Source: Micromonospora pallida
GTDB lineage: Bacteria > Actinomycetota > Actinomycetes > Mycobacteriales > Micromonosporaceae
Assembly: GCF_900090325.1 (NCBI RefSeq)
Contig: NZ_FMHW01000002.1
Location: 496,001-560,000, forward strand
DNA: 64,000 nt
Direction of reading: 5' to 3'
This document shows positions 1 to 64,000 of this stretch, one piece after another. The notes below the pieces were generated by a model. That model made no database searches. It was not told the origin of the DNA and was given only the letters and a program-made list of their open reading frames with translations. The translations under genes and the position numbers were made by a program. Each line of letters opens with the position of its first letter. The first letter of the stretch is position 1.

Positions 1-407
1 ATGGGCGGGGCGCCGTGTCGCTCCAGGGCGCGGCGGGACGGGCCGCCGGGTGGTGGCAGCGGTGCCTTGATCGGGTCGTGGCCCCAGTTCATCAGGGACC
101 AGCGCCACTTCGTGTTCCGGACGTCGCCGGAGGGGCGCTGGGCCATGTGCCGGTGGACGTAGCCGACGACCTTGCGCATGTGCTTGAGGTCAGCGGCGGA
201 GAGTTCCGCGCGTTTGCGGCGTAGCAGGTTGACGATCTTCCGGCCGGACTCGTGGCCGACCGACTCGCCGCCCCCGGTGCCCTTCTTGCGCCAGCCGACG
301 TGCTTGGACTCGTCAGTCTCCAGCCACTTCGACAGCTCGCCGGGCTTCATGTTCACCGCGTCCGTGAACTCGCGGTAGGTGTCCCGGCCCTGCTCATCGT
401 TCTTCAT
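1..407 (-). CDS. DUF3140 family protein (3' end cut by window)
   Basis: Reading leftwards from an ATG at 405-407, the frame stays open to the window edge, giving at least 135 residues. It begins MKNDEQGRDTYREFTDAVNM and continues with KWLETDESK, VGHESGRKIV, HMRKVVGYVHRHMAQRP and RWSLMNWGHDP, which I recognise as the DUF3140 family of small actinobacterial proteins of unknown function. Its start overlaps the end of the upstream DUF2945 gene by 14 bases, so the two are probably translationally coupled. DUF3140 and DUF2945 genes often sit together, and DUF2945 has been linked to stress or chromatin-like binding only by domain similarity. The last visible residues are Pro-rich; the stop lies outside the window. 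Confidence 0.8.
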   Translation of the reverse strand, partial: MKNDEQGRDTYREFTDAVNMKPGELSKWLETDESKHVGWRKKGTGGGESVGHESGRKIVNLLRRKRAELSAADLKHMRKVVGYVHRHMAQRPSGDVRNTKWRWSLMNWGHDPIKAPLPPPGGPSRRALERHGAPP

Positions 408-612
408 GGCGCAGCGCCTCCGGCTTGTGTGCGACGTCCCGGCCCGAGTCGTCGTTGCGGATGCGGTACTGCGGGTGTTCGGGAGACGCGTTCACCGTGT
501 GCCCCCGTACGTGCGTCCGGTAGGTCAGCTTCTCCTTGACCACGCCGTGTGCCCGACCGCTGTGGCTGGCCCAGGAGACGTGGTCGCCCTCGCGGAACTC
601 CCTGTCGGCCAT
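394..612 (-). CDS. DUF2945 (TUDOR-like) protein
   Basis: A 72-residue protein with EGDHVSWASHSGRAHGVVKEKL followed closely by HPQYRIRNDDSGRDVAHKPEAL, the full DUF2945 domain (hypervirulence-associated TUDOR fold). The motif G-D-x-V-x-W with a later H-K-P-E-x-L is diagnostic. It is the first gene of a two-gene unit with DUF3140 and overlaps it by 14 bases. No biochemical activity is established; a small beta-barrel binding role is inferred from the fold. Its upstream region is filled by the 22-bp tandem array at 641-816, so promoter strength may depend on copy number. Confidence 0.85.
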   Translation of the reverse strand: MADREFREGDHVSWASHSGRAHGVVKEKLTYRTHVRGHTVNASPEHPQYRIRNDDSGRDVAHKPEALRHEER

Positions 613-618
613 GCCCGC

Positions 619-816
619 GGATTACCCGGCGGGCATGGCCGGAAACCGCGCCGCCCGTGCCCGGAAACCGCGCCGCCCGTGCCCGGAAACCGGGCCGCCC
701 GTGCCCGGGTACCGCGCCGCCCGTGCCCGGGTACCGCGCCGCCCGTGCCCGGGTACCGCGCCGCCCGTGCCCGGGTACCGCGCCGCCCGTGCCCGGGTAC
801 CGGGCCGTCGGCATCA
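619..816. repeat. 22-bp tandem array, 8 copies plus one degenerate
   Basis: Eight head-to-tail units start at 641, 663, 685, 707, 729, 751, 773 and 795, exactly 22 bp apart. Units 1-3 begin GGAAACC and units 4-8 begin GGGTACC (each making a GGTACC site); the rest, CGCGCCGCCCGTGCCC, is nearly invariant. A degenerate unit occupies 619-640. Because 22 is not a multiple of three, the open frames running through it are artefacts. It lies directly upstream of the DUF2945 start. Confidence 0.95.
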
Positions 817-891
817 GCGTCGGCAACCGGGCTGCTGGTGTCGGTCGACCTGGGTAGTGTCGCGGGGACGGACAGCGGGTGCGACGTCGGG

Positions 892-1779
892 TCAGTCGGC
901 CGGCTGCTCCGCGCCGAAGCTCCTGGCCGGCTGCTCCGCGACGGAGGTCCGGGCCGGGTTCTCCGGTTTCTCTGCGACGATGGGTTTCTCGGTGACGAAG
1001 ATGGCGGTGCCGGGGAAGAGGCGGCCGCGTAGCGGGCTCCACTGGCCCCAGATCCCCTCGTGCCCCGTCGGCCACTCGGGTTCCACCAGGTCGAGCAGGT
1101 GGAAGCCGGCGCCGACCAGTTCCCGGATCCGGTCGCCGAGGGTGCGGTGCTGCTCGACGTAGGTGGCGACGCCGTCCTCGTCCTGCTCGACGTAGGGGCT
1201 GCGGTCGAAGTAGGGGTGGACGGCGACCAGCCCGCCCTCGCCCGGGTCGTCGTAGAAGATCCAGCGCATCGGGTGGGTCACCGAGAAGACCCAGCGCCCG
1301 CCGGGGCGCAGCACCCGGGCCACCTCGCGCATCACGGCCGCCGAGTCGGCCACGAACGGGATCGCGCCGAACGCCGTGCAGACGATGTCGAAGGCGGCGT
1401 CGGCGAAGGGGAGGGCCAGCGCGTCGGCCTGCACCAGCGGGACGCGTACGCCGCTGCGGTCGGCGGCCTGGGCGGCGTGCCGCAGCATGCCGGCGGAGAG
1501 GTCCAGGGCGACCGGTCGGGCGCCCTGGGTGGCCAGCCACCGGGCGGCGGCCGCGGCGCCGCAGCCGAGCTCCAGGATCCGCCGGCCGGCGAGATCGCCG
1601 AGCAGCCGGGCGTCGGCCTCGCGCAGCCCCTCCGGGCACCAGACGAAGTCCACCTCGCCCAGGAAGTGGCCGTGTTCGGCCTGGTAGTCGTCGGCGTCAG
1701 CGTCCCACCAGCGGCGGTTGGCCCGGCGCGCCTCGGCGTCGCCGACCCGGCGGCGCAGCACCCGGTTGTCGTCGTCCAC
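892..1779 (-). CDS. class I SAM-dependent methyltransferase
   Basis: A 295-residue protein with the SAM-binding motif I ILELGCGAAAAARW near residues 68-81, the acidic ribose-binding stretch ARPVALDLS, motif QADALALPF and the post-motif ARVLRPGGRW. This is the Methyltransf_11 (UbiE-like) fold. The substrate cannot be read from the sequence. The last ~30 residues are a low-complexity Glu/Pro/Ala tail not expected in the family. It is a stand-alone gene, divergent from rpsA across a 359-bp gap. The start ATG at 1779 precedes MDDDNRVLRRRVG, a charged helix typical of actinobacterial homologues. Confidence 0.85.
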   Translation of the reverse strand: MDDDNRVLRRRVGDAEARRANRRWWDADADDYQAEHGHFLGEVDFVWCPEGLREADARLLGDLAGRRILELGCGAAAAARWLATQGARPVALDLSAGMLRHAAQAADRSGVRVPLVQADALALPFADAAFDIVCTAFGAIPFVADSAAVMREVARVLRPGGRWVFSVTHPMRWIFYDDPGEGGLVAVHPYFDRSPYVEQDEDGVATYVEQHRTLGDRIRELVGAGFHLLDLVEPEWPTGHEGIWGQWSPLRGRLFPGTAIFVTEKPIVAEKPENPARTSVAEQPARSFGAEQPAD

Positions 1780-2138
1780 GCGACCACGCTAGGCCCCGCC
1801 CAGTCGGCGGCCGTCGGCGGTGCCGGCGCACGGCGGTGGCCGCTGTGACGGCTGTTACATGGCTGGGGGATTGCGGGCGATTCTTCGGCTTTCGCAGCTG
1901 ACGCGCCCCGGAGAGAGTGGGAGGGCTTGCACGCTGTGGTAATGCACCGGGTAGGCTAGAGGATGCGCTCGCGGATCGTGTGTCTCGGCAGGGAGCAGGC
2001 GCGCGGTCAACGGAGCCACATCACATGATCTCACTAGACGATCGTTCGGTGTGCCCGGAGGCGGATCCGCTGGCGCGAACAGGTCACTGCGACACGAGCC
2101 GTGCTGTGACACACCATCCGACCGGAGCAACCGCCCAC
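1780..2138 (+). promoter_or_regulatory. rpsA upstream region with candidate promoter
   Basis: This 359-bp gap has a candidate housekeeping promoter: TTGCAC at 1927-1932 and TAGGCT at 1952-1957, 19 bp apart. That would give a leader of about 175 nt. The leader can form a hairpin around GTCAC (near 2083) and GTGAC (near 2105), which could serve autoregulation of the S1 gene, although nothing in it is diagnostic. A weak CGGAG ribosome site lies about 11 bases before the ATG. Confidence 0.5.
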
Positions 2139-3626
2139 ATGACGAGCAGCATCGAGGCCCCCTCGAGCGCCACCCGGGTCACCCACGACGATCTCGGTTC
2201 CGAGGAAGCTTTCCTCGCCGCGATCGACGAGACCATCAAGTACTTCAACGACGGCGACATTGTCGAAGGCACCGTCGTCAAGGTCGATCGGGACGAGGTC
2301 CTGCTCGACATCGGCTACAAGACCGAGGGTGTCATCCCCTCTCGGGAGTTGTCGATCAAGCACGACGTGGACCCGGCCGAGGTGGTGTCGGTTGGTGACC
2401 ACATCGAGGCGCTCGTCCTCCAGAAGGAGGACAAGGAGGGGCGTCTGATCCTCTCCAAGAAGCGGGCGCAGTACGAGCGGGCCTGGGGCACGATCGAGAA
2501 GATCAAGGACGAGGACGGCGTCGTCCGCGGCTCGGTCATCGAGGTGGTCAAGGGTGGCCTCATCCTCGACATCGGGCTGCGCGGCTTCCTGCCCGCCTCC
2601 CTGGTCGAGATGCGTCGGGTGCGGGACCTCCAGCCGTACGTCGGCCGGGAGCTCGAGGCCAAGATCATCGAGCTGGACAAGAACCGCAACAACGTGGTTC
2701 TGTCCCGCCGGGCCTGGCTCGAGCAGACCCAGTCCGAGGTGCGCACCGAGTTCCTCAACAAGCTCCAGAAGGGGCAGGTCCGCAAGGGCGTCGTCTCCTC
2801 GATCGTCAACTTCGGCGCGTTCGTCGACCTTGGCGGCGTGGACGGTCTGGTGCACGTCTCCGAGCTGTCCTGGAAGCACATCGACCACCCGTCCGAGGTC
2901 GTCGAGGTGGGCCAGGAGGTGGAGGTCGAGGTCCTCGACGTCGACCTGGACCGCGAGCGGGTCTCGCTGTCGCTGAAGGCGACCCAGGAGGACCCGTGGC
3001 GTCAGTTCGCCCGCACCCACGCGATCCAGCAGATCGTGCCGGGTAAGGTCACCAAGCTGGTGCCGTTCGGTGCCTTCGTCCGGGTGGACGACGGCATCGA
3101 GGGTCTGGTCCACATCTCCGAGCTGGCCGAGCGCCACGTCGAGATCCCGGAGCAGGTCGTCCAGGTCGGCTCCGAGGTCATGGTCAAGGTCATCGACATC
3201 GACCTCGAGCGGCGGCGGATCTCGCTCTCGCTCAAGCAGGCCAACGAGGGCTTCGTCGAGGGCGAGGAGCACTTCGACCCGACCCTCTACGGCATGGCCG
3301 CGACGTACGACAACGAGGGCAACTACATCTACCCGGAGGGCTTCGACCCGGAGACGGGCGAGTGGCTCGAGGGGTACGACAAGCAGCGCGAGACCTGGGA
3401 GAACCAGTACGCCGAGGCGCGTCAGCGCTGGGAGGCCCACACCAAGCAGGTGCAGAACTCCCGGGCCGCCGACGCCGAGGCCGCTGCCAACCCGGCTCCC
3501 GCGGTCACCGGCGGCGCCACCTCGACCACCCCGGCCCCGAGCCGGCAGACCGAGGAGCCGTCCGGCACCCTCGCCACCGACGAGGCGCTCGCCGCACTGC
3601 GGGAGAAGCTCGCCGGCGGTAAGTGA
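2139..3626 (+). CDS. rpsA: 30S ribosomal protein S1
   Basis: A 495-residue protein with four consecutive S1 RNA-binding repeats, seen as recurring G-x-V-x3-x-G-x-[FL]-V-D-[IL]-G patterns (GTVVKVDRDEVLLDIG, GSVIEVVKGGLILDIG, GVVSSIVNFGAFVDLG, GKVTKLVPFGAFVRVD). Each is followed by V-x-V-L-D-x-D, and in repeats 3-4 by R-x-SLSLK. It binds mRNA and helps load it on the 30S subunit. Four repeats and about 500 residues are normal for actinobacteria (six in E. coli). The frame extends further upstream, but MTSSIEAPSS at 2139 matches the family N-terminus. The C-terminal 60 residues are a disordered Ala/Pro/Thr tail. A strong terminator follows. Confidence 0.97.
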   Translation: MTSSIEAPSSATRVTHDDLGSEEAFLAAIDETIKYFNDGDIVEGTVVKVDRDEVLLDIGYKTEGVIPSRELSIKHDVDPAEVVSVGDHIEALVLQKEDKEGRLILSKKRAQYERAWGTIEKIKDEDGVVRGSVIEVVKGGLILDIGLRGFLPASLVEMRRVRDLQPYVGRELEAKIIELDKNRNNVVLSRRAWLEQTQSEVRTEFLNKLQKGQVRKGVVSSIVNFGAFVDLGGVDGLVHVSELSWKHIDHPSEVVEVGQEVEVEVLDVDLDRERVSLSLKATQEDPWRQFARTHAIQQIVPGKVTKLVPFGAFVRVDDGIEGLVHISELAERHVEIPEQVVQVGSEVMVKVIDIDLERRRISLSLKQANEGFVEGEEHFDPTLYGMAATYDNEGNYIYPEGFDPETGEWLEGYDKQRETWENQYAEARQRWEAHTKQVQNSRAADAEAAANPAPAVTGGATSTTPAPSRQTEEPSGTLATDEALAALREKLAGGK

Positions 3627-3641
3627 TCCACAGGCACCATC

Positions 3642-3690
3642 GGAAGGCCCCGTCCCCGGCTCCCCACGGTGGACGGGGCCTTCCCCTTTT
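3642..3690 (+). terminator. rpsA intrinsic terminator
   Basis: GGAAGGCCCCGTCC at 3642-3655 pairs perfectly with GGACGGGGCCTTCC at 3671-3684 (14 bp) across a 15-nt loop, and is followed by CCTTTT. It begins 16 bases after the rpsA stop. Confidence 0.9.
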
Positions 3691-3767
3691 CTCCACCCCG
3701 GTTGGGCCGGTTTCTCCACCCCCGGTGGGGCCGACCGAGGGTGGTCGGGTTCACTGATGCGGTGTTG

Positions 3768-4940
3768 ATGGTGGGGCTGACCGGAGGCATCGGTTCCGGC
3801 AAGAGCGCGGTGGCGGCGCGGTTGGGGCAACTCGGCGCGGTGGTGATCGATTCGGACCGGATCGCCCGGGAGGTGGTCGCCCCGGGTAGCGAGGGGCTCG
3901 CCGAGATCGTCGCCACCTTCGGCCCGGGGGTGCTCGCCCCGGATGGGTCGCTCGACCGGCCGGCGCTCGGGGCCGTGGTCTTCGGCGACGAGGCGGCCCG
4001 CCGTCGACTGGAGGCGATCACTCACCCCCGGGTGCGGGCCCGCAGCGCCGAGCTGGCTGCCGCCGCGCCGCCGGACGCGATCGTCGTCAACGACGTACCG
4101 CTGCTGGTCGAGGTGGGGCTGGCCCCGACGTACCACCTGGTGGTCGTGGTGCAGACGGCGCCGGAGATCCGACTGGCCCGACTGGCGCGGGACCGGGGGA
4201 TGAGCCGGGCGGAGGCCGAGCGGCGGATCGCGGCCCAGGCCGACGACGCCCGGCGGCGGGCCGCCGCCGACGTGGTGCTCAGCAACGACGCCACCCTCGA
4301 CGATCTGCACGTCGCGGTGGACGCGCTCTGGCACGGACGACTCGTGCCGTACGAGGAGAACCTGCGGCACCGCCAGCCGGTGTGGGTACGGCAGGTCCAG
4401 CTCGTCGATCCGGACCCGACCTGGCCCCAGCAGTACGACCGACTCGCCGCCCGGATCCGCCGCGCGGTGGCCCCGGTCGACGTGCGGATCGACCACATCG
4501 GGTCGACCGCTGTGCCCGGTCTGCCCGCGAAGGACGTCATCGACATCCAACTCGGAGTGCCCTCACTCGCCGAGGCGGACGACCTCGCCGAGCGCCTCAC
4601 CGCCGCCGGGTTCCCGCGTTTTCCGGGTCGCTGGTGGGACACTCCGCACCCGGCCGGCGGCCAGCCCTGGGACAAGCGGTTGCACGGCAGCGCCGACCCG
4701 GGCCGGCGGGTCCATCTGCACGTCCGCGAGGCCGGCTCGCCGGGCTGGCGGTACGCGCTGCTCATGCGTGACCACCTGCGCGCCGACCCGGAGCAGCGGG
4801 CTGCCTACCTGGCGGTGAAGCGGACGGTGGCGGCGGCGAACCCGGACAGCGCCGGTTATGCCACGGCCAAGGAACCGTGGTTCGACGAGGAACACGTACG
4901 TGCCGAGGAGTGGGCCGCCCACACCGGCTGGCGCCCCTGA
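3768..4940 (+). CDS. coaE: dephospho-CoA kinase fused to GrpB/UPF0157 domain
   Basis: Residues 1-200 are dephospho-CoA kinase, the last step of coenzyme A synthesis (ATP phosphorylates the ribose 3'-OH). The P-loop GLTGGIGSGKS is at residues 3-13, followed by VIDSDRIAREVV and the lid region RLARLARDRGMS. Residues ~205-390 are a GrpB domain: VDPDPTWPQQYDRL, DHIGSTAVPGLPAKDVIDIQ and HLHV. The same two-domain architecture is found in Mycobacterium CoaE, so the fusion is normal for actinobacteria; the GrpB half is catalytically obscure, with a nucleotidyltransferase-like fold. The ATG at 3768 is used here; GTG 3762 and TTG 3765 are alternatives two and one codons upstream and fit an AGGGTGG site slightly better. 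Confidence 0.93.
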   Translation: MVGLTGGIGSGKSAVAARLGQLGAVVIDSDRIAREVVAPGSEGLAEIVATFGPGVLAPDGSLDRPALGAVVFGDEAARRRLEAITHPRVRARSAELAAAAPPDAIVVNDVPLLVEVGLAPTYHLVVVVQTAPEIRLARLARDRGMSRAEAERRIAAQADDARRRAAADVVLSNDATLDDLHVAVDALWHGRLVPYEENLRHRQPVWVRQVQLVDPDPTWPQQYDRLAARIRRAVAPVDVRIDHIGSTAVPGLPAKDVIDIQLGVPSLAEADDLAERLTAAGFPRFPGRWWDTPHPAGGQPWDKRLHGSADPGRRVHLHVREAGSPGWRYALLMRDHLRADPEQRAAYLAVKRTVAAANPDSAGYATAKEPWFDEEHVRAEEWAAHTGWRP

Positions 4941-5030
4941 CCGGCCCGCCTGCCTGCTGGGCCTGGGTGTCCCGGTTGCCCTTCTGCCGGGGCGGGGCCG
5001 GATGGGTTCCTGCCGGGTGAGCCCGGACGG

Positions 5031-7046
5031 TCAGCGGGGTGGCCGGGCGGGCGGCACCGGGGGCAGCCGGGGCACCGGCGCCTGTACCAGGTCGAGTTGG
5101 GCCCACGCGCCGATCCCGGTCCGCAGCTCCAGCCGGCGTAGCACGCCGGAGCGGTCGAGCCAGTACCGGAAGGCGTTTCGTCCGGCGCGTACCTGGACGA
5201 CGTCCACCTGTCGGCCACCAGTGCTGTCCCGGCGTAGCCAGGTGGTGCGGGCCTGTTCCGGCGGGGTCCGCCCGGCCCGCAGCGCCGATCCGACCAGCAG
5301 GTCCAGGTCACCCGACCCGGTCCGTGCCCGCTGCCAGCGCACCTCGTGGGGCGGCGGCAACGGCGGCCGGGCGTCCGGGGCCTCGTCCCCGGCCGGGACC
5401 TCCGTGCGGGCCACGCCCGACCGGTCGTAACGCGCCAGGGTCCGGCGTCCGGCAGCGGCGAGATCGGTGGTGGCGAGGTACGCGACCTGCCCGCCCCAGT
5501 CCAGCCAGCCACCGCCGCGCAGGTTGACGCCGCTGCCCGCGGGGACGGCCAGGACCAGCGCGGTGCCGCCGAGAGCCCGGTTGCGGACGGGCATCAGGAT
5601 CAGCCGGTCCGCCTCCTCCCGGGTCAGCTCCCGGGGAAGTCCGGGGGCGCCACCGAGGGCCGCCACCGGGGGCAGCGGCGGGCGGTGCGACCGGTCCAGG
5701 TCCAGCGTGACCGGCACCGTGCCGGCCAGCCGGGCCGTCAGCCGGTACAGCCGGGCGTCCCGGTCCACCCAGTAGCGCCACCCGGCGTCGGCCGACTGTC
5801 GCGTGGGGGCACTGCTGGCGGGGGTGGCGGTCGGCAGCGGTGGCGCGCCGGTCGTACGGAACACGTCGACCGGGATGCGGCCGACGGTGTCCCGGTCCAC
5901 CCAACGTGCGGTGCCGGAACGCAGCGGCTCGACCGGGTCCGGACGGTCGGCCGACAGTGCGAAGAGCAGATCGAGGAGAGCGGCCAGCGGCGGATCGCCC
6001 GGCAGGTCGTGGATCCGCCAGTTGTCGGCCGGTGGCACCAGCGGGGGAACCGCCGGGGTGAGCACAGCGGCCGGGTCGGGACGGACCGCCACCAGGTCGG
6101 GGGTCGCCTGCACCAACCCCCGGACCGGACCCGCCCCGGGACCACCGACGTCGAGGTAGACCAACGGCCGGGTCCAGTCGACCCACCCGACCGCCTCGAC
6201 GCGGTCACCGCCGTGGCCCACGGTGGCCCGTAGCTGGGCACGCCCGTCCCGGTAGTTTGTGACCCGGACGGCGGCCAGCCGCTCGGCCTCAGCGAGCGTG
6301 AGCGCCCGGGCCGGTTCGGGCGGTTCGGGCCGCCAACTGAGCAGTACGGCGACCAGGACGGTGGCGGTGACGGCGGCGATGGTGCCGAGCCCGACCAGGA
6401 CGCTGCGCCGCCGTCGGGTCGAGCGCGCCGACCCGCCGTCCCGGTCGTCGCTGCCGTCCGGCTGGTGCGCGTCGTCTCGGTCGTGCCGGTCGTCCTGGTC
6501 CGGCTTGTTGTTTCGGTCCTCGCCCTGGTCGGCCTCATCTCGGTCGTCCGCGTCGTCCGCGTCGTCCGCGTCGTCCGCGTCGTCCGCGTCGTCCGCGTCG
6601 TCCGCGTCGTCCGCGTCGTCCGTGTCGTCCGTGTCGTCCTGGTCGTCCGTGTCGTCCGTGTCGCTCGGGTCGTCCGCGTCGTCCTGGTCGTCCGCGCGGC
6701 TCTGGTCGTCGGCATCGCCCTGGTCGGCGTCCGGTTCGCCAGCGTCCGGTTCGCCGCAGGCGTCCGTGGGGGTGCCGCCCGGGGCGGGCACGCGTCCGGA
6801 CTCCGGGTCGGGCGTTGTCTCCACGAGTGGTTGAACGGCCCGACCGGGCTGGGGTGACGAGTGGGGCCGCTCGCGGCGGCCGGTCTGCGCACTCGGCGCG
6901 ACCGCGTCGGGGGCGCACGCCGGTCGACCCGGGTGCCGCAACCCCTGCGCCGGGCGGGTCGGCCATCGAAGGCCGGGCCCCGGCCCGGTCGGCCGCCGCG
7001 AGCGGCCTACGCTGCTCACCTTAGCCTGGTGAGATGTAGCCCACAA
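5031..7046 (-). CDS. single-pass membrane protein with Asp-rich repeat and extracytoplasmic domain
   Basis: A 671-residue protein I cannot assign to a named family. Residues ~96-203 are extremely acidic, built largely of D-D-A and D-D-T triplets. A basic stop (RRRR, 211-214) leads into one transmembrane helix (about 215-237, [21 protein letters not shown]). The remaining ~430 residues should lie outside the membrane. They hold three repeats of a module containing W-x-D-W/RDT-x-G followed by V-D-V-[FV]-[RQ] and W-R/F-R-Y-W-[LV]-D-R-x-[GA], which resembles lipoprotein-like beta domains. The first ~74 residues look non-coding, and GTG at 6824 (VETTPDPES) may be the real start. It runs convergent with coaE and divergent from uvrB. 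The acidic tract would be cytoplasmic if the helix orientation follows the positive-inside rule. Confidence 0.6.
6541..6690. repeat. in-frame 9-bp repeat coding for Asp-Asp-Ala/Thr
   Basis: On the + strand GTCGTCCGC recurs about ten times in succession from 6543, then decays to GTCGTCCGT and GTCGTCCTG variants. It encodes the Asp-rich tract of the membrane protein read on the minus strand. The 9-bp period keeps the frame, so copy number can change without breaking the gene. Confidence 0.9.
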
Positions 7047-7093
7047 TGCGAATATCGAAGCTGGTCAGGCACGCCCCGTCACTCTCGGCGGGG

Positions 7094-7115
7094 TGTCACA
7101 CCCACGGCGTACCGT
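7094..7115 (+). promoter_or_regulatory. PafBC/RecA-NDp-like promoter of uvrB
   Basis: TGTC at 7094-7097, then 12 bases, then TACCGT at 7110-7115. This matches the TGTC-N12-TA arrangement of the mycobacterial LexA-independent DNA-damage promoter. The -10 hexamer ends 7 bases before the ATG at 7123, so transcription should start at or within 1-2 bases of the start codon (leaderless). No ribosome binding site is present, which fits. Confidence 0.65.
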
Positions 7116-7122
7116 TGGGGTC

Positions 7123-9225
7123 ATGGCGCTCGACATCCCCCGTCTCGACGGACGTTTCCAGGTCGTCAGCGAGTTCCAGCCGGCCGGCGACCAGCCCGCC
7201 GCCATCGACGAGCTGGAGCGCCGCGTCCGCCGGGGCGACCGGAACAGCGTCCTGCTCGGCGCCACCGGCACCGGCAAGAGCGCCACCACCGCTTGGCTGG
7301 TCGAGCGGCTGCAACGACCGACGCTGGTCCTCGCCCCCAACAAGACCCTCTGCGCCCAGTTGGCCAAGGAGTTCAGCGAGCTGCTCCCGCAGAACGCGGT
7401 CGAGTACTTCGTCTCCTACTACGACTACTACCAGCCTGAGGCGTACATTCCGCAGACCGACACGTACATCGAGAAGGACTCCTCGATCAACGAGGAGGTC
7501 GAGCGGCTGCGGCACTCCGCGACGATGTCGCTGCTCACCCGGCGGGACGTGATCGTGGTGGCCACCGTCTCGGCGATCTACGGCCTGGGCACCCCGGAGG
7601 AGTACCTCGACCGGGCCGTCCGGGTCACCGTCGGGCAGGAGCTGGACCGCGACCAATTGCTGCGTCGCCTGGTCGATATCCAGTACACCCGTAACGACAT
7701 GGCCTTCCAGCGCGGCACCTTCCGGGTCCGCGGCGACACCCTGGAGATCATTCCGGCGTACGAGGAACTGGCCGTCCGGATCGAGCTGTTCGGCGACGAG
7801 GTGGAGAAGCTCTACTACCTCAACCCGCTCACCGGTGACGTGGTGCGCGAGGTCGACCACCTGCTGATCTTCCCGGCCACCCACTACGCCGCCGGTCCGG
7901 AGCGGATGGAACGGGCGATCCGCGACATCGAGACCGAGCTGGCCGAGCGCCTGGCCGAGCTGGATCGGCAGGGCAAGCTGCTGGAGGCACAGCGGCTGCG
8001 GATGCGCACCACCTACGACATCGAGATGATGCGGCAGGTCGGCTTCTGCTCCGGCATCGAGAACTACTCCATGCACATCGACGGTCGGCTGCCAGGCAGC
8101 CCGCCGCACTGCCTGCTGGACTACTTCCCCGACGACTTCCTCACCGTGGTGGACGAGTCGCACGTGACGATCCCGCAGATCGGCGGCATGTACGAGGGCG
8201 ACGCCTCCCGCAAGCGGATGCTGATCGACCACGGCTTCCGGCTGCCCAGTGCGGCCGACAACCGACCGCTGCGCTTCGACGAGTTCCTGGAGCGGGTCGG
8301 CCAGATGGTCTACCTCTCCGCCACCCCCGGCTCCTGGGAGCTGGAGCAGGCCCAGGGCGAGTACGTCGAGCAGGTGATCCGCCCGACCGGCCTGGTCGAC
8401 CCGGAGGTGGTGGTCAAGCCCACCAAGGGGCAGATCGACGACCTGATGCACGAGATCCGGCTGCGGACCGAGCGCGACGAGCGGGTGCTGGTCACCACGT
8501 TGACCAAGAAGATGGCCGAGGACCTCTCCGACTACCTGCTGGAGAACGGCATCCGGGTGCGCTACCTGCACTCCGAGGTCGACACGCTGCGCCGGGTGGA
8601 GCTGCTGCGCGAGCTGCGTAAGGGCGAGTACGACGTCCTGGTCGGCATCAACCTGCTCCGGGAGGGCCTCGACCTGCCCGAGGTCTCCCTGGTGGCGATC
8701 CTCGACGCCGACAAGGAGGGTTTCCTGCGCAGCGGCCGGTCGTTGATCCAGACCATCGGGCGGGCGGCCCGGAACGTCTCCGGCCAGGTGCACATGTACG
8801 CCGACAAGATCACTCCGTCGATGGCCGAGGCGATCGACGAGACCAACCGGCGGCGGGCCAAGCAGATCGCGCACAACGAGGCCCACGGGATCAGCCCCGA
8901 GCCGCTGCGCAAGAAGATCCACGACATCCTGGACGACATCTACCGCGAGGCGGAGGACACCGACAACCGCGTCGGTGGCGCCGTACGGCAACTCTCCCGG
9001 GGCAAGGCTCCGGTCAAGGAGACCCGCAGCCGGTCCCGGGTCACCGCCGGCCCGTCCCGGGAGGGCATGGCCCGCGCTGACCTCGCCCAGCTCATCCAGG
9101 AACTCAACGACCAGATGCTGGCCGCCGCCCGGGAGTTGCAGTTCGAGCTGGCCGCCCGGATCCGTGACGAGGTCGCCGACCTCAAGAAGGAACTGCGCGG
9201 TATGGACGCGGCCGGGGTGAAGTGA
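7123..9225 (+). CDS. uvrB: excinuclease ABC subunit B
   Basis: A 700-residue helicase-like damage-verification subunit of the UvrABC nucleotide excision complex. Walker [12 protein letters not shown] lies near residues 44-54; the beta-hairpin that inserts into DNA shows as [12 protein letters not shown]. Other motifs are the DEAD-like [11 protein letters not shown], motif VYLSATPG, helicase motif [11 protein letters not shown] and a C-terminal UVR domain ([28 protein letters not shown]) that contacts UvrC. The ATG at 7123 fits family length; a longer frame from 7093 would overlap the promoter. uvrA and uvrC, elsewhere in the window, share its promoter type. Confidence 0.98.
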
Positions 9226-9231
9226 CGCGGG

Positions 9232-10074
9232 GTGGGCACACCGGATGACGAGATGGTCGTCGGGGTGCCCCACCCACGGCTGCGCCCATGGGTCGACCGG
9301 TACCTCGGCTACCGGGAACGGGCCGCGCAGCCGCTGGTCCGCCGCCAGGTGGCGGGGGCCTTCGTCGTACTGATCATCGGGTGGGGCGACCCGCTGGACG
9401 TGCTCGTGCCGGGCTCCGCCGAGCGCAGCGCGTACCGGGTCGACTCGTTCGTGGCCGGGACCTTCGACGGCCACTGCCACACCCGTACGGTCGGCCTGGG
9501 CACCGGCGTGGAGCTGCTCCTCACCCCGCTGGCCGCCCGGCGCATTCTCGGCCTGCCGCTGCGGGAGCTGACCAACCGGGCGGTGCCGGCCGACGAGCTA
9601 CCCGGTGGCTGGCTGGCGCGGTTGCGCCTCCGACTGGCCGAGGCCCCGGACTGGCCCCGACGGTTCGCGCTGCTCGACGCGGCGCTGGCCGCCCGGATCG
9701 GCGCCGCCGACCCCGTGGACCCCCGGCTGGAGCGCGCCTGGCAGCGCCTGGTGGACAGCGGTGGCGCGCTCGGCATCGGCGCGCTCGCCGCGGAGGTCGG
9801 GTGGAGTCGACGGCACCTGAGCGTGTTGTTCCACCGGGAGGCGGGACTGCCGCCGAAGACCACCGCCCGGCTGCTGCGCTTCCAGCGGGCGTGCACGACG
9901 ATGACCGGGTGGCGGCCCGACGCGGTGGACTCCGGCCCGGACGGTTGGGCGGAACTCGCCGTGGCCTGCGGGTACTTCGACCAGTCCCACCTGATCCGGG
10001 ACTTCCGGGAGTTCGCCGGGACGACCCCCACCGCTCTGCTGGTCGGGGGATTACATGTGTCCAATCCCGGCTGA
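9232..10074 (+). CDS. AraC-family transcriptional regulator
   Basis: A 280-residue protein whose last ~100 residues form an AraC-type double helix-turn-helix: ALAAEVGWSRRHLSVLFHREAGLPPKTTARLLRFQRA, then the second helix pair ELAVACGYFDQSHLIRDFREFAGTTP. The N-terminal domain resembles the DUF6597/AraC-type ligand-binding domain (PHPRLRPWVDRYLGYRE, GVELLLTPLAARRILG). The GTG at 9232 begins six bases after uvrB; ATG 9253 is an alternative. The VOC protein follows 25 bases downstream, and AraC-VOC pairs of this type are common, so that gene is its likely target. Confidence 0.88.
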   Translation: MGTPDDEMVVGVPHPRLRPWVDRYLGYRERAAQPLVRRQVAGAFVVLIIGWGDPLDVLVPGSAERSAYRVDSFVAGTFDGHCHTRTVGLGTGVELLLTPLAARRILGLPLRELTNRAVPADELPGGWLARLRLRLAEAPDWPRRFALLDAALAARIGAADPVDPRLERAWQRLVDSGGALGIGALAAEVGWSRRHLSVLFHREAGLPPKTTARLLRFQRACTTMTGWRPDAVDSGPDGWAELAVACGYFDQSHLIRDFREFAGTTPTALLVGGLHVSNPG

Positions 10075-10099
10075 ACCCCGCCGCCGCAGACTGGTGCCC

Positions 10100-10468
10100 A
10101 TGCGAACCGTTTACCCGATCCTCACGTACCCCGACGTCCGGGCCGCGATCGACTGGCTCCAGGCGGCGTACGACTGCACCGTCCACGCTGTCCACGAGGC
10201 GCGGGACGGCTCGGTGGCGCACGCCGAACTGCTGCTCGGCACCGGCATGATCATGCTCGGCCCGCAGCGGCATCCCCGCCCCCGTCCGGCCGACGACGAG
10301 TGGTCGCTCTACGTCGCTGTCGACGACGTCGACACCCACTGCGCCAGGGCGCGCGCAGCCGGTGCCGAGATCGTCCGGAAGCCGTCCGACACCGACTACG
10401 GATCGCGGGACTACAGCGCCCGGGACCTGGCCGGGAACGTCTGGGCGTTCGGCACGTACCGGCCGTGA
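10100..10468 (+). CDS. VOC (glyoxalase-fold) protein
   Basis: A 122-residue single-module vicinal oxygen chelate protein: MRTVYPILTYPDVRAAIDWL at the start, VAHAELLLGTGMIMLG in the middle, and YVAVDDVDTHCARARAAGAEIV with DYGSRDYSARDLAGNVWAFG at the end. Related proteins act in antibiotic or bleomycin binding, or as glyoxalase-like enzymes; the substrate is unknown. The usual metal positions are represented by H and E residues, but I cannot confirm a complete metal site. It sits behind the AraC regulator in the same orientation. The ATG at 10100 replaces a longer frame because the domain begins there. Confidence 0.88.
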   Translation: MRTVYPILTYPDVRAAIDWLQAAYDCTVHAVHEARDGSVAHAELLLGTGMIMLGPQRHPRPRPADDEWSLYVAVDDVDTHCARARAAGAEIVRKPSDTDYGSRDYSARDLAGNVWAFGTYRP

Positions 10469-10604
10469 GCGGCCTGGTGCCGACTGGCGGCGCGTGCCGG
10501 CGCGGACCGCCGGAGAAAGCGCCTTACGGCCGTTGTTGCGCTCTGTGAGCGAGGTATTGCGGCGTGTCGCGGGGTGCCCGTACTCTCCGACGGTGGGAGG
10601 CCGG

Positions 10605-11471
10605 ATGCCGCTGTCAACGAGTCCCGTTGTCCGTCGGGCACGCCTGGGCGCGGAGCTGCGCCAACTCCGTCGTCAGGCGGCCCTCACCCTCGATCAGGTC
10701 TGCGAACGGCTCGGCTGGGCCTCCACCTCAAAGCTGTCCCGTATCGAGCTGGGGCAGAGCCGTCCCGACCTGGCCGACGTCTTCGACCTGCTCGACGTCT
10801 ACGAGGTCCCGGCCGAGCGGCGCGAGGCGCTCATCGTCATCGCCCGCGACGCGGCGACCAATCGGAGCTGGTGGAGGGCGCTCGGCGAGATGGGGGAGCG
10901 GCAACGCACCTACGCCGAACTGGAGGCGGGGGCGGCCACCATCTTCGAGTACCAGCCCGCGCTGGTGCCCGGCCTGCTCCAGACCCGGGCGTACGCGCGG
11001 CTGCGGGTGGCCGCCAGCCGGCTCCTCGACCCAGCGGTCGACGTGGAGGCGGACACCCGGGCCCGCGCGGCCCGGCAGGACGTGTTGCACCGGACGGACG
11101 CGCCCCGGTACACCGCCGTTCTCGACGAGGCGGTGCTCACCGGATCCGGCGTCTCCGCGCCGGTGTGGCGGGACCAACTGCGGCATCTGCTGGCGACGGT
11201 CCGGCGGACGAACGTGACGATCCGGGTGCTGCCCCGTGGAGCCACGGTGGCCGGGAGCGCGATGCACCCGCTCACCCCGTTCTCCTGCTACGCCTTCCCG
11301 GACCCGGCCGACCCGCGCACCGTGGTGCTGGAGACGCTCACCACCGACCTCCGGTTGACCGCCGAGCCGGACGTCCGCCGTTACGAACAGCTCGCCGGGT
11401 GGCTGCTCGACGCCGCCCTGTCCGACGCCGACACGGTCGCGCTGCTCGACCGGCACGCCGCCGAGGAATAG
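10605..11471 (+). CDS. XRE-family HTH regulator with DUF5753 domain
   Basis: A 288-residue protein. Residues ~8-75 form an XRE helix-turn-helix (RLGAELRQLRRQAALTLDQV, STSKLSRIELGQSRPDLADV). The rest is DUF5753, with FEYQPALVPGLLQTRAYAR and VRVLPRGATV-like elements. Such proteins are expanded in actinomycetes and normally sit beside a small DUF397 gene acting with them (the BldB/WhiJ-like developmental systems). No DUF397 gene is adjacent here, so it is an orphan. GGTGGGAGG lies just upstream of the ATG at 10605, and TACTCT at about 10581 is a candidate -10. Confidence 0.88.
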   Translation: MPLSTSPVVRRARLGAELRQLRRQAALTLDQVCERLGWASTSKLSRIELGQSRPDLADVFDLLDVYEVPAERREALIVIARDAATNRSWWRALGEMGERQRTYAELEAGAATIFEYQPALVPGLLQTRAYARLRVAASRLLDPAVDVEADTRARAARQDVLHRTDAPRYTAVLDEAVLTGSGVSAPVWRDQLRHLLATVRRTNVTIRVLPRGATVAGSAMHPLTPFSCYAFPDPADPRTVVLETLTTDLRLTAEPDVRRYEQLAGWLLDAALSDADTVALLDRHAAEE

Positions 11472-11564
11472 CCGGCACGCCGTCGCCGGGCCAGGTCCGC
11501 CCCCGGACGTCGTTCCGCCGACGGCCGGTACGTCGACGGCGTCAGACCGCGCCGCCGGCGGCGG

Positions 11565-11614
11565 TCAGGCTGCTTTGTCGACGGCCTCAGGCTGCTTTGT
11601 CGACGGCCTCAGGC
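11565..11614. repeat. 22-bp direct repeat, two copies plus stub
   Basis: TCAGGCTGCTTTGTCGACGG plus CC occurs at 11565-11586 and again immediately at 11587-11608, followed by a further TCAGGC. It lies between the XRE regulator and the ABM gene, just beyond the ABM stop. Confidence 0.85.
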
Positions 11615-11619
11615 CGCTC

Positions 11620-11913
11620 TCAGGCCGGTACGTCGACGAAGTGCTCGACCCGGGGCGGGCCGGCGAAGTGCGGGCCGATCAGGGCCCGCCACTGCTCGAA
11701 CCGTTCGGTGGCCCGGAACTGGAGTTCGTGGGCCTCGACGGAGTCCCACTCGACGAGCAGTACGAACCGCGACGGCGATTCGATCCCCCGGGTCATCCGC
11801 ACCGAGCGGCAGCCGGGGGTGCCGGCGAGGATCGGGTGGCCCTGGGCGTACGCGGCGGCGAACGCCTCCTCGTGTCCGGGCAGTACGTCGATGAGCGCGA
11901 CCTCGAGCACCAT
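11620..11913 (-). CDS. antibiotic biosynthesis monooxygenase (ABM) family protein
   Basis: A 97-residue single ABM domain (dimeric ferredoxin-like fold, YgiN-like): MVLEVALIDVLPGHEEAFAAAY, then GCRSVRMTRGIESPSRFVLLVEWDS and AHELQFRATERFEQWRALIGP. Members include quinol monooxygenases and cofactor-free polyketide oxygenases, but many have no known substrate. The open frame runs 96 codons further upstream through non-coding repeats, so the ATG at 11913 is chosen because the domain starts there. It is convergent with the XRE gene and divergent from terC. Confidence 0.85.
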   Translation of the reverse strand: MVLEVALIDVLPGHEEAFAAAYAQGHPILAGTPGCRSVRMTRGIESPSRFVLLVEWDSVEAHELQFRATERFEQWRALIGPHFAGPPRVEHFVDVPA

Positions 11914-11976
11914 GCCCCGCAGCCTGCCATGTCGGGTGTCGGGCCCACCCGGGGGTAGGCCCTGTCCCATATCAGC

Positions 11977-12051
11977 GGTGCCCTCACCCGACACCCTGCC
12001 CCCTCCTGACACCCAGCCCTCCTTCTGGCACCGTGCCGTCCTCCTGGCACC
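11977..12051 (-). repeat. degenerate 19-bp tandem repeat upstream of the ABM gene
   Basis: Read on the minus strand, four units of about 19 bp follow one another: GGTGCCAGGAGGACGGCAC, GGTGCCAGAAGGAGGGCTG, GGTGTCAGGAGGGGGCAGG, then a GTGTCGGGTGAGGGCACC variant. The shared core is GTG(C/T)CAG(G/A)AGG. The array ends about 64 bp before the ABM start. The rest of 11914-12204 shows no gene. Confidence 0.6.
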
Positions 12052-12204
12052 TAGTCTCCTAGGACGCCGTGCGCGACAGGTGGCGTCCCACACGGTGGGA
12101 GCGCCGGCCGAGAGTGAGACCAGGGTGGCAAGCAAGAGAACGTGATGTGGTCGGCAATCGTCGCCTCGGGAGATGCGCCGGACGGCGTGCATGGTGAACA
12201 ATGA

Positions 12205-12330
12205 CCGCCGAGGAGGGGAGTATCCCTCACGACGGTGTCGTCAGCACGGTCGAACGTCATCCGACGGTCGACCCGGCACCATCGGTCACCGATCCGTTCG
12301 CGGAGCGGTGGCGGGAGAGACCTCCGACAG
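12205..12330 (+). ncRNA. yybP-ykoY manganese riboswitch (candidate)
   Basis: The segment contains the two conserved internal-loop signatures of the yybP-ykoY class: GGGGAGTATCCCTCACGACG near 12215-12234, with GTCGTCAGCACGG following, and GGAGAGACCTCCGAC near 12313-12328. In this class the two loops form the Mn2+ pocket between two coaxial helices. It lies about 100 bp upstream of terC, a family very often controlled by this riboswitch as a metal exporter. The remaining leader (12331-12428) would be the expression platform, with GGAGG just before the terC GTG. Confidence 0.75.
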
Positions 12331-12428
12331 TCACCAGAGTCAGCGTCGCCGGCACACCGAGCCCTGCCATGTCCCTGTGGCCGGGGTTGCGGTGAGCCCG
12401 ACGCTGCGTGTCTGCCGGAGGATAAGCT

Positions 12429-13426
12429 GTGAACGTGTCCGGACTGGTCTGGGCGGGGACCCTGATCGCGCTGACCGCGCTACTGGTCTTCGACCTGTTG
12501 GTGATCGGCCGCCGCCCCATGAACCCAGCGTGCGTGAATCCAGCCTCTGGGTCGGATTCTACGTCGGCCTGGCCCTGCTCTTCGGCGCCGGCCTGTGGGT
12601 GTTCGGCGGCGGCAGGGTAGCGGGGGAGTTCTACACCGGCTGGCTCACCGAGTACAGCCTCTCGGTGGACAACCTCTTCGTTTTCGTGATCATCATGGCC
12701 CGGTTCGCGGTGCCCCGGGAGTTCCAACAGAAGGTGCTGTTGATCGGCATCGTGCTCGCGCTGATCATGCGGGGCGGGTTCATCGCGGCCGGTGCGGCGC
12801 TGATCACGCAGTTCACCTGGGTCTTCTACATCTTCGGCGCGTTCCTCATCTACACCGCGATCAACCTGGCCCGGCAGGGCGAGCCGGACGAGGACGAGTT
12901 CAGCGAGAACGTGCTGATCCGGTGGAGCCGGCGGGCACTGCCGATCTCCCAGGGCTACGACGGCGCGAAGATGACCACGCGGGTGGCCGGCCGTCGGTTG
13001 TTCACCCCGATGCTGATCGTCATGATCGCGATCGGCACCACCGACCTGATCTTCGCGCTGGACTCCATCCCGGCCATCTTCGGCATCACCCAGGAGCCGT
13101 ACCTGGTCTTCACCGCGAACGTCTTCGCGCTGATGGGGCTCCGGCAGCTCTACTTCCTGCTCGGTGGCCTGCTCGACCGCCTGGTCTACCTGAGCACCGG
13201 CCTGGCCGTGGTACTCGGCTTCATCGGCGTCAAGCTGATGCTGGAGGCCCTGGCCGAGAACAACCTGCCGTTCATCAATGGTGGCGAGCACGTGGGCTGG
13301 GCGCCGCACATCCCAATCTGGCTCTCGCTGACGGTCATCCTCGGCACGCTCGCCGTGGCGACGGTCGCCAGCCTGGTCAAGTCCTCCCGGGACCGCCGTC
13401 GCGAGCTGCTCGCCGTCAAGCACTGA
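12429..13426 (+). CDS. TerC/Alx-family membrane protein, -1 frameshift near codon 29
   Basis: A TerC-family integral membrane protein with seven or more helices, linked to manganese export or tellurite resistance. The GTG at 12429, preceded by GGAGG, gives MNVSGLVWAGTLIALTALLV and then LLVIGRRP. From there the family sequence resumes in another frame as HEPSVRESSLWVGFY and continues to the stop with the conserved SVDNLFVF and ALDSIPAIFGIT motifs. The two frames join at a run of four C at 12515-12518, where five would restore one 332-residue frame. Similar single-base losses hit five other coding regions here, so an assembly error is likely. The upstream riboswitch candidate suggests Mn2+ induction. 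Confidence 0.88.
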
Positions 13427-13481
13427 CCGGCGCCCCACCCCACCCCTCACCCCAGCGCTGCCCGGCCGAGCGCCGCCTCTC

Positions 13482-13539
13482 GTGGTTGCAGGGGGCCCTT
13501 CCTCATCAAAAAGCGGTAGGAAGGGTCCCCTGCAACCAC
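13482..13539. terminator. long hairpin after terC
   Basis: GTGGTTGCAGGGGGCCCTTC at 13482 and onward pairs with the arm at 13518-13539 over 22 bp with one G-T wobble. The 14-nt loop holds an AAAAA run. It sits between the convergent terC and NlpC/P60 genes. Confidence 0.8.
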
Positions 13540-13604
13540 CGCAGCCCGCCGCAACCTCTGCAACCTCTGCAACCACCGCAGCCCGCTGCAACCGCCGCAA
13601 CCGC
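13530..13604. repeat. GCAACC-rich direct repeats
   Basis: CTGCAACCACCGCAGCCCGC occurs at 13530-13549 and again at 13567-13586, with further GCAACC hexamers between and after. It links the two terminator hairpins and overlaps the end of the first. Confidence 0.75.
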
Positions 13605-13644
13605 CGCCACTACCCACCGCAACTTCGGGCGGTGGGTAGTGGCG
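13605..13644. terminator. second hairpin between terC and NlpC/P60 gene
   Basis: CGCCACTACCCACC (13605-13618) pairs perfectly with GGTGGGTAGTGGCG (13631-13644) across a 12-nt loop, 14 bp before the NlpC/P60 stop codon on the opposite strand. Confidence 0.7.
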
Positions 13645-13657
13645 AACGCGGGGCGGT

Positions 13658-14578
13658 TCAGACGCGGCGGACGCCGACCAGGGTGGCGGTGCGGTCGTCG
13701 GGGAGGCGTTCCTCGAGCACCCGACGGCGCTGGTAGCAGGCGTGCAGCATGCGGCGGTCGTCGCCGGGACCGGGTGGGGCGGTGACGATGCCCACGTGGT
13801 GGATCGGGCGGTTGGGGCGGGCGAAGAAGTAGAGGTCACCGACGCGTTCCGCGCCGAGCTCCACGGGGGTGGTCGCGGCGGCCTGGTCCCCGGCGTCGCG
13901 GGGCAGCCGTACGCCGAACCGCCGCCAGGCCAGGTGCACCAGGCCGGAGCAGTCGATCCCGGCGGGGGACATGCCGCCCCAGACGTAGACGACGTCGCGG
14001 AGCCGGTCGGCGACGCCGAGCGCCGCGTCCGGGGTCGGGGGATCACCGGGCAGGGGGACGGTGTCCCGGTCGGGGAGCCAGAGCGGTTCGGGGTGGCCGG
14101 GGGCGTACACCGGTCGCCACCCGTCGACGGCTGGCCCGGCGGGGGTGAGCCGGGTGCCGAGGACGACGCCGGGCAGCCGGACGTCGCCGTGGGGGGTGGC
14201 GTGCAGGGCGGTGACGGTGGCGTCGACCACCAGCGGGTCGGTAGGGGAGGGTAGGGCGGCCGGGGCGGCGAGTTGGTCGGTGGGCAGCCAGCCGGGGTAG
14301 CCGTGCGGGTCGAGCCGGGCGGCAGCCTGGTCGACGGCGACGACCCGGGCCCAGCCGTCCGGGCGTACCTCGGTGACCAGCACCTCCTCGCCGAGTAGGA
14401 GTTGGCTCAGCACGCAGTCGCCGACCTGCTGGTCGGTGTCCATGCCGGCGATCCAGGCGACGGTGTCGGGCTTCGGGCCGAGCGCGGGGGCGTCCACCGG
14501 GCGGACCGCCTCCGGGCGGCTCCAGAGGGTCGCGACGGGGACCCGTACGACGGCCCGGTGGTCGGCTCGCAGTTCCAC
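13658..14578 (-). CDS. NlpC/P60 cysteine peptidase with SH3-like domains (murein peptide hydrolase)
   Basis: A 306-residue C40 peptidase. The catalytic Cys is in GIDCSGLVHLAW, the His in HHVGIV, and the YVWGG motif precedes the Cys. The N-terminal two thirds form SH3b-like domains (LRADHRAVVRVPVATLW, GEEVLVTEV, GWARVVAV, GYPGWLPTDQL) as in gamma-D-glutamyl dipeptidases of the YkfC type. There is no signal peptide, so it should act on imported murein peptides in the cytoplasm. The open frame can start at TTG 14632, but GTG 14578 has an ideal GGGAGG four bases upstream and is preferred. It lies downstream of the dipeptide epimerase gene, consistent with joint recycling of L-Ala-D-Glu peptides. 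Confidence 0.87.
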   Translation of the reverse strand: MELRADHRAVVRVPVATLWSRPEAVRPVDAPALGPKPDTVAWIAGMDTDQQVGDCVLSQLLLGEEVLVTEVRPDGWARVVAVDQAAARLDPHGYPGWLPTDQLAAPAALPSPTDPLVVDATVTALHATPHGDVRLPGVVLGTRLTPAGPAVDGWRPVYAPGHPEPLWLPDRDTVPLPGDPPTPDAALGVADRLRDVVYVWGGMSPAGIDCSGLVHLAWRRFGVRLPRDAGDQAAATTPVELGAERVGDLYFFARPNRPIHHVGIVTAPPGPGDDRRMLHACYQRRRVLEERLPDDRTATLVGVRRV

Positions 14579-14635
14579 GTGCCCTCCCAGGAGGCGGGTG
14601 GTCGGCTGCGGTGACCCTACGAAAGATTCCAACGG

Positions 14636-15736
14636 TCAACAACCGGCCTGCTGGGGCTTCACGTCGTCCACCGCCTCGATGCCGAGGCCGGGGGCGTCGG
14701 GGAGCACCACCGTAGGGCCCTCGTAGCGGATGCCGCCACGTACCGGCGACCAGGCCAGCCACCAGGCGGCGTCGAGGTCGGAGACGGCGGTGGTGCCGTG
14801 GGCGGCGACCAGGCTGGCGGCGGCGCCGACGCCGATCTGGCTCTCCATCATCGATCCGACGACGGTGCCGACGCCGTGTGCGGCGGCCAGTTCGAGCAGG
14901 GTACGGGCTGGGCGGAGGCCGCCGGCCTTGGCGAGTTTGACGTTGACCAGGTCGGCGGCGCGGCGGCGGATCACCTCGACCAGGTCGCGGGGGCCGTAGA
15001 CCGACTCGTCGGCGAGGATCGGCAGGTCCACCCGGTCGCTGACCCAGGCCAGCCCGTCCAGGTCCCAGTGGGGGACGGGCTGTTCGACCAGTTCGACGTC
15101 GAGGCCGGCGTCCTCGATGCCGCGGATGACCCGGACCGCCTCGCGGGGCGTCCAGCCCTGGTTGGCGTCGAGACGGATGCGTACCCCGGGGCCAACCGCC
15201 GAGCGGACCGCGCGGACCCGGTCCAGGTCACCGGCGGCGTCGGTGCCCACCTTGAGCTTGAGGACGGTGAAGCCGTCGGCCCTCCGCTGCCGGGCGGTGG
15301 CGGCCAGGTCGACCGCGTCCCCGGCGGAGAGGGTGACGTCGGTGGGGACGCGCCGGCCGGTGCCGCCGAGCAGACGCACCAGCGGTACGCCGAGCCGGCG
15401 GGCGGCGAGGTCGTGCAGGGCGATGTCGACGGCCGCCTTGGCGGCCTCGTTGCCGGCGACGGCGCGTTGGATCTCGGCGCAGCGGGCGTTCAGGTCGTCG
15501 GCGTCCCGGCCGGCGACCAGCGGCCCGAGCATCTCGTGGACGCAGGCCCGGGAGCCGTCGATGGAGGCGCCGGTGACCTGCCAGACCTGTGGGGCCTCGC
15601 CGAATCCGGAGCGCCCCTCGTCGTCGACGATCTCCACGACCAGGGTCTCGACGGTGGTGGTGCGGCGCAGGGCGGTGACGAAGGGCGTGTGTAACGGGGC
15701 GGAGAGCCGGTGGGTGCGCACCGCGGCGATCGTCAT
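14636..15736 (-). CDS. dipeptide epimerase (L-Ala-D/L-Glu epimerase type, enolase superfamily)
   Basis: A 366-residue muconate-lactonizing-enzyme-subgroup protein. Key elements are the KLK catalytic lysine motif (VLKLKVGTD), metal ligands in RLDANQGW, VELVEQPVP and ILADESV, and the second lysine in VNVKLAKAGG. DIALHDLAARRLG and a C-terminal loop complete the barrel. Close relatives epimerise L-Ala-D-Glu from murein to L-Ala-L-Glu. The NlpC/P60 peptidase just downstream supports that substrate over muconate or o-succinylbenzoate. The ATG at 15736 begins MTIAAVRTHRLSAPL, the usual N-terminus. Confidence 0.88.
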   Translation of the reverse strand: MTIAAVRTHRLSAPLHTPFVTALRRTTTVETLVVEIVDDEGRSGFGEAPQVWQVTGASIDGSRACVHEMLGPLVAGRDADDLNARCAEIQRAVAGNEAAKAAVDIALHDLAARRLGVPLVRLLGGTGRRVPTDVTLSAGDAVDLAATARQRRADGFTVLKLKVGTDAAGDLDRVRAVRSAVGPGVRIRLDANQGWTPREAVRVIRGIEDAGLDVELVEQPVPHWDLDGLAWVSDRVDLPILADESVYGPRDLVEVIRRRAADLVNVKLAKAGGLRPARTLLELAAAHGVGTVVGSMMESQIGVGAAASLVAAHGTTAVSDLDAAWWLAWSPVRGGIRYEGPTVVLPDAPGLGIEAVDDVKPQQAGC

Positions 15737-15777
15737 TGCGGCACCCTATAGGGACGTGCGCGGGCAGGGGAGGCCGA

Positions 15778-16574
15778 GTGAGGATACGCGACTGGGAACT
15801 GGTGGGTGCGCCGAACGCGCGGGATCTGGGTGGTCTGGTCGGTGTGGACGGGCGGCGGGTGCGGGCGGGCCTGTTGATCCGTACCCCGGCGTTGGGGCGG
15901 CTGACCGACGAGGACCTGCCCGTGCTGGCGAAGCTCGGGCCGGTGTGCGTGGTCGACCTGCGGGACGCCGCCGAGATCGCGGAGGGCCCGCCGGACCGGC
16001 TGCCCGGTGAGCCGAGGGTGGTGCACCTGCCGGTGCACGACGCGGCGCATCCGGTCTTCACCTACGTCTCGGCGTTGCTGCTCGGGCACGACCTGGGGGC
16101 GTACGGGGGCCTGGCGCGGCAGGGCACCCCGGGGCGATGGCGGCGATCTACCGGTGGTTCGTGACGGGGGAGTCGGCGCGGCGCGGGTTCGCCGCGTCGC
16201 TGCGGTTGGCCGCCGACCCGGCGAACCTGCCGATGGTGTTCCATTGTTCGGCGGGCAAGGACCGGACCGGCTGGTTGGCGGTGGTGCTGTTGACCGTGCT
16301 GGGGGTGGACGACGCGGCGATCCGGGCGGACTACCTGCGGCACAACGAGTTGACGGTGAGTCTGCGTGAGGTGCTGCTGGAGGCGATGCGGCGGCGTCGT
16401 CCGGAGTTGGATGTGGCGGCGGTGCGGCCGGTGCTGGAGGTGCGCGCGGAGTACCTGGACGCCGCGTACGACGAGGTGGCGCGGGTGCACGGGTCGTTCG
16501 GGGCGTACCTGCGGGACGGGTTGGGCGTGACCGACGAGCTGGTCAGCGCGCTGCGGGCGAACCTGTTGGAGTGA
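15778..16574 (+). CDS. tyrosine-protein phosphatase, -1 frameshift near codon 118
   Basis: A 265-residue phosphatase once the frame is repaired. The first part, RDWELVGAPNARDLGGL and VCVVDLRDAAEIAEGP, is the N-terminal half of the Y_phosphatase3 (PTP/IphP-like) family. The catalytic P-loop VFHCSAGKDRTGW (Cys nucleophile and Arg) is found in a second frame beginning AMAAIYRWFV. They join at a run of four G at 16131-16134 where five are expected. GTG 15778 has GGGGAGG upstream. It is divergent from the epimerase and overlaps the convergent YhhN gene by 32 bases. Confidence 0.85.
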
Positions 16575-17220
16575 GCCGGGCACCCCATCCGGTGACGATG
16601 AGCGCCTGCCCGGCGCAGTAGGTGGCCATCACCCACACTCCGTGGCCGGGCAGGTGGGCGAGGTCGGCGACGCGGGTGGCGATGAGCAGGTCGGAGCCGA
16701 GGAACAGCGCGCCGCCGAGGGCGACGCGGGGGCCGTGCGCGGCGGCGGTGGTGGCCATGGTGGCCAGCGCGACGGCGTAGCCGGCGACGGGCAGGGCCAG
16801 TCCGGCCTCGGTCAGGCCGGGCCACAGCCAGGCCAGGGCGGCGGCAGTGGCGACGACGTACCCGATTCCGAGGGCGACCAACGGCGGGCGGCGCAGGGTC
16901 CGGGTGGCGCCGTGGCGGGTGAACGCGGTGATGTAGCACAGGTGCGCGCCGAGGAAGAGCGCCATGCCGGTGAGGAACGCGCTGGTGCCGTCGACGAGCA
17001 GCGCGATGTCGCCGCCGGTGGAGCAGACGAGGGCGGCGAGGACCAGCCGGTCCGGTCGCCGGCCGTGGGCGGCGGCGCTGCGCCAGAGGTACGCGACGAG
17101 CGCCGGGATCAGCAGCGGTTTGGTGAGCAGGACGCCGAGGCGGTGGTCGGTGGCGACGGCGGTGAGGTTTGCCGCCGTCAGGGCGACGAAGACGACCAGC
17201 GGCAGTCGGTGGTGCGGCAT
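16543..17220 (-). CDS. YhhN-family membrane protein (lysoplasmalogenase-like)
   Basis: A 225-residue protein with about seven or eight hydrophobic helices and the family motifs TKPLLIPALVAYL, GGDIALL, FLGAHLCYITAF and ALGGALFLGSDLLIA. YhhN/TMEM86 proteins include vertebrate lysoplasmalogenase, which cleaves the vinyl ether of lysoplasmalogens; the bacterial role is unproven. Conserved Asp residues in GGDIALL and GSDLL are the likely active-site acids. It overlaps the phosphatase gene tail to tail. Confidence 0.85.
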   Translation of the reverse strand: MPHHRLPLVVFVALTAANLTAVATDHRLGVLLTKPLLIPALVAYLWRSAAAHGRRPDRLVLAALVCSTGGDIALLVDGTSAFLTGMALFLGAHLCYITAFTRHGATRTLRRPPLVALGIGYVVATAAALAWLWPGLTEAGLALPVAGYAVALATMATTAAAHGPRVALGGALFLGSDLLIATRVADLAHLPGHGVWVMATYCAGQALIVTGWGARLTPTGSPAAR

Positions 17221-17275
17221 CGAGGGCTCCTGGCGGGGGTGGGGTGGGGGAGCGCTGGTCGGCCGTCGGGGCAGG

Positions 17276-18136
17276 TCAGGGGGCGGGGCGCAGGTCGTGG
17301 CGGGCGGCCCAGACCTGGGCGGAGATGTCGGCGAGCAGCCGGCAGGCGTCGTCGTCGGAGTCCTGACCTCGGGCGAGGTCAGTGGTGGTGCAGACGGCGA
17401 GCACGTACGGGGGCGCGTCGTCGGGCAGGACCACGCCGACGCCGTGCCGGACGCCGGTCACCCAGCCGTTCTTGTGGGCGATGCGGACCCCGGTGGGCAG
17501 TCCGGCGGGGAGGTCGTCGCGGATCTGTTGGGCGCAGAGCACGTCGAGCATGGTGGCGCAGCTCGTCGGGGTGGCGAGGGAGCCGGGGCGGGTGGCGCCG
17601 AGGGCGAGCGCGCCGAGCAGGGCGGCGAGGTCGGCGGCGGTGACCAGGTTGGTGATGCCGGCTTCGCGGGCGACGGCGTCGTCGATGCCCCGTCCGGTGA
17701 CGCTGTGTCGGGCGCCGACCAGGGCCCAGACCTCGGCGACGGCGGGGAGGCCGACGTGGCCGAGGAGGATGTTGGTGGCGAGGTTGCTGGAGCGGACGAT
17801 CATGCGTTCGGCGAGCCAGCCCAGCGGGGCGGTCCGGTCGAGGCGCTGCCAGACGGCGTCGTCGTTGTCGTCGCCCGGGTTGACGGAGAAACGCGGCCCG
17901 TCGGGGTGGGCGGACGGGAAGTCATTGTGCACTGGCACCGGCGTGTCCGGGTCGAGGGTGCCGGCGTCGGCGGCCCGGTAGAGGGCGGCGAGGACGGCGA
18001 CCTTCATGGTGCTGGCCGCGTAGTGGGGGGCGTGTTCGGCGTGGGTCCAGGTGGGGGCGGCGTCGAGCCGGCCGACGTACGCCGAGACGGTGCCGGGGAC
18101 ACCGGCCAGACGGGCGTCGAGGTCGTCCCAGATCAT
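17276..18136 (-). CDS. class A beta-lactamase-like serine hydrolase, no signal peptide
   Basis: A 286-residue penicillin-binding/beta-lactamase fold. The nucleophile motif S-x-x-K appears as ASTMK (Ser42, Lys45), the second motif as SSN in [11 protein letters not shown] (~116-118), and the third K-[ST]-G-like motif as HKNGWVTG. Asn in place of Ser/Thr in the third motif and the missing signal sequence argue against a secreted resistance enzyme. It could be a cytoplasmic esterase or peptidase. The start [12 protein letters not shown] is typical of the actinobacterial subgroup. It lies 64 bp after typA in the same direction. Confidence 0.82.
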
Positions 18137-18199
18137 GGCGGTGACCGTAGCCGATCGCCGGGGGTCGCGGGGGCCGGCGTGGCCCCCGCGACCGGTGGT

Positions 18200-20068
<1,869 letters not shown>

Positions 20069-20202
20069 GGTCTCCATCCTCTCGTCCGCCGGATCAGGGG
20101 CGGAGTCGGGGTCACCCCGGAGTCGGCCCGGATCTCCAGTGAAACTTCTGTCACACTCGGTACTGATGCTGGCATGCTGACGGTCGTGTGTCGGGGGCTT
20201 GA

Positions 20203-21708
20203 GTGCACGATCTCGTGAACCTGCTGGAACACCTGCCGACCGAGCTGATCTACCTGGTCGCGGCGTTGATCGTCGCTGGGGAGACAGCGCTGCTGATCGG
20301 CCTGGTCGCGCCGGGCGAGGCGACGCTGCTGCTGGTGGGGTTTCTCTCCTTCACCGGCACGCTGCGCCTGGGCCCCGCGCTGCTGGTCATGATCACTGCG
20401 GCGGTGCTGGGGGACACCCTGGCCTACCGGTCGGGTCGCCGGTATGGTCCCCGGCTGCGCGCGTCCCGGTGGGGTGCCCGGGTCGGGGCGCAGCGGTGGG
20501 GCCGCGCCGACGCGATGCTCGACCGGTTGGGCGGGCGGGGGGTGTTCGCGGCCCGCTGGGTGGCGTTCGCCCGCACCCTGGTGCCCCGGCTGGCGGGGGC
20601 GGCGGGGATGCCGTACCGCCGGTTCCTGCCGTGGAACGTCGGCGGCGTGGTCACCTGGGTGGGCGGCTCGGTGCTGGTTGGTTACCTGGCCGGCGAGTCG
20701 TACGAGACGGTCTCGGCGTATCTGGGACGGGCCACCGGCGCGGTGCTGGTGCTGGCCGGGTGCGTGCTGGCGATCGTGCTGGTCGGCCGCTGGCTGGGAC
20801 GCAATCCGGACCCGGTGCGGGCGCTGTTCGACCGGGCTATGTCGGTGCCGCCGCTGAGCTGGGTGACCCGCCGGTACGGGATCCTGCTGTTCCTGCTCGG
20901 CACCCGGATCGGGTCGACCTGGGCGCTGCTGTTGAACCTGACCGTCGGGTTGGCCCTGCTGTTCGGCGCCGGACTGGCGATCGCCTGGCTGCTCGACGCG
21001 GTGGTCCGGCACAGCGGCCTGGCCGCGGTGGACGCGGCGATCGCGCAGTGGTTCGCGGCCCGGCGTACGCCGGGGGCGGTGGACGTCACCCTGGCCGTGG
21101 TGTCGGCGTTCCGGGGGCCGGTGCTGATCGCCCTGATCGCCCTGGTCGCCGGGGTGCTGGCCTGGCGGCGGCGGACCTACCGGGCGGATCTGCTCGGCCT
21201 GCTCGGGACGGTGGGGGCGTTCGTGCCGCCGGTGGTGCTGGGCGTGGTGGCCGACCTCACCTCGTCGTCGGAGGCACTGCTGTTTCCCGCCCAGAACGCG
21301 GTGGTCTCGGCGGGGTTGTGCACCCTGGCCTGGCTAGTGGCGCGGGGGGCCCGCTGGCCGGTGGCGGTGGCGCTGTGGACGGGTGCGGCCGTCGGTATCG
21401 CCGGTGTCGGGCTGGCCCGGCTCTATCTGGGCCTGAGTCCGGCCAGCGGAACGGTCAGCTCGATCCTGCTGGGCGTGCTCTGGACGGTGGTCTTCGTGGT
21501 GGCCTGGGCGACCCGGGACCGCGCCCAGCGCGCCGACGGTGTGCCGGCCGTCCCCCACGTGCCCGCACCGACCGACGTGGACGCACCGGCCGACGTGCCC
21601 GCTCCGGCCGACGTGCCCGCTCCGGCCGGCGACGACCGTGCCGTCGGTTCGCCGCTGGGCGGCGGGGACGACAACGGGGCTGCTGAGGTTTCGGCAAACG
21701 TTGGGTGA
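20203..21708 (+). CDS. DedA domain fused to degenerate PAP2-like domain
   Basis: A 501-residue polytopic membrane protein. Residues ~1-200 are a DedA/SNARE-assoc domain ([50 protein letters not shown]), the family of lipid scramblases/flippases. Residues ~235-450 have the six-helix layout of PAP2 phosphatases, but the catalytic motifs are changed: the expected PSGH reads PAQNA, and the SR-x5-H-x3-D region reads [12 protein letters not shown], so both catalytic histidines are absent. The C-terminal 60 residues are a disordered tail with an ADVPAP repeat. GTG 20203 is used. Catalytic loss suggests a transport or scaffolding role. Confidence 0.82.
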
Positions 21709-21808
21709 ACTCCAGGTGGCCGGAAGGTTGCCAACGTCGATCGGTCTGGCGAGGATCACGGGGGCGGTCACGTCCCGGTGACCTCCCCGGCGACGAAGGA
21801 GTCCCCTC

Positions 21809-23284
21809 ATGTCCGACGTGAACCGGCGTGGCCTGCTGCGCGGCGCGGCCGCGGTGGCCGGTGGCGCCGTCCTCGGTGGCCCGTTCCTCGGGTTCGTGGC
21901 CCGCGACGCGGCGGGTGCGGCCGGCCGCCGGCCACGCCCCCGGCCGACCCTGGAAGCGGTGCCCGACCTGCGGGACGGCAAGGTCCGCCTCTGGCTGCCC
22001 GACGGGTTCCGGTACCGGTCCTTCCACGACACCGAGTTCCCGGTGACCCTCGACGACGGCACCGCCCTGCCCGGCCGGCACGACGGTATGGGCGCCTTCC
22101 CAGGGCCCGGCGGCACCGTGCGGCTGGTCCGCAACCACGAGGTCGGTGGGCCCATCCCGGCCTTCGGCAACCCTGCCGAGGCGTACGACCCGATGGCCCC
22201 GGGTGGCACCACCACCGTCGAGGTGACCCGGTTCGGTGAGGTCCGGCGCTCCTGGACCAGCCTCAACGGCACCATGATGAACTGCTCCGGCGGGCGGATG
22301 CCGTGGGGTAGCTGGATCACCTGCGAGGAGACGGTCAACGGGCCGGACGTCGGCTCCGACTACACGGGCGCGCCGAACGTGCCGCTGACCAAGCGGCACG
22401 GCTTCGTCTTCGAGGTGCCCGCCGACGGGCGCAGTGACCGGCAGCCGGTGACCGCCGCCGGCCGGTTCTGCCACGAGTCGGTGGCGTACGACCCGCGTGG
22501 CGGACATCTCTACCTGACCGAGGACAACTTCGGCTACGCGTCCGGCTTCTACCGGTACACCCCGCCGACGGACCCGATGCGGACCGGCCGGCTGGCCGAT
22601 GGGGGCCGCTTGCAGATGCTCGCGGTGCGGGGCCGACCCAACCGGGACCTGGCCGCCACGCAGCGGCGGCACGCGACCTATCCGGTGGAGTGGGTCGACA
22701 TCGACGATCCCGCGCCGTCGTTCCCGTACACGCCGGGGCAGCCCGCGCCGACCCCCAACGACACCGCGCTGACCCACGTGGCGCGGCAGGGCTGGGCGCA
22801 GGGCGCGGCGTACTTCTCCCGGCTGGAGGGGGCGGTGTACGACGACGGGGTGGTCTACTTCACCGCCACCCAGGGCGGTGGCCCGGCGGAGACGTCGGTC
22901 GGGCCGATCGCCGACGGGTACGGCAACGGGCACGGCCAGGTGTGGGCGTACGACTGCCGGTCGCAGGTGCTGCGCCTGGTGTACGAGTCGCCCGGCCCGG
23001 ACGTGCTGGACTTCCCGGACAACGTCACCACCAGCCCGCGCGGCACGTTGGTGGTCTGCGAGGACAACACGTCGGACAACTTCATCCGGGGGCTGACCCC
23101 GCGTGGGGAGCTGTTCGACATCGCCCTGAATCGGCTGACCAGCAGCACCGGCGCGGACCGGTCCAACGACGAGTTCGCCGGGTCGACGTTCAGCCCGGAC
23201 GGGCACACCCTGTTCGTCAACATCCAGGCCAGCCGGGGGATGACCTTCGCGATCTGGGGTGACTGGGCCCGGATCGGCGTCTGA
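21809..23284 (+). CDS. Tat-exported PhoX-family (DUF839) phosphatase-like protein
   Basis: A 491-residue protein with a Tat signal (NRRGLLRGAAAVAGG, then Ala-rich cleavage region about residue 38). The body is a DUF839/PhoX beta-propeller: LVRNHEVGG, NCSGGRMPWGSWITCEET, GHLYLTEDN, YFTATQGGGP and CEDNTSDNFIRG. PhoX enzymes are Ca/Fe phosphatases whose iron ligand is a Cys in the CSGG-type motif and whose Glu residues sit in T-C-E-E and Y-L-T-E-D. Those residues are present, so an active secreted phosphatase is plausible. A GGAG-type site precedes the ATG. It ends at a strong bidirectional hairpin. Confidence 0.9.
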   Translation: MSDVNRRGLLRGAAAVAGGAVLGGPFLGFVARDAAGAAGRRPRPRPTLEAVPDLRDGKVRLWLPDGFRYRSFHDTEFPVTLDDGTALPGRHDGMGAFPGPGGTVRLVRNHEVGGPIPAFGNPAEAYDPMAPGGTTTVEVTRFGEVRRSWTSLNGTMMNCSGGRMPWGSWITCEETVNGPDVGSDYTGAPNVPLTKRHGFVFEVPADGRSDRQPVTAAGRFCHESVAYDPRGGHLYLTEDNFGYASGFYRYTPPTDPMRTGRLADGGRLQMLAVRGRPNRDLAATQRRHATYPVEWVDIDDPAPSFPYTPGQPAPTPNDTALTHVARQGWAQGAAYFSRLEGAVYDDGVVYFTATQGGGPAETSVGPIADGYGNGHGQVWAYDCRSQVLRLVYESPGPDVLDFPDNVTTSPRGTLVVCEDNTSDNFIRGLTPRGELFDIALNRLTSSTGADRSNDEFAGSTFSPDGHTLFVNIQASRGMTFAIWGDWARIGV

Positions 23285-23288
23285 CAGG

Positions 23289-23325
23289 CCCCGGTGGGTG
23301 GCCGGCCGACGGCCACCCACCGGGG
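23289..23325. terminator. bidirectional terminator between phoX-like and MMPL genes
   Basis: CCCCGGTGGGTGGCCG (23289-23304) and CGGCCACCCACCGGGG (23310-23325) form a perfect 16-bp stem with a 5-nt loop between two convergent genes. Confidence 0.9.
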
Positions 23326-23327
23326 GA

Positions 23328-25453
23328 TCACTCCCGGGCGGTCACCGCTTCCCGGTCGGTGGCGGCGTCGGTGGCGGGTTCCGGGCGGATGCGGCCCGGC
23401 CACCAGAACCGGTCGCTGAGCAGGAACGCCAGCGCCGGCACCAGGACGGTACGGACCAGCAGGGTGTCGAGCAGGACACCGACGCAGACGATGACCCCGA
23501 TCTGGGTGAGCAGGATCAACGGCAGTACGCCGAGGACGGCGAAGACCGCGGCGAGCAGCACCCCGGCGCTGGTGATGACCCCGCCGGTCACCCGCAGCGC
23601 GGAGAGCGTGCCGGCCCGGGTGCCGACCCGCCGGGCGTCCTCCCGGGCCCGGGTGACCAGGAAGATGTTGTAGTCCACGCCGAGGGCCACCAGGAACACG
23701 AACGCGATCAGCAGGACCCCGCTGTCCAGCGCCGGGAACCCGAGCACGTGGTCGAAGAGCAGCCAGGCCGCGCCGAGGCTGGCGAAGAACGACGCCACCA
23801 CGGTGAGCACCAGCAGCAGTGGCGCGAGCAGGCCGCGCAGCAGCACCACCAGGACCGCGAGGACCAGCAGCAGGATGATCGGCAGGATGAGCCGCCGGTC
23901 CCGGCTGTCGGCCGCGTCGGAGTCGTACGTCGCGGCGACCGTGCCGCCGACCACGGCGCCGGGGAACTCCGCGACGCCGTCGAGGGGCGGCGGCGCGGAG
24001 CCGGGGACGGCGGCGACGGCGTCCCGCAGCGCCTTGACGGCGCGGTCGGAGGCGGCGGTGCCGGGTTCGGCGGCCAGGACCACGTCGACCTGGGCGACGG
24101 TCTGGCCGGCGTCGCCGGGGCGGGCGGAGGAGACCCCCGGTACGGCCGCGGCGGCCTCGGTGACCGCCCGCACTGCGGCGGGGGTGGTGAGGACGGCGAC
24201 CGGCTGGGTGGCCCCGGCGGGGAACGCCCCGGCGAGGGTCTTCGCCCCGGCGACCGCCTCCGGTTCCACCCGGAACTGCTCGGTCTCGGACAGGCCGGTG
24301 CGGATGCCGAGCCCACCCAGCGCCAGCGCGGCGAGCAGGAGCGTGGCCAGCGCGGCGACCGGCAACGGCCGGCGGACGACGGCTGCGCCGAGCCGCCCCC
24401 AGAGCCTCCCCTCGCGGGCGGCAGCGCCGACGCGGGGCACGAACGGCCAGAACAGCCCCGGCCGAGGAGCACCAGCGCGGCGGGGAGGACGAGCAGCGCG
24501 GCGAGCATGGCCAGCACCACGCCGGTGGCGCAGGCCACGGCGAGCGCCCGGTTGGTCTCCTGTTCGGACAGCAGCAGGGTGAGCACCCCGAGCACGACGG
24601 TGCCGCCGCTGGCCAGGATCGGTTCGGCGGTGCGGCGCAGCGCGGCGCGCATCGCGGCGAATCGGTCGGCGTCGCGGCGCAGTTCCTCCCGGTAGCGGGC
24701 GATGAGCAGCAGGGCGTAGTCGGTGGCGGCGCCGAAGACCAGCACGCTGGCGATGCCGGTGACCTCGCCGCTCTGGAGGTTGATGCCGACCGCCGGGACG
24801 ATGATCTCGACGGCCCGCAGGGTGAGCTGTTCGGTGGCGGCGACGACGGCCAGCGGCACCAGCCACAGGAACGGGCTGCGGTAGGTGACGAGCAGCAGCA
24901 CCGCCACCACACCGGCGGTGACCGCGAGGAGGGTGACGTCCGCGCCGTCGAAGACCCGGGTCAGGTCGGCGACGAAGGCCGGGGCTCCGGTGACCTCGAC
25001 GGTCAGCGGGGCGGGCAGGGCGCCCAGCGCGTCCCGCAGCACACCGACGCGTTCGGCGACCGCCTCTGGTCCGTCGACGCTGGACACCGGCACGACCAGC
25101 AGGGCCACCGTGCCGTCCGGGGAGACCTGCGGCGGAGGGATCCGACCGCCGACGGCGTACCGGCCCAGGGTGCCGGCGGTGTCGGTGACCCGGTCCCGGT
25201 CGGCTCCGGTGAGCGGGCCGCCGTCGGCGCGGCTGACCACCACGATCGCCGGCTGGACGTCGCGCGACGGTAGCTGCTGCTGGAGGCGTTCGGCCTGGGT
25301 GGACTGCCACTCGACGGACAGGCCGGTGGTGGAGACGGGGGCGGGGTTGTCGGGCCGGGTCAGCCCGAAGACGGCCCCGCCGAGCACGATCGCGGCCGCC
25401 ACGGTGAGCCACGCGGCCAGCCGGCCACGGGCGACGCGGGTGAAGACGGACAT
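23328..25453 (-). CDS. MMPL-family transporter (RND superfamily), -1 frameshift in the middle
   Basis: A 708-residue MMPL transporter after repair. It has two copies of the RND unit, each one helix, a periplasmic domain and five or six helices. The first copy reads LAAWLTVAAAIVLGG, then VLVFGAATDYALLLIARYREEL. The second contains DSGVLLIAFVFLVALGVDYNIFLVTRAREDAR. The conserved Asp in DYALLL and DYNIFLV are the proton-relay positions. The halves lie in different frames, joined at a four-C run at 24456-24459 (LVLLGRG to LFWPFVP) where five bases are needed. GGGAGG precedes the ATG at 25453. The divergent MarR gene and the palindrome between them suggest repression by that protein and a drug or lipid export role. 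Confidence 0.88.
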
Positions 25454-25495
25454 CGGGATGCCTCCCGGTCTCGGGACAGGGAAATACCCCGGTCA

Positions 25496-25508
25496 TCAAG
25501 TATCTTGA
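25496..25508. promoter_or_regulatory. candidate MarR operator
   Basis: TCAAG-TAT-CTTGA is a perfect 5-bp inverted repeat with a 3-bp spacer, centred in the 122-bp gap between the divergent MMPL and MarR genes. TCAAG...CTTGA half-sites are characteristic of MarR-family repressors. Confidence 0.65.
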
Positions 25509-25575
25509 CGGCCGAGATTATCGGCTGCTGGGTTAAGCTGCAACCGGGACAACGACGGGGGAGACGCGACGCAAC

Positions 25576-26106
25576 GTGGCAGGGCACGGCATGTACCGGC
25601 GACGCGACACCCGACGGGACCACCTGGCCGCCGAGATCACCAACAACCTCCGGCGGTACGCGGTGGACGCCCAGCACGTCGGCCACGCCTTTGCCGGCCG
25701 GCACGGACTCGGCGGCACCGACCTCCAGGCGTTGATCGCGGTGATGGACGCCGAACTGCGCGGCGAACCGATCACCCCCGGCCGCCTCGGCGAGCAGCTC
25801 GACCTCTCCTCCGGCTCGGTGACTGCCCTGGTCGACCGCCTCGAACGGGCCGGACACATCCGCCGCGACCGGGACCCCACCGACCGGCGCAAGATTCTGC
25901 TGCACTACGCCGAGCGGGGCGCCGCCGTGGCGACGGAGTTCTTCCAGCCGCTCGGCGCGCGCACCGACGCAGTGGTGGCCGGGTTCACCGACGACGAGCT
26001 GGAGGTCGTGCACCGGTTCATGGTGGGGATGAGCGCCTCGCTGCGGCAGCACCGCGACGACGTCCGCGCCGCCCGGCCCGAGCCACCCCGACGCCGGGCG
26101 GAGTAG
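25576..26106 (+). CDS. MarR-family transcriptional regulator
   Basis: A 176-residue winged-helix regulator. The recognition region is GRLGEQLDLSSGSVTALVDRLERAGHIRRDRDPTDRRK, where the final D-x-x-D-R-R-K is the MarR wing signature. Flanking helices (LQALIAVMDAEL, FTDDELEVVHRFM) form the dimer interface. GTG 25576 or ATG 25591 could be the start. It is divergent from the MMPL transporter and directly abuts the CocE-type hydrolase gene (stop and ATG adjacent), so it probably controls both. Confidence 0.9.
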   Translation: MAGHGMYRRRDTRRDHLAAEITNNLRRYAVDAQHVGHAFAGRHGLGGTDLQALIAVMDAELRGEPITPGRLGEQLDLSSGSVTALVDRLERAGHIRRDRDPTDRRKILLHYAERGAAVATEFFQPLGARTDAVVAGFTDDELEVVHRFMVGMSASLRQHRDDVRAARPEPPRRRAE

Positions 26107-27774
26107 ATGCTCACCCGGCTTGCCACCGGCCTGCTGCGGCTGCCCCCGTCCCGGGCCCGGGTCACCCTGACCCGGGACGTCCCGGTGCGGGTCCGCGACG
26201 GCGTGCCGCTGCGCACCGACCACTACGCCCCCGACCCGTCCGACGCGCCCACCGTGCTCATCCGCACCCCGTACGGGCGGGGCGGGCCGATGCGGCTGCT
26301 CGGCCGGCTCGTCGCCGCCCACGGCTACCACGTGGTCATCCAGTCCTGCCGGGGCACCCACGGCTCCGGCGGCACCTTCGAGCCCTTCCTGCACGAGCGC
26401 GCCGACGGCCTGGACACCCTCGACTGGCTGCGCCGGCAACCCTGGTACACCGGCGCGTTCGGCATGTTCGGCGCCAGCTACCAGGGCTTCGTGCAGTGGG
26501 CGCTGGCCGCCGAGGCCGGCGACGAACTGCGCGCGATGGTCGCCGTGGTGACCGCGTCCACCACCCGCGACTCCACCTACGCGGGCGAGTCGTTCTCCCT
26601 GGACACCGTGCTGACCTGGGCGGAACTGCTCCAGGCGCAGACCGTGCCCTGGCTGGCCCGGCAGTGGGAACTCAAACGCGGCCAGCCCCGGCTCGCCGCC
26701 GCGCTGGCCCACCTGCCGCTGGCCGAGGCGGACCGGATCGCCACCGGGGTGACCATCCCGTTCTTCCAGGAGTGGCTGCGCCACCACACCCCCGACGCCA
26801 CCTACTGGCGGGACCGGGTCTTCGACCGCCGGCTCGCCGAGGTATGCGCCCCGGTGCTGATGGTCAGCGGCTGGCACGACATCTTCCTGCCCGCCCAGCT
26901 CGCCGACCACGCCGTGCTGCGCGCCGCCGGCATCCCGAGCCGGCTCACCATCGGCCCCTGGACGCACGGCAGCCCCGGGCTGCTGCTCACCGCCTTGCGG
27001 GAGGGACTGGACTGGCTCGACACCCACCTCGCCGGCCGTCGCCCCGTCGGCGATGTTCCGCCCGGCGGGCGTACGCGTCCCGGCGGGGCCGCCTCCGACG
27101 CCGCCCCGGTGCGGGTGCACGTCGGTGGGGACGGCGGTGGCTGGCGGGACCTGCCGGACTGGCCGCCGCCGAGCGGATCGAGCAGGTGGCACCTGCACCC
27201 CGACGCGGCGCTGCGCCCCGAACCGCCGGCGCCGTCGACCCCGGACCGCTTCCGGTACGACCCGGCCGACCCGACCCCGTCGCTCGGCGGGCCGCTGCTG
27301 GTCGCCCAACGGGCCGGGCCGGTGGACAACCGTCCGGTCGAGGCCCGACCGGACGTGCTCACCTACACCAGCGCACCGCTGACCGCGCCGCTGGAGGTCG
27401 TCGGTCCGGTCCACGCCGAGGTGTACGTCCGCAGCGAACTGGCCTACCTGGACGTCTTCGTCCGGCTCTGCGACGTGGACCCGCGCGGCCGCTCCTGGAA
27501 CGTCTGCGACGGACTGGTGCGGCTCTGGCCGGACCGCTTCCCGACCGACGACTCCGGCGCGGTGCGGGTACCGGTGCCGCTCTGGCCGGTGGCGCACCGA
27601 TTCGCCGCCGGTCACCGGCTGCGCGTCCAGGTCACCGGCGGCGCGCACCCCCGCTACGCGCGCAACCCCGGGACCGGCGAGCCGCTCGGCACGGCGGTCA
27701 CCCTGCGAGCCGGGTGGCGGGAAGTGCTGCACGACCCGGCGCACCCCTCGGTGGTGCACCTACCCGTGCCTTGA
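26107..27774 (+). CDS. CocE/NonD-family serine hydrolase (S15 X-Pro dipeptidase-like)
   Basis: A 555-residue alpha/beta hydrolase with a C-terminal jelly-roll domain. The nucleophile elbow is MFGASYQGFVQW, the catalytic Asp region VSGWHDIFLPAQ and the His region TIGPWTHGS; YVVIQSCRG-like and RTPYGRGG motifs mark the oxyanion region. The last ~200 residues (YTSAPLTAPLEVVGPVHAEVY, FVRLCDVDPRGRSWNV) are the PepX C-terminal domain. Members hydrolyse cocaine-like esters, beta-lactams or acyl peptides. No signal peptide is seen. It is translationally coupled to the MarR gene. Confidence 0.9.
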   Translation: MLTRLATGLLRLPPSRARVTLTRDVPVRVRDGVPLRTDHYAPDPSDAPTVLIRTPYGRGGPMRLLGRLVAAHGYHVVIQSCRGTHGSGGTFEPFLHERADGLDTLDWLRRQPWYTGAFGMFGASYQGFVQWALAAEAGDELRAMVAVVTASTTRDSTYAGESFSLDTVLTWAELLQAQTVPWLARQWELKRGQPRLAAALAHLPLAEADRIATGVTIPFFQEWLRHHTPDATYWRDRVFDRRLAEVCAPVLMVSGWHDIFLPAQLADHAVLRAAGIPSRLTIGPWTHGSPGLLLTALREGLDWLDTHLAGRRPVGDVPPGGRTRPGGAASDAAPVRVHVGGDGGGWRDLPDWPPPSGSSRWHLHPDAALRPEPPAPSTPDRFRYDPADPTPSLGGPLLVAQRAGPVDNRPVEARPDVLTYTSAPLTAPLEVVGPVHAEVYVRSELAYLDVFVRLCDVDPRGRSWNVCDGLVRLWPDRFPTDDSGAVRVPVPLWPVAHRFAAGHRLRVQVTGGAHPRYARNPGTGEPLGTAVTLRAGWREVLHDPAHPSVVHLPVP

Positions 27775-27781
27775 CGCACGC

Positions 27782-27814
27782 GGTGGCGGCGCCCCGACAG
27801 GGTGCGCCGCCACC
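27782..27814. terminator. bidirectional terminator between hydrolase and cold-shock genes
   Basis: GGTGGCGGCGC (27782-27792) pairs perfectly with GCGCCGCCACC (27804-27814) around an 11-nt loop, between convergent genes. Confidence 0.85.
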
Positions 27815-27822
27815 GGCACGGT

Positions 27823-28026
27823 CTACAGCGGGCGGACGTTGTCCGCCTGCGGACCCTTCTGACCCTGGGTCACCTCGAACTCGACCTTCTGTCCCTCGTT
27901 CAACTCACGGTAGCCACTCGTCGCGATCGCCGAGTAGTGGACGAAGACGTCCGGGCCCCCGCCGTCCTGCTCGATGAAGCCGAAGCCCTTTTCGGAGTTG
28001 AACCACTTGACCGTGCCGGTTGCCAT
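27823..28026 (-). CDS. cold-shock domain protein (CspA family)
   Basis: A 67-residue single cold-shock domain. RNP1 is GFGFIEQ and RNP2 VFVHYSAI, preceded by [13 protein letters not shown] and ending with [10 protein letters not shown]. Such proteins bind single-stranded RNA or DNA and act as RNA chaperones. The ATG at 28026 is chosen by family length, and GGGAGAGA lies just upstream on the minus strand. The roughly 100-nt upstream stretch may be a structured leader, as is common in csp genes, but I see no conserved cold box. Confidence 0.95.
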
Positions 28027-28186
28027 GCATCTCTCCCTGTTGCCATGGGAGACCACCAGCGTCCGGCCGGTGATCGCCCTGTACCTCCCCGACAGTAACC
28101 GGCCCGGCCCCCGTACGCTGGCTGAAGTGCCGGGTCGAGACGCGAAACCGCCCCGCCGCCGCATCGATGGCGGCATGCTTGCCGGC

Positions 28187-28879
28187 ATGGACGCCGTGAC
28201 GCGTGCCGCCGCCGCGCTGCGGCGGGAGATCCACACGCCCGGGACCGGCCTCGACCGGCTGCGGCTGGTGCCGACCCCGCTGGTGCCCGAGGTACGGCTG
28301 CACGTGGCCGAGGACGCGATCCTCTGGTGGGCCCGGATGGAGGCCGCGGCCGGCCACCGGCTGCCCGCCCCGTACTGGGCCTCGGCCTGGGCGGGCGGCC
28401 AGGCGCTGGCCCGCTATTTGCTCGACCGTCCCCGGGTCGCGGCCGGACGCCGGGTGCTCGACCTGGCCTCCGGCTCGGGGCTGGTGGCGATCGCCGCCGC
28501 CCTCGCCGGGGCCGCGCGGGTCCGGGCCTGCGACATCGACCCGTACGCGGTGGCCGCCGTCGACGCCAACGCCCGCGCCAACCGGGTCGCTGTCGACAGC
28601 ACCGAGGCCGACCTGCTCGACACCGACGGCGGCGACGTCGACCTGCTGCTGGCCGGCGACGTCTTCTACGACCGGCCGATGGCCGACCGGGTGCTGCCCT
28701 TCCTCGAACGGGTCGCCGGCCGGGGCGTGGACGTGCTGGTCGGTGACCCCGGGCGGGGGCACCTCCCGGAGGGACGGCTGGAGACGCTGGCCGTCTACCA
28801 GGTGCCCAGCACCGAACCCGCCGACGAGGAGCCGGTGCGCCCGGTGCGGATCCTGCGCCCGTCCCGCCGTCCGGGGTGA
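28187..28879 (+). CDS. class I methyltransferase (ETFBKMT/nicotinamide-MTase-like)
   Basis: A 230-residue Methyltransf_16-type enzyme. The features are [24 protein letters not shown] motif [18 protein letters not shown], the acidic residue in RACDIDPYA and the post-motif [16 protein letters not shown]. Proteins with this pattern methylate lysines (for example in ETF-beta or ribosomal proteins); the target here is unknown. ATG 28187 is used; ATG 28175 would add four residues. It is divergent from the cold-shock gene. Confidence 0.83.
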
Positions 28880-28971
28880 CCGGCGGCCCCGGGAAATCCG
28901 GGTGTTCTCAGGGAAAAGCCGGGGCTGACGCCCCATGTGTACGGTGGCGGTCGCGGCCTAGATTCGTCGGC

Positions 28972-29586
28972 ATGACGGACTGGCTGACCCAGATCGGAGA
29001 ACTCCCCACCGTGCTGCTGATGGGGGTGCTCGGCGTGGTCATGCTCTTCGACGCGATTCCGCTGCTCGGCGTGCTCGTCCCCGGGGACGTGGCGGTGCTG
29101 GCGGCGGTCGGGGTGGGGCAGCCGGCCGCGACGTTCGCCTCGTTCGCCGCGGTCGTCGGGGGCTGCCTGGCCGGCTGGTCGGTGAGCTTCCTGGTCGGCC
29201 GCCACTACGGCCGGCGGCTGCGGGCCAGCCGGGTCGGCGACTGGATCGGCGAGGACCGCTGGGCGGCCGCCGAGGGGATCCTGCACCGGGGCGGCGGGCG
29301 GATGGTGCTGGTCGCGCCCTTCCTGCCGGTGTTCAACGCGCTGCTGCCGCTCGCCGCCGGCGGGCTGCGGATGCCGTACCGGCGGTTCGTGGCCTGCGCC
29401 GCCTCCGGGGCGGCGCTCTGGGCGGGCCTCTACGTCGTGCTGGGCGCACTGGCCCGGTCGCTGGGCGGCCTGCTGCCCGGGGAGTCCGCCACCTGGGGCA
29501 CCCTGGCGTTCGGCATGGTCTTCGGCACGGTGGTGCTGCTGGCCAGCCGCCGTCGGCTGCGTGCCGCTGCGGTCGTCGCGTCGTAG
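28972..29586 (+). CDS. DedA-family membrane protein
   Basis: A 204-residue DedA/SNARE-assoc protein: FDAIPLLGVLVPGDVAVLAAVG, the glycine-rich re-entrant region VGGCLAGWSVSFLVGRHYGRRL, and the second re-entrant motif FLPVFNALLPLAAGGLRMPYRRF. Family members include UPT (undecaprenyl phosphate) and phospholipid translocases; the Arg in the second motif and the acidic residue of the first are typical functional positions. A TAGATT -10 hexamer ends about 8 bases before the ATG, suggesting leaderless transcription. Confidence 0.88.
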   Translation: MTDWLTQIGELPTVLLMGVLGVVMLFDAIPLLGVLVPGDVAVLAAVGVGQPAATFASFAAVVGGCLAGWSVSFLVGRHYGRRLRASRVGDWIGEDRWAAAEGILHRGGGRMVLVAPFLPVFNALLPLAAGGLRMPYRRFVACAASGAALWAGLYVVLGALARSLGGLLPGESATWGTLAFGMVFGTVVLLASRRRLRAAAVVAS

Positions 29587-29695
29587 CGCGCCGGGAGCGG
29601 GCGGCGTCGAGCCGGTGACGACCACGGCGGCCGACACCCCGTGGGTGCCGGCCGGCGCGCCACCCGGGAGATGGAAAGCGTGCGGTGAGTGGGGC

Positions 29696-30742
29696 TCAGG
29701 GCCGGGCGCTGTCCCGCCGCCCGCGTCGCCAGCCACCGCGCCACTGGGCGGCCAGCCGTACCTCCCGCCGCCGGCTCTCGTGGGCCAGCTCCCGCTGGAG
29801 CTTGCGCCAACTCTCCCAGCGCCGCGCGGTCAGCTCGCCGCTCTCCAGCGCCGCCTGCACCGCGCACCCCGGCTCGACCGCGTGCCCGCAGTCGGCGAAA
29901 CGGCACGTCGCGGCCAGCGCGGTGACGTCGGCGAAGGCCCGGTCCAGGCCGTCCGCGCCGTCCAACAGCCCGACCGCCCGTACGCCCGGGGTGTCCAGAA
30001 TCGCGCCGCCGCCCGGGATCGGCACCAGCGCCCGCCAGGTGGTGGTGTGGCGGCCCTTGCCGTCGACTCGGCGGATCGCCTGAGTCGGCATCACCGCCAC
30101 CCCGGCCAGCGCGTTGACCAGGCTCGACTTGCCCGCGCCGGAGATCCCGAGCAGCCCGAGCGTGCGGCCCGAGGCCACCTCGGCGCGCAGCGGGTCGAGC
30201 CCCGCGTCGTGCTCCGCGCTGACCGGCAGCACCGGCACGTCCGGGGCGACCTGGGCGAGCTGGCGGGCCACCGCCGCCGCGTCCGCCGCGAGGTCGGCCT
30301 TGCTGAGCACGACCAGCGGCCGGGCGCCGGAAGCGTGCACCAGGGAGAGCAGCCGCTCCAGCCGGGCGGCGTCCGGCGCGGGATGCACCGGCTCGACCAC
30401 GGCCACGGCGTCCAGGTTCGCCGCCAGCACCTGCCCGCTGGCGTCCCGGCCGGCAGTGCGCCGGATGAGCGCCGTCCGCCGGGGCAGCACCTTCTCCACG
30501 GTGACCGGCCCGTCCGGCCAGGTGCCCAGCAGCACCCAGTCACCGGCGCAGGGCAGGGTGGTCAGGTCCCGGGCCGCGGCGGCCAGGACCGTTCCGCCCA
30601 GCGTCGCCCGGACCGGCCCCTCGGCACAGAGCACCGTGCAGACCCCCCGGTCGACCCGGGCCACCCGGCCGGGACGCTGCCCACGCCGGACGGCCGCCGC
30701 GCGGGCGGCGTCCCAGCCGAGGGCGGTGAGATCGATCGTCAT
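29696..30742 (-). CDS. rsgA: ribosome small subunit-dependent GTPase A
   Basis: A 348-residue circularly permuted GTPase that matures the 30S subunit. After the OB-like N-terminal domain come G4 (VLSKADLA), G1 (GISGAGKSSLVNAL), G2 with GKGRHTTTWRA, and G3 (ILDTPGVRAVG), the permuted order expected for RsgA. The C-terminal zinc site C-x4-C-G-H-x5-C is present (CRFADCGHAVEPGC). The ATG at 30742 (MTIDLTALGWD) is chosen over an upstream frame with low-complexity sequence. It is divergent from the MPI-like gene. Confidence 0.93.
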   Translation of the reverse strand: MTIDLTALGWDAARAAAVRRGQRPGRVARVDRGVCTVLCAEGPVRATLGGTVLAAAARDLTTLPCAGDWVLLGTWPDGPVTVEKVLPRRTALIRRTAGRDASGQVLAANLDAVAVVEPVHPAPDAARLERLLSLVHASGARPLVVLSKADLAADAAAVARQLAQVAPDVPVLPVSAEHDAGLDPLRAEVASGRTLGLLGISGAGKSSLVNALAGVAVMPTQAIRRVDGKGRHTTTWRALVPIPGGGAILDTPGVRAVGLLDGADGLDRAFADVTALAATCRFADCGHAVEPGCAVQAALESGELTARRWESWRKLQRELAHESRRREVRLAAQWRGGWRRGRRDSARP

Positions 30743-30909
30743 GGCATCCTCATCGGTCGGAGCGAGCGGTCTACGGGCGCGCGGCCAGCGGAAACAGCAC
30801 CCCCGCCCGAAGCCGCCGCCTGCGTCGACATCGACGGTAGGTGGCGCGTCGACACGCCGAAACCCATTTCCACCAGCAGGCGACACCGGTTGGGGATAGG
30901 GTCGGCCAC

Positions 30910-31623
30910 GTGACCGATCCGCTTCTGCTCATGGGCGAGGTGGACGCCGCCACGGACCGCCTGCTCCGCACCGCCGCGAGCTTCGACGCCGCCGAGCTGG
31001 CCGCCGGGTCGCTGTTGCCCGGCTGGACGCGGGGACACGTCCTGACCCACCTGGCCCGCAACGCCGACGGGCTGGTCAACCTGCTCACCGCCGCCCGTAC
31101 CGGCGAAACCGTGCCGATGTACGCCAGCGACGCCGCCCGGGACGCGGACATCGCCACCGGCGCGACCCGCCCGCCCGAGGCGCACCTGGACGACCTGCGC
31201 CGCTCGGCGGACCGGTTCGCCGAGGCGGTCGCCGCCATGCCGATGCCGGCGTGGGCGGCCACGGTCGAGGGACGGCGCGGCCCGTTGCCGGCGGCCGCCA
31301 TCGTCTGGGGCCGGTTGCGGGAGGTCCAGGTGCACCATGTCGATCTCGCCGCCGACTACCGGTCGGCCGACTGGTCGGAGGCGTTCGCCCACCGGCTGCT
31401 GCACGAGGTGGCGGCCGGGCTGGCCGACCGGGCCGACGCCCCGGCCATGGTGCTGCGCTTCGACGGCGCCCGGCACCAGGTGGTGGTCGGCGTCCCCGAG
31501 CACGCCCCGACGATCACCGGTCCCGCCGCCGAGTTGGCCGCCTGGCTGGCCGGGCGCTCCGACGGCCGGACCCTCGCCGTCGCTCCCGACGGATCTCTCC
31601 CGCACCTACCCGAATGGATGTAG
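30910..31623 (+). CDS. maleylpyruvate isomerase family (mycothiol-dependent, DinB-fold) protein
   Basis: A 237-residue protein with an MDMPI N-terminal four-helix DinB-like domain. Its metal ligands show as GWTRGHVLTHLARNADGL (two His) and REVQVHHVDLAADY (His-His-x-Asp). The C-terminal ~90 residues are an SCP-like MDMPI C domain. Family members use mycothiol, the actinobacterial thiol, to isomerise or detoxify substrates. GTG 30910 follows a TAGGGT -10 by 8 bases, so the mRNA is probably leaderless. The MBL hydrolase follows 7 bases downstream, a frequent partnership in actinomycetes. Confidence 0.9.
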   Translation: MTDPLLLMGEVDAATDRLLRTAASFDAAELAAGSLLPGWTRGHVLTHLARNADGLVNLLTAARTGETVPMYASDAARDADIATGATRPPEAHLDDLRRSADRFAEAVAAMPMPAWAATVEGRRGPLPAAAIVWGRLREVQVHHVDLAADYRSADWSEAFAHRLLHEVAAGLADRADAPAMVLRFDGARHQVVVGVPEHAPTITGPAAELAAWLAGRSDGRTLAVAPDGSLPHLPEWM

Positions 31624-31630
31624 AACCCCG

Positions 31631-32284
31631 ATGACCTACCGCGGTGACGTCACCCCCGGCGGCCCGCCGGCCGTACGCGAACTCGACCGGCTCACCATCA
31701 CCAAGCTGTCGGTGGGACCGATGGACAACAACGCCTACCTCCTCCGCTGCCGGACCACCGGGCAACAGGTGCTCATCGACGCGGCCAACGAGGCGCCCCG
31801 CCTGCTCGACCTGATCGGCGACGCCGGTCTGACCGCCGTGGTCACCACCCACCAGCACATGGACCACTGGGTGGCCCTGGAGGAGGTGGTGGCGGCCACC
31901 GGCGCCCGGTCGCTGGTGCACGCCGACGACGCCGAGGGACTGCCGATTCCGTCGGAGAAGCTCGCCGACGGTGACGGCGTCCCGGTCGGCGACTGCGCGC
32001 TGGAGGTGATCCACATCGTCGGGCACACCCCCGGCTCGATCGCCCTGCTCTACCAGGACCCGGGCGGCATCCCGCACCTGTTCACCGGGGACTCGTTGTT
32101 CCCCGGCGGCGTGGGCAACACGGACCAGGACCCGGTGCGGTTCACCTCGCTCATCGACGACGTCGAACACAAGCTCTTCGACCGGCTGCCCGACGAGACG
32201 TGGTTCTACCCGGGCCACGGCAAGGACTCCGCCCTCGGCGCGGAGCGCCCGGCGCTGCCGCAGTGGCGGGCGCGCGGCTGGTAG
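31631..32284 (+). CDS. metallo-beta-lactamase-fold hydrolase
   Basis: A 217-residue MBL hydrolase of the glyoxalase II-like group. The metal motif T-H-Q-H-M-D-H is complete, with later ligands in IVGHTPGSIALL, FTGDSLFPGGVGN and WFYPGHGKDSA. The start MTYRGDVTPGGPPAVREL is the usual one. It is co-transcribed with the MPI-like gene 7 bases upstream. Given that neighbour, hydrolysis of a mycothiol conjugate or thioester is a reasonable inference but is not shown. Confidence 0.9.
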   Translation: MTYRGDVTPGGPPAVRELDRLTITKLSVGPMDNNAYLLRCRTTGQQVLIDAANEAPRLLDLIGDAGLTAVVTTHQHMDHWVALEEVVAATGARSLVHADDAEGLPIPSEKLADGDGVPVGDCALEVIHIVGHTPGSIALLYQDPGGIPHLFTGDSLFPGGVGNTDQDPVRFTSLIDDVEHKLFDRLPDETWFYPGHGKDSALGAERPALPQWRARGW

Positions 32285-32322
32285 CCCGCCCTGGTGACCA
32301 GGAGGCCGAGATCGACCCGACC

Positions 32323-32550
32323 ATGATCGAACCGCTGCTGCCCGACCCGCCACCCGTCCGCTGCCGTCGCTGCCAGCACCCGGTGACAAGGGGACGTCTC
32401 TACGACGGCTACGGCGAGGAGTGCGCCCGGCAACTCGGCCTCCTCCCACCCCACATTCCCCGGCCCCGATCGGAACAGCCCGACGGGCCGACCCTGCTCG
32501 ACCTGCTCGACACCACCGACGACCAGACGCGGGACGGCGGCGAGGAGTGA
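32323..32550 (+). CDS. small zinc-binding DUF6011-like protein
   Basis: A 75-residue protein with a zinc-ribbon-like N-terminus, VRCRRCQHPVTRGRLYDGYGEECARQLG. The C-x2-C and later Cys with G-Y-G-x2-C resemble the DUF6011 pattern. The C-terminal half is acidic and disordered. GGAGG lies about 17 bases before the ATG, an unusually long spacing. It follows the MBL gene by about 40 bp, so it may be the last gene of that operon. Function unknown. Confidence 0.7.
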   Translation: MIEPLLPDPPPVRCRRCQHPVTRGRLYDGYGEECARQLGLLPPHIPRPRSEQPDGPTLLDLLDTTDDQTRDGGEE

Positions 32551-32659
32551 CTGCTCGCCGCCGGCACATTCCCGGAGCCGACCAGCAACCCATGACCGGT
32601 CGGGCGGAAGAGGCCGGGCGCGGGTCGCTGAGCTGGGCGAATACGTCAGCGCGGGAAAG

Positions 32660-32681
32660 TGTCGTACCCCGGGGCTAGAGT
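32660..32681 (+). promoter_or_regulatory. PafBC/RecA-NDp-like promoter of uvrA
   Basis: TGTC at 32660-32663, 12 bases, then TAGAGT at 32676-32681: the same spacing as at uvrB, uvrC and recQ. Transcription would begin near 32688, giving a leader of about 130 nt that contains the 20-bp repeats. Confidence 0.65.
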
Positions 32682-32721
32682 TGCCGGGGCGCCTTTGCTG
32701 CGCTGACCCGCCCGCTCAGAT

Positions 32722-32801
32722 CGCCTCAGAGTGGGACATGTCGCCTCATCTTTGTGAATAGCGCCTTATCTCCGTGAATACCGCCTCATTCTCGTGAATC
32801 C
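32722..32801 (+). repeat. 20-bp tandem repeats in the uvrA leader
   Basis: Four units start at 32722, 32742, 32762 and 32782. The last three read CGCCTCATCTTTGTGAATAG, CGCCTTATCTCCGTGAATAC and CGCCTCATTCTCGTGAATCC; the first shares only CGCCTCA. They are more AT-rich than their surroundings and end 15 bp before the uvrA GTG. Confidence 0.85.
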
Positions 32802-32816
32802 TGGAGTACTCGGACC

Positions 32817-35759
<2,943 letters not shown>

Positions 35760-35769
35760 CGCGGGCCGA

Positions 35770-35803
35770 GGGTGCCACCCGGGATGTGAGCGGGGTGGCA
35801 CCC
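35770..35803 (+). terminator. uvrA terminator hairpin
   Basis: GGGTGCCACCC (35770-35780) and GGGTGGCACCC (35793-35803) form a perfect 11-bp stem with a 12-nt loop, 10 bp after the uvrA stop. Confidence 0.85.
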
Positions 35804-35881
35804 GGCCGGTGGGTTGAACCGTCCGGCAGGGTGGTGCGTGTTCCCTCACGTGATCTCGGACGAGCAGAGAGAGAGTTCCGT

Positions 35882-36364
35882 ATGAGTGACGCCAACGGGC
35901 TGACCGGGCCGGCTACCCGACGTACCCTCCTCGCCGGTGCCGGCGCGGTCGGCGCGGCGGTCGTCCTGACCGCGTGCGGTGGCGACGACGAGCCGTCGGG
36001 TTCCGGTTCCGCCGCGCCGACCAGCGCCGGTCCGGGTGTCTCGCCGAGCGCCGGGGCGGGCGGCGACCAGGGCGCGGCCGACGCGATCGTCGCCACCGCC
36101 GACGTGCCGGTCGGTGGCGGGGTCATCTTCGCCAACAAGGGCGTGGTGGTCACCCAGCCCACCGCCGGGGTGTTCAAGGGGTTCAGCCCGATCTGCACCC
36201 ACCAGAAGTGCCCGGTGGCGCGGATCGAGGGCGGCAGCATCAGGTGCACCTGCCACAACAGCACGTTCTCCATCGAGGACGGCTCGGTGCAGGGCGGCCC
36301 GGCCAAGCAGCCGCTGCCGGCGAAGGAGATCGTCGTCGACGGCGACCAGATCCGCCTGGCCTGA
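35882..36364 (+). CDS. Rieske [2Fe-2S] lipoprotein
   Basis: A 160-residue exported iron-sulfur protein. The N-terminus is a twin-Arg lipoprotein signal (TRRTLLAGAGAVGAAVVLTAC, lipobox LTAC). A 45-residue Ser/Ala/Gly linker follows. The Rieske ligands are C-x-H in ICTHQKCPV and C-x-x-H in CTCHNSTF, with an extra Cys in each loop that can form the stabilising disulfide. It is a stand-alone electron-transfer protein, not part of a visible bc1 operon. Tat export fits a folded Fe-S protein. Confidence 0.92.
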   Translation: MSDANGLTGPATRRTLLAGAGAVGAAVVLTACGGDDEPSGSGSAAPTSAGPGVSPSAGAGGDQGAADAIVATADVPVGGGVIFANKGVVVTQPTAGVFKGFSPICTHQKCPVARIEGGSIRCTCHNSTFSIEDGSVQGGPAKQPLPAKEIVVDGDQIRLA

Positions 36365-36393
36365 CCGGCGCCGGGGGATCCACCTGACTGGCG

Positions 36394-36433
36394 CCGGTGC
36401 GGCCGGCACACGGGACCGTGCCGGCCGCACCGG
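36394..36433. terminator. bidirectional terminator between Rieske and acylase genes
   Basis: CCGGTGCGGCCGGCAC (36394-36409) pairs perfectly with GTGCCGGCCGCACCGG (36418-36433) over 16 bp with an 8-nt loop. Confidence 0.9.
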
Positions 36434-36478
36434 GCCGTGTCCGGCGGCATCGGGGGTTGCCGCCGGACGGGGGCGGTG

Positions 36479-39400
36479 TCAGTGCTGGTACACCGCCATC
36501 TCCCAGAGCGAGAAGCCGTTCGAGGTGGCCCGGGTCAGGCCGCGCATGCGGACGTACCGGGCGGTCTCGGTGGGGAAGGTGAGCACGTCGGTGCCACCGT
36601 CGGCGGCCGTGGTCGACCAGGCGGTCCGCCAGGTGGTGCCGTCGGTGGAGACCTCGATCCGGTACGACCGCGCGTACGCCGCCTCCCAGGCCAGCACCAC
36701 CCGGCTCACCGGCCGGGCGGAGCCCAGGTCGACGGTGAGCCACTGGTCGTCGGCCCGGGAACTGGACCACCGGGTGCCCAGGTCCCCGTCCACCGCCCGG
36801 CTGGCGGGGAAGCCGAGCTGGTTGCTCGACGCGGTCACCGGCCGCTGCGCGGCCAGGTTGGTCAGGTCGTCGCCGCGCTTCGCCGGGAAGGAGACGACCT
36901 GCTGGTAGGTGGGCCGGTTCTGCCAGGCGGTCGGGGCGTGGCTGATCCCGCCCAGCGGGGACTGCACGATCGCGTCGGCGCACCACTGGTCGCCGGCCGC
37001 GCAGGTGCTGTCCCCGGGGTAGGTCTGGGTGGCCGGGGTGGCCGCCGCCGCGCCGAGCGTGTCGAGCAGGATCTGCCGGCAGCCGGCGAGGGCGCCGTTG
37101 CCGCAGTGGGTGCGGCCGAGGCCACCGGCGACCGGGTCGCCGAGCACCGCGCGCAGGTCCTTGTCGACCCAGCCCCACCAACCGTGCTGGAATGCCGAGC
37201 CCTTGTGGGTCTGACCGCTGCTCGCCGACCCGGGCAGGTTCGACTTGTCGCCGGACTGGTGGCCGGAGGGGGACTCGTTGATCGAGAGGGTGTTCACCAG
37301 CGCCTGGTAGAGGTCGTCGCCGAGCGGGGCCTTGAACATGCCCCGGACCAGCAGCGGCCACCAGGCGTCGAAGGTGCGGATCGCCTCGGCGTGCCGGTAC
37401 ACCTTCGAGCCCTTCGCGGTCTCCACCCGCAGCGCGCCGTCCTGCCGCCACGCCCTGAGCCGGCTGATCTCGGTGGCCAGGGTGGGGTCGGTGACCGGCT
37501 GACTCTCCAGCACCCGGATCAGCTCGTCGAGCACCTCGGCTCCGCGCAGGTCGGTCAGGCCGGCCCGCTGCACCAGCGCGGTCAGCGAGGCCCGGTCGAA
37601 CTTCTGCCCGGCCGCGATGGCCGCCTTGATCGGCTTGTCGAGCAGGTCGCCCCGGTGCACCGCGCCGAAGCTGAAGTTGCCGTCGGCCGCGCCGAAGTCC
37701 TTGGCCTGCTTGTTGTTCCAACTGATGTAGTAGTCCTGGTTCTTCGACTGCGGATGGGCGGCGAGCGAGGCGTACCGGGCGGTGTTGGTGGCCGGGTCGT
37801 AGCCCTGCCACTCGTACGCCGGCTCGGCCTTCATCGGCAGGCTCGGGTTGGCCCCGGCGGCGCGCAGCGGGTGCAGGCCGGAGTTCAGGTACGCCGACTC
37901 GGTGGAGTTGACGTAGAACCAGTTGAAGGCGTAGTCGACGTTGCCCGCCGAGGCGACGAAGGCGTCGGCGGAGCCCATCAGGGCCGGGTCGTTGAACATC
38001 TGGAAGCCGATCGCGGAGTCGGCCTCGTGCCGGTAGGTGGACCGTAGCTGGGTGAAGGCGTGCGGCCGGCCGGCCACCGTGCCCCGCCAGGCCACCAGGC
38101 CCAGCTTCGTCCGCCAGGCGACCAGCCGGTACGACCCGGCTGGTGTGCCGTCGGCCAGGGTGGGCTGCCACGCGTTGACGTGGGACAGCTTCTCCATCGG
38201 CAGGCACTGGCCTCGGAACAGGTAGTGGTCGCTGGTCGGCGTCGGCGCGCTGCCGTCGGGGGTGCAGAGCGGCACCGCGTACGTGTCGGTGATGTCCTGG
38301 ACCGCGGAGGTCGCGCTCCACGCGTAGTCCTGGCCCCGGCCGAGCAGCACGTAGAGGTTCACGCCGGCGAAGGCGGCGCCCCGGGCGCTGATCCCCGGCC
38401 CCTGCAACTCCTGGACCATCAGCAGTTGGGGAGCGAAGTAGCCGGTCTGCGGGCCGAGCACGGCGATCGGATGCCCGGTCGCGGAGTGCGCGGCGGAGAC
38501 CACGGCGGCGTTGGACATGCCCCGGTGGGCCGGGCTGATGGTCAGCCCGGAGAGCGCGGCGGCCAGGTCAGCGCCCCGGGTGGGGGCGTTGCTGCCGGCG
38601 GAGCCGGTGGGGTCGGTGAAGACCGGCTCGGGGCGGGCCGAGCCGGCGTCGGGCAGCGCCACGCTCGGCGCGTTCGGGTCGGCGTTGCCGTACGGGAAGC
38701 TCTGCCCGTCGTGCAGGGTCAGCACGGTCTCCGGGTCGTTCTCCCCCCGGAACGCGTTCCACACCCGGTCGCCCTCGGTCGGGCCGTACTTCGCCCGGGC
38801 GGCGATCCGGACCAGCGCGGACTGCATCTCGGTGCCGCCCCCGCCGCCGAAGAGACCGCCGACCACCCCGGCGATGGCGATCAGGTCGGTCATCGTGAAC
38901 GGCTCCGGGCCGCCCTCGTTGGTGAGCGGGTCGAGGTGCCCGGTCAGTACGTACTCGCCGGGGCAGTTCCAGTCGTCCATGCAGTCCTGGACGTAGGCGT
39001 TGATGCCGGCGATGTAGTCCCGTACGTCGGTGTAGAGCTGCTCGCCGCGCGGGCCCTTGGCGCGCAACGCGTCGACCTGGGCCTGGAGGTCGGCCTCGGT
39101 GTACGGCGAGTTGCGCCACACGCTCTGCTCCAGGGCCCGGTTGCCGGGCGCCCCGCCGGCGAACGGGGTGAGGGTGCCCCGCCCGACGTGGCGGAGCAGG
39201 TCGATGGTGAACAGCCGGTCCTCGGCACCGGCGTACCCGGCGCCGTACATGGTGCCGCCGCGGGTGGTGCCGGTGATGTGCGGGATGCCGGTGGTCTTGT
39301 CCCGCACGATCCGGACGTCCGCGCGGGGTGAGTACTCCCGCTCGACCTGGCTGGGCGGTACGCCGAAGGAGGCGTCGTTGAAGAAGGCGCCGATCTGGTC

Positions 39401-39715
39401 CGGACGCAGCCCGGCGTAGCCGTAGACGAGGTCGGTGTACCGGCCGAGCTGGTCGCCGGAGTGCCGGGGCATGGTGCCGAGGGTCTGGTGGGCGAGGATC
39501 TCGACCAGGGTGGCGTTGCCGTTCTGGCCGGGCGGCACGATGTCGCCGCACTCGCCCAGGCAGTAGTCGTTGGCCGCGAAGGTGGTGGTGGCCTTCGGGG
39601 CGGCGGCGGGTGCGCCGGCCGCCGGGGGCGGGGCGGGGGAGACGAGCAGGGCGGCGAGGCCGACGGTGGCGGTCACGCCGGCCAGCAGGCGACGGGTGGT
39701 GGCGGGACGGGGCAT
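36479..39715 (-). CDS. secreted penicillin-acylase-family Ntn hydrolase with C-terminal discoidin domain
   Basis: A 1078-residue exported enzyme. The N-terminal 35 residues are a signal peptide (TTRRLLAGVTATVGLAALL). Next comes the alpha-chain region (IVRDKTTGIPHITGTTRGG, GAGYAGAEDRLFTIDLLRH), then the processing site and catalytic Ser in RGMSNAAVVSAAHSATG, and the beta chain (GYFAPQLLMVQEL, FNWFYVNSTES). Residues ~945-1078 form an F5/8 type C (discoidin) domain, SRAVDGDLGTRWSSS through YVRMRGLTRAT, likely to bind carbohydrate. Family members cleave penicillins, acyl-homoserine lactones or lipopeptide acyl chains. Met before the catalytic Ser replaces the usual Gly; the substrate is unknown. 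It is divergent from the EEP gene. Confidence 0.9.
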   Translation of the reverse strand: MPRPATTRRLLAGVTATVGLAALLVSPAPPPAAGAPAAAPKATTTFAANDYCLGECGDIVPPGQNGNATLVEILAHQTLGTMPRHSGDQLGRYTDLVYGYAGLRPDQIGAFFNDASFGVPPSQVEREYSPRADVRIVRDKTTGIPHITGTTRGGTMYGAGYAGAEDRLFTIDLLRHVGRGTLTPFAGGAPGNRALEQSVWRNSPYTEADLQAQVDALRAKGPRGEQLYTDVRDYIAGINAYVQDCMDDWNCPGEYVLTGHLDPLTNEGGPEPFTMTDLIAIAGVVGGLFGGGGGTEMQSALVRIAARAKYGPTEGDRVWNAFRGENDPETVLTLHDGQSFPYGNADPNAPSVALPDAGSARPEPVFTDPTGSAGSNAPTRGADLAAALSGLTISPAHRGMSNAAVVSAAHSATGHPIAVLGPQTGYFAPQLLMVQELQGPGISARGAAFAGVNLYVLLGRGQDYAWSATSAVQDITDTYAVPLCTPDGSAPTPTSDHYLFRGQCLPMEKLSHVNAWQPTLADGTPAGSYRLVAWRTKLGLVAWRGTVAGRPHAFTQLRSTYRHEADSAIGFQMFNDPALMGSADAFVASAGNVDYAFNWFYVNSTESAYLNSGLHPLRAAGANPSLPMKAEPAYEWQGYDPATNTARYASLAAHPQSKNQDYYISWNNKQAKDFGAADGNFSFGAVHRGDLLDKPIKAAIAAGQKFDRASLTALVQRAGLTDLRGAEVLDELIRVLESQPVTDPTLATEISRLRAWRQDGALRVETAKGSKVYRHAEAIRTFDAWWPLLVRGMFKAPLGDDLYQALVNTLSINESPSGHQSGDKSNLPGSASSGQTHKGSAFQHGWWGWVDKDLRAVLGDPVAGGLGRTHCGNGALAGCRQILLDTLGAAAATPATQTYPGDSTCAAGDQWCADAIVQSPLGGISHAPTAWQNRPTYQQVVSFPAKRGDDLTNLAAQRPVTASSNQLGFPASRAVDGDLGTRWSSSRADDQWLTVDLGSARPVSRVVLAWEAAYARSYRIEVSTDGTTWRTAWSTTAADGGTDVLTFPTETARYVRMRGLTRATSNGFSLWEMAVYQH

Positions 39716-39932
39716 GTGATCCTCCGCTAGCTGGGGATCATGACGGGGATTGCCGGGGCATTACGTGAAGAACATTCGGTTACCGGATGGTAGGCCGGAC
39801 CGCTCAACATTGGAAGACGTCGATCGGGAGTGTCGCCGCTCCGGTGTTGAGTGTGCTGCGTTTGCTCGATAGCCTTCGATCCCCGTGTCGGCGGCGGATC
39901 GGGCGCCGCGCACTGTCGAGAAGGGACACCGG

Positions 39933-40853
39933 ATGTTCGCCGTACGCCTGCTCGCACCCGCCGTGCTGCTCGCCGCCCTGCTTCCCGCGTCGACACCGGC
40001 CGCGGCGGCGTCCGAGCCGGCCGTGGTGTCGGGCGGCTCGGATGCCACCGCAGGCAGCTTCTCGGTGCTCACCTACAACGTCGCCGGCCTGCCCGAACCC
40101 CTCTCCGGCAGCAACCCGGACGTCAACACCCGGCCGATCGGGGAACGGGTCAACGCGTACGACATCGTGCACGTCCAGGAGGACTTCAACTACCACTCCG
40201 ACCTGTACGCCACCGACCGGCACCCGTACCGGACCCGGACCAGCGGCCCGGTGCCCTTCGGCAGCGGCCTGAACACGATGTCGAACCTGCCGTACGCGAA
40301 CTTCCAGCGGATCACCTGGAACCGGTGCGCCGGCACCGACTGCCTCACCCCGAAGGGCTTCACCGCCTCCCGGATCGAGCTGGCCGCGGGGGTGTACGTC
40401 GACTTCTACAACGTGCACGCCAACGCCGGCAGCGATGAGCGGGACCTCGCCGCCCGGCGGGACAACCTCGCCCAGCTCTCGGCGTACATCACGGCCAACT
40501 CCGCCGGCAACGCGGTGATCGTGATGGGCGACCTGAACGTGAAGTACACCCGTACCGGCGACACCATCCGGGAACTGGTCGCGGCCAACGGCCTCACCGA
40601 CGTCTGGGTGCAGCAGGAACGTGGCGGCGTGCCCCCGGCGCTCGGCAGCCCCGCGCTCAACTGCGACCCGGCCAACGTCACCAACGCCTGCGAGGTGGTC
40701 GACAAGATCCTCTACCGGAGCAACTCGTCGGTCCGGCTCCAGCCGACCCGCTACAACAACGAGCACCACCGCTTCCTGGACCCGGCCGGCGAACCGCTGT
40801 CCGACCACTACCCGCACGCCGCCTGGTTCTCCTGGAGCCTCGCCGCCCGGTAG
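39933..40853 (+). CDS. secreted endonuclease/exonuclease/phosphatase-family protein
   Basis: A 306-residue EEP-fold protein with a cleaved signal peptide (about residues 1-28, LAPAVLLAALLPASTPAAAA). Catalytic elements are SVLTYNVAGLPEPL, VHVQEDFNYH (metal-binding Glu), FYNVHANAG, VIVMGDLNVKY (Asp and Asn) and LSDHYPHAAW (terminal Asp-His). Similar secreted proteins include sphingomyelinases, nucleases and phosphodiesterases; the SDHYP ending with the FYNVHA motif leans towards the sphingomyelinase-like group. Its stop is 36 bases before uvrC. ATG 39933 replaces a longer frame at 39885. Confidence 0.87.
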   Translation: MFAVRLLAPAVLLAALLPASTPAAAASEPAVVSGGSDATAGSFSVLTYNVAGLPEPLSGSNPDVNTRPIGERVNAYDIVHVQEDFNYHSDLYATDRHPYRTRTSGPVPFGSGLNTMSNLPYANFQRITWNRCAGTDCLTPKGFTASRIELAAGVYVDFYNVHANAGSDERDLAARRDNLAQLSAYITANSAGNAVIVMGDLNVKYTRTGDTIRELVAANGLTDVWVQQERGGVPPALGSPALNCDPANVTNACEVVDKILYRSNSSVRLQPTRYNNEHHRFLDPAGEPLSDHYPHAAWFSWSLAAR

Positions 40854-40861
40854 CCGAGGGG

Positions 40862-40883
40862 TGTCGGGGGCGGCGACTAGGCT
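40862..40883 (+). promoter_or_regulatory. PafBC/RecA-NDp-like promoter of uvrC
   Basis: TGTC at 40862-40865, 12 bases, TAGGCT at 40878-40883. The hexamer ends 7 bases before the GTG at 40890, so the uvrC mRNA is probably leaderless. No ribosome binding site is visible. Confidence 0.65.
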
Positions 40884-40889
40884 CGGAGC

Positions 40890-42815
<1,926 letters not shown>

Positions 42816-42843
42816 CCTCTGAACGCGTGACCCGCTGACCGAG

Positions 42844-44697
42844 CTACTCCTCGGCGAGTACGGCGAGGAGTTGGTCGCCGTACTTGGCGAGCTTGTTCTC
42901 GCCGACGCCGCTGACCCCGGACAGCTCGGCCAGGCTGGTCGGCGCGTCGGTGGCGATCTGCCGCAGGGTGGCGTCGTGGAAGATCACGTACGCGGGGACG
43001 CCCTGCTCCTTCGCGGTCGCCGCCCGCCATGCGCGCAGCCGTTCGAAGACCGGCGCGGCCTCCGGCGACAGTTCGACGGCGGCGGTCGCGCCGCTGCGGG
43101 CCTTGGCCGACCGGCCGGCCTTCCCGGTTGCCGCCGGGCGTTCCGGCTCGCGGCGCATCGTCACGGTACGCCGCCGGCCCAGCACCTCGGCGCTCGCCTC
43201 GGTGAGCACCAGGGTGCCGTAGTCGCCCTCGACCGCGAGGAGCCCTTCGGCGAGGAGCTGACGGACCACGCCCCGCCACTCGCCCTCGCGCAGGTCGGCG
43301 CCGATACCGAAGGTGCTCAGCGCGTCATGCCGGTGCTGGACGATCTTGTCGTTGCTCCGGCCGAGCAGGATGTCGATGCAGTGCCCGGCGCCGAACTTCT
43401 GGTTCCGTTCCCGGTGCAGCCGGTAGACGGTGGAGAGCAGCTTCTGGGCGGCGATCGTGCCGTCCCAGGATTCCGGCGGCTCCAGGCAGGTGTCGCAGTT
43501 GCCGCAGCCGCCGCTGGCCGGCTGGCCGAAGTATTCCAGGAGCTGCCCACGCCGGCACCGGACCGTCTCGCAGAGGGCGAGCATCGCGTCCAGGTGGGCG
43601 GCGAGGTTACGCCGGTGCGCCGCGTCCCCCTCCGAGGTGTCGATCATCTTGCGCTGCTGCACCACGTCCTGGAGCCCGTACGCCAGCCAGGCGGTCGACG
43701 GCAGGCCGTCCCGCCCGGCGCGGCCGGTCTCCTGGTAGTAGCCCTCCACCGACTTGGGCAGGTCCAGGTGGGCGACGAAGCGGACGTCCGGCTTGTCGAT
43801 GCCCATGCCGAACGCGATCGTCGCCACCATGACGAGGCCGTCCTCGCGGAGGAACCGCTGCTGGTTGGCGGCGCGGGTGGCCCCGTCGAGACCCGCGTGG
43901 TACGGCAGCGCGGCGATGCCGTTGGCGACCAGGAACTCGGCGGTCTTCTCCACCGAGGCCCGGGAGAGGCAGTAGACGATGCCGGCCTCGCCGGCGTGCT
44001 CGTCGCGGAGCAGGGCGAGCAGTTGCTTGCGGGGCTCCCGCTTCGACACGATCCGGTACTGGATGTTCGGCCGGTCGAAGCTGGCCACGAAGTGCCGGGC
44101 CTCGGTCAGCTTGAGTCGGGTGGCGATCTCCTGACGGGTGGCCGAGGTGGCGGTCGCGGTCAGGGCGATGCGCGGCACCCCCGGCCAACGTTCGTGCAGC
44201 ATCGACAGGGCGAGGTAGTCAGGGCGGAAGTCGTGCCCCCACTGCGCGACGCAGTGCGCCTCGTCGATGGCGAACAGGGCGATCCGGCCCCGGTCGAGCA
44301 GGTTCAGGGTGGCCCGGGAGCTGAGCGCCTCCGGCGCCAGGTAGAGCAGGTCGATCTCGCCGGCCACGAACTCCGCCTCGACCAGTGCGCGGGTGTCCAG
44401 GTCGAGCGTGGAGTTGAGGAAGCCGGCCCGGACGCCGACCGCCCGCAGCGCGTCGACCTGGTCCTGCATCAGCGCGATCAGCGGCGAGACCACCACCGCC
44501 ACGCCGTCGCGCAGTAGGGCCGGGATCTGGTAGCAGAGTGACTTCCCGCCGCCGGTCGGCATCAGCACCAGCGCGTCGCCCCCACCGGTCACGAGCTCGA
44601 CGACCTCCTGCTGGAAGCCGCGGAACGAGTCGTAGCCGAAGACCCGCCGCAGCACGTCCAACGGGGTCTCGGTGCGCAGGGCGGTGGGAGAGTCCAT
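42844..44697 (-). CDS. recQ: ATP-dependent DNA helicase RecQ
   Basis: A 617-residue 3'-5' helicase. Walker A is [16 protein letters not shown]; motif [19 protein letters not shown] includes the RecQ aromatic-rich loop; motif III is LTATAT, motif [16 protein letters not shown] and motif [12 protein letters not shown]. The RecQ-Ct domain has the zinc cysteines [11 protein letters not shown] and GCGNCDTC, followed by a winged helix. An HRDC domain lies at ~525-610 ([28 protein letters not shown]). An Ala/Arg linker joins them. Its promoter resembles those of uvrA, uvrB and uvrC. Confidence 0.96.
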
Positions 44698-44703
44698 CGG
44701 GGG

Positions 44704-44725
44704 ATTCTACGGGCGCGGCGTGACC
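44704..44725 (-). promoter_or_regulatory. PafBC/RecA-NDp-like promoter of recQ
   Basis: On the minus strand, GGTC (44725-44722), 12 bases, TAGAAT (44709-44704). One base differs from the TGTC of the three uvr promoters, and the spacing is identical. The hexamer ends 6 bases before the ATG at 44697, so the mRNA is probably leaderless. Confidence 0.5.
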
Positions 44726-45180
44726 CGCTGGCCGGACCCTCGGCGCAGACCGCGTATTCCGGGATTTAACCCGCCGTTCCAGATTTCGCCCCGTTTCCCT
44801 TACGTCCCGTGCAGCGTAACAGAAAACACGCGAGGAAAATACGATCCGCTAATTATCATTCGGCTGAACGGTGGAGGGTCGTGCCGCCTTTTGGGCTGTT
44901 GTCAGCCACCTTCGGAGGCCCTGTGACCTGCACTTGGACGACCAGGAGCAATTGTTGGATCACGCTAAGGTAAAGGGCCCGCCGCCGTATTCCTCCGGTC
45001 GGTGAAGACGCGTATCGTGCCGGGTCGTGTCGTCATTCCGATCTTTCAGCGGTTGGTCACGGACCGCCACGGCGAAGGTCCGATCCGTTGGCCGGGGCAC
45101 CCGCCTGGGCTCGGCCCACCTGACCGACACCGGGCCGACAACCAGGCCTGGCAGCTCACTCTGACCGTCCGGAGGCCCGC
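44726..45180. other. intergenic region upstream of the sensor-kinase operon
   Basis: No convincing gene. A noticeably AT-richer stretch at about 44755-44880, with TAACAGAAAAC- and GATCCGCTAATTATC-like segments, probably holds the promoter of the kinase operon. GGAGG at about 45170 serves the kinase GTG. I see no clear operator palindrome. Confidence 0.4.
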
Positions 45181-47729
45181 GTGCCCGCACCCCGCACCGC
45201 CCGCGTACGCAGGCACAACGGCTCGTCCGACCAGCCGAACCGGTTGTGGTCGGTCCGTACCCAGCTGCTCGCCCCAATCCTGATCGCGACCCTCGGCCTG
45301 CTCGGCCTCGGCACCCTGCAGACCAGCAGCGCCCTCTCCGCGTCGTCCGACGCCCAGCGGGCCCGGGTGCTGGCCGGCACGGCCACCGCGACCGTGCGTC
45401 TGGTGCACGAGTTGGAGCGGGAACTGGCCGAGACGGTCGCCCTGCGCGGACGCGGTGGGACCTCCGGGCGGCAACTGGTCGACGCCCAGCGCCAGCGCGG
45501 CGACACGGCGGTGCGGCGGTACCGTACGGCGGCCGAGGACGCCCGCGACGTCGCGCCCGGACTCGCCCGGGTGCTGGACGGCGCGAACGAGCAGCTCGAG
45601 CAGCTCGACGACGCCCGGTCGGTGGCGCTCGGCAACCGGCCCGCCGACACGCTCTACCTCAGCCTGGTTGACTCGCTGCTCGCCGTCGCCGACGCGCTGC
45701 CGGCGCAGCTGCGCAACACCGAACTGGCCAACGCGGCCCGGGAGGTGGCCTCGGTCGGCGCCCAGGAACACATCGCCGCCCTCGAACGCGACCTGCTCCG
45801 GGCCAGCTTCAACCGGGGCACGCTGACCAAGGCGGAGCTGGTCCGGGTCGCCCATCTCCGGGGCGCTCAGGAGCAGCGGCAGGCGGAGTTCTCCCGGATC
45901 GCCAGCCCCGAGGCATCGGCCACCTACGGCCGGCTGATGACCGGTTCGGACGTCTCCACCGCCCGCCGGATGCGCGACCAGGTGCTGAGCGCCGACTCCG
46001 AGGCTCTGCCTGCCGATGGTGACGCCTGGTTCGTCGCCCAGAGCAGCGTCATCCGCCGGTACAACCTGGTCGGGCGGAACCTCTCCGAACAGCTCGACGC
46101 GCGCGCCGCCGAACTGGCCACCGACGCGCGCACCAGCGCCCTGGTCACCGGGGCGGCCACCCTGACGCTGGCCCTGCTCGCCTTCCTGACGGCCAGCTTC
46201 CTCGCCGTACGCACCAGCCGCCGGCTCCGCGAACTGCGGGCCGCCGCGCTCATCATGGCCCGCCGTGAGCTGTCGGAACGGATCGACGCGATCGCCTCCG
46301 GCACCGACCAGGGCCCGAACGGCACCGCGCCGGGCTCCACCGGCCCCTCGGCGCTGGAACGCACCGCCGCCATCGCCCGGGGACGCGACGAGATCGCCCA
46401 GGTCGCCGAAGCGTTCGACACCGTCAACCAGGCCGCGCTGCACCTGGCCGGCGAGCAGGCGGAGCTGCGGGTCGACGTGACCCGGATGGCCGAGGCGCTG
46501 GCCCGCCGGATCCGTACCCTGATCACCCGTCAGCTCCGGCTGCTCGACGAGTTCGAGCGTGAGGAGACCGATCCGGACGCGCTGGCCCGGCTCTTCGCGC
46601 TCGACCACCTGGCCGCCCGGATGCGCCGCAACGGTGAGAACCTGCTGGTGCTGGCGGGGGCGAACCCGGCCGCTCCCAGGAGGGCGCCTACCTGCTGACC
46701 GACGTGGCGACCGCCGCCGCGTCGGAGATCGAGGAGTACACCCGGATCGAGGCCGACCTGCCCGCCGTCGGGATCGCCGGCAACGCGGTCGGCAACCTGG
46801 TGCACCTGCTCGCCGAGCTGCTGGAGAACGCCACCGCGTACTCGCCGCCGCACACCAACGTGAAGGTCGACGGTCGGCGTACGGTCGACGGCCTGGTCAT
46901 CCGGGTGCACGACCAGGGCATCGGGATCAGCGACACCCGCCTTGCGGAGATCAACAAGCGGCTCAGCGCACCGGCCACTCTGTCCAGCGCGGCGGCCGGC
47001 AGCATGGGTCTGCACGTGGTCTCGCACCTCGCGGCCCGGCACCAGATCCGGGTCTCGCTGCACGCCACCGGTAGCGGCACGATGGCCAACGTCGAGCTGC
47101 CCGAGTCGATCCTCACACTGCCCCAGTACACCTTCCGGCAGGGCCCGCCGAGCATCGAGCGATCCCGCCCGACACCAGCGGTGACCAGCGCGCCGGCAAT
47201 GACCAGCGCACCGACCTTGGCCAGTGCGCCGGCTACGACCAGCGCACCGACGGTGGCCAGTGCGTCGGCAACGACCAGCGCACCGACAGCCTGGTTCCAG
47301 GTTGGGCACACGGCGCCGGCCAGCCGGCAGAGCGCCGCCGCCGACTTCTCCGCCCAGCGGGCACCGACGATGACGCTGCCGGTCGTCGGCAGCCTCGGTC
47401 AGCCGGCCGGTCCGGATCGGCTGCCCTCGTCGGGTGGTGCGGGGCAACCGCCGTGGCCGCCCACCGGGCCTGGTCGGGAGCTGCCCACCCAGCCCGGTCG
47501 GGAATCGTCCGGCGGGTCTGGTCGGGAGCTGCCCCGGCGGGCCAAGGGGCAGTGGCTGATGGCCGAGCTACAGGCACCCCCGACGGCACCCCAGCCGGCA
47601 TCGGCCGGGCAGGCCGCCGAGTTTCTCGATCCGGAGCAGGTACGAGCCCGTTTGTCCGCACTGGCCGAGGGCGTGGCCACAGCTATGCGGCGCAGCCAAC
47701 CCTCAGATCCGACCAGGAGGCAGCAATGA
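45181..47729 (+). CDS. nitrate/nitrite-sensing (NIT)-type sensor histidine kinase, -1 frameshift before the ATPase domain
   Basis: An 849-residue kinase once repaired. After a basic N-terminus comes a transmembrane helix (LLAPILIATLGLLGLGTL), a ~270-residue helical NIT-type extracytoplasmic domain with heavy Ala/Glu/Arg content, a second helix (VTGAATLTLALLAFLTASFLAV), a HAMP segment, and a dimerisation helix (LITRQLRLLDEFEREE). The HATPase domain (LLAELLENATAYSPPH, VRVHDQGIGI-like, GSMGLHVV) lies in another frame. The frames meet between about 46665 and 46690; one added G near 46672 gives a continuous protein. No phospho-accepting His in an H-E/D motif is evident, as in CvnA-type kinases. 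A long Pro/Ser tail follows. It overlaps the roadblock gene by 4 bases. Confidence 0.85.
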
Positions 47730-48118
47730 GCCATCCCTACAGCGCCGGGCTCGACTGGCTTCTCGCCAGCTTCGCCGACCAGATCCCGGACGTGGCCCAC
47801 GCGCTCGTGGTCTCCGGCGACGGCCTGCGGCTGGCGGCTTCACCGGGGCTGTCGATCGACCAGGTCGACCAGCTCGCGGCGGTGATCAGCGGACTGGCCA
47901 GCCTGACCACCGGCGCCGCCCGGTTCATGGCCGCCGGCCGGGTCCGCCAGCAGATCGTCGACATGGACGGCGGGGTGATGCTGGTGATGGCGGTGGGCAA
48001 CCGGGCGCTGATCGGGGTGCTCGCGGCACCGGGCTGCGACCTCGGGCAGATCGGCTACGAGACGGCGATGCTGGTGCAGCGGGTGGCCGAGGCGCTCGAA
48101 CCGGCGGCCCGGGCATGA
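47726..48118 (+). CDS. roadblock/LC7-domain protein
   Basis: A 130-residue Roadblock/LC7 protein: GLDWLLASFADQIPDVAHALVVSGDG, then LAAVISGLASLTTGAARFM and GGVMLVMAVGNRALIGVLAAPGCDLGQIGYETAMLV. In actinomycete conservons the roadblock protein (CvnB) works with a kinase-like CvnA and a GTPase, and related MglB proteins regulate small GTPases. Here no DUF742 (CvnC) or GTPase (CvnD) follows, so this is a partial conservon. ATGA overlaps join it to the kinase before and the TAXI gene after, showing tight translational coupling. Confidence 0.93.
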   Translation: MSHPYSAGLDWLLASFADQIPDVAHALVVSGDGLRLAASPGLSIDQVDQLAAVISGLASLTTGAARFMAAGRVRQQIVDMDGGVMLVMAVGNRALIGVLAAPGCDLGQIGYETAMLVQRVAEALEPAARA

Positions 48119-49095
48119 TCCGGCGGCGGGCCGTACTGGCCGCTCCGCTGCTGTTCGCCCTGGGCGTCAGCAGCGGGTGCGCCGCCGACCGGACGGCGGC
48201 GGATGACAGCGACGCCTGGCACGACGGGCGGATCTTCCTCGCCACTGGTAACACCACCGGCGTCTACTACCAGCTCGGCGGGGGCTACGCCGACATCATC
48301 AGCCGGCACCTGCCCGGATACGAGGCGCGGGCTGAACCGACCCGCGCGTCCGGAGACAACATCCCCCGGGTGATCAGCGGGGACATGGAGATCGGCTTCA
48401 GCTCGGCGGACACGGCGGCCGACGCCAGCGCCGGTCGGGGCGCCTTCCAGGACCGTCCCCAGCCGGTGCAGGCACTGGCCCGCATCTACAGCGACTACAT
48501 CCAGATGGTCGTCCGGGTCGACGCGGACATCGAGACCATGGAGGATCTGAGCGGCAAGACCGTCTCCACCGGCTCGCCCAGCTCGGGTACCGACGTGATC
48601 TCCACCCGGCTCCTCACCGCGGCCGGTCTCGACCCGGAGCGCGGCATCCAGCGGGAGCGGTTGTCGCTGCCGGACACCGTCCGGCGGATGCGGGCCGGCA
48701 CCGTGGACGCCTTCTTCTTCTCCGGCGGGTTGCCCACCCCGGGCATCGCCGACCTGATCAGCAGCGGGGCGGGGGAGTACGCCTTCCTGCCGATCGCCAG
48801 TCTGGCCGAATCGCTCACGAGAGCCCACGGGCCGGTCTACACCAGCGGGGTACTACCCAAGGGCGCCTATGGCACCCCTCGGGACGTACCGACCATCACC
48901 GTGCCCAACCTGCTGCTGGTCAGCCCGGAGATGCCGGAGAAGCTGGCGTACGACCTGACCCGGCTGCTCTTCGCCCACCAGACCGAGCTGGCGACCGTGC
49001 ATCCGGAGGGACGCAACTTCGACCGGCAGAACGCCGCGAACACCGACCCGCTCCCGCTGCACCCCGGCGCGGCCCGCTTCTACCGCGGCGGCTGA
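48115..49095 (+). CDS. TAXI-family TRAP transporter solute-binding lipoprotein
   Basis: A 326-residue exported lipoprotein: signal MIRRRAVLAAPLLFALG with lipobox SSGC. The family is recognised by FLATGNTTGVYYQLGGGYADII, IGFSSADTAADAS, MVVRVDADIETMEDLSGKTVSTGSPSSGTD and the C-terminal LAYDLTRLLFAHQTEL. TAXI proteins normally feed DctQM-type TRAP membrane subunits, taking up glutamate, glutarate or aromatic acids. No membrane subunit is nearby. Its 4-base overlap with the roadblock gene and the upstream sensor kinase suggest it presents a ligand to the kinase instead of, or as well as, transporting it. Confidence 0.92.
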   Translation: MIRRRAVLAAPLLFALGVSSGCAADRTAADDSDAWHDGRIFLATGNTTGVYYQLGGGYADIISRHLPGYEARAEPTRASGDNIPRVISGDMEIGFSSADTAADASAGRGAFQDRPQPVQALARIYSDYIQMVVRVDADIETMEDLSGKTVSTGSPSSGTDVISTRLLTAAGLDPERGIQRERLSLPDTVRRMRAGTVDAFFFSGGLPTPGIADLISSGAGEYAFLPIASLAESLTRAHGPVYTSGVLPKGAYGTPRDVPTITVPNLLLVSPEMPEKLAYDLTRLLFAHQTELATVHPEGRNFDRQNAANTDPLPLHPGAARFYRGG

Positions 49096-49274
49096 CGCAC
49101 GGCGGTCCACCACTTGGCGGAACGGTCACCGCCGGCCGCGCCGGACAGGTCACGTGGTCGGGGTGGCGGCTCCGGTTCGGCGTACGATCCGCGCAGCTCA
49201 CCGAGGCGGTCCCGGCGCAGGTAGGACAGACTGGCGTGGATCCAGGCCCCGTCGTTGTCGCCCTCTGCCCCCAA
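49080..49274 (-). pseudogene. unassigned 64-residue fragment, possible gene remnant
   Basis: A short minus-strand frame with protein-like composition, GDNDGAWIHASLSYLRRDRLGELRGSYAEPE, then a basic tail. It ends under the TAXI stop codon. The sequence upstream of its Met does not continue it sensibly, so it could be the C-terminal scrap of a larger gene. I do not recognise the family; it could also be spurious. Confidence 0.3.
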
Positions 49275-49607
49275 CGCGCCGATCGATTGTCAGCCACCAC
49301 TGCACCTCTCTGTCGCCGACGAGCGGTTGGAGTGGTCCGCTACTGCACGATCCGGATCATCCCGTTCCCGGATGGCGCGTTGGGCGGGTCGCGGCAGCGA
49401 GTCCTTGACGCGTTCGCGCCGCTCGGGGTCACGGGCGAAGGAGTGCAGCAGTTCGGCATGGTGTCTCTTGAAGTGCCACCTGACGCTGACCTCGCGGCCG
49501 TGAAACGGCTGCTGTGTGAGGGCAGCCGCGATGGCTGGTGGGAGTACGAGGAAGGCTGCATCGGCGATGCCTGGTCGGCGGCGGATCCCGATCAAACGTC
49601 CAAGTAG
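49255..49607 (+). pseudogene. DUF4265-like gene remnant, frameshifted and N-terminally truncated
   Basis: The last ~90 codons encode a convincing DUF4265 C-terminal half: CTIRIIPFPDGALGGSRQRV, then DAFAPLGVTGEG, FGMVSLEVPPDADLAAVKRLL and DGWWEYEEGC. Just upstream, VADERLEWS of the same family is in another frame; one base inserted near 49342 (TCCGCTAC to TCCGGCTAC) would join them. The N-terminal half of the domain is absent. DUF4265 proteins are small and of unknown function, often beside polymorphic-toxin immunity genes. It is convergent with the SUKH remnant. Confidence 0.6.
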
Positions 49608-49642
49608 GAGCGCCTCGGCAGCGCCTGATCGACTCCATATCG

Positions 49643-49692
49643 CCGAAACGGCGGTATCCACCGTTTCGGAAAGCGCCACATCGCCGAAACGG
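49643..49692. repeat. CCGAAACGG inverted and direct repeats
   Basis: CCGAAACGG (49643-49651) pairs with CCGTTTCGG (49661-49669) as a perfect 9-bp hairpin, and CCGAAACGG recurs at 49684-49692. It lies between the converging DUF4265 and SUKH remnants and could be a terminator. Confidence 0.6.
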
Positions 49693-50186
49693 AGTCGGTT
49701 GGGGCGGACCGGCGGCAGCTCCCACGGTTGCAGGGTGCCGTCGACCAGTTCGGCCAGGAACTGGACGGCTCCGCCCATGTAGTGCCACCAGCCAAGGTTG
49801 CGGGATGCGACGGTGACCGGCCATTCATCAGGTCCGGGACCGGTTGTGGTCCACAGAAAGATGTCACCCTGGTTCGATTGGGCCCAGGGAAGGAGGCCAC
49901 CCGGAGCGGGGTAGGGGCGCAGGCCGATTGACATGTCCGCCTCCCACCAGTCCTGGACGATCTCGAGGTCGCTACGGATGCCGCGCAGCCTGTGATGCTC
50001 CGCGCCCGGCTCTGGAAGGCCGATAACCAGGAAGTCGCCCAGGGTGAAGGTGGAGTACAGCGCGGCGAGCAGCTTGTAGTCAGCCGGTAGGCGTGTGCCC
50101 AGTCCTTTATCCAGCAGCGGCCAATCCAGGGCGGCGGGCTCGGGGCGGCGGTGCTTGACGAGGCCGGGGATCGCCCGTTCCAGCGC
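49660..50186 (-). pseudogene. SUKH (SMI1/KNR4) immunity-type gene remnant without start codon
   Basis: From 50186 downward the minus strand reads ALERAIPGLVKHRRPEPAAL, then KGLGTRLPADYKLLAALYS, GDFLVIGLPEPGAEHHRLRG and PYPAPGGLLPWAQSNQGDIFLW, followed by EWPVTVASRN and MGGAVQFLAELVDGTLQPW. This is a full SUKH fold, found in many contact-dependent toxin immunity proteins. A TAG stop directly precedes it and no ATG, GTG or TTG is available before residue 85, so its 5' end is broken or missequenced. It also lacks a nearby stop, and the frame runs on antisense through the DUF4265 gene to 49290. No toxin gene is visible. Confidence 0.65.
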
Positions 50187-50189
50187 CTA

Positions 50190-50597
50190 CACTGCCGCGA
50201 CTGGGTCCGTGATCCGGTGCTGTGGTGCCTGAGTGCGCGCGGGAACCTCGTTCTCTGCCACCACATCCACCTCGCCGTCGTCACGCAGACCAGACACACC
50301 CGCCGAGCCTGGCCCGGCTCGCGTGCTGGATGTATGCCGCGCCGACCGATGTCGCTATGGGTCCACCAGCCTGCACCTGACCGGCAACACGCCTTGCGGG
50401 TGGCGCTACATCCCGGAGACAGGCCGTCCTCCGTTGCCGAGCTGCGCGAGCAGCGCCAGCGAGCGTTCGTGGCACCGGAACCGCCCATGGCAACGACCAC
50501 CTGAGTTGCCAAACACGAGGATTGTCCAGCCGGACCGGTCGCCCCACCTCCCGAGGCCGCGCTGCGAGGGAGTGGCCGTCCTCAGGCTGGCCCGCAG
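50190..50597. other. about 400 bp with no recognisable gene
   Basis: Six-frame inspection gives only short frames, such as a 117-codon one at 50151-50504 on the + strand, with no family resemblance. Base composition is more even than in flanking genes. It may be decayed sequence between the SUKH remnant and the SWIM gene. Confidence 0.4.
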
Positions 50598-50615
50598 ATG
50601 GGGTTAGATAGCCGG

Positions 50616-51524
50616 ATGGCGATCCGGATCGACATGGAAGCGTTGCGGAGCGAGGCCGGCCCGGCGGTCTGCGCGGAAGCCGACGCCCTGCTCGCCGCTG
50701 GGCAGCCCGAGGTGGTCCTTTCAGCTGATGGGGGAGCGTCAGGAGTCGTCCGGGCCGATGGGCAACCGCCGTGCGAGGCCTGGGCGGGCGTCACGGCGGA
50801 CGGGTTCACCACCGAATGCGACTGCCCGGCCGTCGGGGAGTGGTGTGCGCACGTCGTGGCGCTTGTCGCGGCGGCACTGCGGGACGGGTTCGAATGGTCG
50901 TCGACCGCCGCATCGTCATCGGCGGTCGGTCAGGAGACGAAGGTCGCCCGGCTGATGGAGATCGTCGGGGAGCTGCCCGCCCAGCGGGTGGCCCTGCTGC
51001 TCGCCGAGCATGCGGCCACCGATCGCGTGTTGGAGACCCGGCTGCTCACGTACGCCGGAAAGCTCGGACCGCTGACGGACGCCGAGCTGGCGGATGCGCG
51101 CCGCATGATTGCCGACCTCGCCAGCCAGGCGACCAGCGGTGACCGTTGGGACCTGCACGACGTGGAGAAGGCCGGCCGCGCGATTGTCGAAGAGGTGCAG
51201 GTGCTGGTTCAGCGGCCGGCGACCGAGGGCCTGTTGGAGGTGGTCGAGCAGGCGGCTCGGGCGTGGGACAGCATCGCGGTCCATCTGTGGGACGCCTGGG
51301 AGACGTACGAGGAGGAGCCCGCCGAGATCGGCGGCGCGCTGCGGGATGCACACGTTCACCTGTGCGAGCAGCTCCAACCCGACCCCGACGAGTTGGCCGC
51401 ACGACTTGCCGAAATCATCAAGGCAGCCGAGGTCGATTCGTGTCTGGACGAGCCGCACGACTACCTGCCGGTACTCGGCCGCCAACGTGTCAAGGCGCTA
51501 CAGCAGATCCACCGGGCGGGGTAG
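50616..51524 (+). CDS. SWIM zinc-finger protein
   Basis: A 302-residue protein. The SWIM motif C-x-C-xn-C-x-H is complete as TECDCPAVGEWCAHVVALVAA (about residues 65-85). The remainder is an all-helical region of paired helices (LMEIVGELPAQRVALLLAEHA, RAWDSIAVHLWDAWETYEEEP) resembling DUF6880-type repeats. SWIM domains bind nucleic acid or protein partners, and in bacteria some are linked to SWI2/SNF2 helicases; no helicase is adjacent here. ATG 50616 gives MAIRIDMEAL; ATG 50598 is a possible earlier start. Function unknown. Confidence 0.8.
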   Translation: MAIRIDMEALRSEAGPAVCAEADALLAAGQPEVVLSADGGASGVVRADGQPPCEAWAGVTADGFTTECDCPAVGEWCAHVVALVAAALRDGFEWSSTAASSSAVGQETKVARLMEIVGELPAQRVALLLAEHAATDRVLETRLLTYAGKLGPLTDAELADARRMIADLASQATSGDRWDLHDVEKAGRAIVEEVQVLVQRPATEGLLEVVEQAARAWDSIAVHLWDAWETYEEEPAEIGGALRDAHVHLCEQLQPDPDELAARLAEIIKAAEVDSCLDEPHDYLPVLGRQRVKALQQIHRAG

Positions 51525-51614
51525 CCACTCGTTGATCGTCGCGGCGTGCACGGTGGCTCCGTAGCGGGCGGCGAAGCCACCAAGGTGCTGGCAGCGGGCA
51601 CTGGACGCGCTTAA

Positions 51615-51628
51615 ACTACATAGGTAGT
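51615..51628 (+). promoter_or_regulatory. candidate PadR operator
   Basis: ACTAC-ATAG-GTAGT is a perfect 5-bp inverted repeat with a 4-bp spacer, ending 8 bases before the PadR start. It overlaps the expected promoter or start region, as for an autoregulator. Confidence 0.65.
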
Positions 51629-51636
51629 CTGGGGGT

Positions 51637-51954
51637 ATGGAGCCGCTCGGACGCATAGGGAAAGCGACCGTCGATGTGCTGGCCGTGCTGACCGGCAGTG
51701 ATCAGCCCCGCTGGGGGTTGGAGATCATCAAACTCACCGGCCGGCCGTCGGGGAGCGTCTATCCGCTGTTGGACCGCCTTGAGCGGGCCGGCTGGGTTAC
51801 GTCCCACTGGGACGACGACAGCGGCCGGCGTGGACCACGACGGCGGCTGTACCAGCTGACGGCAGACGGGGTGATAGAGGCACGCCGCGTCTGCGCTCGC
51901 GCCGCGATGAAGCCAGCCTCGTGGCGGCCTGTGTCACCGCAGGTGACCCAGTGA
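51637..51954 (+). CDS. PadR-family transcriptional regulator
   Basis: A 105-residue winged-helix repressor: LAVLTGSDQPRWGLEIIKLTGRPSGSVYPLLDRLERAGWVTS contains the PadR recognition helix, and RRLYQLTADGVIEARR the wing and following helix. It lacks the long C-terminal dimer helices of subfamily 1, so it is a subfamily-2-like short form. The ATG follows the candidate operator. It overlaps the next gene by 4 bases (GTGA), and such PadR genes usually regulate that partner. Confidence 0.9.
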   Translation: MEPLGRIGKATVDVLAVLTGSDQPRWGLEIIKLTGRPSGSVYPLLDRLERAGWVTSHWDDDSGRRGPRRRLYQLTADGVIEARRVCARAAMKPASWRPVSPQVTQ

Positions 51955-52298
51955 GATCGGTCCGGCTGCGGGCGGCACTCGCGGTGGCGCGCTGCGCCGC
52001 GCGCATGCTGCCCGACCCCCGACAGCGGGCCCGCTATCTCGAACAGTGGCAAGCCGACGTGCACGGCGCAGCCGAGCTTGGCCTGCCTGCGCTGCGGCTC
52101 GCGTTGGGCACAGCAGGTGCCGCAGCGCGCATCATCGCAACTTCACCGAAAGGGTCCACCATGATGTTGCCAGTCGGACCTCTCGCTCTCGGTATGCGCA
52201 TCGTCGGCGGCGCCCGTGGTCGTCGACGCGCCGCCGTCCTCGCCATCCTGCTCACCCTTACCCTGCTCGGCGGCGTCACTCTGCTGATCGCCGGCTGA
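51951..52298 (+). CDS. small membrane protein of the PadR operon (permease-prefix-like)
   Basis: A 115-residue protein whose cytoplasmic part, ARMLPDPRQRARYLEQWQADVHGAAELG, resembles the prefix region found before permease domains in PadR-linked ABC systems. A single hydrophobic helix ends it (AAVLAILLTLTLLGGVTLLIAG). GTG 51951 overlaps the PadR stop, so the pair is coupled. Permease and ATPase are absent, so it may be the surviving part of a larger system or a sensor on its own. Confidence 0.6.
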   Translation: MRSVRLRAALAVARCAARMLPDPRQRARYLEQWQADVHGAAELGLPALRLALGTAGAAARIIATSPKGSTMMLPVGPLALGMRIVGGARGRRRAAVLAILLTLTLLGGVTLLIAG

Positions 52299-52308
52299 GG
52301 CACGCTGG

Positions 52309-52770
52309 TCAGCGGACGGTGATGTCGATGGTCCGTTCCGCGCCGGCGCGGACGTCGACGGCCGAGGCGGTGATCGGGGCGCTGCCGTCCGCCGGTGCCA
52401 CGCTGACCTCGTACCGCCCGGGGGCGAGCTGCCAGCGGAAGTAGCCGTCGTCGTCGGTGGTCACCACCAGTTCGGGCACCGGCACCGGGGGAGTGTCGAG
52501 CGAGCGTACCCGGACCGCCGCGCCGACGACCGCCGCACCGGACGGGGTGCGCACCCGTCCGCTCACCACGCCCCGGTTCCCGGGGAGGTCGTCGTCGAGG
52601 TCGGGTGACGGGTCGTCGTCCGGCTCGTTGGGCCGGTCGCTCACCGGCTGGTTGGGGCTTCCGGTGGCGGGCGCGGGCGTGCCGGTGGGACCGGTGTCCC
52701 CCTGACAGCCGGTGAGAAGCGCGCCGAGGACGACCAACGACAGGCCGAGCGGACCGAGGTGTTTTCGCAT
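52309..52770 (-). CDS. lipoprotein with carboxypeptidase-regulatory-like domain
   Basis: A 153-residue exported lipoprotein: LGLSLVVLGALLTGC gives the lipobox. An acidic, Pro/Asp-rich linker (PNEPDDDPSPDLDDD) leads to a C-terminal CarboxypepD_reg-like beta-sandwich, VSGRVRTPSGAAVVGAAVRVRS, TTDDDGYFRWQLAPGRYEVSV. Such domains mediate binding or stability at the cell surface. It is convergent with the PadR-operon membrane gene (10-bp gap). Confidence 0.85.
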   Translation of the reverse strand: MRKHLGPLGLSLVVLGALLTGCQGDTGPTGTPAPATGSPNQPVSDRPNEPDDDPSPDLDDDLPGNRGVVSGRVRTPSGAAVVGAAVRVRSLDTPPVPVPELVVTTDDDGYFRWQLAPGRYEVSVAPADGSAPITASAVDVRAGAERTIDITVR

Positions 52771-52950
52771 CGCGGTTTCCGTCTCCTTTCCTGGCCGGTT
52801 TCCCGATCACTGGACGCCGTTCATCCGATCGGGCGAGAAAATCGAGATGAGCATCGGACCGGTCATGCTGTTGGTCACTTCTACCACGAATTCCGGTAAC
52901 CGGTGCCGGAACGCGGAATCGGGTGTGGGCATGCGCGTGGTCAACGGAAC

Positions 52951-52976
52951 GGGCGGCACCCGATCGGGTGCCGCCC
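52951..52976. terminator. hairpin after the secreted protease gene
   Basis: GGGCGGCACCCG (52951-52962), AT, CGGGTGCCGCCC (52965-52976): a perfect 12-bp inverted repeat just past the protease stop at 52989. Confidence 0.85.
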
Positions 52977-52988
52977 GCGACCTCACCG

Positions 52989-53924
52989 TCAGGGCAGGGA
53001 GGTCCAGTACTGCATGTTGTTGTAGGTGGCCTGGGTGATCCGCTTACCCGAGTTGGGGTTGCCGCCATAGCCGTGGAAGGCCATGCTGCAATCGCCGCAG
53101 CCGGAGCGGTTGTAGTGGACCGGTCCACCACTGTTGCCGCCGACGGTGTCGTTGCGGTAGTACACCTTCTCGGTGGTGGAGTTGACCACGGTCGCCTGGA
53201 CGCCGTTGTCGTTGTCGCCGCACCACTGCTCGAGCGGCTTGTCGCCGGGGTAGCCGCAGGCCCGGGTGGGTAGGCCGTTCAGGCTGGCCGACTGCCAGAA
53301 GTACCCGAACCAGCCGACGGTGTCGCCCATCCGGCAGTTCAGCTTGATGGTGCCGTAGTCGAACTCGTGGTTGGCGTTGGTGGTCCAGCCGGTCACCGAG
53401 TGCAGGCTCTTGGCCGTGCAGGAGCCGTACGGGGCGCCGCTGGAGCCGTTGTATCCGGGGTAGACGACGACGTTGGTGGACCAGGCGCCGCCGGTGCCGC
53501 CGCTGTGTACGCAGTGGCCGGCGGTGCCGACCACGTCCGGCCCGTAGAACCAGCCGGTGCACCGGCCGCCGGAGAAGGTGACCAGCGCGACCGCCCGGTA
53601 CGGGAAGCCGGTGGTCGGGTTGATCCGGTACCGCTCGTCCGGCGCGATGATCGAGTTGGTGCCCGGCGCGCCCTGGTCGACCGCGCGGTCGCGGGAACGG
53701 GTCGGTGTGCCGGTGCCGGCGAAGCTCGGCGAACTGGTGGCCTTGGCCGCGGCGGCGGGGCCGGGCGCGGGGACGCTGACGCTGGCGGTGGGTGTCTCCG
53801 GGCTGACCCGGCTGGCGGTGGGCTCGGCCGACGCCGGGACGCCGCCGGTGGCGAGCAGGGCCGCCGCCGTGACGGTCGCCAGGGCGAACAGGCGCCCCCG
53901 GCGACGGACGGACAATTGCATCAT
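52989..53924 (-). CDS. secreted trypsin-like (glutamyl endopeptidase-type) serine protease
   Basis: A 311-residue pre-pro-protein. A signal peptide (about 1-33) and a ~60-residue Pro/Ala/Ser propeptide precede the mature S1B-like domain. The triad shows as VVGTAGHCVHS (His), EFDYGTIKLN (Asp) and GNSGGPVHYN (Ser). Cys pairs around TGWFYG and GSCTAK fit disulfides. The mature start may follow RSRDRAVDQGAPGTN. Related enzymes cleave after Glu/Asp. It is transcribed toward the lipoprotein gene. Confidence 0.92.
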   Translation of the reverse strand: MMQLSVRRRGRLFALATVTAAALLATGGVPASAEPTASRVSPETPTASVSVPAPGPAAAAKATSSPSFAGTGTPTRSRDRAVDQGAPGTNSIIAPDERYRINPTTGFPYRAVALVTFSGGRCTGWFYGPDVVGTAGHCVHSGGTGGAWSTNVVVYPGYNGSSGAPYGSCTAKSLHSVTGWTTNANHEFDYGTIKLNCRMGDTVGWFGYFWQSASLNGLPTRACGYPGDKPLEQWCGDNDNGVQATVVNSTTEKVYYRNDTVGGNSGGPVHYNRSGCGDCSMAFHGYGGNPNSGKRITQATYNNMQYWTSLP

Positions 53925-54286
53925 GATTTCTCCTCAGGGGAGAGGGATACCGGCAGGCGTTACCTTAGCGAGATTAATTGCGAATGGGCATGCCTCGATT
54001 TGACTCTTTCGAATATCCGCAGAAACCTGGCTTCGGTCGGGGGTGTGTGGTATCGCTCGCGCGCCGGATTTCGGGAATTGAAATGAGGTGACGTACGGGG
54101 GTTGCCCGATTGGGTCCGGGAACGGGCGGCAAGTCCGGCAACGTAATTGGCGGGGCATAGGCACGTTTGCCATCCGTGCCATTCCCACGAATGGAATCCT
54201 AATGATGTTGCCCGCCGGTTCGGTAAATGTTACATCGCGCCGATGATCGGCGCACCTACCGTCATGCCGAAACAGGTCGGACGGCC
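53925..54286. other. intergenic region upstream of the protease gene
   Basis: No gene is supported. The stretch next to the protease (53940-54080) is AT-richer and should hold its promoter; GGAGAAATC lies just before its ATG. The remainder up to 54286 shows only short meaningless frames. Confidence 0.4.
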
Positions 54287-54420
54287 CGGGCGCGGCGAGC
54301 GCGGCCCGGAGATTCGGGCCCGAAGGAGGGATCGGGCGCGGCAAGTGCGGCCGGAGACTCGGGCCGGAAGTAGGGCCGGGCGCGGCGAGCGCGGCCGGTG
54401 GCCTGGGCCCGAAGGAACGG
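54287..54420. repeat. about 45-bp tandem repeats, three copies
   Basis: Units beginning CGGGCGCGGCGAGCGCGGCC (second copy CAAGTGCGG variant) start at 54287, 54333 and 54377 and continue with a GGAGA(T/C)TCGGGCC(C)GAAGGAG-like segment. The spacing is 46 and 44 bp. They lie about 130-270 bp upstream of rapZ. Confidence 0.8.
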
Positions 54421-54487
54421 CCCGGGGCGGCGTGGCACGCCGGCCGCGCCGGTGAGCGGGCTCGGGGCCGGCCGTCCCGGCGCGGGA

Positions 54488-54493
54488 TAGAGT
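54488..54493 (+). promoter_or_regulatory. candidate rapZ -10 element
   Basis: TAGAGT at 54488-54493 would place the transcription start about 50 bases before the rapZ GTG at 54553. No strong -35 is seen. Confidence 0.4.
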
Positions 54494-54552
54494 CGCTCCC
54501 TGACGTTCGCGGTCGGTGGTGGCCGCAGGGCCACGCCCGGGGGGTAATTCAG

Positions 54553-55494
54553 GTGAACGAGGCGCTGACAGGCCAGACTCCGGTGACACGCGTGGAGGCG
54601 TACGCAGAGGCGCCCGCGGAGCCGTACGACGAGGCCGAGACGAGCCTGGTCGTGGTCACCGGGCTCTCCGGCGGCGGCCGGAGCACGGTGGCCCGGGCGC
54701 TGGAGAACGTCGGTTACTACGTGGTCGACAACCTGCCCCAGGCGCTCATGCTCGACATGGCCGAGCTGGCCTCCAAGGCCGGCGGCGCGGCCCGGCGTAC
54801 CGCGATGGTGCTGGACGTGCGCTCGCGGGCCTTCTCCACCGACCTGGCCGGCGCCATCCGGGAGCTGAAGGAACGGGCCTTCTCCCCACGGGTGGTCTTC
54901 GTCGACGCCGACGACGAGGTGCTCATCCGGCGGTTCGAGAGCGTCCGCCGCTCCCACCCGTTGCAGGGCGACGGCCGGCTGGCCGACGGCATCGCGGTCG
55001 AACGTGACCTGCTGGAGGAGGCCCGGGACCAGGCCGACGTGATCATCGACACCAGCCACCTGAACGTCAACCAGCTCCGGCGGCGCATCGAGGAGCTCTT
55101 CGGCGAGGAGGACGCCCGGCGGCTGCGGGTCACCGTGCTCTCCTTCGGGTTCAAGTACGGCCTGCCGCCGGACGCCGACTTCGTGCTCGACGCCCGGTTC
55201 CTGCCCAACCCGTTCTGGGTTCCTGACCTGCGCGAGCAGACCGGCCGGGACGAGCCGGTCAGCGAGTACGTGCTCGGCCAGGAGGGCGCCGAGGCGTTCG
55301 TGTCGGCCTACGCCGACCTGGTCAACGCCACCACCGCCGGCTTCGAGCGGGAGGGCAAGCGGTACCTCACCGTGGCGGTCGGCTGCACCGGGGGCAAGCA
55401 CCGCAGCGTGGCGATCACCGAGGAACTGGCCTCGCGGCTGCGCCGGTCCGGACTCGCCGCCAACGCGCAACACCGGGACCTGGGGCGCGAATGA
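54553..55494 (+). CDS. rapZ: RNase adapter protein RapZ (YvcJ family)
   Basis: A 313-residue P-loop protein. The Walker A region is VVTGLSGGGRST, with Arg in the usual Lys position as in other actinobacterial members. It also has VDNLPQALMLDM, VLDVRSRAF, FVDADDEVLIRRF, VIIDTSHL and the C-terminal YLTVAVGCTGGKHRSVAI, the RNA/GlcN6P-binding domain. In E. coli RapZ adapts small RNAs to RNase E; in actinomycetes its job is less clear. It is the first gene of the conserved rapZ-yvcK-whiA cluster and overlaps yvcK by 4 bases (ATGA). Confidence 0.95.
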   Translation: MNEALTGQTPVTRVEAYAEAPAEPYDEAETSLVVVTGLSGGGRSTVARALENVGYYVVDNLPQALMLDMAELASKAGGAARRTAMVLDVRSRAFSTDLAGAIRELKERAFSPRVVFVDADDEVLIRRFESVRRSHPLQGDGRLADGIAVERDLLEEARDQADVIIDTSHLNVNQLRRRIEELFGEEDARRLRVTVLSFGFKYGLPPDADFVLDARFLPNPFWVPDLREQTGRDEPVSEYVLGQEGAEAFVSAYADLVNATTAGFEREGKRYLTVAVGCTGGKHRSVAITEELASRLRRSGLAANAQHRDLGRE

Positions 55495-56629
55495 CGGTGA
55501 CGAAGGTGGTGGCCTTCGGCGGCGGGCACGGCCTGTCCGCGTCGCTGCGCGCGTTGCGCCGGTGTGCCCCCGAACTCGACCTCGACATCACCGCCGTGGT
55601 CACTGTGGGTGACGACGGGGGTCCAGTGGCCGGCTCCGTGCCGCCCGGGGCGGACTGCCCCCGGGGGACCTGCGCCAGGCGCTGGTGGCGCTGGCCGGCG
55701 ACCACCCGGCCACCCGGCGCAGCGCGACGCTGTTCCAGCACCGCTTCGCCCGTACCGGCGCTGGTGCCCGTGCCGGCGAAAACCAGGCCGTGCCCGCGTC
55801 GGCCCACGCCAACGGAAGCCCGGCGGTCCCCACGCCGACCCCGGTCGCGGCGGAGCGGGCCCGGAGCCTGCCGGCGGCGATCCCGGCCGTTGCCGCCGCG
55901 ACGACGGGGAACGGCGACCGGTCGGCCGGGGGCTGCGTCGACGGCCTGGACGGGCACGCGGTCGGCAACCTGGTGCTGTTCGGCCTGATGGAACTGCTCG
56001 GCGACCCGGTGGTCGCGCTGGAACACGCCGGCACCATGCTCGGCACGGTCGGCCGGGTGCTGCCGATGTCCTGCGAGCCGGTCGGCATCGAGGCGCGGGT
56101 GCGCGGCGCGGACCCGGCCCGCCCGGACGAGGTGCGTACGGTGCGTGGGCAGCACCAGGTGGCGGTTACCACCGGCCGGGTGGAGGCGTTGCGGCTCACC
56201 CCGGCCGCCCCGGTCGCCTGCCCGCAGGCGGTGGCGGCGACCCGGGACGCCGACTGGCTGATCTTCGGGCCGGGGAGCTGGTACACCAGCGTCCTGCCGC
56301 ACCTGCTGGTACCCGGCCTGGCCGACGCGATCGTCGCCAGCCCGGCCCGGCGGCTGGTCACCCTGAACCTCTCCGCGGAGAAGGAGACCCTCGGGCTCTC
56401 CGCCGCCGGCCACCTCGCCGCGCTGCACCGCTACCTCCCGGAACTCACGGTCGACTGCGTGCTCGCCGACGACCGGGTGGTGAACGAACCCGAGCCGCTG
56501 GCCCGTGCGGCAGAATCGCTGGGTGCCCGTCTCGTGCTCGCCCCGATCGCCGTCGCCGACGGCAGTCCCCGGCACGACCCGGCCGCCCTGGGCGCCGCCC
56601 TGGTGCCTGTCCTGGGCGCCGCTCGTTAA
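55491..56629 (+). CDS. yvcK: YvcK/CofD-like protein, -1 frameshift near codon 43 and ~60-residue insertion
   Basis: A 379-residue protein after repair. VVAFGGGHGLSASLRALRR and ITAVVTVGDDGG match the UDP-sugar-binding YvcK N-terminus; the frame then breaks at five G (55617-55621), where a sixth restores SSGRLRAARGGLPPGDLRQAL. Downstream the frame holds ATLFQHRF, then an unusual Ala/Pro-rich insert of about 60 residues (about 85-145), then DGHAVGNLVLFGLMEL, DWLIFGPGSWYTSVLPHLLV and ALGA(A)LVPVL. YvcK affects cell-wall metabolism and carbon use in other bacteria. It is coupled to rapZ (ATGA overlap). Confidence 0.88.
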
Positions 56630-56683
56630 GCACCTACGTAATCACCGGCGGCACGCCGGAACCGGTCCGTGAGGGGACGCACA

Positions 56684-57664
56684 ATGGCGATGACGGCTGC
56701 GGTCAAGGACGAGCTGAGTCGGGTCGACGTGCCCAAGCCGTGCTGCCGGCGGGCGGAGATGACCGCCCTGCTGCGGTTCGCCGGTGGGCTGCACATCGTC
56801 TCCGGCCGGGTGGTGGTCGAGGCGGAGTTGGACACCGGAGCGGTGGCCCGGCGGCTGCGCCGCGAGGTCGCCGAGGTCTACGGCTACCCCAGCGAGATCC
56901 ACGTGCTCGCCTCCGGTGGCCTGCGCAAGGGCAGCCACTTCATCGTCCGGGTGGTCAAGGACGGCGAGTCGCTGGCCCGGCAGACCGGGCTGCTGGACGT
57001 CCGGGGCCGCCCGGTGCGTGGTCTGCCCCCGCACGTGGTCGCCGCGAACGTCTGCTGCGCGGTGTCGGCCTGGCGGGGCGCGTTCATGGCACACGGCTCG
57101 CTGACCGAGCCGGGCCGGTCCAGCGCCCTGGAGATCACCTGCCCCGGGCCGGAGTCGGCGCTCGCCCTGGTGGGCGCGGCCCGCCGGATCGGCATCACCG
57201 CCAAGAACCGCGAGGTGCGCGGCGTGGACCGGGTGGTGGTCAAGGACGGCGACGCGATCGCCGCGCTGCTCACCCGGGTCGGCGCCCACTCCAGCGTGCT
57301 GGCCTGGGAGGAACGCCGGGTGCGGCGCGAGGTCCGGGCCACCGCGAACCGGCTGGCGAACTTCGACGACGCCAACCTGCGCCGCTCGGCGCGGGCCGCG
57401 GTGGCCGCCGCCGCCCGGGTCACCCGGGCGCTGGAGATCCTCGCCGAGGACGCCCCGCACCACCTCACCTCGGCCGGTCGGCTGCGCCTGGAGCACCGGC
57501 AGGCGTCCCTGGAGGAACTCGGCGCCCTCGCCGACCCGCCGCTGACCAAGGACGCCATCGCCGGCCGGATCCGCCGGCTGCTCGCGCTGGCCGACAAGCG
57601 CGCCCGTGACCTCGGCATCCCCGATACCGAAGCGGCAGTCACGCCGGACATGCTCGTGGTCTGA
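56684..57664 (+). CDS. whiA: DNA-binding protein WhiA
   Basis: A 326-residue protein combining a LAGLIDADG-like homing-endonuclease fold ([57 protein letters not shown]) with a C-terminal helix-turn-helix ([22 protein letters not shown]). In Streptomyces WhiA acts with WhiB to start sporulation septation; in other Gram-positives it affects division. GAGGGG lies 8-13 bases before ATG 56684, deciding the start over a longer frame at 56669. The hairpin at 57681 likely ends its transcript. Confidence 0.96.
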
Positions 57665-57680
57665 TAGGACGGTGGGACGA

Positions 57681-57719
57681 GGCGGCTCGTGGGTTCACGC
57701 CCCCACGCAGCGAGCCGCC
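57681..57719 (+). terminator. whiA terminator hairpin
   Basis: GGCGGCTCG (57681-57689) pairs with CGAGCCGCC (57711-57719), with an inner CGTGGG/CCCACG stem. TAGGGT at 57731-57736 just beyond is a candidate -10 for gap. Confidence 0.65.
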
Positions 57720-57733
57720 GTGCGCTCGGATAG

Positions 57734-60149
<2,416 letters not shown>

Positions 60150-60150
<1 letters not shown>

Positions 60151-60941
60151 TGGCGGCGGTCACCCGCCGGCCCCTGATGGCCGGCAACTGGAAGATGAAC
60201 CTGAACCACTTCGAGGCCAACCTCCTGCTCCAGAAGCTGGCGGCCAGCCTCAACGAGAAGCAGCTCACCGACGTCGAGTGCGTCGTGCTGCCGCCCTACA
60301 CCGACCTGCGCACCGTGCAGACCGCGGTGGACGGCGACAAGCTGCTCATCGGCTACGGCGCGCAGGACCTCTCCCCGCACCAGTCGGGGGCGTACACCGG
60401 GGAGATCTCCGGGCCGATGCTGGCCAAGCTCGGCTGCACGTACGTGGTGGTCGGGCACTCGGAGCGGCGCGCGTACCACCACGAGGACGACGCGCTGCTC
60501 AACGCCAAGGTGAAGGCGGCGTTGGCGAACGACCTGACCCCGATCCTCTGCGTGGGCGAGGGACTGGACGTCCGGGACGAGCAGCGGCACGTGGCGCACT
60601 GCCAGGACCAGCTCACCGCCGGCCTCAAGAAGATCACCGCCGAGCAGGTCACCAAGGTCGTCATCGCGTACGAGCCGGTCTGGGCGATCGGCACCGGCAA
60701 GACCGCGACCCCGGAGGACGCCCAGGAGGTGTGCGGGGCGGTGCGTGAGCGCCTGGCCGAGCTGTACGACCAGGCAACCGCGGACCAGGTCCGGATCCTC
60801 TACGGCGGGTCGGTGAAGGCGGCGAACGTGGCCGCCATCATGGCCCAGCCGGACGTGGACGGCGCGCTCGTCGGCGGGGCCAGCCTCGACGCCGAGGAAT
60901 TCGTGCAGATCTGCCGCTTCCCGGAGCACATCACCCGCTGA
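60150..60941 (+). CDS. tpiA: triosephosphate isomerase
   Basis: A 263-residue TIM-barrel enzyme interconverting DHAP and G3[13 protein letters not shown] holds catalytic Lys, [14 protein letters not shown] catalytic His, [16 protein letters not shown] catalytic Glu with the flexible loop, and [12 protein letters not shown] / [14 protein letters not shown] the phosphate-binding region. It starts on the last base of the pgk stop. Confidence 0.98.
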
Positions 60942-61034
60942 ACGCTCGCTATCCTTGACTCCGCCCGTCCGTCGGTCGGTGCCGCACGCCCGACACGCGG
61001 GGCGAGGATCGCAACGAGAGGACTGACCCCAGCC

Positions 61035-61289
61035 ATGCCGATCTGGTTCGCCTACACGTTGATCGCGCTACTGACGATCACGAGCATCCTGCTCACCCTG
61101 CTGATCCTGCTGCACCGCGGCAAGGGCGGCGGGATGTCGAGCATGTTCGGCGGTGGGGTCAGCTCGAGCCTCGCCGGCTCGTCGGTGGCCGAGAAGAACC
61201 TCGACCGCTACACCGTCCTGGTGGGCATCGTCTGGTTCGCCTGCATCATCGGTCTCGGACTCTGGCTCAAGCTGGCCGTGCCCGCCTGA
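61035..61289 (+). CDS. secG: preprotein translocase subunit SecG
   Basis: An 84-residue membrane protein with two helices (FAYTLIALLTITSILLTLLILL and YTVLVGIVWFACIIGLGLWL) separated by the typical HRGKGGGMSSMFGGGVSSSLAGSSVAEKNLDR cytoplasmic loop. It assists SecYEG channel function. It follows tpiA by about 93 bp, the usual actinobacterial order. The hairpin at 61316 ends the gap-secG transcript. Confidence 0.96.
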   Translation: MPIWFAYTLIALLTITSILLTLLILLHRGKGGGMSSMFGGGVSSSLAGSSVAEKNLDRYTVLVGIVWFACIIGLGLWLKLAVPA

Positions 61290-61315
61290 GGCAGCTCCTC
61301 CCGACGTAGGCAAAC

Positions 61316-61356
61316 TGCGCGCGGTCCGTACCACGGGCCGCGCGCAGTGCTTTTCC
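61316..61356 (+). terminator. secG terminator
   Basis: CTGCGCGCGGTCC (61316-61328) and GGGCCGCGCGCAG (61336-61348) pair over 13 bp with one mismatch, followed by TGCTTTT. Confidence 0.85.
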
Positions 61357-61491
61357 CCGGCGGTGCGCGCCCGGCCCCGCGCACGGTGCTGTTCCCCGAC
61401 GGTGCGCGCCGGCCCCGCGCACGGTGCTTTTCCCCGGCGGTGCGTGCCCGGCCCCGCGCATGGTGCTTTTCCCCGACGGTGCGCCGGCCCG
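61348..61491. repeat. 38/39-bp tandem array between secG and pgl
   Basis: Four copies begin GTGCTTTTCCCC (one GTGCTG variant) at 61348, 61386, 61424 and 61463, each continuing G(G/A)CGGTGCGCGCC(C)GGCCCCGCGCAC. Spacing is 38, 38 and 39 bp. It starts in the secG terminator, so the terminator's T-run is itself part of the first unit. Confidence 0.9.
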
Positions 61492-61516
61492 GTCGCCGGG
61501 GCGCGGCGACCACCCG

Positions 61517-62287
61517 TCAGCGCAGGCTGCGGAAGCGCGGGGGCACGTCGGCCGCCGCGGCCCGGTCGAGCAGCCAGAGGGTACGGCTGACGCCCGCCAC
61601 CCCGGCGGCCGGCAACTGCACCGGACCGGCGCCGTCCAGCGCCATGTGGACCGCCGCCGCCTTGTCCGACCCGCTGGCGACCAGCCACACCTCCTCGGCG
61701 GTGTTGATCGCCGGCAGGGTCAGGGTGGTCCGCACCGGCGGCGGCTTCGGGCTGCCCCGGACCGCGCTGACCGGACGGCTCTCGTAGTGCACCCGGTGTT
61801 CCGGGAAGACCGATGCCACGTGGCCGTCCTCACCCACCCCGAGTAGCAGCACGTCGAAGTGGGGCAGGGTGGCGTGCCCGGGGCGGGCCGCGGCGGCGAG
61901 TTCCTCCGCGTACCGGGCGGCCGCCGCCTCCGGGTCCACCCCGTCCGGACCGTCGGAGGCCGGCATCGGGTGGATCCGGGCCGGGTCGAGGGGGAGCAGG
62001 TCGAGCAGCGCCGCCCGCGCCTGGGTCTCGTTACGCTCCGGGTCTCCGGCGGGGAGGAAGCGTTCGTCGCCCCACCAGACGTCCACCCGGGACCAGTCCA
62101 CCGCGTCGTGGGCCGGCAGGGCCGCCACCGCCCGGTACACGGCGGCGGCGATCCGCCCGCCGGTGAGCACCACCGACGCCTGCCCCCGGTCGGCCTGGGC
62201 GTCGAGCAGCTTCACCACCAACCGGGCCGCGACCGCCTGGGCCAGCAGGTCGGCGTCGGCGTGTACGGCGACACTCGCCTCACTCAT
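61517..62287 (-). CDS. pgl: 6-phosphogluconolactonase
   Basis: A 256-residue pentose-phosphate enzyme that opens 6-phosphogluconolactone. Motifs are VVLTGGRIAAAVYRAV, DVWWGDERFLPAGDPERNETQAR, LLLGVGEDGHVASVFP and LVASGSDKAAAV. The start MSEASVAVHADADLLAQAVA at ATG 62287 is used; the longer frame upstream runs through tandem repeats and is spurious. It follows opcA across 262 bp occupied by repeats, an unusually wide gap inside this cluster. Confidence 0.95.
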   Translation of the reverse strand: MSEASVAVHADADLLAQAVAARLVVKLLDAQADRGQASVVLTGGRIAAAVYRAVAALPAHDAVDWSRVDVWWGDERFLPAGDPERNETQARAALLDLLPLDPARIHPMPASDGPDGVDPEAAAARYAEELAAAARPGHATLPHFDVLLLGVGEDGHVASVFPEHRVHYESRPVSAVRGSPKPPPVRTTLTLPAINTAEEVWLVASGSDKAAAVHMALDGAGPVQLPAAGVAGVSRTLWLLDRAAAADVPPRFRSLR

Positions 62288-62343
62288 CAGATCCTTCTCG
62301 TCGTCGACCGACGGGCGTCCCGCCCGGCGGTACCTGGTCGTCG

Positions 62344-62516
62344 CCCGGACGGCCCGCCCGCGTACGTGTGTTTCCCGGACGGCCCGCCCGCGTACGTGTC
62401 TTGTCCGGCGGTCCGCCCGCGTACATATGCTCCCCCGGCGGTCCGCCCGCGTGCGTGTGCTCCCCGGTCCGGTCCGCCCGGGTACATGTGCTCCCCGGTC
62501 CGGTCCGCCCGGCACC
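62344..62516. repeat. about 30-bp tandem array between opcA and pgl
   Basis: Six imperfect units of 29-31 bp share CGG(A/T/C)(C)GG(C/T)CCGCCCGCGTAC(G/A)TGT. The last two units carry a CCGGTCCGGTCCGCCC variant and the final copy decays. The array fills most of the pgl-opcA gap. Confidence 0.85.
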
Positions 62517-62549
62517 GGACCTCGGCGCAGGGCGGACCGGACCAGGCGG

Positions 62550-63566
62550 TCAGGACGGCGTGTTCGTCGAGGCGTGCGCGGTGACGCCCGCCTCGGCACG
62601 CCGGGCGGTCGCCGGGTCCTTCCAGACGTGCACCCGCTGGGCGGGCCGGTCGTCCAGGCCGGAGATCCCCGCCGTCGCCCCGAGGGCCTCGGCGTAGATC
62701 TGGTCGGCGTCCAGCCGGCGCAGCTCCTCGGCCAGTTCGTCGCCGAGCGGCCGGCGGACCAGCGGCAGGTTCCGGTCCGCCTGGCCGGTACGCCGGAACG
62801 TCGCCGTGCTGTCCTCCCGGGTCAGGGTCAGCTCGTCGCCGTTGGCGCAGCGCAACCGCACCTCGCGCATCCGGGGCAGGCCGTCGACGTGCTCCCGGTG
62901 CGGCTCGATGCCGAGCCGGCTGCCCAGCCAGCCGCACATCAGCGCCGCCGTCGGGTCGGTCGGCGGAGCCACCACGGTCGCCTCGGTGACCTGGTCCTGG
63001 GTGGTGTCGAAGGCCCCCGCGACCAGGGTGCGCCACGGGGTGATCCGGGTCCAGGCCAGGTCGGTGTCGCCCGGGGCGTAGTCCCGGGCCCGCTGCCGCA
63101 GCGCCTCGATCGGGTCGGCGGCCTGGGCGGCGTCGGTGATCCGCCGGTCCGCGACCACCCCGAGGAAGTCGGTGGCGATCTCCTCCGGCGGCTCGGCGTG
63201 CCACCAGGTCACCACCGGCACGTCCGGCACCAGCAGCGGCATCACCACCGACTCGGCGTGCAGCGCGAGCCGGCCGTACATCCGGGTGACCACCGCCTCG
63301 CACGGTCCCAGCCGGCCGCCCACGACGATCTCCGCGTCCAGCCGGTTGCGGTCCCGTTCCACGTCCGAGCGGACCACGACGAGCAGCCGGCACGGGTGGG
63401 CGGCGGCGGCGATGGTGGCCGCCGCCTCCGCCTCCCGGACCCGCTTCTCGTCCACCACCACGATCAGCGTGAGCGCCATCCCGCTGGCCACCCCGCCCGC
63501 ACTGCGCCGCTCGGCGGCGAGCGCCTTGACCACCTCGCTACCGGTGGTGTCCCACAGCCCGATCAA
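62550..63566 (-). CDS. opcA: glucose-6-phosphate dehydrogenase assembly protein OpcA
   Basis: A 338-residue actinobacterial/cyanobacterial protein needed for G6PDH oligomer assembly and activity. MIGLWDTTGSEVVKALAAE, TLIVVVDEKRVREAEAAA, HPCRLLVVVRSD, VTRMYGRLALHAESVVMPLLVPDVPVVTWWHAEPP and RMREVRLRC mark it. The TTG at 63566, preceded by AGGAGG at ideal spacing, is the start; a longer frame runs upstream. It lies between zwf and pgl, its standard position. Confidence 0.95.
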   Translation of the reverse strand: MIGLWDTTGSEVVKALAAERRSAGGVASGMALTLIVVVDEKRVREAEAAATIAAAAHPCRLLVVVRSDVERDRNRLDAEIVVGGRLGPCEAVVTRMYGRLALHAESVVMPLLVPDVPVVTWWHAEPPEEIATDFLGVVADRRITDAAQAADPIEALRQRARDYAPGDTDLAWTRITPWRTLVAGAFDTTQDQVTEATVVAPPTDPTAALMCGWLGSRLGIEPHREHVDGLPRMREVRLRCANGDELTLTREDSTATFRRTGQADRNLPLVRRPLGDELAEELRRLDADQIYAEALGATAGISGLDDRPAQRVHVWKDPATARRAEAGVTAHASTNTPS

Positions 63567-63577
63567 GAGAGCCTCCT

Positions 63578-63667
63578 GGTTCGCTCGCTCTGCTCGCTGA
63601 CGCCGGCGCCTCGCGTCGCTCGGCACCGGCGTGGCACAGCGCCGATGGTTCGCTCGCTCTGCTCGCT
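63578..63667. repeat. 21-bp direct repeat between opcA and zwf
   Basis: GGTTCGCTCGCTCTGCTCGC plus T occurs at 63578-63598 and 63647-63667, 69 bp apart, the second copy reaching the zwf stop. GCGAGCGAACC-type repeats of this kind are common in intergenic DNA of actinomycetes. Confidence 0.85.
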
Positions 63668-64000
63668 CACGCGCGCCGCCAGGTCCGGCCCTCGCGGGCC
63701 AGCAACTCGTCGGCTGCCCGGGGACCCCACTCGCCGGCCCGGTACGGCTCCGGCTTCGTGTTCTGCCAGGCCCGTTCCAGCGGGTCGACCACCTGCCAGC
63801 TCTGCTCCACCTCGGCGGCGTCCGGGAAGAGGGTCCGGTCGCCGATCAGCACGTCCAGCACCAGCCGCTCGTACGCCTCCGGGCTGGCCTCGGTGAACGC
63901 CTCGCCGTACTGGAAGTCCATGGCGATGTCCCGGACCTCCATGGTGGTGCCCGGCACCTTGGAGCCGAACTTCAGCACCACGCCCTCGTCCGGCTGCACC
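63667..64000 (-). CDS. zwf: glucose-6-phosphate 1-dehydrogenase (C-terminal part, cut by window)
   Basis: The last 110 or so residues of G6PDH (NADP-linked entry to the pentose-phosphate pathway). It shows MEVRDIAMDFQYGEAF, YERLVLDVLIGDRTLFPDAAEVEQSW, then EPYRAGEWGPRAADELL, the conserved C-terminal domain. The N-terminal Rossmann domain lies outside. It is the first visible gene of the minus-strand zwf-opcA-pgl unit; tal and tkt probably lie further upstream, which is not visible. Confidence 0.95.
   Translation of the reverse strand, partial: VQPDEGVVLKFGSKVPGTTMEVRDIAMDFQYGEAFTEASPEAYERLVLDVLIGDRTLFPDAAEVEQSWQVVDPLERAWQNTKPEPYRAGEWGPRAADELLAREGRTWRRA

Follow-up and report, generated by a model that had tools for sequence, protein, structure and literature searches.

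In Micromonospora pallida, the repair genes uvrB, uvrA and uvrC are very probably transcribed from PafBC-type promoters, as judged from the layout of their upstream regions and its conservation among relatives. The same promoter form recurs in many other PafBC-carrying Actinomycetota, and PafBC probably switches on uvrABC. The relevant features of the window, the whole stretch of 64,000 nucleotides that we analysed, are as follows.

7094–7115, plus strand: predicted PafBC-type promoter of uvrB; site TGTCACACCCACGGCGTACCGT, -26 element TGTCACACC, 12-base spacing, -10 hexamer TACCGT.
7123–9225, plus strand: uvrB (TIGR00631); ATG start 7 bases past the -10 hexamer, putatively leaderless.
10565–10586, plus strand: further TGTC-N12-TACTCT site, 18 bases upstream of an XRE-type regulator gene.
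10605–11471, plus strand: XRE/DUF5753 transcriptional regulator (NCBIfam Sco1979 family, match below its cut-off).
32660–32681, plus strand: predicted PafBC-type promoter of uvrA; site TGTCGTACCCCGGGGCTAGAGT, element TGTCGTACC, -10 hexamer TAGAGT.
32682–32816, plus strand: uvrA leader, 135 bases from hexamer to GTG.
32742–32799, plus strand: tandem repeat in the uvrA leader, period 20, 2.9 copies.
32817–35759, plus strand: uvrA (TIGR00630); GTG start.
40862–40883, plus strand: predicted PafBC-type promoter of uvrC; site TGTCGGGGGCGGCGACTAGGCT, element TGTCGGGGG, -10 hexamer TAGGCT.
40890–42815, plus strand: uvrC (TIGR00194); GTG start 6 bases past the -10 hexamer, putatively leaderless.
44725–44704, minus strand: candidate site upstream of recQ; site GGTCACGCCGCGCCCGTAGAAT, element GGTCACGCC, -10 hexamer TAGAAT.
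42844–44697, minus strand: recQ (TIGR01389); ATG start 6 bases past the -10 hexamer, putatively leaderless.

A sequence-only reading of this DNA had claimed four sites with an exact 12-base spacing between tetramer and TA, and all are present: [T/G]GTC, 12 bases and TANNNT precede uvrA, uvrB, uvrC and recQ, whose products are named by NCBIfam equivalog models. The hexamer lies 7 bases from the start codon at uvrB, 6 at uvrC and recQ, and 135 at uvrA. The window holds 8 matches to KGTC-N12-TANNNT, whereas 100 dinucleotide shuffles gave 2.1 on average and never as many as 8; one match, at 44997, lies 162 bases upstream of a NIT-domain gene, and those at 839 and 62410 are followed by no predicted gene on their strand for 220 bases. 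TGTC-N12-TANNNT stands within 220 bases upstream of 4 of the 53 window genes and of none of 174 background genes, taken from twelve 20-kb stretches of the M. pallida genome. The earlier reading would have been refuted had repair genes carried the motif no more often than random genes; this count covers that test in part and did not refute the claim.

Conservation places the uvrA, uvrB and uvrC sites far beyond chance. In upstream regions of 30 family genomes, chosen by protein homology alone, TGTC-N12-TANNNT precedes uvrA in 30/30, uvrB in 30/30 and uvrC in 15/30, and the reversed pattern was found in none of 106 upstream regions. When the spacer k of TGTC-Nk-TANNNT was varied from 4 to 20, all other values together gave 0 (uvrA), 1 (uvrB) and 2 (uvrC) matches, against 30, 30 and 15 at k=12. 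Among all 256 tetramers at N12, TGTC ranked first with 75 of 90 regions and the runner-up had 8. The 15 relatives of the 30 whose uvrC lacks TGTC count against the PafBC reading; in 12 of these 15, CGTC or TGAC stands at the same spacing upstream of uvrC. Spacing and family conservation together support the proposal that uvrA, uvrB and uvrC carry a PafBC-type promoter.

For leaders, the picture is more varied than first proposed. The uvrB, uvrC and recQ mRNAs had been called leaderless. For uvrB and uvrC the spacing agrees with this and recurs in relatives, the 5' ends being predicted from spacing only: leaderless spacing is seen in 26 of 30 uvrB orthologues when the aligned start is taken, and an in-frame start codon 6–7 bases past the hexamer is present in 3 others. 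The idea that uvrA alone keeps a leader fails on both counts: (i) recA and ligA of M. pallida have leaders too (51 and 64 bases); and (ii) a uvrA start codon lies 6–7 bases past the hexamer in 7 of 30 family genomes, with none found in the other 23. Of these seven, three appear leaderless at the aligned start (L276, L277, L278) and four through an in-frame GTG upstream of it (L283, L284, L286, L287).

Beyond the window, TGTC-N12-TANNNT matches the M. pallida genome 103 times and its reversed form 54 times; many genome-wide matches are thus due to chance. Of 100 matches examined, 79 lie between genes, 10 inside genes in antisense and 11 inside genes in sense. A same-strand gene follows within 300 bases for 65 of them, and the distance from hexamer end to predicted start is 6 or 7 bases in 20 of these 65. 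Repair, recombination, ligase or gyrase-type proteins make up 16 of the 53 annotated proteins downstream of matches, and for several leaderless targets a part in repair is not evident (homoserine-kinase-like, GDSL lipase, MarR). A search by homology, suggested earlier, found a single pafB-pafC tandem pair at G000:C2 ~1.570 Mb, adjoining tatA-tatC; the best PDB matches are 7p5x chains (PafB, E 9e-68; PafC, E 6e-80), and 7p5x, 9fnd and 6sj9 are among the best for the pair. With one such pair, and with recA, polA, dinB, ligA and other repair genes among those that carry the same promoter, the proposed PafBC-type regulon in this lineage is supported.

How closely do these sites resemble the published promoter? 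The RecA-NDp box is given as tTGTCRgtg-N8-TannnT, with gtg in lower case, in the available part of PMC5656591. The TGTCRGTG tail is found in none of the four window sites (uvrB TGTCACAC, uvrA TGTCGTAC, uvrC TGTCGGGG, recQ GGTCACGC). The claim that they have the RecA-NDp layout therefore needs qualifying, RGTG following TGTC in 0/4, and because of the missing tail we class the uvr sites, by their sequence, as a variant of the PafBC (RecA-NDp) promoter. At uvrA and uvrB the form is TGTCRNACC; TGTCRNACC-N{2,14}-TANNNT has 19 matches in the genome, 17 of them with the promoter spacing seen at these two genes. Judged by sequence, the -26 element is looser than the one in print, roughly TGTC-R-N-(A/T/G)-S-S.

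We then surveyed 236 Actinomycetota genomes, taking E<=1e-24 as a good PafC match. TGTCRNACC matched 731 times, against 51 reversed, in the 128 genomes with a good match, and 71 times, against 91 reversed, in the other 108 (25 against 28 in 58 genomes with weaker PafC matches; 46 against 63 in 50 without a PafC match). At group level, TGTCRNACC is thus enriched only alongside a good PafC match, over 236 genomes that are not phylogenetically independent. A mean TGTCRNACC excess of at least 1 was found in 35 of 38 families with PafC and in 3 of 24 without, a co-occurrence that is not phylogenetically independent, as the families that lack PafC may belong to a small number of deep clades. Exceptions occur in both directions: five genomes have a good PafC match yet no excess of either form (G015, G043, G133, G145, G156), and six have no good match yet an excess of at least 3 in one form (G013, G019, G020, G090, G157, G159). 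The 16 matches in G016 were rejected as a regulon, all belonging to one repeated gene type. Gene calls in deep lineages are incomplete (a gene was called within 300 bases of 12 out of 23 sites) because the gene finder uses the codon usage of M. pallida. Outside the window's class the uvrA/uvrB form, TGTCRNACC, prevails; inside that class, 6 of 8 families have mainly RGTG.

Over genomes, one residue of the PafB DNA-recognition helix tracks the preferred -26 form. On the PafC tree, S/N/D/E gave 2 supported independent contrasts (on average 1.9 as expected, 0 against) and R gave 8 (2.4 as expected, 0 against, 5.6 without difference); neither set reaches significance, and the association rests on too few independent switches for proof. 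Lysine at this position goes both ways (16 ACC, 10 GTG, 1 tie), which weakens a one-residue rule. A joint reading, which we offer tentatively and hold to be well short of even, is that PafBC control is ancient and phylum-wide in Actinomycetota with TGTCRNACC as its usual element, the mycobacterial TGTCRGTG being derived within a single class and partly paralleled in families f14, f15 and f28. Residue X of PafB in F-X-R-x-F-E-R-D-K (Ser45 in M. smegmatis), just before the essential first arginine, would tune the choice: R would select ACC, S/N/D/E would select GTG, and Q, found in the window's family, would tolerate both. If true, the rule would give a handle on how a sigma-adapting activator picks its promoters. 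The literature searched, with most subscription papers outside the search, yielded no description of TGTCRNACC across the phylum or of the link to the helix residue.

By transfer from mycobacteria, PafBC would bind the uvr promoters and make them inducible, with start sites as spacing predicts. Single-stranded DNA arising from damage would bind the WYL domains of the PafB-PafC heterodimer; the PafB helix-turn-helix would read the -26 element, in which a degenerate tail follows TGTC, and that of PafC would contact the housekeeping sigma factor at its domain 4. RNA polymerase could then open at the TANNNT -10 without the usual -35 and start about 7 bases below it, so that the uvrB and uvrC mRNAs would begin at the start codon and that of uvrA would have a leader. 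Activation by single-stranded DNA and reading of -26 by PafB are reported in the accessible text of PMC11804915, and that of PMC10693628 calls uvrA PafBC-dependent in M. smegmatis.

What else could explain these sites? They might be ordinary leaderless housekeeping promoters, with TANNNT 6–7 bases upstream of the start and an incidental TGTC. Such layouts do exist: TANNNT ends 5–8 bases upstream of the start in 15 of 174 background genes (none of the 174 with TGTC-N12), and pafB itself looks leaderless and has no TGTC. This is the likeliest reading for recQ, on its upstream sequence. Its tetramer is GGTC, and among 16 family genomes with a clear orthologue TGTC-N12-TANNNT was found in 4 (three of them close to the aligned start, the fourth at 118 bases) and CGTC in 3. 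The proposal that recQ shares the PafBC-type promoter was accordingly dropped as unproven, and recQ is probably not a regulon member. For the uvr genes, housekeeping promoters are very unlikely, given TGTC at exactly N12 in 30/30 uvrA and 30/30 uvrB regions, a count that no other tetramer or spacing approaches. Control by LexA is highly improbable. An SOS box and a LexA ChIP peak are reported at uvrA of S. venezuelae (PMC9380542, available part), and a search with CGAAC-N4-GTTCG found one-mismatch sites 142 bases upstream of recA and 100 bases upstream of uvrC (40790). The latter lies within the preceding predicted gene (39933–40853), six other one-mismatch sites occur in the window, and at uvrA and uvrB a scan that began 200 bases above the promoter and ended at the gene start found no such site within 2 mismatches, which tells against LexA there.

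The PafBC-type promoter could also have a different reader. A 2011 mycobacterial study, as cited in PMC5656591, described recognition of the same promoter by ClgR, and a ClgR-like protein is present in M. pallida (G000:C2:4281868-4282083, E 1.5e-27) and in 21/21 sampled genomes of families f1–f8 (E 1e-23 or better). The ClgR probe found in eight motif-bearing families (f9, f16, f17, f23, f41, f45, f47, f50) nothing or best matches of 5e-5 to 1e-8, as any XRE protein would give, which disfavours ClgR; in family f18 there are ClgR-like matches (1e-11 to 1e-15 for all listed ones but one) yet no motif excess. We regard ClgR as extremely unlikely. Alternatively, PafBC may read only TGTCRGTG, another WYL regulator or unknown activator with the same -26 geometry reading TGTCRNACC. 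Five WYL-domain matches besides pafB and pafC (7 in total) lie in the M. pallida genome, and another WYL activator, SiwR, likewise acts at -26 (PMC10693628, accessible part). We give two regulators little chance because the forms interchange at one promoter spot of orthologous uvrB genes (ACACC, GGACC, ATACC, GGTGC and GGGGG after TGTC); moreover, in Streptomyces coeruleorubidus TGTCRGTG stands at uvrA, uvrB and uvrC, and TGTCRNACC goes with good PafC matches, not with weaker WYL matches.

Set against known systems, the PafBC-type promoters of the window resemble the LexA SOS regulon in serving repair genes, here putatively damage-inducible, and differ from it in that LexA is a repressor with a palindromic box. 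SiwR and AfsR, the latter from sigma adaptation in Streptomyces, are activators at or near -35 to -26, with other motifs and other targets (available parts of PMC10693628 and PMC11804915). An S. venezuelae study left open whether Streptomyces has a PafBC-type response, its first search having pointed to a lack of conservation of the M. smegmatis motif in that genus (PMC9380542). With the broadened -26 element the regulon can be predicted both for the window's family and for deep lineages; no published test of this was found in the literature searched. Mycobacterial RecA-NDp/P1, activated by PafBC, shares with M. pallida TGTC, the purine after it, 12 bases from TGTC to TA, the TANNNT -10, repair genes and a pafBC pair; the tail after TGTCR differs, being ACC, AGG, GGG or a rarer form rather than GTG. 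Of the M. tuberculosis forms TGTCGG, TGTCAG and TGTCAC (PMC8151990, available part), uvrC (TGTCGG) and uvrB (TGTCAC) fit, whereas uvrA (TGTCGT) does not. Streptomyces RecA-NDp promoters have the layout of the window's sites, and the UV-inducible SCO6735 of S. coelicolor has one (PMC5087735, accessible part). The S. coeruleorubidus ATCC 13740 chromosome holds 56 TGTCRGTG-N8-TANNNT sites against 0 reversed, the 30 of 56 that were read including uvrA, uvrB, uvrC, ruvC, rarA, a uracil-DNA-glycosylase-type gene and ogt; seven sampled Streptomyces genomes (genus g5) have 29–70 each, against 0–3 reversed. The recA gene of S. rimosus reportedly has a RecA-NDp promoter as well. Streptomyces mostly uses RGTG, whereas M. 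pallida mixes RGTG (14 matches) with RNACC (17).

The sequence-only reading had placed PafBC-type promoters of the form [T/G]GTC-N12-TANNNT before four genes of the window. All four sites were found there, each with exactly 12 bases between tetramer and TA:

7094, plus strand, uvrB; -10 hexamer ends 7 bases before the ATG
32660, plus strand, uvrA; -10 hexamer ends 135 bases before the GTG
40862, plus strand, uvrC; -10 hexamer ends 6 bases before the GTG
44725, minus strand, recQ; -10 hexamer ends 6 bases before the ATG

The 6–7-base gap read for uvrB, uvrC and recQ was thereby confirmed, and the protein identities (UvrB, UvrA, UvrC, RecQ) were given by NCBIfam equivalog models. KGTC-N12-TANNNT matched 8 times in the window against 2.1 expected, a count reached in none of 100 shuffles, and a TGTC-only site lay at most 220 bases upstream of 4/53 window genes versus 0/174 background genes from twelve 20-kb stretches of the same genome. 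None of the window's sites carried RGTG, the published mycobacterial tail, after TGTC. The uvrA leader holds a tandem repeat (32742–32799, period 20, 2.9 copies); inspection by eye did not reveal it in the final 45 leader bases of a relative from the same genus (L259).

Upstream regions of uvrA, uvrB and uvrC were each collected from 30 of 31 searched family genomes, and those of recQ from the 16 genomes with a clear orthologue (≥73% identity), own genome included. When TGTC-Nk-TANNNT was scanned for k = 4–20, k = 12 occurred in 30/30 uvrA, 30/30 uvrB and 15/30 uvrC regions, and all other spacings pooled gave 0, 1 and 2 matches, respectively. TGTC ranked first among tetramers at N12 (75 of 90 uvr regions; runner-up, 8), and the reversed pattern, a control for chance matches, was absent from all 106 uvr and recQ regions. 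The uvrB hexamer ended 6–7 bases before the aligned start in 26/30 regions, and in 3 further regions the same gap led to an in-frame start codon; at uvrA, this distance was found in 7/30, the site lying 46–199 bases upstream in the other 23. Twelve uvrC regions without TGTC had CGTC (6) or TGAC (6; L200, L201, L207, L211, L212, L223) at identical spacing, and 9 of these 12 sites lay 6–7 bases before the aligned start; TGAC may be a variant that is still tolerated, or control may have been lost in these genomes. For recQ, TGTC-N12-TANNNT was found in 3/16 regions up to the aligned start and in 4/16 when the next 60 bases were counted, with CGTC in 3 other genomes and GGTC in the own genome. Given these tetramers, recQ is not supported as a PafBC-promoter gene, and its site is more simply explained as an ordinary leaderless promoter.

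Across the 7.76-Mb genome, of which the window is a 64-kb part, TGTC-N12-TANNNT matched 103 times versus 54 for the reversed pattern, so about half of the matches may be chance. Among the 100 inspected, 79 were intergenic, 10 antisense and 11 in sense within genes. A same-strand gene followed 65 intergenic matches within 300 bases; in 13 of them 6 bases separate the hexamer from the predicted start, and in 7 of them 7 bases. Downstream proteins were annotated in 53 of these 65 cases (50 by Pfam; UvrA, UvrB and UvrC by NCBIfam), and 16/53 were of repair, recombination, ligase or gyrase type:

UvrA, UvrB, UvrC, RecA, DNA polymerase I, Y-family polymerase, LigA
UvrD-type helicase, TRCF (Mfd)-type protein, LigD-type polymerase, AlkZ-like and HhH-GPD glycosylases
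PD-(D/E)XK nuclease, exonuclease with GIY-YIG domain, two GyrB-type subunits

Targets without evident repair role include homoserine-kinase-like, GDSL lipase, MarR and TldD proteins. With the gap left free at 2–14, 17/19 matches to TGTCRNACC, the form at uvrA and uvrB, kept the N12-type spacing. One 22-base match occurs twice without a close downstream gene (G000:C2:2938390 and G000:C2:5424673), perhaps within a repeated element. Divergently facing TGTCRGTG promoter pairs, separated by a few tens of bases, are found repeatedly in families f1, f2, f5 and f6 (further genomes: G038, G062, G074, G096, G139). In the own genome, one member of the pair has a SWIM zinc-finger gene 6 bases downstream:

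L035 2001–2022, minus strand, TGTCRGTG promoter
L035 2089–2110, plus strand, TGTCRGTG promoter

What reads these sites? A homology search found one pafB-pafC tandem, adjoining tatA-tatC, among 7 WYL-domain matches in the genome; the best PDB matches were the PafB (E 9e-68) and PafC (E 6e-80) chains of 7p5x. According to PMC11804915, the PafB helix-turn-helix engages the -26 element, that of PafC contacts sigma domain 4, and ssDNA bound by the WYL domains brings about activation. The pafB gene looks leaderless, its GTG lying 7 bases after the end of TAGCGT (L112 1044–1059), but this hexamer has no TGTC at N12. Between pafC and tatA, an 82-residue, leaderless-looking gene (L032 2001–2278), unmatched in Pfam and NCBIfam, has a promoter of the TGTCGGGGGC type resembling that of uvrC.

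In 236 Actinomycetota genomes, kinship among them not removed, the 128 (39 families) with a good PafC match (E≤1e-24) held 731 TGTCRNACC matches versus 51 reversed and 745 TGTCRGTG versus 46. The counts were 25 versus 28 and 21 versus 24 in the 58 genomes with weaker matches only, and 46 versus 63 and 43 versus 37 in the 50 with none. By family, the mean TGTCRNACC excess was at least 1 in 35/38 families in which half or more of the genomes have PafC versus 3/24 others. Five genomes have a good PafC match yet no excess of either form (G015, G043, G133, G145, G156), and six, some of them incomplete assemblies, have an excess of at least 3 in one form without a good match (G013, G019, G020, G090, G157, G159). 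PafC matches of about E 1e-16 to 1e-23 within open frames of about 700–800 residues, in f21, f27 and single genomes of f32 and f42, are perhaps fused PafB-PafC proteins; these families show no clear excess of either form. ClgR could read the sites instead, and ClgR-like proteins (E below 1e-15) are present in the window's class, f20 and some f29, but the motif-bearing families f9, f16, f17, f23, f41, f45, f47 and f50 have ClgR matches no better than 1e-8, and we consider this alternative extremely improbable. Control of uvrA, uvrB and uvrC by LexA in the own genome is scarcely less improbable: a search allowing up to 2 mismatches turned up no LexA box at uvrA or uvrB, and an SOS-like site with 1 mismatch stands 100 bases before uvrC, within the preceding predicted gene. 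recA (L061) has an SOS-like site, CGTACACGTGTTCG, with 1 mismatch, 142 bases upstream, besides its TGTCGGACC promoter, an arrangement resembling the dual control of mycobacterial recA. The proposal of a PafBC-type regulon in this lineage is supported, as it is for uvrA, uvrB and uvrC, which PafBC probably activates.

In six genomes of deep lineages, 23 TGTCRNACC sites were read; for 12 of them a gene was predicted no more than 300 bases away, and 6 of these genes start 6–7 bases past the hexamer. The products were RadA-type (2, by domain make-up), NurA, DUF222 and DUF3263 (Pfam) and DnaB-like (by eye), the remainder having no repair link. In G016, 16/24 sites were fetched (L148–L163), all before genes with alike beginnings (one product scanned: DUF222 and HNH domains). 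Their promoters are near-identical: each has a TGTCACACC element, a -10 and then directly a perfect LexA box, CGAACATATGTTCG, enclosing an ATG, an arrangement in which activator site and repressor box would both be joined directly to the start codon. That the box abuts the -10 supports the -10 assignment there and a link between the variant element and damage-type control.

Within the element, position 5 was A or G in 73/75 uvr sites and position 7 was A in 57/75; positions 7–9 were ACC (35), AGG (10), GGG (6), ACG (6), TGG (4), then rarer forms. Because ACACC, GGACC, ATACC, GGTGC, GGTGG or GGGGG occupy one spot at uvrB in differing genera, the tail forms look interchangeable. PafC genomes outside the window's class had 577 TGTCRNACC versus 33 reversed and 180 TGTCRGTG versus 31; within it, RGTG is the preferred form in f2, f4, f5, f6, f7 and f8, and RNACC in f3 and in f1, to which the window belongs. 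The PafB recognition helix contains F-X-R-x-F-E-R-D-K, and alanine at both outward arginines (R46 and R50 of M. smegmatis) gave the phenotype of the deletion (PMC6789036). We found the helix in 86/91 PafB regions and tallied X against the preferred tail form.

PafB helix residue X, number of regions and preferred tail form
S/N/D/E: 18, all RGTG
R: 31, all RNACC
Q: 4, RNACC (window's genome also has 14 RGTG matches)
H: 5, 4 RNACC and 1 RGTG
G: 1, RNACC
K: 27, 16 RNACC, 10 RGTG and 1 tie

We hypothesize that X may set the preferred tail form; the PafC tree gives only 2 supported independent contrasts for S/N/D/E and 0 against the rule.

Genus g5 of f4 was identified as Streptomyces: of the 80 best named relatives of one g5 PafC, 79 are titled so and the other 'Actinobacteria bacterium'. 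On the chromosome of S. coeruleorubidus ATCC 13740, TGTCRGTG-N8-TANNNT occurs 56 times and the reversed pattern not at all. Of 30 sites read, 25 had a gene within 300 bases, and site-bearing genes include uvrA, uvrB and uvrC (from N-termini), ruvC, rarA, a uracil-DNA-glycosylase type and ogt. These sites bear on a remark in PMC9380542, according to which S. venezuelae seemed not to have kept the mycobacterial motif. The promoter kind itself is already known; as far as our searches show, the form of the element and its phylum-wide spread are new, no description having been found within the literature searched. The published promoter is tTGTCRgtg-N8-TannnT (PMC5656591), and the M. tuberculosis forms are TGTCGG, TGTCAG or TGTCAC (PMC8151990); judged from the sequences compared here, the element is broader than published.
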